42,135 nucleotides of DNA from the NCBI GenBank assembly GCA_945865815.1, contig CAMBFR010000022.1, forward strand, positions 1-42,135, written 5' to 3'. A program made the translations under genes and the position numbers. Under the pieces are notes generated by a model. The model was not told the origin of the DNA and did no database searches. It was given only the letters and a program-made list of their open reading frames with translations. Source of the stretch: Candidatus Sulfopaludibacter sp. SbA3 (lineage in GTDB: Bacteria; Acidobacteriota; Terriglobia; 20CM-2-55-15). Of this stretch, positions 1 to 42,135 are shown one piece after another. Each line of letters opens with the position of its first letter. Positions within the stretch are counted from its first letter, which is position 1.

Positions 1-1
1 A

Positions 2-147
2 AGAAAGAAGAAGGCAGCCTGATGGAAATGTGCAAAACCCTGCTGGGTTTCGCACATTTCCACAGGCACGGCGGCGATGAACTTAAAACAACAAAACCGG
101 ACAGATCACTTGCTACAAAAACCGGACATTTCTACTTGCTACCGACA
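2..147. mobile_element. Insertion sequence end (left copy)
   Basis: These 146 bases are a perfect reverse complement of 41990-42135. The inner border reads TGTCGG outward from the element, consistent with an IS terminus of the TG...CA type. Next to the border are two tandem copies of a motif with core AAACCGGACA followed by ACTTGCTAC, which look like transposase binding sites. Farther in is a strong hairpin at 24-61. Multiple terminal repeats and TG/CA ends occur in IS21-like elements, but no transposase is inside the window, so the family is not settled. Confidence 0.7.
24..61. repeat. Hairpin inside the IS end
   Basis: A 17-bp stem with one wobble pair closes on a TGCT loop. The same structure recurs at the right end of the window. 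It may block transcription entering or leaving the IS. It has no clear T-run next to it. Confidence 0.6.
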
Positions 148-192
148 GAACAGCACACGAAGAACGAACGGATGGGCTGCGTCTTTTCGCAA

Positions 193-234
193 TGCCGGCG
201 CGCGGACTCGAACCGCGGACCTAAGGATTATGAG
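193..234 (-). repeat. att site: 3' half of the CAT tRNA gene (distal end of integrated element)
   Basis: This 42-bp stretch is identical to 9079-9120, the part of the intact tRNA gene from the anticodon loop through the T arm to the discriminator base. Identity stops after 234 (TCATTA here, ACCTTC in the tRNA). Duplicated tRNA 3' ends are the usual scar of tyrosine-integrase insertion into a tRNA gene, and an integrase lies beside the complete copy. The bases at 148-192 are then the original chromosome downstream of the tRNA. Confidence 0.9.
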
Positions 235-576
235 TCATTATTCTGGAGGATAGCCATAAATGTCCACGGGGGTATATCTCAGTACTCATGCGGGTTTGAA
301 CCTGTGCGTGTCCGGTGTGGATATGCGAGTCTAGACGGGGACTGGGCACACAAGTGGGCACAGGAGATCCCCGCCCCCCACGCCGGTATGGCCCTCTGGC
401 CGGGGCGCTTTGGCTATCTTTATACTGCGCCGCGTGTCGCTGCGGAAATTCCGGTCACGCGTTTTTGCTTGCGCCCAACATTTCCATTGAGCTTAAGCAG
501 GCCGTTTCGCTTGTTCATAATCCTGGACTGATGGGGAGTGGGTCAGTTTGGAATTTTCACAAGGCGACGCTTTCCC
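235..576. other. Non-coding end of the integrated element
   Basis: I find no convincing gene here: the open frames have no ribosome-binding sites and no recognisable products. The stretch holds a pair of TGGGCACA repeats at 343-362 that match a pair at the other end of the element. Nothing else stands out. Confidence 0.5.
343..362 (+). promoter_or_regulatory. Candidate integrase arm-binding sites (left)
   Basis: Two direct copies of TGGGCACA lie at 343-350 and 355-362, with a 12-bp period. The same 8-mer pair with the same period and orientation occurs at 9007-9026, inside the other end of the element. Paired short direct repeats flanking the core are expected of arm-type sites for tyrosine integrases. 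The function is inferred. Confidence 0.45.
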
Positions 577-939
577 CTAGCCACAAGGGAAGGCGTCCAA
601 GAGTGCGTCCCGAACATTGAAGCGGGCAGGAAAGTGAAGTAACTGCGGAAACTTGGATGCGTGCGAAATGATTATCCGTCTTACCTGCTCTACGGTCGCG
701 CCGTCTGGTACGCAAATCTCGCGACTCTTAGCGAGGCCTGAATACGTCAAGGCTTCACCTGATACGAATATCGCATCCACGAACCCCTTGAGATATCGCT
801 CGCATGTCCTGCGGATTACCTGATCAGTGGACTCACACTCTTGAACAAGATCCTGATATGTCTCTTGTGCCCGCTGAGCATAGAGCAGAATGGCTAGTCC
901 GAGCACGATCAACGACGCAAAAGCGGCCTTGAATCGCAT
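577..939 (-). CDS. Exported Rap1a/Tai-like protein
   Basis: The 120-residue protein starts with a hydrophobic N-terminal segment that could be a signal peptide or membrane anchor. The rest has the pattern of the Rap1a/Tai family: a Cys-rich helical domain with motifs around RRTCERYLKGF, an ICVP motif, a helix ending in FP, and a C-terminal ALLDAFPCG. Family members include immunity proteins for type VI secretion amidase effectors, but many are simply periplasmic proteins of unknown role. The start at 939 is chosen because AAAGGAG lies about nine bases upstream; an ATG at 966 in frame has a weaker site. No effector gene is next to it. It is cargo of the integrated element. Confidence 0.65.
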   Translation of the reverse strand: MRFKAAFASLIVLGLAILLYAQRAQETYQDLVQECESTDQVIRRTCERYLKGFVDAIFVSGEALTYSGLAKSREICVPDGATVEQVRRIIISHASKFPQLLHFPARFNVRDALLDAFPCG

Positions 940-1143
940 ATTGGATTTCTCCTTTGTTCTTCCCATACCTCGCGATATTGAGGCCAGTGTCGGGCAGTCT
1001 CACGGCGGGGAAGGAAGATGCCCAATGCAGCTTTCCACTAAAACGTTTCACCGTCAATGATTTCAGCCGCCCCAGTTCTGTCCTGGCAAAGATCCAGAAT
1101 TACGCCTAGCCACGAGCTGCATCCAATCCTGATCAGATTGGTT

Positions 1144-1170
1144 GAGGGCCGGTGATCCCGACCGGCCCTC
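1144..1170. repeat. Perfect 10-bp inverted repeat upstream of the gene at 1201
   Basis: GAGGGCCGGT (1144-1153) and ACCGGCCCTC (1161-1170) form a perfect stem with a 7-base loop. There is no T-run on either strand, so it is not a clear intrinsic terminator. It could be an operator or an mRNA leader hairpin for the gene that follows. Confidence 0.45.
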
Positions 1171-1200
1171 CGCAGCATGGCCACGGGAGGCAGGCCAATC

Positions 1201-1911
1201 ATGAATACGCCATGGGAACGGCTCAAACAAGATCCGAGTTTCAACATTCGACGCACGGTGGCAATCGAAACTCTGACTGAGAGAGTTCAAACAGAGATTT
1301 CCGCTGCAGAGGCAAGGCCAGAGTTTCAGGATGGTCAAATTCCGGTGAGGAGGTTTGTGTCCGGGATTCAAGGCAACTACTTCAAAGCACTTGAGGAATA
1401 TGGCAAGGAGATTTACGGCATCGCAAAGGATGTGTGGAAGAGTCGCGGTCAAACACTCTCGCATGAATTCTGTAGGAACGTTTTTCGGGATGGGATTACT
1501 CCTGAAATTAAGCAGCATGCCAAAGTCAGCAGGGGCTATTTAATGAAACAGTTTGATATCTCCACTCCGAAGGAGGATCGAGAAGGGATCGACAATGAAG
1601 CCGCTCGACATCTTGGGCGCATCCTGGCCCGGCTGAATATGACGGTAGAGATTGACGCCACAGCACTCACGCCTCTGCCCGACCCAAGCGTTGGCGACAT
1701 CAGGCAGGCCCTTGATCGAGGCGAAAGAAGGGAAGCGGTGCGACTGTGGCTCGACATACACGGATTAAAGGGTACGAAGCGAACGAAGGCATCGTTGTAT
1801 CGAGCGGCGAAACTCGACAAATCCGATTACTATAAATGGGAACGCGGCAAGTTGAAGAGTGGGTTCAGCGTTGATAAGTCGCTTCGACGGATCTTGACGG
1901 GCCTTCAGTAG
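1201..1911 (+). CDS. Unknown protein with C-terminal HTH-like segment
   Basis: I do not recognise this 236-residue protein. It is soluble, rich in charged helices, and has no signal peptide. The C-terminal 60 residues contain a stretch around ASLYRAAKLDKSDYYKWERG that resembles a helix-turn-helix of the type that reads 'recruit, bind, act on one operator', so DNA binding is possible. ATG 1201 is preferred over 1177 because GGGAGG precedes it by about ten bases. It lies upstream of the replication genes of the element in the same direction, and may be a regulator or part of the cargo. Confidence 0.6.
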   Translation: MNTPWERLKQDPSFNIRRTVAIETLTERVQTEISAAEARPEFQDGQIPVRRFVSGIQGNYFKALEEYGKEIYGIAKDVWKSRGQTLSHEFCRNVFRDGITPEIKQHAKVSRGYLMKQFDISTPKEDREGIDNEAARHLGRILARLNMTVEIDATALTPLPDPSVGDIRQALDRGERREAVRLWLDIHGLKGTKRTKASLYRAAKLDKSDYYKWERGKLKSGFSVDKSLRRILTGLQ

Positions 1912-2028
1912 TTCATCGCGAATCCTCCTATTTCCCCCACCTTCCCCACCTTGTAATCCCCACATGTGGGTAATCCATCATTTGCCTTGTACGGGCATCG
2001 CTCGACGATACCCATACAGGAGGTTTAC

Positions 2029-2247
2029 ATGCGTTTCGAGACAACAGACACGCCAAGCACTATGGACGCCACTGGCTTGGAACCTGCATTTAGCGTGCAG
2101 CAGTTGGTTAGTCATTACGGCAACTCCGAATCCTTCTGGCGAAAGGAACTTTCACGCAAACGATTGCGCTTTTTCAAGTTGGGTTCGGCGACTCGCATTT
2201 CAAAGACTGCGCTGATGGAGTACTTGCAAAAAAAGGAGTGCCAGTGA
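2029..2247 (+). CDS. Small helix-turn-helix (excisionase/AlpA-like) protein
   Basis: The 72-residue protein has the layout of a MerR/AlpA-type winged HTH used by excisionases: SVQQLVSHYG, then FWRKELSRKRLRFFKLGS, then RISKTALMEYL. Such proteins bind DNA at att sites or at promoters of mobile elements. The start is fixed by a strong AGGAGG seven bases upstream of ATG 2029. The stop overlaps the next start (GTGATGA), so it heads a translationally coupled run of replication genes. It is the best candidate for the excision factor of this element, though a purely regulatory role is equally possible. Confidence 0.7.
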   Translation: MRFETTDTPSTMDATGLEPAFSVQQLVSHYGNSESFWRKELSRKRLRFFKLGSATRISKTALMEYLQKKECQ

Positions 2248-2771
2248 TGACGGCCGCAGAACGGGTGCTGCCGCTGCTGAGCAACCTCCGATCACGGGGC
2301 GATGATCGATGGATCGCCCGATGCCCGGCGCATAAAGACCGCTCGCCGTCATTATCCGTAAGGCAGACGCAAGACCGACTACTGCTGCGCTGCTGGGCCG
2401 GATGCGCGACCAGCGAAATCCTGAACGCCCTTGGACTCGACTGGTCGGCCCTGTTTGCGGACGGCGGTCCCGCACGACGTCCGAATGCAGTTGTCGAGCC
2501 CAAGGTTCGAGCTGGGCAATCGCTAGAAACATGGCGGCAGGCTGAACTGAAGTTTTGTGGGGAAGAACTGAGGCGGCGGGACATGCTGCGAATCGCTGTC
2601 ACCGATGCGGTCTATGACGGCACTTTGAGTGAGGAGGGAGCGTCGCACTATTTGGCGGCTGTTTACCGCGGTTATTCCGAACTGGAAAATCGATGGCACA
2701 GGCTGCTCCACGTTGACCAGTGTTCAGACACGTTATCGCTGTGGCGCGAATCTGGGAAGGGCGCAGCATGA
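2247..2771 (+). CDS. CHC2-type zinc-finger, primase-like protein
   Basis: The N-terminal 65 residues form a phage-type primase zinc finger: CPAHKDRSPSLSV followed by LLLRCWAGC, giving Cys-x2-His and Cys-x3-Cys ligands, and then EILNALGLDWSALF. The remaining 110 residues are helical with no TOPRIM or polymerase motif, so this looks like a separated template-recognition subunit rather than a full primase. It overlaps the previous stop by one base and the next gene by ATGA, indicating tight coupling. It probably helps initiate replication of the element together with the DUF3987 protein. Confidence 0.75.
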   Translation: MTAAERVLPLLSNLRSRGDDRWIARCPAHKDRSPSLSVRQTQDRLLLRCWAGCATSEILNALGLDWSALFADGGPARRPNAVVEPKVRAGQSLETWRQAELKFCGEELRRRDMLRIAVTDAVYDGTLSEEGASHYLAAVYRGYSELENRWHRLLHVDQCSDTLSLWRESGKGAA

Positions 2772-4300
2772 GGAACAATACCGGGATCGAGGCCGCAACC
2801 GAAGTTGAGGTTAATGAAATTCTGGGCTGGCCGAAGGTGGAACCGATAGCGGGCGGACTTCCGCCGGTTGAAACATTCGACGAACAGTTACTCCCCACAT
2901 CCTTCCGGGCTTTCGCGGTGGACGCTGCCGACCGGATGCAAGTCCCATTGGACTATCCCGCCGTAGTATCGATGGTATGCCTCGCCGGTGTGGTCAGTCG
3001 CCGGGTGCGAATGCAACCGAAGGCAAATGATACTGGATGGATCATCGTCCCGAATCTGTGGGGAGGAATTGCCGCACCGCCGGGCTTCCTGAAATCACCG
3101 TTGATTCAATCCATCACGTCACCGTTGAACAAAATACAGGCTGAATGGCGAACCATTCACGAGCAGGCTGCATCGGAATATGAACAGGCGCGGGAAGAAT
3201 CGGAATTACGTCGAACAGCGTGGCGCGAAATGTACAAGAAAAGCGCAAAAAGCGGAAACCCTGCGCCCAATAGGATTGACGATGCACTTCGGGAGCCGAC
3301 GTTGCAGCGGTTGATTATCAATGACGCGACCTTCGAGGCGCTGCATCAGACCATGAGCGAAAACCCCGCAGGTATTCTCGTGGTTCGGGATGAACTCACC
3401 GGCTGGTGGAGCCAACTGGACCGGCCTGGACGGGAGGGCGAACGAGCGTTCTGTTTGCAGGCGTGGAATGGCGACACCGGGCACACGATAGACCGGATTG
3501 GGCGTGGAACAATTCATGTCCCAGCGTGCTGTATGTCGATGATTGGCGGTATCCAGCCGGGCCGGTTGCGTTCATATCTGGCCGATGCCCTTGCGGACGG
3601 CCCGTCGAACGACGGACTAATTCAACGATTCCAGCTGATGGTCTGGCCTGATACCAGCCTTGAATGGCATTACGTAGACCGTCCGCCAGAAGCGACTGCG
3701 GAGGAACAGGCGGGACGTGTATTTCGCCGATTGGTGCAATTGGACCCAGAGAATCCACCCTGCTATCGGTTCGCACCGGACGCGCAGGAGCTGTTCGTCG
3801 CATGGTTCAGGGAAAATGAAGGGAAGATACGTGGAGGCGAATTGCATCCCGCTCTTGTGTCGCACCTGAGCAAATATCGAAGCCTGATGCCTTCGCTCGC
3901 GGTCCTGTTTGAATTGGCGGACTGGGCGGCCAGTGCCGGTTCCGCGAATGCTGTATCGCTGGACCATGCGCGTCGGGCGGCGGCGTTTTGCGACTATTTG
4001 GAATCACACGCGAGGCGCGTCTATTCCTGCATCGTGACCCCGCAGTTACGGTCGGCACAGGAACTGGCGGCCAAAATAACGGACCGAAAGATTGGGACCG
4101 AGATTGGGAATGAGGGTTTCTTCACTAGCCGCGATGTGTACCGCAAAGGATGGACCGGACTCGATTCACCAGAACTGGTCGAACGGGCGGCAACTATCCT
4201 CGTGGATTCCGGTTGGTTGAGGGACATGCCAAACGAAACCGGACCCGATGGCGGTCGTCCATCGAAACGCTATGCCGTGAATCCGAGGATATGGGAATGA
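2768..4300 (+). CDS. DUF3987 (YfjI-like) replication/helicase-like protein
   Basis: The 510-residue protein carries the signature of the DUF3987 family: GGIAAPPGFLKSPLIQ (a degenerate P-loop, residues about 100-115) and ILVVRDELTGWW (a Walker-B-like segment). These proteins accompany primases in phages, satellites and plasmids and are thought to act as helicase or loader subunits. The start at 2768 gives an ATGA overlap with the preceding gene and has GGGAAGG upstream. The C-terminal region (about 440-510) looks like a winged helix. Its length is typical of the family. Confidence 0.8.
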   Translation: MRNNTGIEAATEVEVNEILGWPKVEPIAGGLPPVETFDEQLLPTSFRAFAVDAADRMQVPLDYPAVVSMVCLAGVVSRRVRMQPKANDTGWIIVPNLWGGIAAPPGFLKSPLIQSITSPLNKIQAEWRTIHEQAASEYEQAREESELRRTAWREMYKKSAKSGNPAPNRIDDALREPTLQRLIINDATFEALHQTMSENPAGILVVRDELTGWWSQLDRPGREGERAFCLQAWNGDTGHTIDRIGRGTIHVPACCMSMIGGIQPGRLRSYLADALADGPSNDGLIQRFQLMVWPDTSLEWHYVDRPPEATAEEQAGRVFRRLVQLDPENPPCYRFAPDAQELFVAWFRENEGKIRGGELHPALVSHLSKYRSLMPSLAVLFELADWAASAGSANAVSLDHARRAAAFCDYLESHARRVYSCIVTPQLRSAQELAAKITDRKIGTEIGNEGFFTSRDVYRKGWTGLDSPELVERAATILVDSGWLRDMPNETGPDGGRPSKRYAVNPRIWE

Positions 4301-4653
4301 GCGTCAGTCGGTGGATGAACTGGACTCCAGAGGGCGAAGCCATTATTGGGAATTCCCCCAGACGTGAACTGACAAAACCATCAAAACCTAGTTCTGTCAG
4401 TTTTGGCGGTGCCATACATGCGAATAGTCAGGAAATAGGGGAAGGTATTCCAAGGGCCATTATTGAGAAATCCCCACAGAGTGAACTGACAGAACCGCCA
4501 AAACCTAATTCGTTATCCGAGGCGGATGCTTGGATGTGGATTCAGGAACGGTCCGCCATTATGGAAATCGACGGTGGGTTCACCCGTGAACAAGCGGACG
4601 TTCGGGCCTTTAGCGTCTGGTTTGAACGGTTCGTCGGTGACAACAAACCGTGA
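4297..4653 (+). CDS. Small mobile-element protein downstream of DUF3987 gene
   Basis: This 118-residue protein overlaps the DUF3987 stop by ATGA. Its C-terminal part, ERSAIMEIDGGFTREQADV, is a motif I know from small proteins that follow primase/DUF3987 genes in many proteobacterial islands; the function is unknown. The N-terminal half is low in structure and contains an internal 117-nt duplication with the residue motif ELT(K/E)P(S/P)KP. An alternative ATG at 4291 would add two residues. Confidence 0.65.
   Translation: MSVSRWMNWTPEGEAIIGNSPRRELTKPSKPSSVSFGGAIHANSQEIGEGIPRAIIEKSPQSELTEPPKPNSLSEADAWMWIQERSAIMEIDGGFTREQADVRAFSVWFERFVGDNKP
4339..4511 (+). repeat. Two copies of a 56-bp imperfect direct repeat
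   Basis: Copies at 4339-4394 and 4456-4511 share about 80 percent of their bases and are offset by 117 nt, a multiple of three. The duplication therefore preserves the frame of the gene at 4297 and repeats a proline- and threonine-rich linker. Confidence 0.65.
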
Positions 4654-4844
4654 ATGACACAACCCCAATGATTACAGCATGCGCCGACTTGTGGCCGCGA
4701 TCACCAGTTTCCTAGATCAACAACTGAATGGAGGGAAAAACAATGCAAAGGCCTAGTCTAGTTCTCAGGTACAACAACTGCATCAGTTAACGATCCTTGC
4801 GCCCTGGCTGGAAACGGCACGCAAGGCAGCATTGACGCGCTGCC

Positions 4845-5774
4845 CTATTTCAACCGAATAACGGATATCGCTCCAGGCACTCTGTCCACGGTCATCATGT
4901 AACCGCCGTTTCCTGTGCGTGTAATGGTAACGCTCGGTCGATAAGCGGAGTGGTAGTGGTAAGAGGAATCTGTCTGCTGCCATAACTGGCCGTTGTCTAG
5001 CTGGAACTGAGTCCCTCCGGTCCAGCCTTCAAACGTGCCAGCGATCCGGCCTTGAATCATGGCTCCAGAATAAACTGGCGCGGAATATGTCGGCTCGATG
5101 GGCGGATCTAGTAGTTTTGGCTTTGGAGGTGATGGGCGGCTTTGAGTGGGTGCTCCATCGCCATACACCAAACCTCTCGTCATATTCTCGAACATTTCCA
5201 TCCACGAACTCTTTTTTTGCGGTGCTGGCGCTTGCTTTTGCCGTCGGGCTTCCTCTTCCGCCTGGCGCCGCGCGATATAGTCGCTACCAGTTATGAGGTA
5301 TGGACCGTTCCAATCCGCATCCCTTAGTTCAAAAAATACGGCACATTGCTGAGGCGCCAAATCGCGCACGGCGAACCATTGGCCCTTGTCATTGCTGACA
5401 AGTTCCGCATTCGGAAACGACGCCCTCATGTCATCCCCTTTCCATCGCGATGGCACGACGTCCTGAAGTTGGCCGCACGTGGCTAAGCGTCCCGGCTCCC
5501 ATGCGACATACGGCCCAGCCCACAGGTCATTTTCAGAAAAGAAACCGACCGTGCATTCTGGTTTCGCGTGCCAGGCAATAACGTCTCCCTTGTCTTCAGT
5601 AAGGCGGATTCCTGGAAACTCATTCATGATTTGCTGCAGCGACCAATTACCATGCTGCTTAACCATCGTTTCGATATAACTGCAAGTTTGATTGGCCAGT
5701 AGCTGACTCTGCCCGGCAAAAACAAATCCCGAGTGTAATGCAATAGCGAGAATGACAGTCGCGAAGCGACCCAT
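4845..5774 (-). CDS. Exported protein of unknown function
   Basis: The 309-residue protein begins with a clear signal peptide (cleavage likely after FVFAG). Residues about 25-170 form a Cys-containing globular region; about 170-230 is a Glu/Arg/Pro-rich linker; the last 75 residues (IQGRIAGTFEGWTGG, DNGQLWQQ, YRPSVTI) resemble a beta-rich domain that I have seen at the end of several hypothetical exported proteins, but cannot name. The start has GAGGGGG eight bases upstream. It lies convergent to the replication genes and is probably cargo of the element. Confidence 0.6.
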   Translation of the reverse strand: MGRFATVILAIALHSGFVFAGQSQLLANQTCSYIETMVKQHGNWSLQQIMNEFPGIRLTEDKGDVIAWHAKPECTVGFFSENDLWAGPYVAWEPGRLATCGQLQDVVPSRWKGDDMRASFPNAELVSNDKGQWFAVRDLAPQQCAVFFELRDADWNGPYLITGSDYIARRQAEEEARRQKQAPAPQKKSSWMEMFENMTRGLVYGDGAPTQSRPSPPKPKLLDPPIEPTYSAPVYSGAMIQGRIAGTFEGWTGGTQFQLDNGQLWQQTDSSYHYHSAYRPSVTITRTGNGGYMMTVDRVPGAISVIRLK

Positions 5775-5921
5775 AGGCCGACCCCCTCAATTTCACCGAG
5801 TTCCAAAAGCCTACACCTGCGTTTCCAGGCTGACGAGGGAAAAAGGCTTTTATTGGAAAGGCTCTAAGCGGGTAGACAAATACGGAAATCTTCCCAAAGA
5901 CAAACGCGCCTTCCCTCGCCT

Positions 5922-5957
5922 TTGTTTTGTAAGAGACAATACCCTTATACTCGTCTC
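5922..5957 (+). promoter_or_regulatory. Promoter with overlapping operator candidate
   Basis: TTGTTT (5922-5927) and TATACT (5946-5951) are separated by 18 bases, a good sigma-70-type promoter for the gene at 6009. The inverted repeat GAGAC (5933-5937) / GTCTC (5953-5957) brackets the -10 box, so a bound repressor would block it. The downstream gene encodes an HTH protein, so autoregulation is plausible. Confidence 0.5.
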
Positions 5958-6008
5958 AAGTAACATTAGGGATTCAGATAGTTAACTGCCAGTCACTTGG
6001 AGGGTTCC

Positions 6009-6677
6009 TTGAGCACGCCCATCAATCTTTCCAATTACCCCGACATTCAACAGGAATTAGATATCATCGCCAGAAGATTACCCGGCAAAGGCCCAGCCCT
6101 CGGACGCCTGATCGACAAGGCGGAAGTCATGCAAAAAGACATCGCGGACCACCTGAAAGTTGACCGATCGGCAGTCAGCCAGTGGGTCGCCGAGAAGAAA
6201 TGGCCAAGGCCCCGACGGCTATTGGACATGCTGATATTCCTACAGATAGACCGGAAGTTGCTCACTGAAGCTGCGGCCACACTGATGGGAGGGGATATGG
6301 CTCAAGACGTATTCCGCGCGTGTGGCAGTTTGTCCCTCCTGGAAGTCACTCGCGATCAAATGTTGGAAATGCTCTCCAGTAAGGGAGATTTCGAACAACG
6401 GGACCTGATCTTCAAGACCTTCACTTCGCACGTCACCCTAGCTGTGGCGCTGAAAGCCGCAGGCATGAAGGGTGCCGAAAGCTGCGATCCGAAAGCGGCG
6501 AAGTTGTTTTTTGATGAGTGGCGGGAGCACCAACGGGAAGCGACCAACCGGAACACCGGGCGGGATACCAGGGCAAACTCGAAGGCTCACGCGATCATTG
6601 AAGCGTCAATGCAACAAGGTAGCGCGTCGGCGCTTTCCGGTGAGCAAAGCGAAGAACCGGACGTTAGCGAGACTTGA
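6009..6677 (+). CDS. HTH transcriptional regulator
   Basis: The 222-residue protein has an N-terminal helix-turn-helix (KAEVMQKDIADHLKVDRSAV, then SQWVAEKKWPRPRRL), similar to Cro/C1-type domains. The remainder is helical and of unknown function, with a charged disordered C-terminus. The start is TTG 6009, chosen because GGAGG is five to six bases upstream; an in-frame TTG at 5997 overlaps that site. It lies in the central part of the element and may be its master repressor. A promoter with an inverted repeat lies about 60 bases upstream. Confidence 0.65.
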   Translation: MSTPINLSNYPDIQQELDIIARRLPGKGPALGRLIDKAEVMQKDIADHLKVDRSAVSQWVAEKKWPRPRRLLDMLIFLQIDRKLLTEAAATLMGGDMAQDVFRACGSLSLLEVTRDQMLEMLSSKGDFEQRDLIFKTFTSHVTLAVALKAAGMKGAESCDPKAAKLFFDEWREHQREATNRNTGRDTRANSKAHAIIEASMQQGSASALSGEQSEEPDVSET

Positions 6678-6760
6678 ACTGCGCGTTTGTGACTGTGAAT
6701 CAACGCCATCGGGAGGCGGGACCCCACTATTGACCTCCTGCCGGAAGGGTCCGATACGCC

Positions 6761-7504
6761 TTAGGAGTGGAAGCGCCTACGCGCCTTTGAAGAAACTGCC
6801 AGTCCGGCGAGGCCCATACTCAGGAGAAGGATCGTGGAGGGCTCGGGGACGGAATTAACTACGTCGAACCGAGCAAACGGAATGCCGGTGTACGTGCTGC
6901 CTCGAAGGCTGCCGTCTATGACGGTTAGGTATGGATCTACTGTAAACGGTCCCTGCGGGACATCAGCCCAACTGGGATCGGTATGGTTGTAGAGGAGGCC
7001 CAAGAAAGCCCAGTTGTTCGGATCGATGACAGTCCCGCTAACGAAAGAAAAGTGAGGAAACACGACCTCGTATCGCTTACCAGCCTCGAATGTGAAGGCT
7101 ATGGGTAGGTCAAAATAGCGATGTTGTCCGGCGGGATGATTCGGAACGTTCAGTTCGTCAGCGTCCTCGACAACACCTGACGACGAAGCCAAAAGAGCGC
7201 CTCTCGCAGTAGGTAATTCATTGAAAGGAACCAAGGCCGTGTCGTAGATCTCCGCTGTCAGGTCCATGAACCCATCGACGCCAAACGTGGTCCCCACCGA
7301 TTGAATTGTGAATGTTTGGTGCGCATCAAAGATGAGCCCCAGTTGTTGGCTACAGCACAGCACGGACTGTCCAGAATAAAAGCTGCCGACGATGGTCCGA
7401 TCCAAGGGCAGGCCGATGTTTATCGAGTCCGCTTTCGCAAACGAGGAATACAGCAGGACGAGCACCGACGCGAACAGCACACCCTTAAGTCTGAAACGTT
7501 TCAT
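6761..7504 (-). CDS. PEP-CTERM sorting-domain protein
   Basis: The 247-residue protein has a signal peptide (hydrophobic core VLFASVLVLLYSSFA, then KADS). It ends with the PEP-CTERM signal: VPEPS, a hydrophobic segment, and the basic tail KARRRF. PEP-CTERM proteins are processed by exosortase and linked to extracellular polysaccharide. The middle is a beta-rich domain that I do not recognise. RBS AGGAGAG precedes the start. No exosortase gene is in the window, so sorting must rely on the host. The gene lies inside the integrated element as cargo. Confidence 0.8.
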   Translation of the reverse strand: MKRFRLKGVLFASVLVLLYSSFAKADSINIGLPLDRTIVGSFYSGQSVLCCSQQLGLIFDAHQTFTIQSVGTTFGVDGFMDLTAEIYDTALVPFNELPTARGALLASSSGVVEDADELNVPNHPAGQHRYFDLPIAFTFEAGKRYEVVFPHFSFVSGTVIDPNNWAFLGLLYNHTDPSWADVPQGPFTVDPYLTVIDGSLRGSTYTGIPFARFDVVNSVPEPSTILLLSMGLAGLAVSSKARRRFHS

Positions 7505-7613
7505 GGTTCTCTCCTATGTCTCCGACATGCCGCCGAGCACATCATCAAGATGCTGTTTTGTCAAGCGAACCATTTGCATTTACATTCAGCAAGCCTTGCA
7601 GTCATATCTGAAT

Positions 7614-7796
7614 ATGAAGTGTCCACATTGCGGGAAGACCATTTCGAGGACTCTCATCGTGCAGGAATCGGGCAGGATCGGCGGCAGCAAGACCGCCCAG
7701 CGAGGCCCCGAATACTTCAAGCAGATCCAAGCCATGCGAAAGACTAGAGGCGGTGGACGACCGAAGAAGGCCGACAAAGAAAAGGGAGGCAAATAA
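7614..7796 (+). CDS. Small zinc-ribbon protein next to the integrase
   Basis: The 60-residue protein starts MKCPHCGKTI, a Cys-x2-Cys zinc knuckle, and ends in a lysine/arginine-rich tail (GRPKKADKEKGGK). Only one CxxC is present, so zinc binding would need a dimer or a partner. It stops five bases before the integrase start and overlaps its ribosome-binding region, suggesting co-expression. The basic tail fits a DNA-associated accessory, perhaps for recombination. No recognisable family beyond that. Confidence 0.5.
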   Translation: MKCPHCGKTISRTLIVQESGRIGGSKTAQRGPEYFKQIQAMRKTRGGGRPKKADKEKGGK

Positions 7797-7800
7797 GCCA

Positions 7801-9006
7801 ATGGCAATCTATAAGCGACTTATCAAGATGCCCGACGGGACGAAGCAACGAGCCGACGTTTACTGGTTCAAGTTCCAATGGAAGGGGCGAAGCATTCGCA
7901 AGAGCACTGGCCAGAAGAATCCACGCGTAGCACGACAGATTGAAGCGGCGCACCGCACCGCCCTTGCGAAGTCTGCGGCCGGAATCAAAGACCTCGCACC
8001 GGCACCAACATTCCAGGAATTCACAAAGCGATTCCTGTCTTGGGTAGAGGTTGAGAGAGCAGAGAAGCCGAGGACGATCCTGTTTTACAAGACCCGTGTC
8101 GGGTTGCTGCTCAAATACGAACCGTTGAAGACTATGCTAATCGACCAAATCGACGCCGGGACGGTTGCGCGTCTTGTGGAATGGCGCAAGGGGTGTGCCC
8201 GTGTAAAAGTGATTCGGAGAAGCAAGGGCCTTGTGGAATACGCGCCCACGAAACATGTGGTCAGTGTGTGCGGGATCAATCGCGAACTGGCAGTCTTGCG
8301 TCGTGTTCTGAACATTGCCCATGAATGGAAGGTGATTCCATCCGTTCCTCGGGTTCACTTGCTTCCCGGCGAGAAGATTTCCGAACGCGTCGTTACGCAT
8401 GAAGAGCAACAAGCGTATTTGGAAGCGGCCCCCGAATCGTTACGGGAATTCACTACTGTAGCGGTCGGGACTGGATTCCGTCCCGAAGAGATTCTCACGA
8501 TGCGATGGGAGAACGTCCGTTTTGATCCGGTTGGGGCTGCCCGCTTGGGATACGTCCATAACCCAAACGGAAAAACCGCCAGGGCGAAACGTAACGTTCC
8601 GATGAGTGCCGACGTTCGGGCCGTGCTGGAAAAGCGCCACGAGGCCGCAGGAAGCGCACGGTGGGGTTACGTGTTCGAGGGACCGACTCCGCCTGAGCAC
8701 TTGAGCTACAGCGCGATCAGGGGCCAGCACGAGCGCACCATGAAGCGCCTGAAGAGTTCCCCCGATACCAAGAACTTCCCGAAAACCCGAATCTACGATT
8801 GGCGGCACACCGCCCTGACGAGACTGGGAGAGTCGGGGGCGGATTCATTCGTGATTCAGAAGGTGGCCGGACATTCCAGCATCATCACGAGTTCAAGGTA
8901 CGTCCATCCCACGAGTGAGAGGCTTGAGGATGCCTTCGACCGGCTGCAAGCGTACAACGATGGTAAACACGAGAAGAACGTCGAAGCGGCGCGAAATGCA
9001 GGGTAG
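7801..9006 (+). CDS. Tyrosine recombinase (integrase)
   Basis: The 401-residue protein has an N-terminal arm-binding-like region (1-65), a SAM-like core-binding domain (about 68-180), and a catalytic domain (about 195-385). Catalytic residues are visible: R227 in GTGFRPEEI, K258 in the beta-hairpin, R335 in YDWRHT, H358 in AGHSS, and the nucleophile Y367 in SRYVHP. The first His of the usual HxxR box is Tyr332, a change seen in some related enzymes. GGGAGG lies 11 bases before ATG 7801. It sits 72 bp from the tRNA, typical for an enzyme acting on adjacent att sites. Confidence 0.92.
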   Translation: MAIYKRLIKMPDGTKQRADVYWFKFQWKGRSIRKSTGQKNPRVARQIEAAHRTALAKSAAGIKDLAPAPTFQEFTKRFLSWVEVERAEKPRTILFYKTRVGLLLKYEPLKTMLIDQIDAGTVARLVEWRKGCARVKVIRRSKGLVEYAPTKHVVSVCGINRELAVLRRVLNIAHEWKVIPSVPRVHLLPGEKISERVVTHEEQQAYLEAAPESLREFTTVAVGTGFRPEEILTMRWENVRFDPVGAARLGYVHNPNGKTARAKRNVPMSADVRAVLEKRHEAAGSARWGYVFEGPTPPEHLSYSAIRGQHERTMKRLKSSPDTKNFPKTRIYDWRHTALTRLGESGADSFVIQKVAGHSSIITSSRYVHPTSERLEDAFDRLQAYNDGKHEKNVEAARNAG

Positions 9007-9026
9007 TGGGCACAAAAATGGGCACA
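9007..9026 (+). promoter_or_regulatory. Candidate integrase arm-binding sites (right)
   Basis: TGGGCACA at 9007-9014 and 9019-9026, spaced four bases apart, match the left pair at 343-362 in sequence, spacing and direction. They lie between the integrase stop and the tRNA core. Confidence 0.45.
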
Positions 9027-9033
9027 CACGACA

Positions 9034-9065
9034 AAGCCCGGGAAATCACTCCCGGGCTATTTTGT
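9034..9065 (+). terminator. Terminator of the integrase gene
   Basis: AGCCCGGGA and TCCCGGGCT form a 9-bp stem with a 6-base loop, followed by ATTTTGTT. This is a clear intrinsic terminator just after the integrase stop. Confidence 0.85.
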
Positions 9066-9078
9066 TGATTCCACTAAG

Positions 9079-9152
9079 TGCCGGCGCGCGGACTCGAACC
9101 GCGGACCTAAGGATTATGAGACCTTCGCTCTAACCACCTGAGCTACGCCGGC
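9079..9152 (-). tRNA. tRNA with anticodon CAT (Met elongator or Ile2)
   Basis: The gene folds into a complete cloverleaf: acceptor GCCGGCG pairs with CGCCGGC, the D arm is GCTCAGGTGGTTAGAGC, the anticodon loop is CTCATAA, and the T loop is TTCGAGT. The discriminator base is A and CCA is not encoded. Anticodon CAT outside an initiator structure means elongator Met or lysidine-modified Ile2; I cannot decide. The 3' 42 bases form the att core of the integrated element, and integration leaves the gene intact. Confidence 0.9.
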
Positions 9153-9184
9153 GAAACACATGAGCGGACATCAAACAATTGATT

Positions 9185-11356
9185 CTAACGCGAACGTCTC
9201 TTGCGCGCCAACACCGGGGCAAAATGTGCGCGGCGGAGCAATTTGTCGACACGCACTACCTGTACAGGAAGACGGTCCCCCAGCCTGAAACGTTGCCGGG
9301 TACGCTTTCCGGTCAGTGACCGTGTGCCCGGGTCAAACTGATAGTAGTCGTCTGAAATTTCTGAGACGTGGACGAATCCCTCGATGAAGTGCTCGATCAA
9401 TTCGACGTTGAATCCGTCCTTCCAGACCGAAATGACTATCGCTTCGAACGTTTCACCAAGATGACTCTCAATGAGAATCATCTTTTTCCATTCGATCAAC
9501 TCTCGTTCCGCCTGATCTGCAAGGCGCTCGCGCTCACTCGATTCCGTCGCAATCGCTTCAAGCTGCGCCGGCGCGATCGGCATTTGGCCGCGGCGAGCCA
9601 TGACCGCCTTCAGAATTCGGTGCACGACAAGGTCCGGATAGCGGCGGATTGGTGAGGTGAAGTGTGTATAAGAATCGGAAGCCAGGCCGAAGTGACCGAC
9701 GTTTTCTACCGAGTACGCGGCCTGCTTGAATGAGCGCAACATCAGGTACGAGAGCATTCGCTCATCGGGCCGGCCCGCCAGCGAGCCGATGAATTTCTGG
9801 AAGTCACCGGGCTGCGCCTTGCGAGGATTAAACCGGAGTCCCAGGCCGTTCACGATTTCCGAAAAATCTTCAACCTTCATCGGGTCCGGATCCTCGTGCA
9901 CGCGATAGAGTGATGGAATGTCGCGTTCTTCCAGATAACGGGCCACGACCTCGTTCGCAAGAATCATGAATTCTTCGACGATTCGATGGGAGAACAGGCG
10001 GACTGCCTTGGCGATGCCCTCCACACCCCCTTGCTCGTTATAAGTAAGGAGGGGTTCGGGAAGATCAAAGTCGATTGCCCCTCGTTCGTGCCGCCGTTGC
10101 TGGATTATCCGCGCAAGTGTTTCGACGTTCCGGAGATGAGGCATGAGGCTGCGGTACTTTTCGCTGAGCGCCTTGTCGCCGTCGAGCGTGGCCTGCACGT
10201 CCTCATAAGTCATGCGCTCCTGTGAGTGGATGATGCTCTTGTGGAACGAATAATCGCGAACCTCTCCGCTCTGCCCGATATGCATCATCACACTCAACGC
10301 CAGCCGATCGGAATGCGGATTCAGCGAACAGAGGTGGTTCGAAACTTTCTCTGGAAGCATCGGAAGAACCCGGTCCGGAAAATAGACTGACGTGCCTCGA
10401 TATCGCGCTTCGCGATCCATGGCCGAGTCCTGCGGCACAAAGTGGGAAACGTCGGCGATGTGCACGCCCAGTTGAAACGTGCCGTCTGGAAGTACCTGGA
10501 CCTCGATTGCGTCGTCGAAGTCGCGGGCCGTCCTGGGATCGATGGTAATAATGTTGCGCTTCCGGAAGTCATCCCGGCCTGCAAAATCCTTTTCCGTAAG
10601 CGCCTGAGGAAGGTTCGCCGCCTCTTCCTCGACTTCCTTTGGAAACGCGACGGGCAAATTGAACTTTCTGATAATGACGTTCGTTTCGACGTTCGGATCG
10701 TCGATGAAGCCAATGACAGATACGAGCTTTCCGGCGGGCCAGTGCGCCGCGCTCGGGAAACGGGTTATCTCGATTTCAACAATCTTGTCCTTGTGTTCCG
10801 AAATGTCGTCGGTGATCAGGATTTTCGCGGGCAGTTTCTCGTCTGTTGGAGCAACAAAGAAGACGTCTCCATCAAAGCGCACCTGGCCCACAATCGTGTT
10901 CCGCGCCCGTTTTTCGACGCTGACGACACGGCCTTCCGCCTTCCCGCCCGGCTTCCGCAGGGTGATCTCTATGTTGACCTTGTCTCCGTTCATTGCGGAG
11001 CCGGTGAGTGGAGGCGGGATAAAAATGTCGCTCTCGATTCCCTCGATTTTCTGGGCGAGAATCACGAAGCCGTATCCGTCGCGGTGCAGCAGGATCGTTC
11101 CGGGGACAACGGCGCGGCTGGGAGCCTCATACCGGTTGCCGCGATGCTTCGCAAGTTTCCCGTCCTTGACGAGCTGGCTCAGTATGTCTTTTATCTGCTT
11201 GCGCGCAAGCGGAGTGGCTTCTAAATCCTGGAGGATTTTACTGATCGTTGCGGTTTGGTCTGCAGACTTCCGGACGTACTGCAGCAGGTCTTCTTTCGTG
11301 AGACTGGAACCACTGCCGCTGGGCTTTCTCTTGGACCGGCCGCGCTTCGCCTTCAT
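9185..11356 (-). CDS. rnr: Ribonuclease R
   Basis: The 723-residue protein is a 3'-to-5' exoribonuclease of the RNB family that degrades structured RNA. Order of domains: N-terminal winged helix (about 20-78), OB/cold-shock domains (about 82-225), the RNB catalytic domain with TIDPRTARDFDDAIEV (D273, D279, D281, D282 as metal ligands), and a C-terminal S1 domain (about 640-720). The short basic tail is RKRRSR. The length fits RNase R rather than the shorter RNase II. It is next to the tRNA-CAT gene on the same strand and belongs to the chromosome, not to the integrated element. Confidence 0.93.
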   Translation of the reverse strand: MKAKRGRSKRKPSGSGSSLTKEDLLQYVRKSADQTATISKILQDLEATPLARKQIKDILSQLVKDGKLAKHRGNRYEAPSRAVVPGTILLHRDGYGFVILAQKIEGIESDIFIPPPLTGSAMNGDKVNIEITLRKPGGKAEGRVVSVEKRARNTIVGQVRFDGDVFFVAPTDEKLPAKILITDDISEHKDKIVEIEITRFPSAAHWPAGKLVSVIGFIDDPNVETNVIIRKFNLPVAFPKEVEEEAANLPQALTEKDFAGRDDFRKRNIITIDPRTARDFDDAIEVQVLPDGTFQLGVHIADVSHFVPQDSAMDREARYRGTSVYFPDRVLPMLPEKVSNHLCSLNPHSDRLALSVMMHIGQSGEVRDYSFHKSIIHSQERMTYEDVQATLDGDKALSEKYRSLMPHLRNVETLARIIQQRRHERGAIDFDLPEPLLTYNEQGGVEGIAKAVRLFSHRIVEEFMILANEVVARYLEERDIPSLYRVHEDPDPMKVEDFSEIVNGLGLRFNPRKAQPGDFQKFIGSLAGRPDERMLSYLMLRSFKQAAYSVENVGHFGLASDSYTHFTSPIRRYPDLVVHRILKAVMARRGQMPIAPAQLEAIATESSERERLADQAERELIEWKKMILIESHLGETFEAIVISVWKDGFNVELIEHFIEGFVHVSEISDDYYQFDPGTRSLTGKRTRQRFRLGDRLPVQVVRVDKLLRRAHFAPVLARKRRSR

Positions 11357-11439
11357 ACGAACAGTATTTCACACCAGATGCCAATGCCATCCCTGCCATT
11401 GACATCCCATGCCGTGATCGCTAAATTTGAATGGTTTGG

Positions 11440-11523
11440 GCCGAAATGGCGGAATTGGCAGACGCACTAGATTCAGGTTCTAGCGCTCGCAAGGGCGTGG
11501 GGGTTCGAGTCCCCCTTTCGGCA
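11440..11523 (+). tRNA. tRNA-Leu (CAG)
   Basis: The 84-nt gene has acceptor GCCGAAA pairing with TTTCGGC, a D arm, the anticodon stem CTAGA/TCTAG around TTCAGGT, and a long variable arm (GCGCTCGCAAGGGCGT region) typical of a class II tRNA. The T loop is TTCGAGT. The anticodon is CAG, so it reads the CUG codon. CCA is not encoded. Confidence 0.93.
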
Positions 11524-11631
11524 TTAACGGAATCAGCAGGTTACTGTTGCTGGTTGCGTTTTCCTATTGGCACTCAAAATCCTGCCTCCTGTTTTTCTCC
11601 TGCGCCGAAACGAAACTTTTTGGTTCGCGCC

Positions 11632-11794
11632 TCTGGACGTCGTTCGGCCTGTCGCCCTGATAACCCCACAGTTTGAGCAGAACTGGCCCACTGTCTTGGT
11701 CGTGTGCAAGCCATACTTCACTCTGGCTCCGCTGACTGACCAGGCGAGACAGGGTATACCGCCCCTTGAGCAATTTGTTACCCTGCGATGCCAA
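11632..11794 (-). pseudogene. N-terminal remnant of a protein-kinase-like gene
   Basis: The frame encodes about 54 residues that look like the start of a Ser/Thr kinase domain: LLKGRYTLSRLV (glycine-loop region, degenerate) and EVWLAHDQDSGPVLLKLWGY, where the LLK lysine matches the ATP-binding lysine. After RPNDVQR the sequence turns into unrelated residues and stops at 11564, near tRNA-Leu. The rest of the kinase is missing. The similarity is from memory of related sequences, so this is a moderate call. A deletion or recombination at the tRNA could explain the truncation. Confidence 0.4.
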
Positions 11795-11923
11795 TCCATC
11801 CTCTTTTTAGCGAAGAGACTTGAGAACGTTGCGCCGGTTAGTTTCCCGCACAGTCTTCCGGAAGTGTTTGTCGCTGCACTCGCGAGTTGCTTAGACGGGT
11901 TTTGATAAATCGGTTGGGCAGCG

Positions 11924-13087
11924 TCACAAGGGCTCCGTCCCTTCGTTCAGTAGTCCCAAATAGCGGTCGTAGGCGAACACGCGGTTGCGGCGGCCGCCGG
12001 TCCGTTCTTTGACGATTCCCAGGTCTACGAGTCTTTCGATCCCTTTGGTTGCGGCGGGGAACGAGAGACCTGCGCGCTGGCAGATGTCGTTGATCGTTGT
12101 GATGGGACGGGTGCACAGAGCATTGAAGACGCGTAACACCGTTGAAGCACTGCGGCCGCCTGCCTGAACGCGTATCGCATCCTCTTTGAACAGATGCACC
12201 AGACTTTGCGCGGTACGAACCGCATTCGAGGCCGTGTCTTCCACGCCTTCCAGAAAGAAATCCAGCCAGGTCTCCCAATCTCCTTCGGTCCGGACCAAAT
12301 CGAGCAGACGGTAGTACTCGGACCGGTGCTGTTTGAAATAGAGGCTCAGGTACAGCAGGGGTTTCGACAACACGCCGCCATGGTGAAGCATGAAGGCGAT
12401 CAACAGTCGGCCCACGCGGCCGTTGCCGTCCAGGAACGGGTGAATCGTCTCGAACTGCACATGAGCCAGTGCCGCTTTGACTAACGTGGGGTACGGAGAA
12501 TGATCGTCGTGGATGAACCGCTCGAGGGCCGCCATGCAATCCTCGATCCGATGGGGAGGTGGCGGAACGAAGTGGGCGTTTCCAGGCCTGGTCCCCCCGA
12601 TCCAGTTCTGACTCCGGCGAAAATCGCCGGGCGATTTTTCGCTGCCGCGTCCCTTCGAAAGCAGAATCGCATGCATCTCCCGGATTAGCCGGTTCGACAG
12701 AGGAAACTCTGCACGCAGCCGATCAACCCCGTGCTCCAGTGCGGCCACGTAGCCCGAAACCTCCACAACGTCATCAAACGGCACACCCGGACTTTCCTCG
12801 AGTTCGAAAAGCAGTAGATCCGCCAGCGTCGATTGAGTGCCTTCGATTTGTGAAGAAAGGACGGCCTCGCGGCGGACGTAGGCGTAGAGGAATATGTTGG
12901 GATCGGGGAGCAAAAGAGTAATGCTGTCGAGCCTTCCAAGGGCGAGGGTGGCTCGCTCCAGAAGGAGCTGGCGCGAATTTGCAAGAGTGAGAGGAGGATC
13001 GGGCGGCAACGGTCGTGGGACGAACGCCTTCACCGCTTCGCCGGTTGTGGCCGCACTCTCGTAGTCGCCTGTAACGCCCCGATGCAT
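11924..13087 (-). CDS. Fic-domain protein with N-terminal inhibitory motif and C-terminal winged helix
   Basis: The 387-residue protein has the Fic catalytic motif HPFLDGNGRVGR (H216-R227), which in this family transfers AMP (or other groups) to protein hydroxyls. Upstream, SSQIEG (78-83) fits the inhibitory motif (S/T)xxxE(G/N) of class II Fic enzymes, whose Glu blocks ATP binding, so the enzyme is probably self-inhibited. The C-terminal 90 residues form a winged HTH (RPITTINDICQRAGLSFPAA). This domain order is common for chromosomal Fic proteins. The gene stands alone, and inverted repeats upstream suggest autoregulation. Confidence 0.9.
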   Translation of the reverse strand: MHRGVTGDYESAATTGEAVKAFVPRPLPPDPPLTLANSRQLLLERATLALGRLDSITLLLPDPNIFLYAYVRREAVLSSQIEGTQSTLADLLLFELEESPGVPFDDVVEVSGYVAALEHGVDRLRAEFPLSNRLIREMHAILLSKGRGSEKSPGDFRRSQNWIGGTRPGNAHFVPPPPHRIEDCMAALERFIHDDHSPYPTLVKAALAHVQFETIHPFLDGNGRVGRLLIAFMLHHGGVLSKPLLYLSLYFKQHRSEYYRLLDLVRTEGDWETWLDFFLEGVEDTASNAVRTAQSLVHLFKEDAIRVQAGGRSASTVLRVFNALCTRPITTINDICQRAGLSFPAATKGIERLVDLGIVKERTGGRRNRVFAYDRYLGLLNEGTEPL

Positions 13088-13099
13088 CAGACTGTTTCT

Positions 13100-13164
13100 C
13101 TTATTAAGCGATTGTTTAATAAGCCGTGCGCCTATTAAACGAAAAGGCCCGAACCTTTAATAAG
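13100..13164. promoter_or_regulatory. Operator-like repeats upstream of the Fic gene
   Basis: CTTATTAA (13100-13107) and TTAATAAG (13116-13123) form a perfect inverted repeat. Another TTAATAAG is at 13157-13164, and a related TATTAAA lies at 13133-13139. The cluster is 13-80 bases upstream of the Fic start and AT-rich in a GC-rich surrounding. It could bind the winged helix of the Fic protein itself. Confidence 0.5.
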
Positions 13165-13289
13165 GGCGGAGCCGATCGGAGCCAGCGCCCTCCATTTTGA
13201 GATCTGGACGGTCGCTCGGTCCCAAAGGAGAACAAGTATATGCTCAATCCGGTAAGGGGCAGGAAAGGGGAAGGACAAGGACGGCATCA

Positions 13290-13325
13290 AACAAAACTGC
13301 CCAGTGGAGAGCCACTGGGCAGTTT
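13290..13325 (-). terminator. Terminator of the gene at 13349
   Basis: A 14-bp perfect stem (13294-13307 with 13312-13325, loop AGAG) lies just after the stop of the gene at 13349 on the minus strand. The minus strand continues with TTTTGTTT, so it ends transcription from that side. Confidence 0.85.
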
Positions 13326-13348
13326 TTATTTCGAAGTTAATTCGTTGT

Positions 13349-14209
13349 CTACCTGCCCAATTGTTGCAGCAGCGTCTCTTCCTTCGGATAAAACTCCGGA
13401 TATCGGTTGTTTTCCATGCAAACGATCTCGATAAGTTCCTGGCCGGAATTCCAGTTAAGATTCCACCCAACTGTGAAAGGCCTGGTGTATGCCCCGGGAT
13501 CGTCGATGGTGGCTTCGTAGCGCAGCGTGTTGTAATTGACGCGCGTGAAGCGTTCGATTACGTGATGCATGCTGGTGCGGGGGAGTCCATTGACGGTCAG
13601 CCAGTGTCCTTCATTGAAACCGACCGAATCAACGACGAGTGTGTCGCCTTCCCAGCGTCCAACCGAATGCCCCAGCCATGTCGGAATGTCTTCGAGTTCG
13701 GGTGGATGCGGCCGCCCATCCATGTAGATCACCTGCCACATGTGAGCTGCCCCTTCGAAGATCCGCACGATGCGTTTCTGGTCGGGCATTTGCAGGAATT
13801 CCCACGGAGAGGAAGTTCTATTGGACGTTGCGGAGGATCCGCCGGGCGGAAGGCAAAACCCTTCAGGATCATCTTTCTGTTCGGTCTTGATTCGGTACTC
13901 GTAGAGCGCCTTGGCCCAGGGCTGGAACGGAATGCCTTCCGCTTTCCGATCGATGAGGTCGGCGGCGTAATCGCGGTGCTGCCCGGATTTCCAGACTCCT
14001 CTATTGGCCGGATCGGCCCATCCGAGGTTCGGGGAGCCGTCCGAAAGCTTTGGAACCGCCGGCATCGGCCGTGCGGCCTGTGCCGCCGGTGCAGCTTGTC
14101 CGCCCGCCCCACCCTGAGCTTGTGCATCCGCGACTGGCAAAATCAAAAACAGCCCCAGCATTGCGACCGATGCCAGAACTACGGTTCGAGCTAAGCAATG
14201 ACCTCGCAT
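13349..14209 (-). CDS. Exported protein of an uncharacterised family
   Basis: The 286-residue protein has a signal peptide (core LASVAMLGLFLILPVADAQA). The mature part carries motifs that recur in a large family of acidobacterial secreted proteins without assigned function: FCLPPGG, VIYMDGRPHP, SVGRWEGDTLVVDSVGF, and a C-terminal region with the same pattern as the protein encoded at 28315-29097. I know of no enzyme activity. It follows the cytochrome and sulfite-oxidase-like genes on the same strand with a 118-bp gap, so joint expression is possible. The start has AAGGA about ten bases upstream. Confidence 0.65.
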   Translation of the reverse strand: MRGHCLARTVVLASVAMLGLFLILPVADAQAQGGAGGQAAPAAQAARPMPAVPKLSDGSPNLGWADPANRGVWKSGQHRDYAADLIDRKAEGIPFQPWAKALYEYRIKTEQKDDPEGFCLPPGGSSATSNRTSSPWEFLQMPDQKRIVRIFEGAAHMWQVIYMDGRPHPPELEDIPTWLGHSVGRWEGDTLVVDSVGFNEGHWLTVNGLPRTSMHHVIERFTRVNYNTLRYEATIDDPGAYTRPFTVGWNLNWNSGQELIEIVCMENNRYPEFYPKEETLLQQLGR

Positions 14210-14327
14210 TCTTGTAGATCCTTTCGTATCGAGTTTTGCAGCCGCAACATTACGGCCAGTCAGCGGGCCCGAGCAAGAAAAAATACGGCTGACATGATCG
14301 AGGACCCGCGCCGGGCCCGGCGATGCC

Positions 14328-14816
14328 TTATCTGGAAAAGGTCGTTAGATATTCGATCAGGTCTTGCTTGCGGTTGACCGGAACGTAGGCGCCCCACCGG
14401 ATCATCTTGTCGATTTCACGGGTCCAGCCGTCGCGGTCGAGCTTCAGACCGGCGATAAGCGTGTCGTCATGGCAAGTCATACAGGTGGCCCGGAAAACAT
14501 CCTTCGCCGGACCTTCGGGAAGGACTTTGGAAGAGTTGGGACGTGGCCTGGATGAATTGAACATCATCGAGAAGTAATTAATGAAAACAGTCCGGTCGTC
14601 ATCGGTTACTCTGGCGCCCCAGCCAATCATCTTGTCGACTTCACGAGTCCAGCCTGCGCGGTCGAGACGCTGTTGCGCGATGAGCCCCGGACCGTGACAG
14701 GCGCCGGCACAGGCTTCCGCCCGCTGAGCCACCGCTGTCGGCGCCACGGCCTGGGTCCAGGCCGCGACTGGAACCGTCAGCATCAATCCGAGCATGGACA
14801 GGCTAGCCTTCAACAT
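14328..14816 (-). CDS. Dihaem c-type cytochrome (SorB-like partner)
   Basis: The 162-residue exported protein consists of two copies of a cytochrome-like unit, each with a haem motif followed by a repeat LDR(A/D)GWTRE(V/I)DKMI and WGA. The second haem motif is regular (CMTCH, C112-H116). The first is CAGACH (C36-H41), with three residues between the cysteines instead of two. The start overlaps the stop of the molybdoenzyme gene by 14 bases, so the two are translationally coupled. The cytochrome probably accepts electrons from that enzyme in the periplasm. Confidence 0.75.
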   Translation of the reverse strand: MLKASLSMLGLMLTVPVAAWTQAVAPTAVAQRAEACAGACHGPGLIAQQRLDRAGWTREVDKMIGWGARVTDDDRTVFINYFSMMFNSSRPRPNSSKVLPEGPAKDVFRATCMTCHDDTLIAGLKLDRDGWTREIDKMIRWGAYVPVNRKQDLIEYLTTFSR

Positions 14817-15924
14817 TAATTCTTACCTTGTCGATGACGTTGTAAACGTAACCGGCCGGATTCCACGACGGCAATGTCGGCTGAGTTCGTCCCTGACTGT
14901 CGGTGGCTCGTGACAGCACGACATACGACCCGCGGCGGCTGGGCCTCCACGTGTATCGGAAACGCCGCCAGGCATAACGGGCTCTGTCCGCATCGAGCGC
15001 GGCCGTGAGCCACGTCCGGCCGAAGTCCACTGAAACGTCGACACGAGTTACGTCCGCCTCGCCTGCCCAGGCGAAACCGCGAAGTTCCACGGAGGCGCCG
15101 GTCCGGACAGCCGCTCCGTCAAGCGGTGACGTGAAGATCGACTTCACGTCGATCGCCGTGTAAGGAACCATGTCGGCCGGATCGACAGCGCTTCCCGGCG
15201 AGACGTACCGATTGGGAATCCGATACGCGTTACGCATGAAGTGGCCGTCGAACTCATTTTCACTGACGCGGATATTCACGAGCCATTTTGTCGATGCCGC
15301 CGCCTCCCAGCCCGGAACGATCAATCGCACGGGATAGCCGTGTTCAAGAGGAATTTCCTCGCCATTCATGCGATAGGCCAGAAGCGTGTCCGGATGCATG
15401 GCCTTGGCGATTGGTATGCTGCGAACAAAGTCGGGCGTGCTTCCAGGTGGGACGTCCGCCCCGTTCATCACAACGTGCTTTCCCACCGGTTTGATGCCGG
15501 CGCGATTCAAGACATCCCGGAGCGGCACTCCGGTCCAGCGCGCCGTTCCAACAGCTCCCTTCTCCCATTGCAGACCGGGCACCGGCGGATCGGAATAAAC
15601 ACGCCCATTGCCCGCGCACTCGAGTGTCACAACATGGCTCGTCTCACGAAACGCACGGAGATCGCTCAGCGTCAGTGTGAGAGGGCGATTTACTTCGCCT
15701 TCGACAGCAAGGTTGAATGTACTCGAATCCACGCGCGGGGTCGGCAAGTGAGTGCGCACGAAATGAAAGTTATTGGGCGTAATCCACGCGGTGTCGAGAA
15801 GACTGACCGGAGTCTCCAGGTCGGCGGGAGAATCGGACCGGACGATCAGGTTATCTCTGGCGCCGCCGAACTGAAATAAGAAGCCCGATCCATATAGAAG
15901 GAATTCGCGCCTGCCCAGAGACAT
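14803..15924 (-). CDS. Sulfite oxidase-family molybdopterin oxidoreductase
   Basis: The 373-residue protein starts with a twin-arginine signal (GRREFLLYG), fitting export of a folded molybdenum-cofactor enzyme. The catalytic domain has VTLECAGNGR, where the Cys is the molybdenum ligand of the sulfite oxidase family, plus GTARWTGVPL and HGYPVRLIVPGW. The C-terminal 120 residues match the dimerisation domain (VSVDFGRTW, FRYTWRP). With a cytochrome gene overlapping downstream, it resembles a SorAB-type sulfite dehydrogenase, but the substrate is not proven. The start at 15924 is chosen for the signal peptide; a longer upstream frame has no support. Confidence 0.82.
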   Translation of the reverse strand: MSLGRREFLLYGSGFLFQFGGARDNLIVRSDSPADLETPVSLLDTAWITPNNFHFVRTHLPTPRVDSSTFNLAVEGEVNRPLTLTLSDLRAFRETSHVVTLECAGNGRVYSDPPVPGLQWEKGAVGTARWTGVPLRDVLNRAGIKPVGKHVVMNGADVPPGSTPDFVRSIPIAKAMHPDTLLAYRMNGEEIPLEHGYPVRLIVPGWEAAASTKWLVNIRVSENEFDGHFMRNAYRIPNRYVSPGSAVDPADMVPYTAIDVKSIFTSPLDGAAVRTGASVELRGFAWAGEADVTRVDVSVDFGRTWLTAALDADRARYAWRRFRYTWRPSRRGSYVVLSRATDSQGRTQPTLPSWNPAGYVYNVIDKVRINVEG

Positions 15925-16038
15925 GCGCCACAAAATACCACAAAGAAAGTTCCTGACCACTACCGTAATGAGCCTGGCCTTGCCGGAATCGGACTGAAGT
16001 CTTAGAATGGGCCAACTTCTTCGTAAAGGTGGCGCAAT

Positions 16039-16608
16039 ATGAGTATGTTTTTCGCGGCACTGCTGCTGCTTCAAGCCAGCTCGGTCGTCGTAGACAATCC
16101 TCTCTTCAAGGTCGTTAAGAACGATGCGCCCTGCGCTTCGGCGGCCACAAAGTGTGGCGATCGCGTTATCGTTGCGCTGGGCGCAATCACACTGAACAGG
16201 CGTCAGATGCAACGCGGCGATATCGAGATATTCAGGGAAAACGCCAGTTACTCCAAACCACAGGGTGGCAATTTTCTGGAGGTATCCATGAAACCGGGAC
16301 GTCCGCCGGTAAAGACTCCCCGCGAAACTATTGCGCCCGACAAGAACTTCATATTGTACGAGACCGACGCATTCCGGGTGTTTGAGGAACGGCTTGAGCT
16401 GAATGATACCCGGCCCCGGCACAGCCACAATCAGCGGATGGTCATCGTGCTGAACCGGACGAAGCTCCTCCAGCAGCCCGAAGGTGAGCCCCAGTTCGTG
16501 CGCGACAACGTTCCCGACGATATACGTTTCACCGAGGCGGGCATTCATACGGTGACGAACATAGGAGAAAACCCGCACCGCGCCATCATTATCGAGTTGA
16601 AACAATAG
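16039..16608 (+). CDS. Small exported cupin-like protein
   Basis: The 189-residue protein has a short hydrophobic N-terminus that could serve as a signal peptide. The remainder is beta-rich and looks like a single cupin barrel: RPRHSHNQRMVIVL gives the first His cluster (HxH) and FTEAGIHTVTNIG the second. Metal ligation at HSH and the later His is likely. The function is unknown; related small cupins are common near secreted proteins in acidobacteria. It is divergent from the molybdoenzyme gene. RBS AAAGGTGG lies close upstream. Confidence 0.55.
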   Translation: MSMFFAALLLLQASSVVVDNPLFKVVKNDAPCASAATKCGDRVIVALGAITLNRRQMQRGDIEIFRENASYSKPQGGNFLEVSMKPGRPPVKTPRETIAPDKNFILYETDAFRVFEERLELNDTRPRHSHNQRMVIVLNRTKLLQQPEGEPQFVRDNVPDDIRFTEAGIHTVTNIGENPHRAIIIELKQ

Positions 16609-16619
16609 GCGTTGCCGGC

Positions 16620-16647
16620 TTGACATCGGTCAGCGACCCGTTATTTA
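16620..16647 (+). promoter_or_regulatory. Promoter candidate for TonB-dependent receptor 1
   Basis: TTGACA (16620-16625) and TATTTA (16642-16647) are 16 bases apart. The transcript would begin near 16655, leaving a leader of about 65 nt before the receptor start. Confidence 0.5.
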
Positions 16648-16718
16648 CTCGCTCAACTTCAATGAGTTACAGGTTTTCAGGCGATAGGGTCGTCCAAATT
16701 TCACTTGGAGGAAACTGA

Positions 16719-19700
16719 ATGAAACGCAGCATCAGTCTGCTTTTGGGTGTTTTGTGTGTGGTCTCGACTGTTGGCTGGGCACAGTCAACGGCGCAGATCA
16801 GCGGGGCGGTAACGGATCAGAGCGGCGCAATATTGCCGGGAGTGGAAGTAACAGTGACGCAGATCGACACCGGTCTGACGCGCGCCGCCGTGACCAATGA
16901 AACGGGCGGTTACGTTTTTCCAAACCTGCCGGTCGGTCCGTATCGGCTGGAAGCGGCCCTTCCGGGATTCCGGACCTATGCCCAAACCGGAATCGTGCTC
17001 GCAGTGGGCGGCAATCCGGTCATTAACGTCCTGCTCGAGGTTGGCCAGGTTTCGGAAACCGTCGAAGTTCAGGCAGACGCGGCTCTGGTTGAAACCCGCA
17101 GCACCGGCGTCGGCCAGTTGATCGACAACGTGCGTGTGCTCGAGCTGCCGCTCAATGCGCGCCAGGTCACCGAGTTGATCATTCTTTCGGGCGCCGCTGT
17201 CGGCGGAGGAGCCCAGGCTACGCCGAGAACCTGGCCGACAGACAGTATTTCGGTCGGTGGCGGACTGCAGAACGGCCTGACATACATACTGGATGGCGGA
17301 ACACACAACGATCCCTACAGCAATCTCAACCTCCCGCTGCCGTTTCCGGATGCGCTCCAGGAATTCAAGGTGGAAACCAGCGCCGTCCCGGCCCAGTACG
17401 GGCAACACTCGGCCGGCGCCATAAACGCCGTCACGAAGTCGGGAACCAACGAGTTCCATGGCAGCCTGTTCGAATTCGTGCGCAACAAGGTGTTCAACGC
17501 GGCCAATGGGTACACCCAGAAGAAGGACGGACTCAAGCGCAATCAGTTCGGCGGTGTCATAGGCGGACCGGTCGTCAGAAATAAGCTTTTCTTCTTTGCG
17601 GGACACCAGAGGACGCTGCAACGATCCGAACCGAATAACGTTGTCAGCTACGTTCCAACGGCGCAGATGCTCGCCGGAGACTGGACCACTGTCACCTCGC
17701 CGGCCTGCAACAACAACCGGCAGATCACCTTGAGGGCGCCGTTTGTTAACAATCGGATCAACCCTGCATTGTTCTCGAATGCGTCTCTGAATCTCACAAA
17801 ACTGCTTCCCTCCACCGCGAATCCATGCGGCCAGATCGTTTTCGGCCGCCGGGAGAACGCTAACGAGACCATGACTTTGGGAAGAATGGACTACCAATGG
17901 AGCGAGAAGCACTCCGTGTTCGGACGTTATGAGGGTGGAGCCATGGAAACCCCGAACGACTACGATGGAAAGAACCTGCTTTCGCTCAGTATTCCGGACT
18001 ACGTGAGAAATTTCCACTCGTTGGTTCTGAGCGACACCTATTCGCTGAACCCCAGCACCGTGAATTCTTTCCGGGGGACTTTGATTCGCAGCGTCAACGA
18101 CAAGAACCTGCTTCAGGACTTCACCAACTACACCGACTTGGGAGTAAAGGGTCTCTATTTCCCGGCAGGAATGAAGAAGTTTATGAGGCTGACCATAAAT
18201 GGCGGCTTCAGTATCAACATGAGTTCCCCGGGCCTGACGAACACAACCACCTTCCAGTTTGCCGACGATTTGAGTGTGATCCGCGGATCGCACCAGATCG
18301 GGTTGGGAGTCAATTACATCCACTCGAACATGAACTATATCTCGAGCACCTGGACTGCCGGCCGTATGCAGTTCAACGCTTCCAACACCGGGCTCGGCCT
18401 GGGTGATTTCATGCTTGGCCGGCCGAACAACTGGTCGCAGGATCAGATTGCGGCGCAATATCTCCGGCAAAACTACACCGGTCTTTATGTGCAGGACACC
18501 TGGAAGGCTAACTCCAGGCTGACATTGAATGCCGGCCTGCGCTGGGAACCGTTCTCTTTTCCGTTCGATGCCAGGGCCAAATCCGCCCGCTTCGAGAGGG
18601 AATGGTTTGATCAGGGTCTGCGAAGCACCGTGTTCAAGAACGCACCGGCCGGAATTCTGTTTCCGGGCGACCCCGGGGTTGCGGACATCGGCACCGCGCT
18701 CAATGAAACCCGCTGGATGCACTTTGCCCCCCGCCTGGGATTTGCATGGGATCCAAAGGGTGATGGCCTGACGGTGGTTCGCGCGGCGTACGGGATATTT
18801 TTCGACTATCCGCACTTGAACGGTTTTGGCGGACTTCGGAATTCGCCGCCGCGAGGCGGCATTATTTCCATAGCGAATCCGATCGGTGGCTTTGACGATC
18901 CGTGGCTGGGGTATCCGGGAGGAAATCCTCTCCCGATTCCAATCAGCGAAAACGTTGTTTTTCCGACAGCGGCTGTTTACACGGTTCTTCCGCAGGATCT
19001 CAAGACCTCGTATATCAATCAGTGGAACTTGAACATCCAGAAACAGCTCGGTTCGGATTGGCTCGTGGCGGGAAACTATATCGGAAGCCAGGTGGTTCAT
19101 CAGTTGGTTGGAATTGAGGCGAATCCGGCCGTCTACATCCCGGGCGCCAGTTGCGTGATCGCCGGGCGGACTTATACTCCGTGTTCCGCGACGGGCAACA
19201 CCAACCAGCGCCGCGTGTTGAATTTGTCTGATCCAACGAAGGGACAGTACTTCAGCAACATCGTCGAAGTGAGTGACGGCGGAACGCGCAGCTATAACGG
19301 GTTGGTGCTTTCAATCCAGAAGCGGCGCACGCGGGGCGTCACCGTGCAGGGGAATTACACGTTGTCGCACTGCATCGACCAGGGGTATTCCGACGTCATT
19401 CAGACCGCCGGTTCCTACATTGCCGGACGCCGTGGCGCGAACAAGGGTAATTGCGAGCTCGATCGCCGTCACAACTTGAACATGTCGACGGTGTATGAGA
19501 CGCCAACGTTTTCCAACACCGCTTTGCGGGTGATTGGAACCGGTTGGCGGATTTCGGGAATCGTGCGCCTGCTGTCGGGAGCCCAGTTGACGATGTCGTC
19601 GGGTCTCGACAATGCATTGTCCGGCACGACCGATCAGACGGTTAACCAGATACTGGCCTCGCCGTACGTTGCCACCAAGACCAAGAACAGCTGGTTGAAT

Positions 19701-19979
19701 CCGGCGGCATTCGCACAGCCGGCATTGGGGACGTACGGGAATATGGGCCGTGCCAATGTCAGCGGGCCCGGAAGCATCCGGATCGATATGGGCGTGGTTC
19801 GAACGTTCCGTGTGACGGAAGGCCAGTCCCTCGAGTTTCGCGCCGAGGCGTTCAATGCGCCGAACCATTTGAATCCGGGGAATCCGATTACGACGCTCAC
19901 CGATTCGAACTTCGGCCGCATCCAGACCGCAGGTACGACTGAGCGCATTATGCAGATGGCTTTGAAGTACGTGTTCTAA
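16719..19979 (+). CDS. TonB-dependent receptor 1 (Oar-like)
   Basis: The 1086-residue outer-membrane protein has a signal peptide (cleavage near GWAQS), an N-terminal carboxypeptidase-regulatory-like domain (about 25-105: ISGAVTDQSGAILPGVEV, YRLEAALPGF), a plug region (about 120-230) and a large beta barrel. It ends in ALKYVF, the aromatic C-terminal residue expected for barrel assembly. This family is expanded in acidobacteria; the substrates are unknown and may be peptides or oligosaccharides. RBS GGAGG lies just before ATG 16719. It converges on the aldolase-like lipoprotein gene and belongs to a group with propeller copy 1. Confidence 0.9.
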   Translation: MKRSISLLLGVLCVVSTVGWAQSTAQISGAVTDQSGAILPGVEVTVTQIDTGLTRAAVTNETGGYVFPNLPVGPYRLEAALPGFRTYAQTGIVLAVGGNPVINVLLEVGQVSETVEVQADAALVETRSTGVGQLIDNVRVLELPLNARQVTELIILSGAAVGGGAQATPRTWPTDSISVGGGLQNGLTYILDGGTHNDPYSNLNLPLPFPDALQEFKVETSAVPAQYGQHSAGAINAVTKSGTNEFHGSLFEFVRNKVFNAANGYTQKKDGLKRNQFGGVIGGPVVRNKLFFFAGHQRTLQRSEPNNVVSYVPTAQMLAGDWTTVTSPACNNNRQITLRAPFVNNRINPALFSNASLNLTKLLPSTANPCGQIVFGRRENANETMTLGRMDYQWSEKHSVFGRYEGGAMETPNDYDGKNLLSLSIPDYVRNFHSLVLSDTYSLNPSTVNSFRGTLIRSVNDKNLLQDFTNYTDLGVKGLYFPAGMKKFMRLTINGGFSINMSSPGLTNTTTFQFADDLSVIRGSHQIGLGVNYIHSNMNYISSTWTAGRMQFNASNTGLGLGDFMLGRPNNWSQDQIAAQYLRQNYTGLYVQDTWKANSRLTLNAGLRWEPFSFPFDARAKSARFEREWFDQGLRSTVFKNAPAGILFPGDPGVADIGTALNETRWMHFAPRLGFAWDPKGDGLTVVRAAYGIFFDYPHLNGFGGLRNSPPRGGIISIANPIGGFDDPWLGYPGGNPLPIPISENVVFPTAAVYTVLPQDLKTSYINQWNLNIQKQLGSDWLVAGNYIGSQVVHQLVGIEANPAVYIPGASCVIAGRTYTPCSATGNTNQRRVLNLSDPTKGQYFSNIVEVSDGGTRSYNGLVLSIQKRRTRGVTVQGNYTLSHCIDQGYSDVIQTAGSYIAGRRGANKGNCELDRRHNLNMSTVYETPTFSNTALRVIGTGWRISGIVRLLSGAQLTMSSGLDNALSGTTDQTVNQILASPYVATKTKNSWLNPAAFAQPALGTYGNMGRANVSGPGSIRIDMGVVRTFRVTEGQSLEFRAEAFNAPNHLNPGNPITTLTDSNFGRIQTAGTTERIMQMALKYVF

Positions 19980-19988
19980 GGACGAAAG

Positions 19989-20018
19989 AAAAGGGGACGC
20001 ACCGGTGCGTCCCCTTTT
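19989..20018. terminator. Bidirectional terminator
   Basis: A perfect 30-bp palindrome with an A-run on one side and a T-run on the other (AAAAGGGG...CCCCTTTT) lies between the stops of two converging genes, receptor 1 and the lipoprotein at 20032. Confidence 0.9.
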
Positions 20019-20031
20019 CTTTTCCCGGCTC

Positions 20032-21684
20032 TTATTGACGCGGGTTTAGAGCCAGTCCGTTGGGAGCCTTCGGTATTGAATTGATATCGCTCGAACCCAG
20101 TACGACATGCTTCCAGTAGTCCCACTCCGGGTAGATCGCAGGAGTTGCAGTCTTTCCTGTCCCATCAAAGGCATTGACCGTGCCGCCGAGAGAAATCGCG
20201 ATCTGCTGAATCCTGGCGTTCATCTTTAGCGCGTGGGCCCGGCTTACCAGGGCGCGCGCCGACGGAGCTCCAAGCGCTATGCCGTGGTCCAGCAGCAGCG
20301 ACCCGTCTTTCGTTCCCATTACCATCGCAAGCGCTTTGCCCAGCTGGGGAGTGCTGATACAGGCCACGCAGGAGACTGGAGAGGGCGCGCCACCGGTAAA
20401 CTTCGTGATGTCGTAGATCGGCAGGCCGTCACCAATGAAGAGAGCCCCGTTCAGCATCGGGCGCAGCGGCACGGAACTCTGGCCGAAGGTGCGAAGTTCC
20501 GGTGTATGGGCGTGAATCACAGCCATGATGTCCGGCCGAGCCCGGTAGATTTCGCTGTGAATGAAACGTTCGGAGTACTGTGGCACATCGCCGGCCGTGA
20601 TCGGCCTGGTGTCGAGATCCGTTTCGATGACGTCGGCCGCAGTGACCATGCCCGGCGCTACATCATGCGGGATGAAGAAATGATCCGGATTGGTCCGGCT
20701 CCGCGCGCTGACGTGCGCAAGGCCGTCGGGAGTGAGAACGCCAATTTCCGCGGAGGCAAGGAGCCTGTTCGCAATCACGAGATCCTCGATGACAGCTTGA
20801 TCGGAATTCGGGTCCACCGGCGCAACAATTGCAGGATTTGGATTGCCGGAGAGATCGCGCGCGCCCATGAAGTTGAAGAACGCGGCAAACCGGTCGATAC
20901 GCTCGACTCTGCCGCTGGGTCCCGTATTCTCCACGCCGCCTGCCTCAGGTATTGCTGTTTCCCGGGTGAACACCATGTGGTTCAGCCGTCCTCCCACACC
21001 AATCTCGAAGAGCCGTTGCTCGGCTGCCATTCGCAATCCGAGAGCCCCGCTCACCATATTGTTCGTGGAGGGGCTGGCGACCACGGCGCCATGTCCGAAC
21101 GTCAGGATCGAGTTTCCCATCCCAAGCGACTCGGCCAGCGCCTTGCCCAGGGCCGGAGTATTGATGAGGCCGTTCTGTCCGCCCGGCGTCGGGCGAAGAT
21201 CAAAAACCGGGACCTGGCCGTTGTTTCTGGGCAGAGGCACGGAGCTCACGGAAAAGGCAACGAGTTCGGGAAGACTCGTGTAAGCGATCGCCATCACGTC
21301 GGGCCGCGCTTTGTAGATCTCTCCGTGGATGAAACGCTCATCGAGCGGGTCCGGGCGATTGCCTGCCACCGGGGCGCTTTCGAGGTCGCTCTCATAGATG
21401 TTGCCGGCGGTTACCAGAGCGGGTGATACGGCGTTCGATATGAAGTAGCGATCGGGATTCGTCCGGCTGCGTGCGCTTACATGTCCAAAGGCGCCAAGAA
21501 CCGCCATTTCTTTTGAAGAGAGCATCCGGTTGATCAGAACCAATTCCTCGATCAGGGCCTGGTCCCGGTTTGCGGATTCGTCAACGGCGGCCGGTGTCTC
21601 CGCTTCGGTTGGAGGAACCTCGTAAGAACAACCCCAAAGCAGCAGACTGAGCGAAAACAGACAGAGAAAGGTCCGGACTTTCAT
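20032..21684 (-). CDS. Lipoprotein with two class II aldolase/adducin-like domains
   Basis: The 550-residue protein has a lipobox (LLWGC, Cys19), so it is probably anchored in the envelope. It contains two tandem class II aldolase-like domains (about 40-240 and 290-500). In domain 2 the zinc ligands of fuculose-aldolase-type enzymes are all present: E378, H391 and H393 in HAHTPE, and H467 in LLDHG. In domain 1 the HxH pair is replaced by AYTS (residues 134-137) although E122 and H198 remain, so this domain is probably inactive. The substrate is unknown. It lies directly downstream of propeller copy 1 on the same strand. Confidence 0.8.
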   Translation of the reverse strand: MKVRTFLCLFSLSLLLWGCSYEVPPTEAETPAAVDESANRDQALIEELVLINRMLSSKEMAVLGAFGHVSARSRTNPDRYFISNAVSPALVTAGNIYESDLESAPVAGNRPDPLDERFIHGEIYKARPDVMAIAYTSLPELVAFSVSSVPLPRNNGQVPVFDLRPTPGGQNGLINTPALGKALAESLGMGNSILTFGHGAVVASPSTNNMVSGALGLRMAAEQRLFEIGVGGRLNHMVFTRETAIPEAGGVENTGPSGRVERIDRFAAFFNFMGARDLSGNPNPAIVAPVDPNSDQAVIEDLVIANRLLASAEIGVLTPDGLAHVSARSRTNPDHFFIPHDVAPGMVTAADVIETDLDTRPITAGDVPQYSERFIHSEIYRARPDIMAVIHAHTPELRTFGQSSVPLRPMLNGALFIGDGLPIYDITKFTGGAPSPVSCVACISTPQLGKALAMVMGTKDGSLLLDHGIALGAPSARALVSRAHALKMNARIQQIAISLGGTVNAFDGTGKTATPAIYPEWDYWKHVVLGSSDINSIPKAPNGLALNPRQ

Positions 21685-21708
21685 GTTGGTAATCCCCGAT
21701 TAGGTTTA

Positions 21709-21752
21709 AAAAACGAAACTAGCCGCGAACGATGAGGTCGTTCGCGGCTAGT
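21709..21752 (-). terminator. Terminator after propeller copy 1
   Basis: A 15-bp perfect stem (21718-21732 with 21738-21752, loop TGAGG) follows the stop of the propeller gene at 21779 on the minus strand, with TTCGTTTTTTAA after it. It separates that gene from the lipoprotein gene at 21684. Confidence 0.85.
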
Positions 21753-21778
21753 GACAGACGGACGGGAACGCGTATTAC

Positions 21779-22651
21779 CTAGTTATTGTTATTGTTCGTC
21801 GTCGATGCGGCGTCGTCGAACACTTCGGGCCAATAGTAGGTCTGAACGACGTTCCGCGCGCCACTGGGAACAATGATTTCCTTGTGGAAGGGATTCAATG
21901 CCACTCCGGAAGGCGCTACATTAGTCAGCTGTTGAACTGGAATTCTCCAGCGCGCAGGAACATCGCCGGTGTCGGTAACGCTCCAGGCGCAGATAGCCCC
22001 GCCTGCACATGCCGTAACGATCATGCCGCTGGGTGTGACGCCGATCTGGCCGCCGCCACCGCCGCCACCACCGACGCCAATGCCGCTCTTCGGTCCCTGG
22101 ATGGCTTTCAGCGGTTTGGCATTGCCGCTCGCGGTGCGGTTAAACACCAGCAGTGGGCCGCCACCAGCGCTCTTTACGACCATGAGGTCGCGCTTTGGAT
22201 CGATCGCGATTCCCGCATGACCGGCTCTTGTGCCTTTAATTAATGTGTCAGGTCCGCTGAGGACTCGCTTGGGAGCGACGTCACCGTTTGCCAACCGGTC
22301 AAACACGAGGATGGATTCGTACGGAGAGGTATTTGTTCCGACAGGGATCAATATCTCGCCGTTGTCGCCATCCACGAACGCCTTGTCGTTACCGTCATAA
22401 TCCGTTCCAAGAATCTGGGTCTTGGGTCCCCGGATATATCGGATCGGCGCAGCCTCTCCGCTAGATCCTGCACGGAATGTCAGGATGGCCTGGTTGAATG
22501 GGCTGCTCACGACGATTTCATCGTTCACTGCGTTGTACGAGAGGTTGTGCATCGTACGGCTGATGAGGGTCTTCTGTCCTTCAATAATTCTTACCGGGAG
22601 AGTGTCTTCTTTCGCCAACCTGGCGAAGGCCGCAATGATCGGCGTGTTCAC
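21779..22651 (-). CDS. Propeller protein copy 1, part after the in-frame UGA
   Basis: These 290 residues begin at GTG directly behind the UGA at 22652-22654 and are in the same frame as the preceding part. They continue the propeller repeats (units ending in APxRxIxGPKT). There is no signal peptide and no ribosome-binding site before the GTG. The first residues VNTPIIAAFARLAKED finish the blade that the upstream part begins. Cys residues in VTACAGGAICAW are shared with copies 3 and 4. The C-terminus is an Asn/Thr tail. The part is best read as the C-terminal section of one protein. Confidence 0.75.
   Translation of the reverse strand: MNTPIIAAFARLAKEDTLPVRIIEGQKTLISRTMHNLSYNAVNDEIVVSSPFNQAILTFRAGSSGEAAPIRYIRGPKTQILGTDYDGNDKAFVDGDNGEILIPVGTNTSPYESILVFDRLANGDVAPKRVLSGPDTLIKGTRAGHAGIAIDPKRDLMVVKSAGGGPLLVFNRTASGNAKPLKAIQGPKSGIGVGGGGGGGGQIGVTPSGMIVTACAGGAICAWSVTDTGDVPARWRIPVQQLTNVAPSGVALNPFHKEIIVPSGARNVVQTYYWPEVFDDAASTTNNNNN
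22609..22629 (-). promoter_or_regulatory. SECIS-like hairpin, copy 1
   Basis: In the mRNA, nucleotides 23-43 after the UGA form a stem with one mismatch and the loop AGGUU. The inner six pairs (UUCGCC with GGCGAA) are perfect. The loop starts 31 nt after the UGA and has G at its second position, which fits the bacterial SECIS pattern as I recall it. Confidence 0.65.
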
Positions 22652-24013
22652 TCAGTTGGGCACCAGGTACTCTTCCCGCTTACTGTCATAAGCAACGGCC
22701 TGTGGTTTTCCAAACTTCAATGACACGCGGCCGGCCGGCGCGCTGCGGATGGTGCGTATGGGCGCCACGTTTCCATTCGCCATGAGCGGGAAGGCGGAGG
22801 CCGAAGAGTTGCCCATGTTGGAAACCCAGACCTCTTTGTTCTTCGCATCGACGGAAACGCTTGCCGGATGATTCAGGCCGGTCTTGTCTCCCTTGATTGT
22901 TCTCGTTGGGGCCACATTGCCATTGTCGGTTGCCTTGAAAACGACGACCGAACTGTTGACGTCGTTGCCGACATACAGATCGCCGCTTTCGGGCTCGATG
23001 GAGAATCCGCCCATCCAGTTCAGTGTTGTGCGGTCACCCTGAATCTTGCGGATTGGAGCGACATCTCCGTTCGCGTCGAGCGGGTAAACCGTAATTGAAG
23101 GAGGATGCCAGGTGCCGGTTCCCGGGACCGTATACGTGCTGTCGTTGCCCCAGCTGCCGACGTACATCACCTTTCTTTTCACATCAACAGCGATCCCGTG
23201 GGCATCGAAGATTTGAGTTTTCGGTCCCTCGATGACGCGCAGGGGAGCGTCGTTGCCATTGGCGTCCTTGCGGTACACCACCACTTTCGGCGGGTACTGG
23301 ATTGTGACGAAAATTTCGCCCTTCTCTTCATCGAGCGCGGACTGGAAGTTCCGATGAGGAGTTCGCAGCCTGCGCTTCGGCGCCACATCGCCATTGGCTT
23401 CCGCATCAAACACAAATACGCTGTCTGCGGTGTCCATCGCGACCGAATAAATGTCGCCGTTCTTGTCGATCGAGAGGCCGTTGTTGTACTCGTTAAGAGT
23501 CTTCGGTCCCAAAATTACGCGCTTCGGCGTAGCTGCTGTGACGGTCGCCGGTGTGTTCTCCAGCCGGTTGAATACCTTAATGCTGAAGTGATTGGTGTCC
23601 TGCAGGACAACCTCGTCGCGCTCGGGATCGACCGCAATGGAACTGTAGATTGGATATGAGTCTTTGATCGTGCGGACCGGCATGCGGGTTATGTCGTTGG
23701 TTGCCCCGCCGTTCTGGGCCGCATGTACCGTCTGGTTCAACACGGCATACAAGCTGAACCCGGAACCGCTGGCCTGCTCCTGCAACGCGGCGATCGCGCT
23801 CGCGCCGTCACTCGGCGCTTCCAGGCAGGTATCTGCGTAAGAGGGTAGCTCTTCAACGGAAACCAATCGAGCAGATCCCATACTGCTTACCGGGTTCGCC
23901 GCCGGTGCAGCAGGCGATTCCGGCCGTTCAACGAAGGACAAGGAAAGGACTCCAAATGCGATCACCAGGACCGCAAGCCCCGCTCTCCTGCCTGTACTTC
24001 TTTCAAAACGCAT
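22652..24013 (-). CDS. Propeller protein copy 1, N-terminal part ending in an in-frame UGA
   Basis: The 453-residue part has a basic N-terminus, a hydrophobic export segment (AVLVIAFGVLSLSF), a conserved motif LPSYADTC with one Cys, and then repeated NHL-like units (VAVD...IxVFxxxxxGxxAPxRxIxGP). The frame ends with YLVPN and UGA, and continues without shift in the next 290 codons. If the UGA is read, the protein has 744 residues with selenocysteine at 454. RBS AGGAGG precedes the start. It is divergent from receptor 2. Confidence 0.8.
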   Translation of the reverse strand: MRFERSTGRRAGLAVLVIAFGVLSLSFVERPESPAAPAANPVSSMGSARLVSVEELPSYADTCLEAPSDGASAIAALQEQASGSGFSLYAVLNQTVHAAQNGGATNDITRMPVRTIKDSYPIYSSIAVDPERDEVVLQDTNHFSIKVFNRLENTPATVTAATPKRVILGPKTLNEYNNGLSIDKNGDIYSVAMDTADSVFVFDAEANGDVAPKRRLRTPHRNFQSALDEEKGEIFVTIQYPPKVVVYRKDANGNDAPLRVIEGPKTQIFDAHGIAVDVKRKVMYVGSWGNDSTYTVPGTGTWHPPSITVYPLDANGDVAPIRKIQGDRTTLNWMGGFSIEPESGDLYVGNDVNSSVVVFKATDNGNVAPTRTIKGDKTGLNHPASVSVDAKNKEVWVSNMGNSSASAFPLMANGNVAPIRTIRSAPAGRVSLKFGKPQAVAYDSKREEYLVPN

Positions 24014-24162
24014 AAGCCTCCTTCTCAGAAACCGTTCGTCAGCGATACGCCAAACGTGGCGATGTGGTTACGAGTTATCCAGCAACTCTAGCATCAGCCC
24101 GGCGCTCTCTCCACCTTTTAAAATAGCTTTAAGCCGCCTTTTTTCAGTGGCCACCGGGCTTC

Positions 24163-24191
24163 TTGACGCGGCGGGCTTGCTTGGTTATGAT
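24163..24191 (+). promoter_or_regulatory. Promoter of TonB-dependent receptor 2
   Basis: TTGACG (24163-24168), a 17-base spacer and TATGAT (24186-24191) make one of the best sigma-70-type promoters in the window. The transcript would start near 24198, about 110 bases before the receptor start. Confidence 0.6.
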
Positions 24192-24230
24192 GCGCCCACT
24201 ATTTGAGACTCCAAATTCGTGTGAGCCTGT

Positions 24231-24276
24231 CCGCACGCGGGTTTACGTGCGGCAATCTCGACGCACAGAGAGATTG
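24231..24276 (+). promoter_or_regulatory. Structured 5' leader of receptor 2 mRNA
   Basis: Two adjacent perfect hairpins lie in the untranslated leader: CCGCACG/CGTGCGG (24231-24252) and CAATCTC/GAGATTG (24253-24276). They touch without a gap. They may stabilise the mRNA or serve in regulation; no known riboswitch is recognised. Confidence 0.45.
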
Positions 24277-24309
24277 TTTCCGATTCAGGGGATAAAGGGG
24301 AGGTCCATC

Positions 24310-27300
24310 ATGAAAAGACTGTTGTTCGCAGCGTTAGCGCTGCTGTGTCTTGTATCCGCCAACACGTTCGCTCAAACGAGCAACGCCACTGTAGGCGGGA
24401 CTGTTTCCGACGCCACGGGCGCTTTGATTCCGGGCGTGACGGTCACAGCTACAAACACGGGAACCGGAATCGTTACCACTGTAATTACTAATGAATCCGG
24501 GGCTTACCAGTTTGCCAGTCTCCAGACCGGAGCCTATAGCGTGAGCGCCGAACTGCCGGGCTTTCAGACCCAGACTTACAACGCGGTCACGCTTGGCATC
24601 TCGCAGCAGGTGCGGTTGAACTTCACGCTGCAGGTGGGTTCTGTCGCCCAGGCGGTTGAAGTAACCGTAGCGGCGGACACGGCTATCGCGACAACGTCTT
24701 CTTCGGTGGGTACCGTGCTTACCCTGGACAAAGTGCGCGACCTTCCTCTGGGAAGCCGCAATGTAATGGATCTGCTCGGATCGACGGCCGGCGCAGGTCC
24801 CACAGACGGAGAGAAGGATGGTTTCTTCGCGGGCGGCCGGCTTAGCGCGGTGAATGTGACGCGGGACGGCTTCGTGGTTTCTGACGGCCGATACATTCAT
24901 GGAGCGTTTTCCTCCACCTATGTCAGTCCCGACCTGGTCGAAGAAGTGCGCGTTATCACCGCGCCAGTCGATGCCGAAGCGGGACGCGGCTCCGGTCAGG
25001 TGCAGATGGCCACGCGCTCCGGAACCAACCAGTTCCGCGGCAGCGTGTTTTGGACCAACCGCAACTCGGCGCTCGACGCCAGCAGCTGGTTTAACAATCG
25101 TAATAACGTTCGAAAGGACTATGAAAACCGGAACCAGTTTGGCGCCCGCATCGGCGGCCCGATCATCAGGAACAAGACATTCTTCTTTGCCCTTGTGGAC
25201 GAGCAGCGTTACATCTTCAAGCAGAGCTTTGTTGGACCCGTCCTGACGAATGAGGCGCGGCAGGGCACCTTCCGATTTTTCCCGGGCGCCGACAACGGCA
25301 ACGCGATTTCGAACAACCCGACTGTCGATCGGAACGGCAATCCGGTAAGACCCACAGCCGCCACTGGTGATCTCCGACAATTCAGCGTGTTCAACCGGGA
25401 TCCATTCCGTCCGGGATACGATCCGACTGGTTTCATCCAGAACACGTTCCTGTCAAAAATGCCGCAGCCGAACGATTTCACGATTGGCGACGGCCTGAAC
25501 ACGGCTGGAATTCGGTTTACGCGCCGCATCAGCGGGCTGGATCTCGCCGACGGTCAGGGGTACGACACGAACCGCGATCAGTTCAACATGCGGCTCGATC
25601 ACAACTTCAACGAAAGTCATAAGGCCAGTTTTGTCTACACCTATGAACGTGGCCTCAACCATACCACCCAGGCGGGCATCATGCAGTGGCCGGGCGGGTA
25701 CGATGGCGCGAACAACAAGTGGCCCCGATTGATGAATGGATCCCTCGTATCCACGTTGTCATCAACGGTGGTAAACGAACTTCGCATCGGGTATCGCAAC
25801 ACAAAGCAGGCCAGCTGGGCGGCGTATTACGTCGGCCGTCCTTTGTTTGATGAGGGCGAGCCGGTCGAGCCAGGATTGACGGCATTCAAGATTCTTCCCC
25901 AGAGGGACGGGGTACCATTCCTGGTGCATAGCACGCTGTTTCCGGAAAACCTGGTGAAATGGAGTTCTTCGAACCCGGAAACACGTCAATCCAATAGCCC
26001 GCTTTTCACTTATGCGGATAACCTGAGCTGGTCAAAGGGCGCGCACGCATTCAAGTTCGGTGGCGAACTGCGCTATGCCACGTCCCGCTCAGGCAGCGAC
26101 ACCAATTTCACGCCGCGCGCGGTTCTGGGCGCTGGCGGTGTGGCGGTAACTGGAATAGACAATACGTCGGTCCCCGGTCTGACCGGCAACAACCAGACAT
26201 TGGCGCGAAACCTGCTGACCGATCTGTCCGGATCGGTTGCAAGCATCGTCGAGGCCTTCGATATTCGAGACCCAAAGGAGACGGTATTCCGCGGATACAA
26301 GGACGGAGTAAAACTGCAGATCCGCGATTGGCATACGACGGAGTTCAACTGGTTCGTCAAGGACAGTTGGAAAGTACGGCCGTCTCTGACGCTGAATCTC
26401 GGCGTCCATTATGAATTCTTTGGCGTGCCATACGAAGGAAAGGGCCTTGCAGGAGCCCCTGTTGGGGGAGAAAAAGGAATTTGCGGAATTACCTGCGGCT
26501 CGCTCACCACAGTCGAGTTTGTAGGCAAGAACTCCACAAATCCGGACAGGCAAATGTGGGGCGATGACTACAACAACTTTGCGCCTTCGTTTGGTTTGAG
26601 CTGGTCGCTTCCATGGCTTGGAAGAGATAAGACGGTCCTTCGCGCGGGATATGGCTGGAGCTATACAGGCAGCTCGCTGAGCGTGGTCGCTTTGTCCTCC
26701 GTATTCGGTCGTGCCCTGCCGGGCACGTTCGGCGGTTCGGTCAATAACGGTCTGTCGTTCACGTCGCGCGATTACCTCTCACTGTCCAACATGAGACTGC
26801 CGATACCGCAGCAGTTTGCGCCGCTGCAAGCCGTCCCACTGAACGGCGCCAGGAATGAAACAATCCCCGCGGGCGTCGATAACCGTGTCGCGCCTTACAT
26901 TCAAAACTTCAACTTAGAGCTTCAGAGGGAACTTGCCAGAGATCTGTCGGTCAGCATCGCGTATGTCGGAACCAAAGGCACCAGGCTCTGGTCCGGAGTT
27001 CCGCAGAACTCCGTCAACGTCAATGCGGCCCTGGCTGGCGGGCAAACCTTCCTCGACGCGTTCAACGTGACACGCGCCGGAGGCAACGCCCCGATGTTCG
27101 ACCAGATGCTGCGAGGCCTGAACATGGGTTCGGGCGCGGTCAACGGCACAACAGTGACAGGATCGGCGTCGCTTCGCGCGAACACGAATACTCGCGCGTT
27201 TATCGCAAATGGCAATGTCGGCCAGCTCGCGGATTTCCTGAACCGGAGCACAAGCGTCACGGGCAGGGGCGGCGGTCTCCTGGATAATAGCGGGTTGTTC

Positions 27301-28197
27301 CCCCAGAACTTCTTCGTGCAGAATCCGCAGTTCCAGTTTGTGACCTTGCACGGAAATGCGCTCAACTCGACGTATCATTCGATGCAGATCCAGGTGAACA
27401 AAAGGCTGTCGGAGGGCTTCACCAATCAAACGACGTACACATGGAGCCGGGCGCTCGGCGCAAGCGATGACGACGCGACGAAGGACTTCCGTGACCACCG
27501 GAACAGGTCTTTGGATAAATCTGTGCTGGGGTACCATCGCACCCACGCCTTCACTACGAACGGCACATACCAGTTGCCATTCGGTGCGGGACAAGCACTG
27601 CTGGCCAATGCTCCGGGATTCGTTCAGCGGATCGTCGAACGCTGGCAGCTTGGCGGACTCTTCAGTTGGACTTCAGGAGCGCCGATAAACGTCCTGGCGC
27701 CCGTTTCCTCGGTCAATCAGATCACCACGTTCATGACTCCGAATATCGCGGGTGATGTTCCGAAGAGCTTTGGCGAAATCACGAAGCTGCCAAACGGCGT
27801 GACGTACTTCCCCGGCATCCGGCAGATTGCGGATCCGGCTGTTGGCGGTGTCACGACGGCCAACTCCCTTAGCGGCCAGTTCAGCAACAAGGCCATTACC
27901 GACGAGCAGGGCAACCTTCTTCTCGCGAACCCGGCTCCCGGCCAGGTCGGCAATATGGGCCTGAGATGGATCGAGGGAAATCGGGTCCTCGGTTTCGACG
28001 CCAACCTGATCAAGCAAGTGCAGATTACGGAAACGAAGAATTTTGAATTGCGAGTGGACGTGGTCAATCTGTTGAACACTCCTCAGTTCGCCGTCCCGGT
28101 GGTTGCGAACATGAGCATCAATTCAACCAGCTTCGGCCGTATTACGTCAGCCACCGGCAACCGGCGATTCACAGTCGGCGCCCGGCTGAACTTCTAA
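24310..28197 (+). CDS. TonB-dependent receptor 2 (Oar-like, divergent)
   Basis: The 1295-residue protein has a signal peptide (cleavage after NTFAQ), an N-terminal carboxypeptidase-regulatory-like domain (about 24-105: VGGTVSDATGALIPGVTV), a plug region, and a long barrel ending in VGARLNF with the C-terminal aromatic residue. It is longer and clearly different from receptors 1 and 3, which resemble each other. The start at 24310 is fixed by GGGGAGG; the frame extends 147 bases farther upstream but that part overlaps the promoter. It is divergent from propeller copy 1, with 296 bp between them. Confidence 0.9.
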   Translation: MKRLLFAALALLCLVSANTFAQTSNATVGGTVSDATGALIPGVTVTATNTGTGIVTTVITNESGAYQFASLQTGAYSVSAELPGFQTQTYNAVTLGISQQVRLNFTLQVGSVAQAVEVTVAADTAIATTSSSVGTVLTLDKVRDLPLGSRNVMDLLGSTAGAGPTDGEKDGFFAGGRLSAVNVTRDGFVVSDGRYIHGAFSSTYVSPDLVEEVRVITAPVDAEAGRGSGQVQMATRSGTNQFRGSVFWTNRNSALDASSWFNNRNNVRKDYENRNQFGARIGGPIIRNKTFFFALVDEQRYIFKQSFVGPVLTNEARQGTFRFFPGADNGNAISNNPTVDRNGNPVRPTAATGDLRQFSVFNRDPFRPGYDPTGFIQNTFLSKMPQPNDFTIGDGLNTAGIRFTRRISGLDLADGQGYDTNRDQFNMRLDHNFNESHKASFVYTYERGLNHTTQAGIMQWPGGYDGANNKWPRLMNGSLVSTLSSTVVNELRIGYRNTKQASWAAYYVGRPLFDEGEPVEPGLTAFKILPQRDGVPFLVHSTLFPENLVKWSSSNPETRQSNSPLFTYADNLSWSKGAHAFKFGGELRYATSRSGSDTNFTPRAVLGAGGVAVTGIDNTSVPGLTGNNQTLARNLLTDLSGSVASIVEAFDIRDPKETVFRGYKDGVKLQIRDWHTTEFNWFVKDSWKVRPSLTLNLGVHYEFFGVPYEGKGLAGAPVGGEKGICGITCGSLTTVEFVGKNSTNPDRQMWGDDYNNFAPSFGLSWSLPWLGRDKTVLRAGYGWSYTGSSLSVVALSSVFGRALPGTFGGSVNNGLSFTSRDYLSLSNMRLPIPQQFAPLQAVPLNGARNETIPAGVDNRVAPYIQNFNLELQRELARDLSVSIAYVGTKGTRLWSGVPQNSVNVNAALAGGQTFLDAFNVTRAGGNAPMFDQMLRGLNMGSGAVNGTTVTGSASLRANTNTRAFIANGNVGQLADFLNRSTSVTGRGGGLLDNSGLFPQNFFVQNPQFQFVTLHGNALNSTYHSMQIQVNKRLSEGFTNQTTYTWSRALGASDDDATKDFRDHRNRSLDKSVLGYHRTHAFTTNGTYQLPFGAGQALLANAPGFVQRIVERWQLGGLFSWTSGAPINVLAPVSSVNQITTFMTPNIAGDVPKSFGEITKLPNGVTYFPGIRQIADPAVGGVTTANSLSGQFSNKAITDEQGNLLLANPAPGQVGNMGLRWIEGNRVLGFDANLIKQVQITETKNFELRVDVVNLLNTPQFAVPVVANMSINSTSFGRITSATGNRRFTVGARLNF

Positions 28198-28204
28198 AAG
28201 CAAG

Positions 28205-28237
28205 GCGGGATTCCTCTTCAAGGAGGGGGAATCCCGC
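28205..28237 (+). repeat. Inverted repeat after receptor 2
   Basis: GCGGGATTCC (28205-28214) and GGAATCCCGC (28228-28237) form a 10-bp stem a few bases after the stop. It has no T-run, and a full terminator follows. Confidence 0.6.
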
Positions 28238-28259
28238 ATCCTCCGTTTCCACTAAAATA

Positions 28260-28304
28260 AAAAGGGGATCCGGACGGTTTTCCCGTCCGGATCCCCTTTT
28301 TTTC
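28260..28304. terminator. Bidirectional terminator between 28197 and 28315
   Basis: An 18-bp stem (28260-28277 with 28283-28300) with flanking A- and T-runs separates two converging genes. Confidence 0.9.
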
Positions 28305-28314
28305 TGGAGCCTTT

Positions 28315-29097
28315 CTAGCGGCCTTCGTCGCCGAGTGTGGGAACCAGGTTACCGAGGTCCTTTTCATTCTCCAAGCAGGAGTGATCGAAAATGTATTCTC
28401 CGATATCCCGCTTGAGAATTTTCTTACCGGTAAATGGTTTCACGAAGTACACCGGATCCGTGTAGGTGACTATGTATTCGAGCGTGTTGTTGTCTGCCAG
28501 TCTGAACTTTTCAGTCAAGTGCAGTTGGTCGCTGTGTTCGTGGCCGGCGCCGTCCAGCCATGTTCTGTCGTTGATGCTGATTGTATCGACGACAAGCGTA
28601 TCGCCCTCCCATTTGCCGATCGAGTATCCGTAGAATCCGGGATAATCCTTGGCGTCTGGCGGATGAGGACGTCCATCGGTGTAGATGAGGCGGAAGATGT
28701 GCTCGGACTCGCTCATGACGACGACCACGTCGGGGCGCTGGACAATCATGGTCGGGTGGGCTCTGGCCGTCATGCGTGACGGGCCTGGAGGCAGGCACAG
28801 TGTATTCGGATCCTTCGCATGATCGACGACCTTGTATCTTTCGGCTGCCATGGGCGTCAGTATCAATTCCTCGCCCGGTAATGCCATCGCTGCAATATCG
28901 CTCATGGATCCGCCGGACCAGACACCCGTAAGGTCGGGCGTGGCGCCACGAGGCGGAGCATCGCCCCTATACCACCAGGCGCCGAACGTGGGCTTCGGTT
29001 TGGCAGGTTCTGCCCCGCCGCGCTGCGCAAACGCAGGCGCTGTTGTAAGGGTAAAAACGAACAGAGAAGCAACCGCAAAAGCGAAACGTTTATTCAT
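28315..29097 (-). CDS. Exported protein, paralogue of the one at 13349
   Basis: The 260-residue protein has a signal peptide (SLFVFTLTTAPAFAQ). It shares with the protein at 13349-14209 the order of motifs: LCLPPG, a Tyr-rich IYTDGRPHPPD, YSIGKWEGDTLVVDTISI, HxEKFRL-type strand, and a Cys near the end. The function is unknown. It lies 11 bases downstream of the DUF6152 gene on the same strand and is probably in one operon with it, a pairing that I have seen repeatedly in acidobacterial genomes. RBS AGGGAGA. Confidence 0.65.
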   Translation of the reverse strand: MNKRFAFAVASLFVFTLTTAPAFAQRGGAEPAKPKPTFGAWWYRGDAPPRGATPDLTGVWSGGSMSDIAAMALPGEELILTPMAAERYKVVDHAKDPNTLCLPPGPSRMTARAHPTMIVQRPDVVVVMSESEHIFRLIYTDGRPHPPDAKDYPGFYGYSIGKWEGDTLVVDTISINDRTWLDGAGHEHSDQLHLTEKFRLADNNTLEYIVTYTDPVYFVKPFTGKKILKRDIGEYIFDHSCLENEKDLGNLVPTLGDEGR

Positions 29098-29108
29098 GCT
29101 CGTCTCCC

Positions 29109-29522
29109 TTATTGCTCGCCTTGTTGCGCTTCGGGATTCGAGGTGCCGGCAAACACCCGGCGTCCGTCCGCCAGAGTCACCCGGTTGCCGTTCATGTTAG
29201 CTTCGCCGTTTTTTGCCGCCCAGCCTTCCACTGTCACGGTATCGCCGACCTTCAATGCATCTTTACCCCAGCCGCGTCTGCGCAGCGAACCCGGAGTACC
29301 GCCTTCAACCGCGTAATTAACGATCTTGCCGTCGGCATTCTTCACATCCACATAGAAGTAAATGTGGGGATTCATGAACTCCACCTTCGTGACAGGGCCT
29401 GTGATTTTTATGGTCTTCTTGCTGTCGTACTGCGCCGCAAATGAATGATGCGCCAGCACCGGCGCTGCCGCGAACACGATTCCCAGTCCTGCTGCCAATA
29501 ACCCGTAAACGTTACGTCTCAT
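29109..29522 (-). CDS. DUF6152 family exported protein
   Basis: The 137-residue protein has a signal peptide ending in VLAHHSFAAQYD, the hallmark start of the mature DUF6152 domain. The body (TKVEFMNPHIYFYVDVK, GKDALKVGDTVTVEGWAAK, NRVTLADGRRVFAG) is an OB-like barrel. The function is unknown; the family is common in proteobacteria and acidobacteria, often near secreted proteins. The start at 29522 is chosen for AAAGGAG nine bases upstream; the frame extends farther, but without a signal peptide at its start. Confidence 0.8.
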   Translation of the reverse strand: MRRNVYGLLAAGLGIVFAAAPVLAHHSFAAQYDSKKTIKITGPVTKVEFMNPHIYFYVDVKNADGKIVNYAVEGGTPGSLRRRGWGKDALKVGDTVTVEGWAAKNGEANMNGNRVTLADGRRVFAGTSNPEAQQGEQ

Positions 29523-29716
29523 TTCGCTCGCTCCTTTAGTCTTCGAGAAGGTCCGTAGTTGAATGCCTCGCATTGTTAAGCCCGTCCTCCAAAATGTCAA
29601 TTTCAAACTCTTGCGGAATGCCACCCAGGAATCCCGTGACAATGAATGACCCCTGTGTTTACATCTGGCAATAACATCAGTTGTTTCTCCGAGATAGACA
29701 GATTCCGAGGAGGCAT

Positions 29717-31042
29717 ATGCGCGCACCAGGCAAACGCCGGAAAGCAACCCTTGCTGTGCTGATAGCGTCCGCGATGGGTTTCTTTTGCTGGGCTTTAATA
29801 GAACCGCCGGAACTCAGCGTCCGGCAATCGGCCGGTTATCCGCAACTGGTTTCCGTTAAGCAGTTGCCGGATTTTGCGGATTTATGTGAATGGCCATCAG
29901 AAGACAAATCCAGCATTACGCGGCTGGAAGAGACCAGACAGTTCGAGTTGCAGCAGGCATCCGTATACGCACAGAACGGCACTGCGACGACAGTTGATGT
30001 AACCCGGCCTCCGGTTCGCACCATCCGCGACACGTATCCGATCTATAGTTCCGTTGCCGTCGATCCCAACTTTGACGAAGTCATCCTTCAGGATAACAAC
30101 CTGTGGGCAACGGCGATATTCAAGCGGACGGACAACACGCCTCCCAACGTTCCGTTTACCGAACCGCAGCGTTTGATCAAAGGCGCGGAAACAGACATCC
30201 AGTTCAACAACGGCCTGTACGTCGATCCGAAAATCGGCGAAATCTATTCGATCGAATCGGACACCGGCGACAAGATCGTCATGTTCAGTCACGATTCCAT
30301 CGGAAACGTTGCGCCGGTTCGCCATCTGGAGACTCCGCATCGTGGCTACGGGATCGCTGTCGACGAAGAACGACAGGAGATGTTCGTCAGCGTGGAGTAC
30401 CCGCCGCAGGTGGCGGTATATCGAAAACAGGCTTCCGGGAAGGAAGAGCCGTTACGCGTCCTGATGGGCGATAACACAGGGTTGCACGCCATTCACGGGA
30501 TCGCGGTCGATTCGAAGAACAAGCTCTTGTATATCAACAACTGGGGCAACTTCAGCAATTTCAGGGTTCCCGGTTCGGGCAAATTCAATCCTCCTTCGAT
30601 CACCGTCTACCCGATCGATGCGAAGGGTGACGCTGCTCCGATTCGCAAGATCCAGGGGCCTAAGACCCAGATGAACTGGCCCGCAGCCATGGCTCTGAAT
30701 CCGGATACGCAGGATCTCTATGTCGCTAACGATGTGGGCAACTCGATCCTCGTTTTCAAGGCGACGGATCAGGGTGACGTCGCGCCGACGCGAGTTATCA
30801 AAGGCGAAAAGACGGCCTTGTCCAATCCTACCGGCGTGTCTCTCGATATGAAGAATCGAGAGTTCTGGGTTGCCAACCTCGGAAATTCTTCCGCGACGGC
30901 ATATCCGCTGATGGCCAGCGGCAACGTCGCGCCTGCCCGCATCATTCGCAGCGCGCCTCTCGGCTACAAGTCGACGAAGTTCGGCAAGACCGAGGCGGTC
31001 GCGTATGACACTAAACGCGAAGAATACCTGGTGCCTAACTGA
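29717..31042 (+). CDS. Propeller protein copy 2, N-terminal part ending in an in-frame UGA
   Basis: The 441-residue part has a basic start and export segment (AVLIASAMGFFCWALI), the motif LPDFADLC, and the repeated units seen in the other copies. It ends in YLVPN and UGA (31040-31042), and the same frame continues for 273 codons. With readthrough it has 715 residues and selenocysteine at 442. GAGGAGG lies just before ATG 29717. It is followed by copy 3 on the same strand; both may be co-expressed. Confidence 0.8.
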   Translation: MRAPGKRRKATLAVLIASAMGFFCWALIEPPELSVRQSAGYPQLVSVKQLPDFADLCEWPSEDKSSITRLEETRQFELQQASVYAQNGTATTVDVTRPPVRTIRDTYPIYSSVAVDPNFDEVILQDNNLWATAIFKRTDNTPPNVPFTEPQRLIKGAETDIQFNNGLYVDPKIGEIYSIESDTGDKIVMFSHDSIGNVAPVRHLETPHRGYGIAVDEERQEMFVSVEYPPQVAVYRKQASGKEEPLRVLMGDNTGLHAIHGIAVDSKNKLLYINNWGNFSNFRVPGSGKFNPPSITVYPIDAKGDAAPIRKIQGPKTQMNWPAAMALNPDTQDLYVANDVGNSILVFKATDQGDVAPTRVIKGEKTALSNPTGVSLDMKNREFWVANLGNSSATAYPLMASGNVAPARIIRSAPLGYKSTKFGKTEAVAYDTKREEYLVPN

Positions 31043-31864
31043 GTGAACCATCCGCAGATTGCGGCCTTCCCCAGGTTGGCGAAGGAAAATCAGGCACCGA
31101 CGCGTTCCCTGCAGGGTCAGAACACGCTCATCAGCAGGACCATGCACGACATTCAATACGACTCACTCCACGATGAAATTCTTGTCAACAGTCCCCTCAC
31201 GCAGGCGATCCTGGTATTCGATGGAGGAGCCAACGGAGAAGAAGCGCCAAAGCGGGTGATCCAGGGCTCGAAGACCCAGATTCTCGGGGTCGGCGCAATG
31301 GACAAAGTCAGCTTTGATCCGGCGACCGGCGACATCTACCTGGCAACCGCCCGGCATAACATCGTGGTATTCCCATATGGATCGAACGGCGACGTTGCGC
31401 CCGTCCGAACTCTGGGCGGTCCCGACACGCTGATTCGATTCATTGACCAGACCGATGGAAGCGGCAACACGCCGCCCATACGCGTCGATCCGGTAAACAA
31501 TCTCCTGGTGGTGCCGACCCGGCCTCCCGGTCAAATTCCCGGTCTGCTGATCTTCGATAAGAACGCCAGCGGAAACACCAAGCCGCTGCGCGTGATCCGT
31601 GGGCCAAAAACGATGATTGCGGGCGGCCAGCAAATGGCGATCTCGCCGAAGGGCTATATCGTCGCGGGCGCTACGGGGAATTCAATTGGCGTCTGGAGCA
31701 TCCTGGACAACGGCGATGTGCCTCCGAAGTGGAGAATCCCGGTACGGCAGATCTCCGGGCTCAACGTCAACGGGATCGCGCTCAATCACAGGGATCAGGA
31801 ACTCATGGTTCCCACCGGCAACGGAAATACGGTCATGACGTTCTACTTCCCGGAAATATTCTGA
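31043..31864 (+). CDS. Propeller protein copy 2, part after the in-frame UGA
   Basis: These 273 residues start at GTG next to the UGA, in frame. They read VNHPQIAAFPRLAKEN and complete the split blade. This copy is the most divergent: it has H instead of T three residues after the UGA and lacks the two Cys of the other C-terminal parts (GATGNSIGVW in place of SCxxGxICAW). There is no Shine-Dalgarno site before the GTG. Confidence 0.75.
   Translation: MNHPQIAAFPRLAKENQAPTRSLQGQNTLISRTMHDIQYDSLHDEILVNSPLTQAILVFDGGANGEEAPKRVIQGSKTQILGVGAMDKVSFDPATGDIYLATARHNIVVFPYGSNGDVAPVRTLGGPDTLIRFIDQTDGSGNTPPIRVDPVNNLLVVPTRPPGQIPGLLIFDKNASGNTKPLRVIRGPKTMIAGGQQMAISPKGYIVAGATGNSIGVWSILDNGDVPPKWRIPVRQISGLNVNGIALNHRDQELMVPTGNGNTVMTFYFPEIF
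31065..31085 (+). promoter_or_regulatory. SECIS-like hairpin, copy 2
   Basis: The hairpin starts 23 nt after the UGA with an 8-pair stem containing one C-C mismatch, and carries the AGGUU loop at the same distance as in the other copies. An outer pair is restored by a change on the other side (AAG in place of AAA), so the stem is kept where the codon varies. Confidence 0.65.
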
Positions 31865-31871
31865 GAAGCGT

Positions 31872-31891
31872 GCGCGGTCATAAGGCCGCGC
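31872..31891 (+). repeat. Short inverted repeat between propeller copies 2 and 3
   Basis: GCGCGG (31872-31877) and CCGCGC (31886-31891) form a stem 8 bases after the stop of copy 2. Without a T-run it is only a weak terminator candidate. Confidence 0.4.
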
Positions 31892-32014
31892 CCGACCCAC
31901 CCACCTTCCAGTTCTGCCAAATACTTTGACAACCAACTTGCCGCTGTGGTCCCATCTGCCCAGCGTTTAGAACAAAAATTCGACAGAAATTTCCAAAGTC
32001 CCGAAGGAGGGCTT

Positions 32015-33313
32015 ATGCGTGCAAAAAGCGCAGGCAGGAGCGCAATTTTCGCGGGAATACTCGCGATTGCGTTTGGCGTCTTCTCCTGGTCCCTGTTAAC
32101 TACGCCGGACCTGAGCGTTCGGCAATCCACCGGTTCCGCCCGGCTGGTCTCCATCGAGCAGTTGCCCGACTACGCAGACGTCTGCGCTCCGGAAGAGATG
32201 AGCGCTATCGCCGCTCTGCATGCGGAGTTCGAGCACAACACGTCCGTGTACGCGGCGGACACCGTCGAGGTGAATCGTCCTCCGGTCCGCACGATTCGCG
32301 ACACCTATCCGATTTATAGCTCGGTCGCCGTTGATCCGGTCCGCAACGAAGTTGTACTGCAGGACACGAATCTGTTCAGCATCAAGGTGTTCAATCGCCT
32401 GGAAAATACACCGGCAAACGTGGATGCTTCCACGCCGAAGCGAGTGATCATCGGTCCCGATACCAAGAACGAGTACAACAACGGCCTTTACGTCGACCTG
32501 GCGAACGGCGAGACCTATTCGGTGGCAATGGACACTGCCGACGCCATATTCACTTTCCGCGCGGGCGCCGAGGGAAACACGGAACCGATGCGTGTGCTGG
32601 ATATTCCTCATCGCGGCTTCCAGGTCACCATCGATGAAGAGAGGCAGGAGCTCTACTCGACAAATCAGTATCCACCGAGATTGCTTGTGTTTCGTAAAGG
32701 CGCTTCCGGAAATGAAAAGCCGTTGCGCGTTATCGAAGGACAACGCACGGGATTGGCGGACGTCCACGGCGTGGCCGTCGATTCTCAGAGGAAACTGGTA
32801 TTCGTCGGCAACTGGGGCAATTCGAGCAACTACAAGGTTGCTGGTTCGGGAAAACACCTTCCTCCGTCAATTACGATTTACTCCACCGATGCGAACGGTG
32901 ATGCTGCTCCGTTACGAACAATCCAGGGACCAAAGACGCAATTGAACTGGATGGGAGCCTTCTCGCTCGATCCTGAGACCGGCAATCTTTGGGTCGCCAA
33001 CGACGTCGGTAATTCGATCCTGGTCTTCCGAGGGACCGATAACGGGGACGTTGCCCCGATGAAAGTCATCAAAGGCGAGACGACCCGTTTGGATCACCCT
33101 GCCGGCATCTCGATCGATACGAAGAATAAAGAGGTCTGGGTTTCCAACATGGGTAACTCCTCGGCGACGGCATACTCGCTGACGGCGGCTGGAAACGCGG
33201 CTCCGATACGTACGATTCGCAGCGCACCTGTAGGTTGGAAGTCGTTGAAGTTCGGCAAGCCCCAGGTAGTGGCATATGACAGCAAGCGGGAAGAGTACCT
33301 GGTACCCAACTGA
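32015..33313 (+). CDS. Propeller protein copy 3, N-terminal part ending in an in-frame UGA
   Basis: The 432-residue part has an export segment (FAGILAIAFGVFSWSLL), the motif LPDYADVC, and the repeated NHL-like units. It ends in YLVPN and UGA (33311-33313), with the frame open for 281 more codons. With readthrough it has 714 residues and selenocysteine at 433. GGAGGG lies before ATG 32015. It is closely related to copy 4 in its N-terminal part (shared runs such as FRAGAEGNTEPMR). Confidence 0.8.
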   Translation: MRAKSAGRSAIFAGILAIAFGVFSWSLLTTPDLSVRQSTGSARLVSIEQLPDYADVCAPEEMSAIAALHAEFEHNTSVYAADTVEVNRPPVRTIRDTYPIYSSVAVDPVRNEVVLQDTNLFSIKVFNRLENTPANVDASTPKRVIIGPDTKNEYNNGLYVDLANGETYSVAMDTADAIFTFRAGAEGNTEPMRVLDIPHRGFQVTIDEERQELYSTNQYPPRLLVFRKGASGNEKPLRVIEGQRTGLADVHGVAVDSQRKLVFVGNWGNSSNYKVAGSGKHLPPSITIYSTDANGDAAPLRTIQGPKTQLNWMGAFSLDPETGNLWVANDVGNSILVFRGTDNGDVAPMKVIKGETTRLDHPAGISIDTKNKEVWVSNMGNSSATAYSLTAAGNAAPIRTIRSAPVGWKSLKFGKPQVVAYDSKREEYLVPN

Positions 33314-34159
33314 GTGAACACGCCAGTAATTATGGCTTACGCCAGGTTGGCGAAAGAAAATACGGTTCCCGTTAGAATTCTGGAAGGTCAAAAGACTCTG
33401 ATCAGCCGCACGATGCACTCGATGGAATACGACGCGGTTCGCGACGAGCTTGTCGTGAACAGTCCGCTCGTACAGTCGATCCTGACGTTTAAGGGAGGAT
33501 CCAACGGAGAAGTACCACCGGTTCGAGTCATTCAGGGCCCCAAGACTCAGATACAGGGCACCGATTACGATGGCAACGACAAGATGGCCATAGATCCCGT
33601 TAATGGAGAAATTTTCATCGGCTCCGCCACAAGCGCCGGTCCCGGTAAGGGTGTAGTTCTGGTATTCGACCGGATGGCGAACGGAGACGTGGCGCCCAAG
33701 CGCATTCTTGGAGGACCCAAAACACAATTTGATTTCCCCACGCCGAAGGGGCAGGGTTTCCCGCACATGACGGTTGATCCCGTCCGCAATCTCCTGATCG
33801 TCAGCACCCGCGGGGGGCTTCTGATTTTTGACCGCGCTGCCAGCGGCGATGTGAGTCCCAAGCGTGTGATCAAAGGGCCCAAGACTCTTCTCACTGCCGG
33901 CAATGGCGGCGGCCTTATTAAGGTTTATTCGCCCAACGGCATGATCGTCAGTAGTTGTACCGAAGGATCGATTTGCGCGTGGCACATCGACGATGTTGGC
34001 GATGTTGCTCCGCGCTTTAAGATTCCGGTTCAGAAGCTCACGGGAGTCAACTTCTCGGGGCCCACTCTGAATCCGCTACATAAAGAGGTCATCGTTACCA
34101 GCAGCAGCCGGAACGTCATTGCGACGTTCTACTGGCCCGAAATTTTCGAGACGCCCTGA
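33314..34159 (+). CDS. Propeller protein copy 3, part after the in-frame UGA
   Basis: These 281 residues start at GTG right after the UGA, in frame, with VNTPVIMAYARLAKEN. They contain the Cys pair in SSCTEGSICAW and the end motif HKEVIVTSSSRNV, then FYWPEIF, shared with the other copies. There is no independent export signal. Confidence 0.75.
   Translation: MNTPVIMAYARLAKENTVPVRILEGQKTLISRTMHSMEYDAVRDELVVNSPLVQSILTFKGGSNGEVPPVRVIQGPKTQIQGTDYDGNDKMAIDPVNGEIFIGSATSAGPGKGVVLVFDRMANGDVAPKRILGGPKTQFDFPTPKGQGFPHMTVDPVRNLLIVSTRGGLLIFDRAASGDVSPKRVIKGPKTLLTAGNGGGLIKVYSPNGMIVSSCTEGSICAWHIDDVGDVAPRFKIPVQKLTGVNFSGPTLNPLHKEVIVTSSSRNVIATFYWPEIFETP
33336..33356 (+). promoter_or_regulatory. SECIS-like hairpin, copy 3
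   Basis: The hairpin has the same position and AGGUU loop as in the other copies. The inner four pairs are perfect, followed by one A-A mismatch and three more pairs. Confidence 0.65.
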
Positions 34160-34180
34160 CGAAAGCGTTTTGAAGAGACG

Positions 34181-34210
34181 AAACTCCCCTCCCGGACGGG
34201 AGGGGAGTTT
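34181..34210. terminator. Terminator after propeller copy 3
   Basis: A 13-bp perfect stem (34181-34193 with 34198-34210) with A- and T-runs at its outer ends follows the stop of copy 3 by about 20 bases. Three short copies of CTTACAG follow it (34213-34240). Confidence 0.85.
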
Positions 34211-34391
34211 GCCTTACAGCCTCTTACAGGCCCTTACAGGCTTAGTTACCTTGACAGTGCGGCCACCCTCGTAAATAATCCCCCCCAAAAAAAATTATTC
34301 TGCCGTTAAAACATATATCTGGCCGCCGTTCGGAATACTTTTCCGTCTTGGTTAAGCGAACAGGGGGACGAAGTCCGTTTCTTCCACCCCC

Positions 34392-34637
34392 GTCCAGCAA
34401 GAAGAGAAACTCCTCGGCAGCAACGTCATTCATATGCTGTACCGGTATGAGGCGAACCCGGCGGTATTCGTTTCCGGCGTCGGCGATGCGAATCGGAGAT
34501 GCTTCCTGAACGGCGTAGCGGTTCCATATACGGTGAATCCGGGCGCCGCCTGCTCCACAACTGGAAATACGAATGCACGGCGCATGCTGAGCCTGGCGAA
34601 TCCGGACGTTGGGCGGTACATCAAGCGGACAGCGTAG
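34392..34637 (+). pseudogene. Remnant of a TonB-dependent receptor
   Basis: The frame reads through LGSNVIHMLYRYEANPAV and GAACSTTGNTNARRMLSLAN, which correspond to the barrel region of receptor 1 (GSQVVHQL, EANPAVYIPG, CSATGNTNQRR) and to the same region of receptor 3. It covers only about 80 codons, with no start, no plug, and no barrel end. This is a broken relic of a fourth receptor, between propeller copies 3 and 4, where a partner receptor would be expected. Confidence 0.7.
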
Positions 34638-34660
34638 CGGCGGTCATAGGACCGCCGCTA
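34635..34660 (-). terminator. Terminator hairpin after propeller copy 4
   Basis: A perfect 11-bp stem (34635-34645 with 34650-34660, loop ATAG) lies eight bases after the stop of the gene at 34669. A T-run is not obvious, so it may need a helper factor. The left half overlaps the stop of the receptor remnant. Confidence 0.6.
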
Positions 34661-34668
34661 CAGTCGCT

Positions 34669-35481
34669 CTAGCCGAATATTTCCGGCCAGTAGAACGTGA
34701 TGATGACGTTTCTACTGCCGCTGGGCAGGATGATCTCCTTGTGAACCGGATTGATGGCGAGTCCTGAAAAGCCCACTCCGGTGATTTGTTGAGCCGGGAT
34801 CTTGAAGCGCGGCCCAACAGCTCCAGTATCCTCGATGCTCCAGGCGCAAATCGATCCACCCTGGCAGCTTCCGATGATCATTCCGTTTGGCGCATTGATT
34901 TTTACCTGACCGCCTCCACCGGTTATCGTTCTAAGCGGCCTGGCATTTCCAGAAGCGGTTCGATCGAAAATCCGGATCTGCCCGCCCGTCGCCACAGCCA
35001 GGAGATTGCGGGTCGCGTCCACGGCAACGTTCGGAAATCCTTGTCCTTTGGCAGTGGGAAAAGTAAATCCGGTGTCGGGACCGCCGAGAATACGTTTGGG
35101 CGCCACGTCGCCGTTTGCCATCCGATCGAACACCAGAATCACGCCCTTGCCGGCTCCACCGGCTGTTGCGCTTGGAAGATAGATTTCGCCGTTGACCTGA
35201 TCGAGGGCGATCTTATCGTTGCCGTCGTAGTCGGTTCCCTGAATCTGCGTCTTCGGTCCTTGAATGACTCGAATCGGCGGTTCTTCGCCACCGGCGCCAC
35301 CGCGGAATGTCAGGATGGTCTGAGTCAGGGGGCTGCCAACGACGATTTCGTCGTAGAGGGCGTTGTATTCGAGGGCATGCATTGTCCGGCTGATTCGGGT
35401 TTTCTGTCCTTCGAGGAATCTCAGCGGAGCCGTATTCTCTCTCGCCAACCTGGCGAAGGCCGCAATGACCGGCGTGTTCAC
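34669..35481 (-). CDS. Propeller protein copy 4, part after the in-frame UGA
   Basis: These 270 residues start at GTG next to the UGA, in frame, with VNTPVIAAFARLAREN. They complete the propeller, with the Cys pair in GSCQGGSICAW and the end motif HKEIILPSGSRNV, then FYWPEIFG. There is no signal peptide or ribosome-binding site. Confidence 0.75.
   Translation of the reverse strand: MNTPVIAAFARLARENTAPLRFLEGQKTRISRTMHALEYNALYDEIVVGSPLTQTILTFRGGAGGEEPPIRVIQGPKTQIQGTDYDGNDKIALDQVNGEIYLPSATAGGAGKGVILVFDRMANGDVAPKRILGGPDTGFTFPTAKGQGFPNVAVDATRNLLAVATGGQIRIFDRTASGNARPLRTITGGGGQVKINAPNGMIIGSCQGGSICAWSIEDTGAVGPRFKIPAQQITGVGFSGLAINPVHKEIILPSGSRNVIITFYWPEIFG
35439..35459 (-). promoter_or_regulatory. 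SECIS-like hairpin, copy 4
   Basis: The hairpin is at the same distance from the UGA as in the other copies, with the loop AGGUU. One pair of the stem is a U-G wobble where copies 1-3 have A, so pairing is kept although the codon changed from AAA to AGA. Confidence 0.65.
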
Positions 35482-36843
35482 TCAGTTGGGCACGAGATAT
35501 TGTTCTCGCTTGCTGTCGTAGGCGACTGCCTGAGGCTTTCCGAATTTCACGGACTTTCTTCCCACAGGACCGCTGCGGATCGTGCGTATGGGCGCGACGT
35601 CTCCATTTGCCGCCAGCGAATAAGCTGTGGCCGTGGAGTTGCCCATATTGGAAACCCACACTTCCTTATTCTTGGGATCGACCGAGATGCCAGCGGGATG
35701 GCTCAAGCCGGTCTTGTCGCCCTTCAGGACTTTCGTCGGGGCGACATCACCGTTGTCGGCGCTCTTGAAGACCAGGACCGAATTGCCGACGTCGTTGGCA
35801 ACCCACAGGTTTCCAGTTTCCGGATCCAGCGAGAAATTTCCCATCCAGTTCAATTGAGTCTTTGGCCCCTGGATGGTGCGCAGTGGAGCTGCATCTCCGT
35901 TGGCATCGATTGCAAAGACAGTAATCGACGGCAGATTGTGTTTGCCGGTGCCGGCAACCTTGTAGTTACTCTCGTTTCCCCAGTTGCCGACGAACACCAC
36001 GTTTCTCTTCGAATCGACCGCAACGCCGTGAACGTCCGCCAGTCCCGTGCGTGGGCCTTCGATCACGCGGATCGGTTTTTCACCGCCGGAAGCGCCTTTA
36101 CGGAATACCAGCAACCGGGGAGGATACTGGTTCGTCGAGTAGAGTTCCTGCCTGTCTTCATCGATGGTGACCTGGAATCCTCGATGAGGAATATTCAGAG
36201 TCCGCATGGGCTCGGTATTACCTTCAGCGCCGGCCCGGAACGTGAAGATGGCGTCCGCCGTGTCCATGGCGACCGAATAAATCTCGCCGTTCTGCGGGTC
36301 AATGTAGAGGCCGTTGTTGTACTCGTTCCTGGTGTCCGCGCCGATAATCATGCGTTTTGGCGTGGCAGCCTCAACGTCGGCCGGGGTATTTTCCAGCCGA
36401 TTGAATATCTTGATGCTGAACAGGTTCGTATCCTGAAGAACAATCTCGTCGCGCAAAGGATCAACAGCGACCGAGCTGTAGATCGGATACGTATCCCGGA
36501 TCGTGCGGACCGGCCGTCGAGTCACCTCGACGGTCGCTGCACCGTTCTGCATTGCAGCCTGTACCGACGCATCGAATGCGGGGAAAATGCTGGGTCTGCC
36601 ATTGGCCGCCTTTTCCAGTTCCGCAATCATGCTGTTCTCGGCGCCCGGTTCTCCCGGAGCGCAGAGATCGTTAAATTCGGGTAGCTGTTCGATGGAAACC
36701 AGCTGAGCCCCGCCCATCGGTATGCCGGACGCCGAATCAGAGTTCGGGGCCAGTCGTTCCAGCGCAGACAACCCGAAGAGGGCCATCGCGGTTACCGCTG
36801 CTACCGCAAGGACGCTTTTTCGGGCCTTCTTTTGTATGCGCAT
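35482..36843 (-). CDS. Propeller protein copy 4, N-terminal part ending in an in-frame UGA
   Basis: The 453-residue part has an export segment (AVAAVTAMALFGLSAL), the motif LPEFNDLC, and the repeated units. It ends in YLVPN and UGA (35482-35484); the frame continues for 270 codons. With readthrough it has 724 residues and selenocysteine at 454. AGGAGG precedes the start, which lies only 12 bases behind the stop of receptor 3, so the two genes form one operon. Confidence 0.82.
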   Translation of the reverse strand: MRIQKKARKSVLAVAAVTAMALFGLSALERLAPNSDSASGIPMGGAQLVSIEQLPEFNDLCAPGEPGAENSMIAELEKAANGRPSIFPAFDASVQAAMQNGAATVEVTRRPVRTIRDTYPIYSSVAVDPLRDEIVLQDTNLFSIKIFNRLENTPADVEAATPKRMIIGADTRNEYNNGLYIDPQNGEIYSVAMDTADAIFTFRAGAEGNTEPMRTLNIPHRGFQVTIDEDRQELYSTNQYPPRLLVFRKGASGGEKPIRVIEGPRTGLADVHGVAVDSKRNVVFVGNWGNESNYKVAGTGKHNLPSITVFAIDANGDAAPLRTIQGPKTQLNWMGNFSLDPETGNLWVANDVGNSVLVFKSADNGDVAPTKVLKGDKTGLSHPAGISVDPKNKEVWVSNMGNSTATAYSLAANGDVAPIRTIRSGPVGRKSVKFGKPQAVAYDSKREQYLVPN

Positions 36844-36855
36844 AAGCCTCCTGTT

Positions 36856-39800
36856 CTAAAAAACGTACTTCAATGCAAACTGCATGATTCTGGGATCCAG
36901 TGATTGCCGGACCTGTCCGAACGTGTTGCCCGCCAGACTGAGTCCCAGCAATGATGCTCCAGTCGTCGCGAATGACGGCCGGAAGCTGTTCGTGAGGTTG
37001 TAAGCCTCAACACGCACTTCCACTCGCTGAGTCTCGCTAATTCGGAACGCTCTCGACAGGGCCGTGTCGAAGGACCACGTCGGAGGACCCTGAATGCTGC
37101 CACGGCCCAGGTTGCCCAGAGTACCCGTTGCGGGCTGAGCGAACGCGGCCGGATTCAGGAACTGCGTGCCGGGCCGTCCGGACTTGTCGAGGTAAGGGCT
37201 GGCGAGAACCTGATTCACGCGTTGATTGTCGATTCCGATCAGTGCCCTGTCGGAACCCGCGATGACCGTGAACGGCGAACCGGCCAACCGTTTGTAGATG
37301 CCCGAAAGGCGCCAGCCGGTCGCCAGCTTGCTGAGCAAGGGGTTGGTAAACTGCGGCGTTTCGGCAATCGCCGTCAGGTTGAAAACGTGCCGCCGGTCTG
37401 AGCTGCAATTGCCGCGATCAAATTTTCGATTGCCCGGATTGGTGTAGGTCTCCGCCTCATTCGGGCCTTCCGAGTTCAAGTCGGCATAGTCACCGATGCA
37501 ATGGGACCATGTGTAGTTCGTGCTGACCGTCACGCCGCGGGCAGCGCGGCGCTCGAGAGAAAGCAGCATGGCGTGATAATTCGCCGTTGCGCCCGCATCA
37601 AGCTGGCCTACGAGTCCCATCAACTGTCCGTCCTGCGGCCTTTCCAGTCCGAGCTTCCGGCGCTGATTCGTATTTGCAGTGGTTGAACACGTAGCGTACG
37701 TCACGCCGTTCAACGTGCATGGACCACCGGGGATGTACACAGCCGGGTTGGCAGCCTGCTGCGCCCAGATGTGCGCCGTCGAGCTTCCGATGTAGCTTGC
37801 CGACGCGAGAAAATCGGCCGCAACCTGTCTTTGAACGCTGAGATTCCACGAGGATGTGCTCGGCGTCGGGAGGTCGAAAGGAGTGCTTTGGAAAGTTCCG
37901 TAGTTGAAAAATCTGGCTGCCGAAGTGCTTACCAACGGGAATGGACTTCCGCCGGGAAACCTTCCCCACGGGTCATCCAGGTTCACGCCCTGCAGCGTGG
38001 TGATATTGCCCCACGGCGCGGACTGTACCGAGTCTTCGCGAAACTGTGCGGAAATGAAGCTGTACGAATAAGCGTAGGATGCCCGCACCGATGTGCGGCC
38101 GTCTCCGGTCACGTCCCAGGCCAGACCCAGGCGTGGAGCGAACTGGGCCCACCTGTCATTGATACCCTTCCGGCCCGGATATCCTTCGTCGCCTGGATAG
38201 TAGACACCGGCTGGTGCATTCGGGTACACCTTGCTCTTGGTACCCGCAAGGAATCGAGCGTAATCGAAGTTCAGATTGCCGCGATCCAGCATCCGCTGTG
38301 GAAGAAACGGCTCCCATCGAACGCCGTAGTTCAGCGTCAGAGTGGGCGTCGCTTTCCACGCATCCGTCCCATATAACGCGAACAGATATTGATCGAGAAA
38401 CACGTGGTTGGTGCCGCCCTGCGTCAGCGAGGTCACATTGCCCAACAGGAAATCGCCCATGCCGAGGCCGGTCGAAGATCCATCGAACCGCATGGTTCCG
38501 CCGTCGACAAAGTGCGAATTGCGCTCGTGTACGCCGTAGGTCAGGCTGCCGCCGAACGACATCTGATGGTTTCCACGGACAAGGCTGACGTCGTCGTTGA
38601 ACGAATAGCTGTGTTGCAGATACTTGTTGTCGTCGACCGTGCTTCCATTTCCGGTTGCAAACCCGCCTCCTCCTGTTACCTGGAACGAACCCATTCGCGT
38701 CTTGGCATAGGTGCAGTCGATCTTGATGCCCATATCGCAGTAAGAGAAATACTCGGACCCGATCCGGTGGTGGTTCGCCTGGTTGTACGCGAAGCGGAAC
38801 GATTGAACCGTGTTGGGACCGATCAGATAGGTATCGCCGAGAGTAAGCGACCAGGGCGTGCTGTGGTTGCCATCGGTGCCGACATTAAGGATGTTGTCGG
38901 GCGAGAACGTGTTGAACGGATTGGGCGACCGCAGGTCTGTCACCAGAAGGCGTCCGAAAACGGAGTGGCTGGCGCTCACCTGATAGTCGACCCTGCCCAG
39001 CATCTGATATTGATCGCTCTTGGACCGGTTGCCGAATGTGACCAGGCCGCACTGGTCATCCGGCTTCGGAAGCTTGGCCGAGATGTTACGCGCCGCGTTG
39101 CTGTAGAGCGCCGGATCGATCTGGTAGATCGTATTGCCGCTTGCGTCCGCGCCGCGATTCAGGAACGGGGCCCGCAGCGCGCGCTGCACTCCCGCGTTGC
39201 AGGCGCGTGATGCAAAGGCCGTCCAGTCGCCGGCAAGCATTGCCGCCGTTGGTACGTAGGACTGACGGTCGGCCGGATCCTGCCGAAGCGTCGTGCCTTG
39301 AAGGCCGGCGAAGAAAAACAGTTTGTTCTGAACGATCGGACCGCCTATCGTTCCACCGAACTGGTTGCGTTTCAGCGTGCTTTCAACCTTCTTTCCGGTT
39401 CGCGGGTTTACCGCGGCGAAATAGGACGTGGCATTGAACAGGTCGTTCCGCACGAATTCAAACAGATCGCCATGGAACTCGTTTGTACCGGATTTCGTCA
39501 CCGCGCCTACTGCGGCGCCTCCTCCTCCGTGCGCGGCCGACACACCGCTGGTTTCAACCTTGAACTCCTGCAGCGCGTCGGGGAAGGGCATGTTCATGTT
39601 GTAGCCGCTGACGAAATTGATGTGATTGGCGCCATCCAAGGTGTATTCCACCGAGAAGCCCAACCCGCCGCCGACCGATATGGCCACCGACTCGCTGCCG
39701 TTCGTAGCGCGGCCCGTAACTGTCTGGACGGCCCCGCCGGCCAGCGTAATCAGATCGGTCACCTGTCTTCCATTAAGCGGCAACTCCATGATTCTGGCGC

Positions 39801-40218
39801 TTTCGATAACCTGCGCCACGCTCGAATTCCGCGTTTCCACCATGGCGGCGTTCGCCTGGACTTCGACTGTCTCGGAAACCTGACCGACTTCGAGGACGGG
39901 GTTGATGACGGGGCTGGCGTTTACCTGCAGTACGATACCCGTCTGCTGATAAGTGCGGAACCCGGGCAGCGAGGCCTCCAGCCGATATGGGCCAATCGCA
40001 AGGTTCGCGAGAACATAGGAGCCGGTTTCATTCGTTACGGAGTTTCGGACGATTCCGGTGTCCGTCTGCGTTGCCGTGATTTCCACGCCGGGTAATACTG
40101 CTCCGGATTGATCCCGCACCGTGCCGCTGATCTGCGCCGTTGCCTGCGCCCAAACCGAACTGCAAGTCAGGCCAAAAATAAGAATGCTGGTTGCTACGCC
40201 AAATACGATCCGCTTCAC
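36856..40218 (-). CDS. TonB-dependent receptor 3 (Oar-like)
   Basis: The 1120-residue protein resembles receptor 1 in length and sequence: signal peptide (ending VWAQA), carboxypeptidase-regulatory-like domain (ISGTVRDQSGAVLPGVEI), plug, barrel, and C-terminal ALKYVF. The start is probably GTG 40218, with GGAGGAGG seven bases upstream; an in-frame ATG at 40251 overlaps that site and would add an unlikely leader. It has its own promoter candidate at 40286-40313. It is followed after 12 bases by propeller copy 4 and preceded by the aldolase-like lipoprotein gene. Confidence 0.9.
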   Translation of the reverse strand: MKRIVFGVATSILIFGLTCSSVWAQATAQISGTVRDQSGAVLPGVEITATQTDTGIVRNSVTNETGSYVLANLAIGPYRLEASLPGFRTYQQTGIVLQVNASPVINPVLEVGQVSETVEVQANAAMVETRNSSVAQVIESARIMELPLNGRQVTDLITLAGGAVQTVTGRATNGSESVAISVGGGLGFSVEYTLDGANHINFVSGYNMNMPFPDALQEFKVETSGVSAAHGGGGAAVGAVTKSGTNEFHGDLFEFVRNDLFNATSYFAAVNPRTGKKVESTLKRNQFGGTIGGPIVQNKLFFFAGLQGTTLRQDPADRQSYVPTAAMLAGDWTAFASRACNAGVQRALRAPFLNRGADASGNTIYQIDPALYSNAARNISAKLPKPDDQCGLVTFGNRSKSDQYQMLGRVDYQVSASHSVFGRLLVTDLRSPNPFNTFSPDNILNVGTDGNHSTPWSLTLGDTYLIGPNTVQSFRFAYNQANHHRIGSEYFSYCDMGIKIDCTYAKTRMGSFQVTGGGGFATGNGSTVDDNKYLQHSYSFNDDVSLVRGNHQMSFGGSLTYGVHERNSHFVDGGTMRFDGSSTGLGMGDFLLGNVTSLTQGGTNHVFLDQYLFALYGTDAWKATPTLTLNYGVRWEPFLPQRMLDRGNLNFDYARFLAGTKSKVYPNAPAGVYYPGDEGYPGRKGINDRWAQFAPRLGLAWDVTGDGRTSVRASYAYSYSFISAQFREDSVQSAPWGNITTLQGVNLDDPWGRFPGGSPFPLVSTSAARFFNYGTFQSTPFDLPTPSTSSWNLSVQRQVAADFLASASYIGSSTAHIWAQQAANPAVYIPGGPCTLNGVTYATCSTTANTNQRRKLGLERPQDGQLMGLVGQLDAGATANYHAMLLSLERRAARGVTVSTNYTWSHCIGDYADLNSEGPNEAETYTNPGNRKFDRGNCSSDRRHVFNLTAIAETPQFTNPLLSKLATGWRLSGIYKRLAGSPFTVIAGSDRALIGIDNQRVNQVLASPYLDKSGRPGTQFLNPAAFAQPATGTLGNLGRGSIQGPPTWSFDTALSRAFRISETQRVEVRVEAYNLTNSFRPSFATTGASLLGLSLAGNTFGQVRQSLDPRIMQFALKYVF

Positions 40219-40285
40219 CGGTTCCTCCTCCAAAAAGGGCCTGAAATACACGCCCAGTCAACGGTTTCCATCAAGACAGTGTGCA

Positions 40286-40313
40286 AGTCTATCAGTCCAA
40301 ACAGCCTTGTCAA
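40286..40313 (-). promoter_or_regulatory. Promoter candidate for receptor 3 and propeller copy 4
   Basis: On the minus strand TTGACA (40313-40308) and TAGACT (40291-40286) are 16 bases apart, about 60 bases before the GTG start of receptor 3. Confidence 0.55.
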
Positions 40314-40336
40314 TCAATGCGCGGCTGCGCCCTTCG

Positions 40337-41932
40337 TCAGTTCACCGGAATAATCTGCCTCCAGTATTCCCATGAACGCTCGCCGCCGCGCCGTCCGCCG
40401 CCGGATCCGTCCGGCGCCAGCAGTCCGGGCCCCGCATTCGCATTCGGGTTTGGCGGCGGTGGCTGAAGGTAGTTAATGCGACCGCCCAACAGGATGGCCT
40501 GCTGTTGGATTTGAGCATTGATGCGGAGATCATGAACGTCGCTCACCAGGTCAAACAGGGAAGGCGCGGTGTGCGCAATCCCGTGACCCGCCAGCAGAAC
40601 TACCGGCTTATCGCCGAGCGTTTCCGCCAGCGCCTTTCCGAGTGCTGCATTGCTGACCAGCGTCTGGGTCGGGTCATACTTGCCGACCACCCAATTTGCG
40701 AGGCCCTGGCCGATGAAAATTGCTCCGTTATAGACAGGACGGAGCTGTACGGAGCTCTGGCTGAAGGCTACAAGCTCCGGCGTATGGGCGTGCACGACCG
40801 CCATGACGTCCGGCCGTGCCTTGTAGATCTCGCCGTGAATGTAGATTTCCTGAAACTGATCGTCCCGGGGGCCTGCAACCGGTTTGCTGTCGAGATCATT
40901 CTCAATGATATCGGCGGCCGTCACGCTGCCTCCTGAAACGGCGCGCGCGATGAAGTAGTGATTCGGGTCTTTCGGATTGCGAACACTGACGTGCCCGAGC
41001 GAGTCCATGATGCCCAGTTCGGGAGAAGCCAGCATGCGGCTGGCATGGACCAGGTCTTCAAGAATGGTGTCGGCGGATCGTGTTGCCGTTTTCTGGTTTG
41101 CCGGAGGCGCAGCGGGAATCTTGCCGCCGTTTTCCACAAGGACCTGCCGCTTCCAATGATCCCATGCGCGGTTTCCGCCGCTTCGGCCTGCGAACCCGCC
41201 GACCGGAGGGGAGGGCGGGGCAGTCGCCGCAGGCTGCGCAATCGTGCCTCGCGGATTCGGATTCACGGCGCCGCCCAGGGCGATCGATTGCTGGATCAGG
41301 CGGGCATTTTGGCGCAGGCCATTGGCGCTTCCGACAACGCCGGGCAGCGACGTGCCGACAAGTACCGCGCCGTGTCCCTGCGCCAGGATGGTGTTCCTGC
41401 TCCCGAGTTGTTCCACCAGCGCCCGAACGATCTCAACTCCGTTCAGAACTCCGCTTCGCGGAAAAATCGGCGGCGGATTATTTCCCAGCGGCACAGAACT
41501 GACCGAGAAGGCGACGATCTCCGGAGTATGGAGGTGCATGACAGCCATCACGTCCGGCCGCGCCTTGTATATCTCACCGTGGAGGACATTCTCGGGGTAT
41601 TGGTCGGCCCGCTCGCCGGAGACCGCCTTGCTGTCGAGGTCGTTTTCAATAATGTCGCTCAGAGTCACCAGCGCCGGAGCCACCCATCGAGCAATGTAAT
41701 AGTGGCTGGGATTCGCCTGGCTGCGGACGCTGATGTGTCCATAGCTGTCCAGGACTCCTACTTCCTTTGATGTCAGAATTCGGTTGGCGAGGACGAGATC
41801 TTCCACGAGCGCCTGTTCGGCAAACGTTGGCGCCGCTGCAGCCGCCGGATCTGCATCTGCGGGCGGAGCCGAACGAGCGCAGCCCGACAGGAACAAGACT
41901 CCAAGTGCGAAAAGGGATATTCGAGAACTCAT
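40337..41932 (-). CDS. Lipoprotein with two class II aldolase/adducin-like domains
   Basis: The 531-residue protein has a lipobox (LFLSGC, Cys18), then an Ala/Asp-rich linker, then two tandem class II aldolase-like domains. In both, the metal-site motifs are present: HGEIYKARPDVMA, followed by HLHTPE in domain 1 and HAHTPE in domain 2, and a later GHG. It differs in this from its paralogue at 20032, whose first domain lacks HxH. The start at 41932 is chosen for GGAGG four bases upstream and the signal peptide. The frame runs farther into the IS end, but that part is not the natural start. The substrate is unknown. Confidence 0.82.
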   Translation of the reverse strand: MSSRISLFALGVLFLSGCARSAPPADADPAAAAAPTFAEQALVEDLVLANRILTSKEVGVLDSYGHISVRSQANPSHYYIARWVAPALVTLSDIIENDLDSKAVSGERADQYPENVLHGEIYKARPDVMAVMHLHTPEIVAFSVSSVPLGNNPPPIFPRSGVLNGVEIVRALVEQLGSRNTILAQGHGAVLVGTSLPGVVGSANGLRQNARLIQQSIALGGAVNPNPRGTIAQPAATAPPSPPVGGFAGRSGGNRAWDHWKRQVLVENGGKIPAAPPANQKTATRSADTILEDLVHASRMLASPELGIMDSLGHVSVRNPKDPNHYFIARAVSGGSVTAADIIENDLDSKPVAGPRDDQFQEIYIHGEIYKARPDVMAVVHAHTPELVAFSQSSVQLRPVYNGAIFIGQGLANWVVGKYDPTQTLVSNAALGKALAETLGDKPVVLLAGHGIAHTAPSLFDLVSDVHDLRINAQIQQQAILLGGRINYLQPPPPNPNANAGPGLLAPDGSGGGRRGGERSWEYWRQIIPVN

Positions 41933-41979
41933 CTGGCCTCCATTTTCGGTTGAGGGATCTGTGGGAAATTTCGGGAAGG

Positions 41980-42009
41980 AGTATAACCTTGTCGGTAGCA
42001 AGTAGAAAT
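41980..42009 (-). promoter_or_regulatory. Possible hybrid promoter at the IS border
   Basis: TATACT (minus strand, 41985-41980) lies five bases outside the IS end. A weak -35 candidate, TTTCTA, lies 17 bases upstream inside the IS. The insertion may thus drive the lipoprotein gene at 41932. Confidence 0.3.
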
Positions 42010-42135
42010 GTCCGGTTTTTGTAGCAAGTGATCTGTCCGGTTTTGTTGTTTTAAGTTCATCGCCGCCGTGCCTGTGGAAATGTGCGAAACCCAGCAGGGT
42101 TTTGCACATTTCCATCAGGCTGCCTTCTTCTTTCT
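41990..42135. mobile_element. Insertion sequence end (right copy)
   Basis: This is the perfect reverse complement of 2-147, with the same tandem terminal motifs and hairpin. It inserted 57 bases upstream of the lipoprotein start. The bases next to the two copies differ (GAACAGC and, outward, AGGTTAT), so the two ends belong to separate insertions or to a rearranged pair. Confidence 0.7.

Follow-up and report, generated by a model that had tools for sequence, protein, structure and literature searches.

In E. coli, the propeller protein YncE is paired with the TonB transporter YncD/PqqU. Further precedents for such a pairing are BtuB–BtuG and XusA–XusB of Bacteroides, in which a TonB-dependent receptor is joined by a propeller lid. 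An Oar-type receptor is also known to secrete a protein (PMC6434023), the protease PopC of Myxococcus xanthus. In the part covered here of an inventory of 119 prokaryotic selenoprotein families (PMC13188914), there is no propeller or NHL family, and no propeller selenoprotein was recognised among the listed titles and abstract openings of the literature on selenoproteins or propellers in Acidobacteria.

Gene content of the window

The window is the whole 42,135-nucleotide stretch of Candidatus Sulfopaludibacter sp. SbA3 DNA analysed here. The original prediction was that three gene types, a TonB receptor, an aldolase-like lipoprotein and a UGA-containing propeller, occur together twice, and the genes do lie in this way. 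Cassette 1 comprises receptor 1 (16719–19979, + strand), lipoprotein 1 (20032–21684, − strand) and propeller 1 (21779–24013, − strand). In cassette 2, lipoprotein 2 (40337–41932), the Oar-type receptor 3 (36856–40251) and propeller 4 (34669–36843) run in a single direction on the − strand, with the predicted gap of 12 bp between receptor 3 and the propeller downstream of it. Gene order and orientation differ between the two cassettes. The predicted family names also hold: the receptors have CarboxypepD_reg (PF13620) and outer-membrane barrel domains, the lipoproteins have a twofold class II aldolase domain (Aldolase_II) and the propellers give weak matches to NHL/lactonase profiles. Receptor 1, of 1086 residues, is Oar-type, with CarboxypepD_reg and the OMP_b-brl_4 barrel (PF25183, 655 bits); a PDB sequence search with receptor 3 gave no match. 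The plug domain PF07715 was matched in receptor 2 only, at 22.6 bits, below the cut-off of 23.9.

Receptor 2 (24163–28197, + strand) is full-length, belongs to another subtype and lies divergent from propeller 1; its start may be further downstream, at an MKR signal. The numbering used in the original prediction implies this receptor, yet it is missing from the cassette described there. Propellers 2 (29681–31864) and 3 (31946–34159) follow on the + strand. The predicted receptor scrap is present beside propeller 3 at 34407–34619 (+ strand), though the match is a weak one (59 residues aligned, 51% of them identical; E = 1.7e-4) and no open frame was found there in the one frame read.

In-frame UGA in the propeller genes

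Each of the four propeller genes in the window has one in-frame TGA, as originally claimed, at residue 454 in propellers 1 (22652–22654) and 4 (35482–35484), at residue 454 of the frame read through in propeller 2 (31040–31042) and at residue 456 of that in propeller 3 (33311–33313). A standard gene call, as in the list of open reading frames for the window, splits every UGA-containing propeller gene in two, so that the family is easily missed. Among 118 related genes in the fetched loci that could be read across the position, 114 have U and the other four (L119, L084, L152 and L167) have Cys. The motif is VPN-U-V, with PNUV in 111 of the U-containing genes, SNUV in two and one sequence cut at this point. 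There are 10 UGA-containing copies in the genome of the window and between 4 and 16 in each of six relatives; TGA still serves as the terminal stop for 24 genes of the family.

A hairpin ~30 nt 3′ of the UGA covaries: across 104 sequences, 99.4% of cells are paired and eight cells are double-changed, a level reached in 0 of 500 shuffles. Bacterial SECIS hairpins carry a G in the apical loop, and the loop here reads AGGNN, AGTTN or CGNNN. The example in propeller 4 (35441–35457, − strand) has the stem TTCGCC/GGCGAG and the loop AGGTT, and lies 24 nt past the UGA. Synonymous codons between the UGA and the stem are nearly frozen (A464 is GCC in 59 of 59 genes and P458 is CCG in 59 of 61; the median entropy of Ala codons is 1.59 bits). 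The stem is broken in all but one of the four Cys forms, and that one keeps five of the six stem pairs. Folding of single sequences, with the L126 stretch left out, is unremarkable (z of −0.8 to −1.7), and an Rfam search of the window gave no match to a SECIS family.

An alternative reading takes the UGA as a genuine stop, with re-initiation at the adjoining GTG giving two separate half proteins. In its favour, the codon 3′ of the UGA is GTG in 108 of 111 genes, more constantly than coding requires. However, two genes have GTA and one has GTT, the Cys forms are uninterrupted, the hairpin covaries, and a product starting at the GTG would be without an export signal as well as the opening residues of its blade. 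We regard re-initiation as very improbable.

The genome of the window encodes SelA (TIGR00474, 564.8 bits) and SelB, the latter scoring above cut-off in all 11 genomes. SelA was not found in two propeller genomes that are 77–81% complete, and ARAGORN, run on the 20 kb around selA only, did not find the tRNA-Sec (SelC). The presence of SelA discriminates little because it is found in 253 of the 396 genomes of the phylum, and we have rejected its co-occurrence as strong support. The comparative evidence from the UGA position, the Cys homologues and the hairpin indicates that the in-frame UGA is very probably decoded as selenocysteine (Sec) in an Acidobacteriota-specific family of exported propellers.

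Fold and location of the propellers

AlphaFold models of propeller 4 (pLDDT 87 and 89) show two six-bladed NHL-type propellers. In VIA comparisons, domain 1 matches TRIM3 with Z = 30.0, while domain 2 matches Brat with Z = 25.5 and PAL with Z = 23.4; domain 2 was folded alone, since domain 1 took up the ranks of the whole-protein list. The Sec falls within blade 1 of the second propeller, a domain whose best Foldseek match is E. coli YncE (E = 1.2e-10), and has an invariant Arg486-Thr487-x-His489 nearby in the sequence. Cys61 is conserved in those members that have an N-terminal linker. These proteins probably form a new selenoprotein family, in which a pair of six-bladed NHL propellers carries Sec in its second member. 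Where the aligned sequences reach the N-terminus, they have a hydrophobic stretch there and no lipobox Cys, and helix 6–26 could be an uncleaved inner-membrane anchor.

Association of receptors and propellers

No other family adjoins the propellers nearly as often as the receptors do, at 38 loci against 12 for the runner-up family, and the two genes often stand in tandem on the same strand. An Oar-type receptor is within 1 kb of 31 of 105 propellers, the other 74 being without one at that range. Two other candidates for membership of the cassette, DUF6152 (near 13 of 79 propellers) and the 28315-type protein (near 15 of 79), were rejected on account of their 61 and 80 copies, respectively, in the genome of the window.

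The adjacency might be due to chance, since any gene family could come to adjoin receptors as numerous as these (73 genes in 4.34 Mb), and most propellers indeed have no adjacent receptor. Against this, four of the 10 propellers in the genome of the window have a receptor within 1 kb, compared with six of the 61 DUF6152 control genes and ~3% of random intervals. The divergence of receptors is also correlated with that of their propellers (r = 0.68 for 15 pairs, not equalled in 2000 permutations), shared descent explaining part of this. Adjacency by chance is thus quite improbable, and the adjacency of receptor and propeller statistically exceeds it. The partnership of these two proposed in the original prediction is supported by the neighbour counts, the tandem genes and the correlated divergence.

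The receptor could alternatively export its neighbour, the propeller being secreted cargo, as PopC is through the Oar of M. xanthus. Such a role would suit the tight tandem of the two genes, but helix 6–26 as an uncleaved anchor would argue against it, as do the 73 receptor genes for only 10 propellers, and Oar is, to our knowledge, the only case of secretion by a receptor of this type. We consider export unlikely, although the receptors share the subclass of Oar by domain (PF13620 and barrel) and secretion is shown for Oar (PMC6434023); transport may run in either direction.

The aldolase-like lipoprotein

In class II aldolases a His-x-His motif binds the metal. Both domains of lipoprotein 2 (lipobox LSGC) have this motif; in lipoprotein 1 (lipobox LWGC) it is lost from domain 1, which reads IAYTSLPEL, and retained in domain 2. 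The lipoproteins score 137 bits on NF053537, under the NCBIfam cut-off of 200, and match 2z7b with E = 2e-28. A single-domain aldolase near the L180 propellers was considered as the same lipoprotein and rejected, being a gene of soluble type that follows one for a Rieske oxygenase (names read from the sequence).

The original prediction went on to propose a pathway of three parts, in which uptake by the receptor is followed by periplasmic processing by both the propeller and the lipoprotein. For this it can be said that one congener keeps the lipoprotein–receptor–propeller run of cassette 2 (L130), with a lipoprotein 90% identical, and also the neighbourhood of cassette 1 (L088). However, the trio is found only in the window and that congener, where the lipoprotein of cassette 1 is shortened and frame-disrupted. 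The lipoprotein scatters independently of the other two: in the genome of the window two of its six copies are near a propeller and the other four have neither propeller nor receptor within 5 kb; in four of the seven propeller genomes (G001–G004) the form with two domains is missing. Cassette 1 is furthermore split by two strong terminator-like hairpins. One, of 15 pairs and ending in a T tail, separates propeller 1 from lipoprotein 1 (21718–21752, − strand); the other, a perfect hairpin at ~19986–20020, lies between the convergent lipoprotein 1 and receptor 1 (a sub-threshold match in the Rfam search). The genes of this cassette therefore probably have separate transcripts, and cassette 2 alone has the look of an operon. 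The three gene types are not a conserved three-gene unit, and we judge the three-part pathway improbable. The lipoprotein looks like a local passenger, a neighbour at the level of the genus whose link rests on one genus. A cassette that repeats to the eye can thus be mostly history, with one partner real and one incidental.

A model for the propeller family

Receptor and propeller are most likely a capture-and-processing pair. They would pair up at the outer membrane and periplasm, where propeller faces specific to each paralogue would recognise the ligand handled by the partner receptor, and the constant Sec, near Arg486-Thr487-x-His489, would carry out a common chemistry, either converting the ligand in a redox reaction or binding a soft metal that the ligand carries. 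The lipoprotein would have been gained beside two such pairs, with co-transcription, if any, only in cassette 2. To this overall explanation, that is, a Sec propeller family, a receptor–propeller pair, Sec chemistry and the aldolase as a separate neighbour, we give a probability of about 0.5. More tentatively, and with the odds against it, these may be the first selenoenzymes of propeller fold: multi-copy exported proteins, each matched to a dedicated Oar-type transporter. In them Sec454, together with Arg486/His489 (and Cys61 as resolving or metal-sharing partner in members with the linker), would carry out a single unchanging redox or soft-metal reaction on ligands of many kinds. Such a set of propellers would in effect be the selenium-based equivalent of the SusC/D arrays that serve for glycans.

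If the UGA is Sec, seven genomes each have an unusually large selenoprotein set from a single family, with 4 to 16 UGA genes. The fold is one on which Sec is not known, and the protein is exported and linked with transport at the outer membrane. The family is also a direct route to what soil Acidobacteriota do with their many Oar-type receptors.

Comparison with known systems

Like BtuB–BtuG and XusA–XusB, the proteins described here combine a propeller with a TonB-dependent receptor, although here in a minority of cases (31 of 105 within 1 kb). BtuG and XusB are seven-bladed surface lipoproteins, whereas our propellers have two six-bladed domains, Sec, no lipobox and a receptor of another family. 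YncE, the top Foldseek match, is likewise a propeller linked to a TonB transporter but has seven blades, no Sec and ~11% identity, and our propellers score 21.6 bits on the NCBIfam YncE model (cut-off 400). The six-bladed NHL fold is common to Brat, TRIM2/3 and the PAL lyase, which are 13–20% identical to the propellers in alignments, lack Sec and function in animals. The receptors of the window have the CarboxypepD_reg and barrel architecture of M. xanthus Oar, the plug being seen weakly, in receptor 2. Aldolase_II is common to the lipoproteins and to class II aldolases such as the 3,4-dihydroxyphthalate decarboxylase PhtC and Mlr6791 (2z7b), but the lipoproteins carry two domains in tandem and score under the NF053537 cut-off. 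With the selenoprotein families of the inventory (PMC13188914) the propellers share the in-frame UGA, the Cys homologues, the downstream hairpin and SelA/SelB. Most characterised families there are thioredoxin-like with CxxU/UxxC-type motifs, which the propellers do not have, and what further distinguishes the propeller genomes from those families is their 4 to 16 UGA paralogues per genome.

Gene clusters and their genomic setting

Both clusters of a receptor, a lipoprotein and a propeller that had been proposed from the sequence are present. Cassette 1 comprises receptor 1 (16719–19979, + strand), lipoprotein 1 (20032–21684, − strand) and propeller 1 (21779–24013, − strand); cassette 2, wholly on the − strand, comprises lipoprotein 2 (40337–41932), receptor 3 (36856–40251) and propeller 4 (34669–36843), with a real gap of 12 bp between the last two. 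The family assignments of the original prediction also held: the window receptors combine CarboxypepD_reg with OMP_b-brl_4 barrels, and each lipoprotein contains the class II aldolase domain twice. The propellers, including copies 2 and 3 (29681–31864 and 31946–34159, both + strand), have weak matches to NHL and lactonase models. The window also holds a third full-length receptor (24163–28197), which belongs to a different subtype and is divergent from propeller 1.

The window is one entire contig (C22, 42,135 bp) of a 4.34-Mb draft genome (193 contigs, 98% complete). Its ends carry a perfect 146-nt inverted repeat (2–147 and 41990–42135), the reading frame of which recurs in many other contigs of the genome, mostly near their ends, indicating a multi-copy element at which the assembly broke. 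The repeat also produces, as an artefact, the start of a long ORF at 42115. Integrated-element genes (DUF3987 protein, tyrosine integrase) occupy 1–9152 and terminate at a tRNA-Met gene. A SorA-like sulfite dehydrogenase and a cytochrome c are encoded at 14328–16626, and 5 of 79 propellers have related molybdopterin enzymes no further than 5 kb away. The genes at 28315–29097 and 29109–29747 belong to two huge paralogous families of this genome; the 28315-type protein, without a Pfam match, has 80 matches there, and DUF6152 has 61, several forming adjacent pairs with it.

The in-frame UGA codon

All four window propellers contain a single in-frame TGA, which falls within a VPN-U-V motif. Seven of the 11 genomes of the order carry the family, with UGA-bearing matches (counted by hand) of 10 in this genome, 10 in its congener G007 and 4, 14, 16, 14 and 15 in G001–G005. 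Six of 396 genomes sampled across the phylum match the propeller at 1e-80, and a scan of named genomes, taking the best 80 of 114 confirmed candidates, retained 79 loci, every one titled as Acidobacteria or groups inside that phylum. In deduplicated loci, the position reads PNUV in 111 segments and SNUV in 2 and is cut at U in 1, excluding 12 further flagged segments in which the motif was not reached or was broken; four genes have Cys there (TGC twice, TGT twice). TGA still serves as terminating codon in 24 family members.

SelA (TIGR00474, 564.8 bits) and SelB (386.9 bits) are both encoded in this genome, and within the order SelB exceeds the cut-off in all 11 genomes, SelA in 10 of them. 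Since SelA is widespread across the phylum (253 of the 396 genomes, including five of the six matching the propeller at 1e-80), this evidence is permissive only. The alternative that UGA is a real stop, with re-initiation at the GTG directly after it, is weakened by three genes that carry GTA or GTT instead and by the Cys genes, which read through continuously. We regard the propeller as a probable selenoprotein.

A hairpin begins 24 nt past the UGA, with a six-pair stem (TTCGCC/GGCGAA) and a five-base loop, mostly AGGNN. The stem is paired in 99.4% of cells over 104 distinct 51-nt sequences, against at most 66% for slid versions, and eight cells with double changes, confined to two pairs (UUUGCC/GGCAAA and UUCCCC/GGGGAA types), give a covariation reached by 0 of 500 shuffles. 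A second, weaker helix closer to the UGA also covaries. Folding of single sequences counts against the hairpin, with z of only −0.8 to −1.7. Between UGA and stem, synonymous codons are near-invariant (V455 GTG 62/63, P458 CCG 59/61, A461 GCG 56/60, A464 GCC 59/59), compared with a median codon entropy of 1.59 bits for well-conserved alanines. By hand count, three of the four Cys genes are short of two or three stem pairs, and the Cys gene at locus L167 keeps five of six.

Fold and conserved residues

For propeller 4, the AlphaFold model (65 sequences) reaches a mean pLDDT of 87.3, and its residues 117–412 superpose on the TRIM3 NHL domain (Z 30.0, 2.2 Å, 250 residues). Modelled alone (pLDDT 89.3), the second half resembles Brat NHL (Z 25.5, 2.4 Å over 243) and PAL lyase (Z 23.4, 2.9 Å over 252), the top Foldseek match being E. 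coli YncE (E 1.2e-10). Sec454 is predicted to come right after strand 448–453, in the second propeller's first blade. No variation occurs at Arg486 or His489 in alignments of 22, 65 and 60 sequences. Cys61, in an N-terminal linker that is low-confidence or disordered, is conserved by 52 of the 54 members having the region and is a possible partner of Sec. The N-terminus has a hydrophobic helix but no lipobox, suggesting that the protein is exported to the periplasm.

Association with the receptor and the lipoprotein

Unbiased clustering of 437 neighbouring ORFs gave receptors as the biggest family (51 genes, 38 loci), the runner-up reaching 12 loci. A receptor lies within 1 kb, on either side and in any orientation, of 31 of 105 propellers; on the same strand it is upstream of 12 of the 77 with enough sequence and downstream of 8 of 76, and the shortest gaps include 16, 28 and 37 bp between edges of profile matches. 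In this genome the figures are 4 of 10 propellers versus 6 of 61 DUF6152 genes, with ~3.4% expected from random intervals. Divergences of paired receptors and propellers correlate with r = 0.68 (15 pairs, 0 of 2000 permutations) and, over all 29 pairs, r = 0.51, shared ancestry contributing to both; one L162 and one L135 receptor were each counted twice.

Beyond the window, the triple recurs in the congener G007. Locus L130 there matches the lipoprotein–receptor–propeller order of cassette 2 exactly (its partial propeller was left out of the 79 for length), and L088 has the cassette 1 layout, but with the lipoprotein shortened and frame-disrupted. Within the order the two-domain aldolase is confined to this genome, G007 and G005, whereas propellers also occur in G001–G004. 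An aldolase lies within 5 kb of six of 79 propellers: two in the window, one at L088 and three at L180, where it is of the single-domain soluble type adjoining a Rieske oxygenase-like gene. Only two of the six such aldolase genes of this genome are near a propeller or receptor. At L180:7630–9672, the Rieske oxygenase-like gene and the gene for the single-domain class II aldolase stand directly upstream of two tandem propellers, a hint of aromatic substrates at at least one locus.

In cassette 1, a terminator-like hairpin of 15 pairs separates propeller 1 from lipoprotein 1. Two perfect palindromic hairpins, each flanked on either side by T runs, are probably bidirectional terminators: one at about 19986–20020 (a sub-threshold match, separating lipoprotein 1 from receptor 1, which converge) and one at 28259–28301 (also between convergent genes). 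A promoter-like site (10/12) falls between lipoprotein 2 and receptor 3, in a scan whose total was close to the shuffled expectation. From the aldolase distribution and the cassette 1 hairpins, the triple is a neighbourhood at genus level, and only cassette 2 could form a single transcript.

Comparison with known systems

Selenoproteins as such are known; we know of none that is a propeller linked to outer-membrane receptors. NCBIfam gave only matches far under cut-off for the propeller, and full-text literature searches showed no such protein among the titles and abstract openings listed. An inventory from 2026 that covers 119 families of prokaryotic selenoproteins lists no propeller in its available portion, and the word is absent from its text (PMC13188914).

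Receptor and propeller may form a capture-and-processing pair, in which Sec chemistry would stay constant across pairs and recognition would vary. The main rival is secretion through the receptor; the Myxococcus Oar receptor is described in part of one source as exporting a protease (PMC6434023). Pairs of a receptor and a propeller are known from other bacteria in the available parts of three papers: BtuG is a propeller lid on the B12 transporter BtuB (PMC10404256), XusB is one on a siderophore transporter (PMC13142918), and a figure legend names YncE with a TonB receptor in acidobacterial xoxF3 clusters (PMC10875860).

Follow-up and report, generated by a model that had tools for sequence, protein, structure and literature searches.

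Prokaryotic selenoproteins have recently been catalogued (PMC13188914), and the catalogued members share a set of features: a UGA followed within 16-37 nt by a bacterial SECIS (bSECIS) element, the factors SelA, SelB and SelD, tRNA-Sec, and Sec/Cys pairs. The criteria given there for a bSECIS are a stem of 4-16 bp, an apical loop of 3-9 nt with an early G, a position 16-37 nt after the UGA, and an energy of -7.5 or lower. In terms of gene number, the largest bacterial selenogenome in PMC12013277 contains at least 46 genes, drawn from many families. On the structural side, six-bladed NHL propellers are known from TRIM2/3/71, the PknD sensor domain, and the designed Pizza6. Peptidyl-alpha-hydroxyglycine amidating lyase (PAL) and SMP-30/gluconolactonase are enzymes built as six-bladed propellers, and their active site lies centrally on the top face. 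One propeller, SELENBP1/SBP56, is already linked to selenium; its selenium is bound at a normal Cys and no UGA is involved.

The locus described here lies on a 42,135-nucleotide stretch of DNA from Candidatus Sulfopaludibacter sp. SbA3 (contig CAMBFR010000022.1), which as a whole we call the window. Four paralogous propeller genes of about 720 aa are found in it, two per strand, each with a single internal TGA in the site LVPN-U-VN[T/H]P (Table 1). We consider it very likely that this UGA is decoded as selenocysteine rather than as a stop. The support is comparative—machinery, site, Sec/Cys pairs, SECIS, constraint, and fold—and there are no peptide, selenium-labelling, or ribosome-profiling data. 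The locus shares all of the catalogued features listed above; however, the catalogue has no beta-propeller/NHL member and does not include the motif PN-U-V-x-[H/T]-P. The family is absent from all 119 prokaryotic families of that 2026 catalogue (Table 1 of PMC13188914), NCBIfam 20 has no propeller selenoprotein family, and none of the NCBIfam selenoprotein families exceeded its curated cut-off for the four full proteins or for 50 second-propeller halves. The window proteins also gave no match to PF05694, the SELENBP1/SBP56 family, at E up to 0.1. No propeller selenoprotein was found in the literature searched, although an earlier, unvalidated listing of the family is not excluded.

Table 1. 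Positions of the propeller genes, their recoded codons and hairpins, and neighbouring receptor genes in the window.
Feature	Coordinates	Strand	Details
Propeller selenoprotein copy 1	21779..24013	-	744 aa via UGA readthrough; Shine-Dalgarno AAGGAGG before ATG
Copy 1 in-frame UGA (putative Sec codon)	22652..22654	-	residue 454
Copy 1 bSECIS hairpin	22609..22629	-	GGU loop; stem columns 26-34/38-46 of alignment A2
Propeller selenoprotein copy 2	29717..31864	+	715 aa; Shine-Dalgarno GGAGG at 29709-29713; true TGA stop at end
Copy 2 in-frame UGA (putative Sec codon)	31040..31042	+	residue 442
Copy 2 bSECIS hairpin	31065..31085	+	one C.C mismatch within stem
Propeller selenoprotein copy 3	32015..34159	+	714 aa; true TGA stop at end
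Copy 3 in-frame UGA (putative Sec codon)	33311..33313	+	residue 433
Copy 3 bSECIS hairpin	33336..33356	+	
Propeller selenoprotein copy 4	34669..36843	-	724 aa
Copy 4 in-frame UGA (putative Sec codon)	35482..35484	-	residue 454
Copy 4 bSECIS hairpin	35439..35459	-	
Oar-like TonB-dependent receptor (OMP_b-brl_4, CarboxypepD_reg)	24163..28197	+	recurrent neighbour of propeller family
Oar-like TonB-dependent receptor	36856..40251	-	adjoins copy 4

Beyond the UGA the frame stays open for 270-290 codons in all four genes, and copy 1 shares 52-61% identity with the other window copies. Both before and after the codon, dN/dS is much less than 1; downstream it is 0.05-0.14, not above the upstream value. 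The source genome holds ten copies of the family, and all ten have one TGA at the same site—together with the low downstream dN/dS, this argues that the shared UGA is not due to chance. A global reassignment of UGA was rejected, since the reading frames of copies 2 and 3 both close with TGA, which shows that the codon still works as a stop within these very genes. An inherited nonsense mutation, or a set of pseudogenes, would be compatible with the fragmented or frameshifted copies seen in some draft genomes; however, the UGA is retained among copies only 40-60% identical, selection downstream of it is purifying, and the site is UGA or Cys in every homologue (see below), all of which leaves this explanation practically ruled out. 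An earlier note, made from the sequence alone, had reported the coordinates of the four genes, exactly one in-frame UGA per gene at a shared site, the 270-290 open codons, and retention of the UGA despite wide divergence, and had called nonsense inheritance unlikely; all of these points held.

Across 93 distinct homologous sites, mostly from Acidobacteriota, the codon is UGA in 89 and Cys (TGC/TGT, within uninterrupted frames) in the remaining four; UAA and UAG never occur. The Cys forms (L036/L120, L121, L122, and L123) represent about three independent Sec-to-Cys switches, and L036 is nested among UGA copies with support of 100/98, so its change to Cys is derived. The site consensus is U-V-[A/N/T/G/S/V/M]-[H/T/Q/N]-P, most commonly U-V-A-H-P, and no Cys was found within three residues of Sec at the homologous sites, leaving no UxxC or CxxU motif. 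Two further candidates for stop-free homologues were rejected: the contig of L086 ends before the site, and L087 is an unrelated NHL propeller. A plasmid search returned only distant propeller matches, at about 28%.

A stop-restart arrangement, in which the UGA ends one protein and a GTG (as TGAGTG) starts another to give two half-propeller proteins, finds some support in the GTG present immediately after the UGA at 53 of 60 sites. The other seven sites, however, have GTA (4), GTC (2), or GTT (1), and no Shine-Dalgarno sequence precedes the UGA, whereas GGAGG precedes the ATG in all four window genes. The second half would also begin inside a blade and without an export signal, the four Cys homologues are single uninterrupted ORFs, and stop-restart gives no reason for the SECIS to be conserved or for its decay in the Cys copies. 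We therefore regard this explanation as very improbable, and retain the selenocysteine reading.

The SECIS itself is a hairpin with a 9-bp stem and a GG[U/C/A] loop about 31 nt 3' of the UGA, with a consensus energy of -12.4 kcal/mol. It fits the criteria of PMC13188914, though copies 1 and 3 each have a competing fold that is the minimum in single-sequence folding. By that method the hairpin outperforms shuffled sequences only modestly (z -1.0 to -2.3); the case for a SECIS rests on comparison. Two-sided compensated cells number 27, versus 11.8 in shuffles, and the stem columns are 94% paired versus 30-56% when slid. At synonymous positions, no stretch of the whole gene is more constrained than codons -1 to +13 (1.13 bits versus a median of 0.21); in particular, Arg+11 is encoded by AGG in 35 of 36 members, whereas AGG makes up about 10% of Arg codons. 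A covariance model of the hairpin matches exactly the ten family copies in the source genome and nothing else there. Of the seven core pairs, 6-7 are kept in all 89 UGA copies, versus 4-5 in all four Cys copies.

The source genome encodes selA, selB, and selD, the last with its own in-frame TGA, as well as a tRNA-Sec that scores 69.9 bits against the Rfam model and has the anticodon TCA (UCA). Of 17 carrier or related genomes checked, 15 yielded selA; the two without a selA hit are carrier assemblies, and one of these is just 77% complete. In the proposed mechanism, SelB with Sec-tRNA(UCA) would read the intragenic SECIS—the factors are present, and their action on the propeller mRNA is inferred. 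SelB-dependent recoding of UGA as Cys has been reported for some bacteria, and one could propose that the SelB route inserts cysteine or another residue here, for example by a SelB-dependent tRNA-Cys. The four Cys homologues are in favour of this; against it stands the complete canonical Sec set (the tRNA-Sec, SelA, and SelD), with the proviso that a selC*-like tRNA was covered just by the Rfam tRNA-Sec search. We judge this route very unlikely, and selenocysteine remains the preferred residue. The selenoprotein reading of the earlier note is thus supported: the Sec genes it asked for are present, the Cys replacement it anticipated is seen, and of the outcomes it named as refuting (among them a genome without selB or tRNA-Sec, and UAA or UAG at the site), none of those examined came out against it. 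Its statement that no selenoprotein of this type had been named held within the PMC13188914 catalogue and NCBIfam 20, and its view that the second part lacks an export signal and ribosome-binding site also held. Its UxxT pattern failed as a family feature, as position +3 varies (H, T, Q, or N) and is usually His.

Readthrough would yield one protein of about 720 aa with an N-terminal anchor or signal, a linker carrying Cys57, and two six-bladed propellers. In the AlphaFold prediction, too, the chain is anchored and forms two NHL-like propellers, each six-bladed (pLDDT 87.5 and 90.9). Pfam gives weak NHL/SGL/Lactonase matches, and both halves share the fold of the NHL propellers, with Z scores of about 30 (propeller 1) and 25 (propeller 2); in the predicted models propeller 1 aligns with TRIM3 over 250 residues at 2.2 A, and propeller 2 aligns over 251 residues at 2.6 A. 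The window proteins differ from NHL propellers in having two propellers per exported chain and in carrying Sec, with 13-23% identity. PAL (3fvz) matches at Z 26.1 and 23.4; it and SMP-30/gluconolactonase differ in being metal enzymes without Sec. The Foldseek rows with the best E-values, tandem WD proteins, were discounted at a TM of about 0.3. In the predicted models the UGA falls within a single blade, after strand B and before strand C, which bears out the earlier placement inside a blade: in the opening blade of the second propeller, Sec closes strand B, beside an invariant Asn, and invariant His477 sits at the strand-A entrance of the following blade. The placement of Sec relative to the pore is inferred from secondary structure and homology. 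With regard to the catalytic metal ligands of SMP-30/gluconolactonase and PAL, conserved His residues were seen at strand-A entrances; pore-type His residues are kept in both propellers (His208, His260, and His477). The N-terminal hydrophobic anchor or signal is followed by a flexible linker with the conserved Cys57, which is missing in four of 36 aligned members and also in the Cys form L121.

Because propeller enzymes have their active site at the top face, where Sec is putatively placed, we infer as the most likely role of the protein that of a selenium-dependent oxidoreductase, exported to the periplasm and tethered to the membrane. In this scheme the selenol would attack or bind a substrate or metal, and Cys57 in the tail might then act as the resolving residue. 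We lean, with some reserve, towards a catalytic role outside the cytoplasm for a selenol or selenium-metal centre, and redox chemistry with Cys57 as partner is no more than possible. The recurrence of TonB-dependent receptors nearby suggests, by gene neighbourhood, an uptake-linked role; another apparent frequent neighbour, ORF cluster 'c2', was rejected as an antisense frame of the propeller genes themselves. A functional rival holds that the propeller is mainly a binding protein whose Sec coordinates a metal or metalloid, for instance in TonB-receptor-linked uptake or resistance, and is not a redox catalyst. In its favour, Zn/Cu is bound by NHL-type Pizza6 propellers that carry pore His (6rej, 6rek, and 6reg are among the best structural matches), pore-type His occur across both propellers, and the receptors adjoin; against it, Sec is usually catalytic in other proteins (PMC13188914) and there is no direct evidence of a metal. 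We place this rival behind the catalytic reading, which we keep. A bolder proposal is that these are beta-propeller selenoenzymes outside the known catalogue—exported, with a Sec-based (possibly Sec-metal) active site at the propeller mouth, expanded to form the largest selenoprotein set known for any single family, and partnering TonB-dependent receptors in an undescribed extracytoplasmic process; taken whole, the balance tips slightly against it.

If the selenocysteine reading is true, it adds a fold unseen among catalogued selenoproteins, and a single selenoprotein has multiplied to tens of paralogues within one lineage. Annotation pipelines that take UGA as a stop would cut every such gene in two, and the Sec-to-Cys switches with matching SECIS decay would offer a natural experiment within one family. 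A large, unstudied selenium demand would also be implied in soil and groundwater Acidobacteriota; the carriers are soil and groundwater Acidobacteria with many copies per genome: one 4.2-Mb draft genome has about 39 copies with UGA, and a near-complete one has 21.

When translated with TGA as a residue, each of the four paralogous propeller genes (copies 1 to 4) contains exactly one internal UGA, and all four UGAs share one alignment column within the invariant motif LVPN-U-VN-[T/H]-P. An earlier note, made from the sequence alone, had claimed a single in-frame UGA at the same alignment position in the context LVPN-UGA-VN(T/H)P; translation and alignment bear out the position, and alignment the context, for all four copies. 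Copies 2 and 3 also terminate in TGA, and therefore UGA still serves as a stop in the source organism—placed by the species-genome scan as an acidobacterium near Candidatus Sulfopaludibacter (copies 90% identical).

Coordinates of the family genes and associated features in the window
Feature	Position	Strand	Length (aa)	Remark
Sulfite-oxidase-like molybdoprotein	14803-16626
Oar-like TonB-dependent receptor	16719-19979			beside selenoprotein genes
Copy 1	21779-24013	-	744
Oar-like TonB-dependent receptor	24163-28197			beside selenoprotein genes
Copy 2	29717-31864	+	715
Codon of Cys57	29885-29887			copy 2
Second small hairpin	31052-31064			CCGCA-GAU-UGCGG
Copy 3	32015-34159	+	714
Copy 4	34669-36843	-	724
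Oar-like TonB-dependent receptor	36856-40251			beside selenoprotein genes

The machinery needed to read UGA as selenocysteine (Sec) had been proposed as a check, and all four components are present in the genome that the window comes from, which is 98% complete at 4.34 Mb: selA (E 4e-140), selB (E 1e-115), selD (E 3e-108), and a tRNA-Sec (69.9 bits) whose anticodon is UCA. The selD gene (L018) carries a TGA in its own reading frame close to the start, a feature also of known Sec-type SelD. Across the phylum, SelB-like matches exceed the cut-off in 254 of 396 sampled genomes, so Sec use is likely to be common there; SelA is present in 15 of the 17 carrier or related genomes tested.

Two rival explanations dispense with Sec. 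Under the first, the UGA is an inherited nonsense mutation and the genes are pseudogenes; this is all but excluded by dN/dS values of 0.08-0.15 before the UGA and 0.05-0.14 after it, in pairs involving the window genes. Under the second, the UGA ends one protein and the following GTG starts another. GTG does follow directly at 53 of 60 sites; however, GTA, GTC, or GTT stands there at the other seven, and GGAGG ribosome-binding sites occur at the four window gene starts with none at the UGA—as had been claimed for the second part—making stop-restart very unlikely.

Support for the Sec reading extends to homologues. The scan of 84,980 species genomes was not biased toward UGA copies, since its seed patterns exclude UGA; it yielded 47 loci, nearly all in Acidobacteriota, and the first set of sites held 59 TGA and one TGC. 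Searches of the phylum and class gave matches in 8 of 396 genomes (counting L087) and 20 of 399, respectively, with one TGA in every full-length match reported; the phylum match L087 proved to be a different propeller. The fetched loci together contribute 93 distinct sites, 89 with TGA and 4 with a Cys codon; a look for replacement by Cys had been suggested as a check, for genomes without Sec genes. The Cys copies (L036/L120, L122, L123, L121) are uninterrupted frames, that of L036/L120 being 745 aa long and 64-66% identical to copy 2. Because they sit in three backgrounds (VNHP, VNTP, and IAQP types), we infer about three independent Sec/Cys changes; L036 branches from within the UGA copies (100/98 support), and the direction there is therefore Sec to Cys. 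One exception among the 47 loci, L059 (VBKX01000270.1), lies in a MAG labelled Deltaproteobacteria, possibly through horizontal transfer or misbinning. A few copies (L124, L126, L127, L130; genomes G423, G426, G450) have an extra TAG or split frames, and may be decaying or misassembled.

A hairpin, typically CUUCGCCA-GGU-UGGCGAAG, lies 3' of every UGA with its loop about 31 nt downstream, within the published bSECIS limits (PMC13188914), which ask for 16-37 nt spacing and a small loop with a G early in it. It is the sole consensus structure found by RNAalifold (-12.4 kcal/mol). In 57 sequences, 94% of cells pair, falling to 30-56% when the partner is slid by 1-3 columns, and two-sided compensations number 27 cells against 11.8 expected; alignment pair 27-45 alone occurs as CG, AU, UA, GC, and GU. 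At the codon level, synonymous choice is more constrained at positions -1 to +13 around the UGA than anywhere else in the gene, with entropy loss averaging 1.13 bits where the median is 0.21. Arg +11 uses AGG in 35/36, though AGG is a minority Arg codon, and Ala +13 uses GCG in 35/35. The UGA and Cys copies provide the decisive natural control—6 or 7 of the 7 core pairs survive in every one of the 89 UGA copies, whereas all four Cys copies keep only 4 or 5, with Ala +10 replaced by Ser in three of them. In the window's genome, a model built from the hairpin region matches the ten gene copies and nothing else. As caveats, folding of individual sequences gives energies that are only modestly low, and the region has a competing fold in copies 1 and 3. 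The second small hairpin, between the UGA and the SECIS, is present in PQIA-type copies, including homologues, and absent from copies 1, 3, and 4; its codons are likewise constrained.

In an AlphaFold model on 36 homologues (pLDDT 87.5), the chain opens with a hydrophobic helix (7-26), followed by a linker predicted with low confidence and then twelve blades. For residues 105-400 the structural match is to six-bladed NHL propellers (Z 30 to TRIM3, over 250 residues at 2.2 A); the second part, in a separate model of its own (pLDDT 90.9), gives the same kind of match (Trim71, Z 25.8, 2.6 A), and thus two six-bladed propellers are predicted. In copy 2 numbering, the first blade of propeller 2 has its strand B at 436-441 and its strand C at 447-452, and Sec442 directly follows strand B; the claim that this blade cannot be complete unless the UGA is read therefore holds in the model. 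Asn441, Arg474, and His477 are invariant or nearly so, as are His208 and His260 in propeller 1. The B-C and D-A loops of propellers share one face, which would place Sec442 and His477 at a common mouth—an inference not drawn from coordinates. Linker Cys57 is kept in 32/36, within LP..GEMC.W.P in most members, and Cys165 in 24/36; both are possible partners of Sec.

The window's genome holds ten family copies, a near-complete relative, G423 (3.4 Mb, 100% complete), 21, and the 4.2-Mb draft G448 (83%) 39 one-UGA matches plus one Cys copy and fragments. These expansions (G448: L092, L111, L121, L129, L131-L133; G423: L097, L124, L134-L143) are lineage-specific and partly in tandem. Since the largest reported bacterial selenogenome, of at least 46 genes, spans many families (PMC12013277), this is likely the largest single-family selenoprotein expansion, subject to the state of the draft assembly. 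The 2026 catalogue, which lists 119 prokaryotic selenoprotein families, includes no propeller family, none exceeds the cut-off as a selenoprotein in NCBIfam 20.0, and none was found in the open literature searched. Our coverage of relevant papers was incomplete; with that reservation, the decoding mechanism is of a known kind, to which the protein, fold, and copy number are new.

Of 34 extended loci, 19 have Oar-like TonB-dependent receptors (OMP_b-brl_4) next to family genes, the three receptors of the window included; rarer recurrent neighbours are amidohydrolases, class II aldolases, and a sulfite-oxidase-like molybdoprotein with c-type cytochromes. We lean slightly toward the inference that the product would be a selenium-dependent enzyme, exported and tethered, whose active site lies at the propeller 2 mouth and in which Cys57 might act as a redox partner. 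The main functional rival, in which Sec is a metal ligand, seems to us less probable. The molybdoprotein family represented in the window recurs with c-type cytochromes near copies in other genomes (L025, L027).
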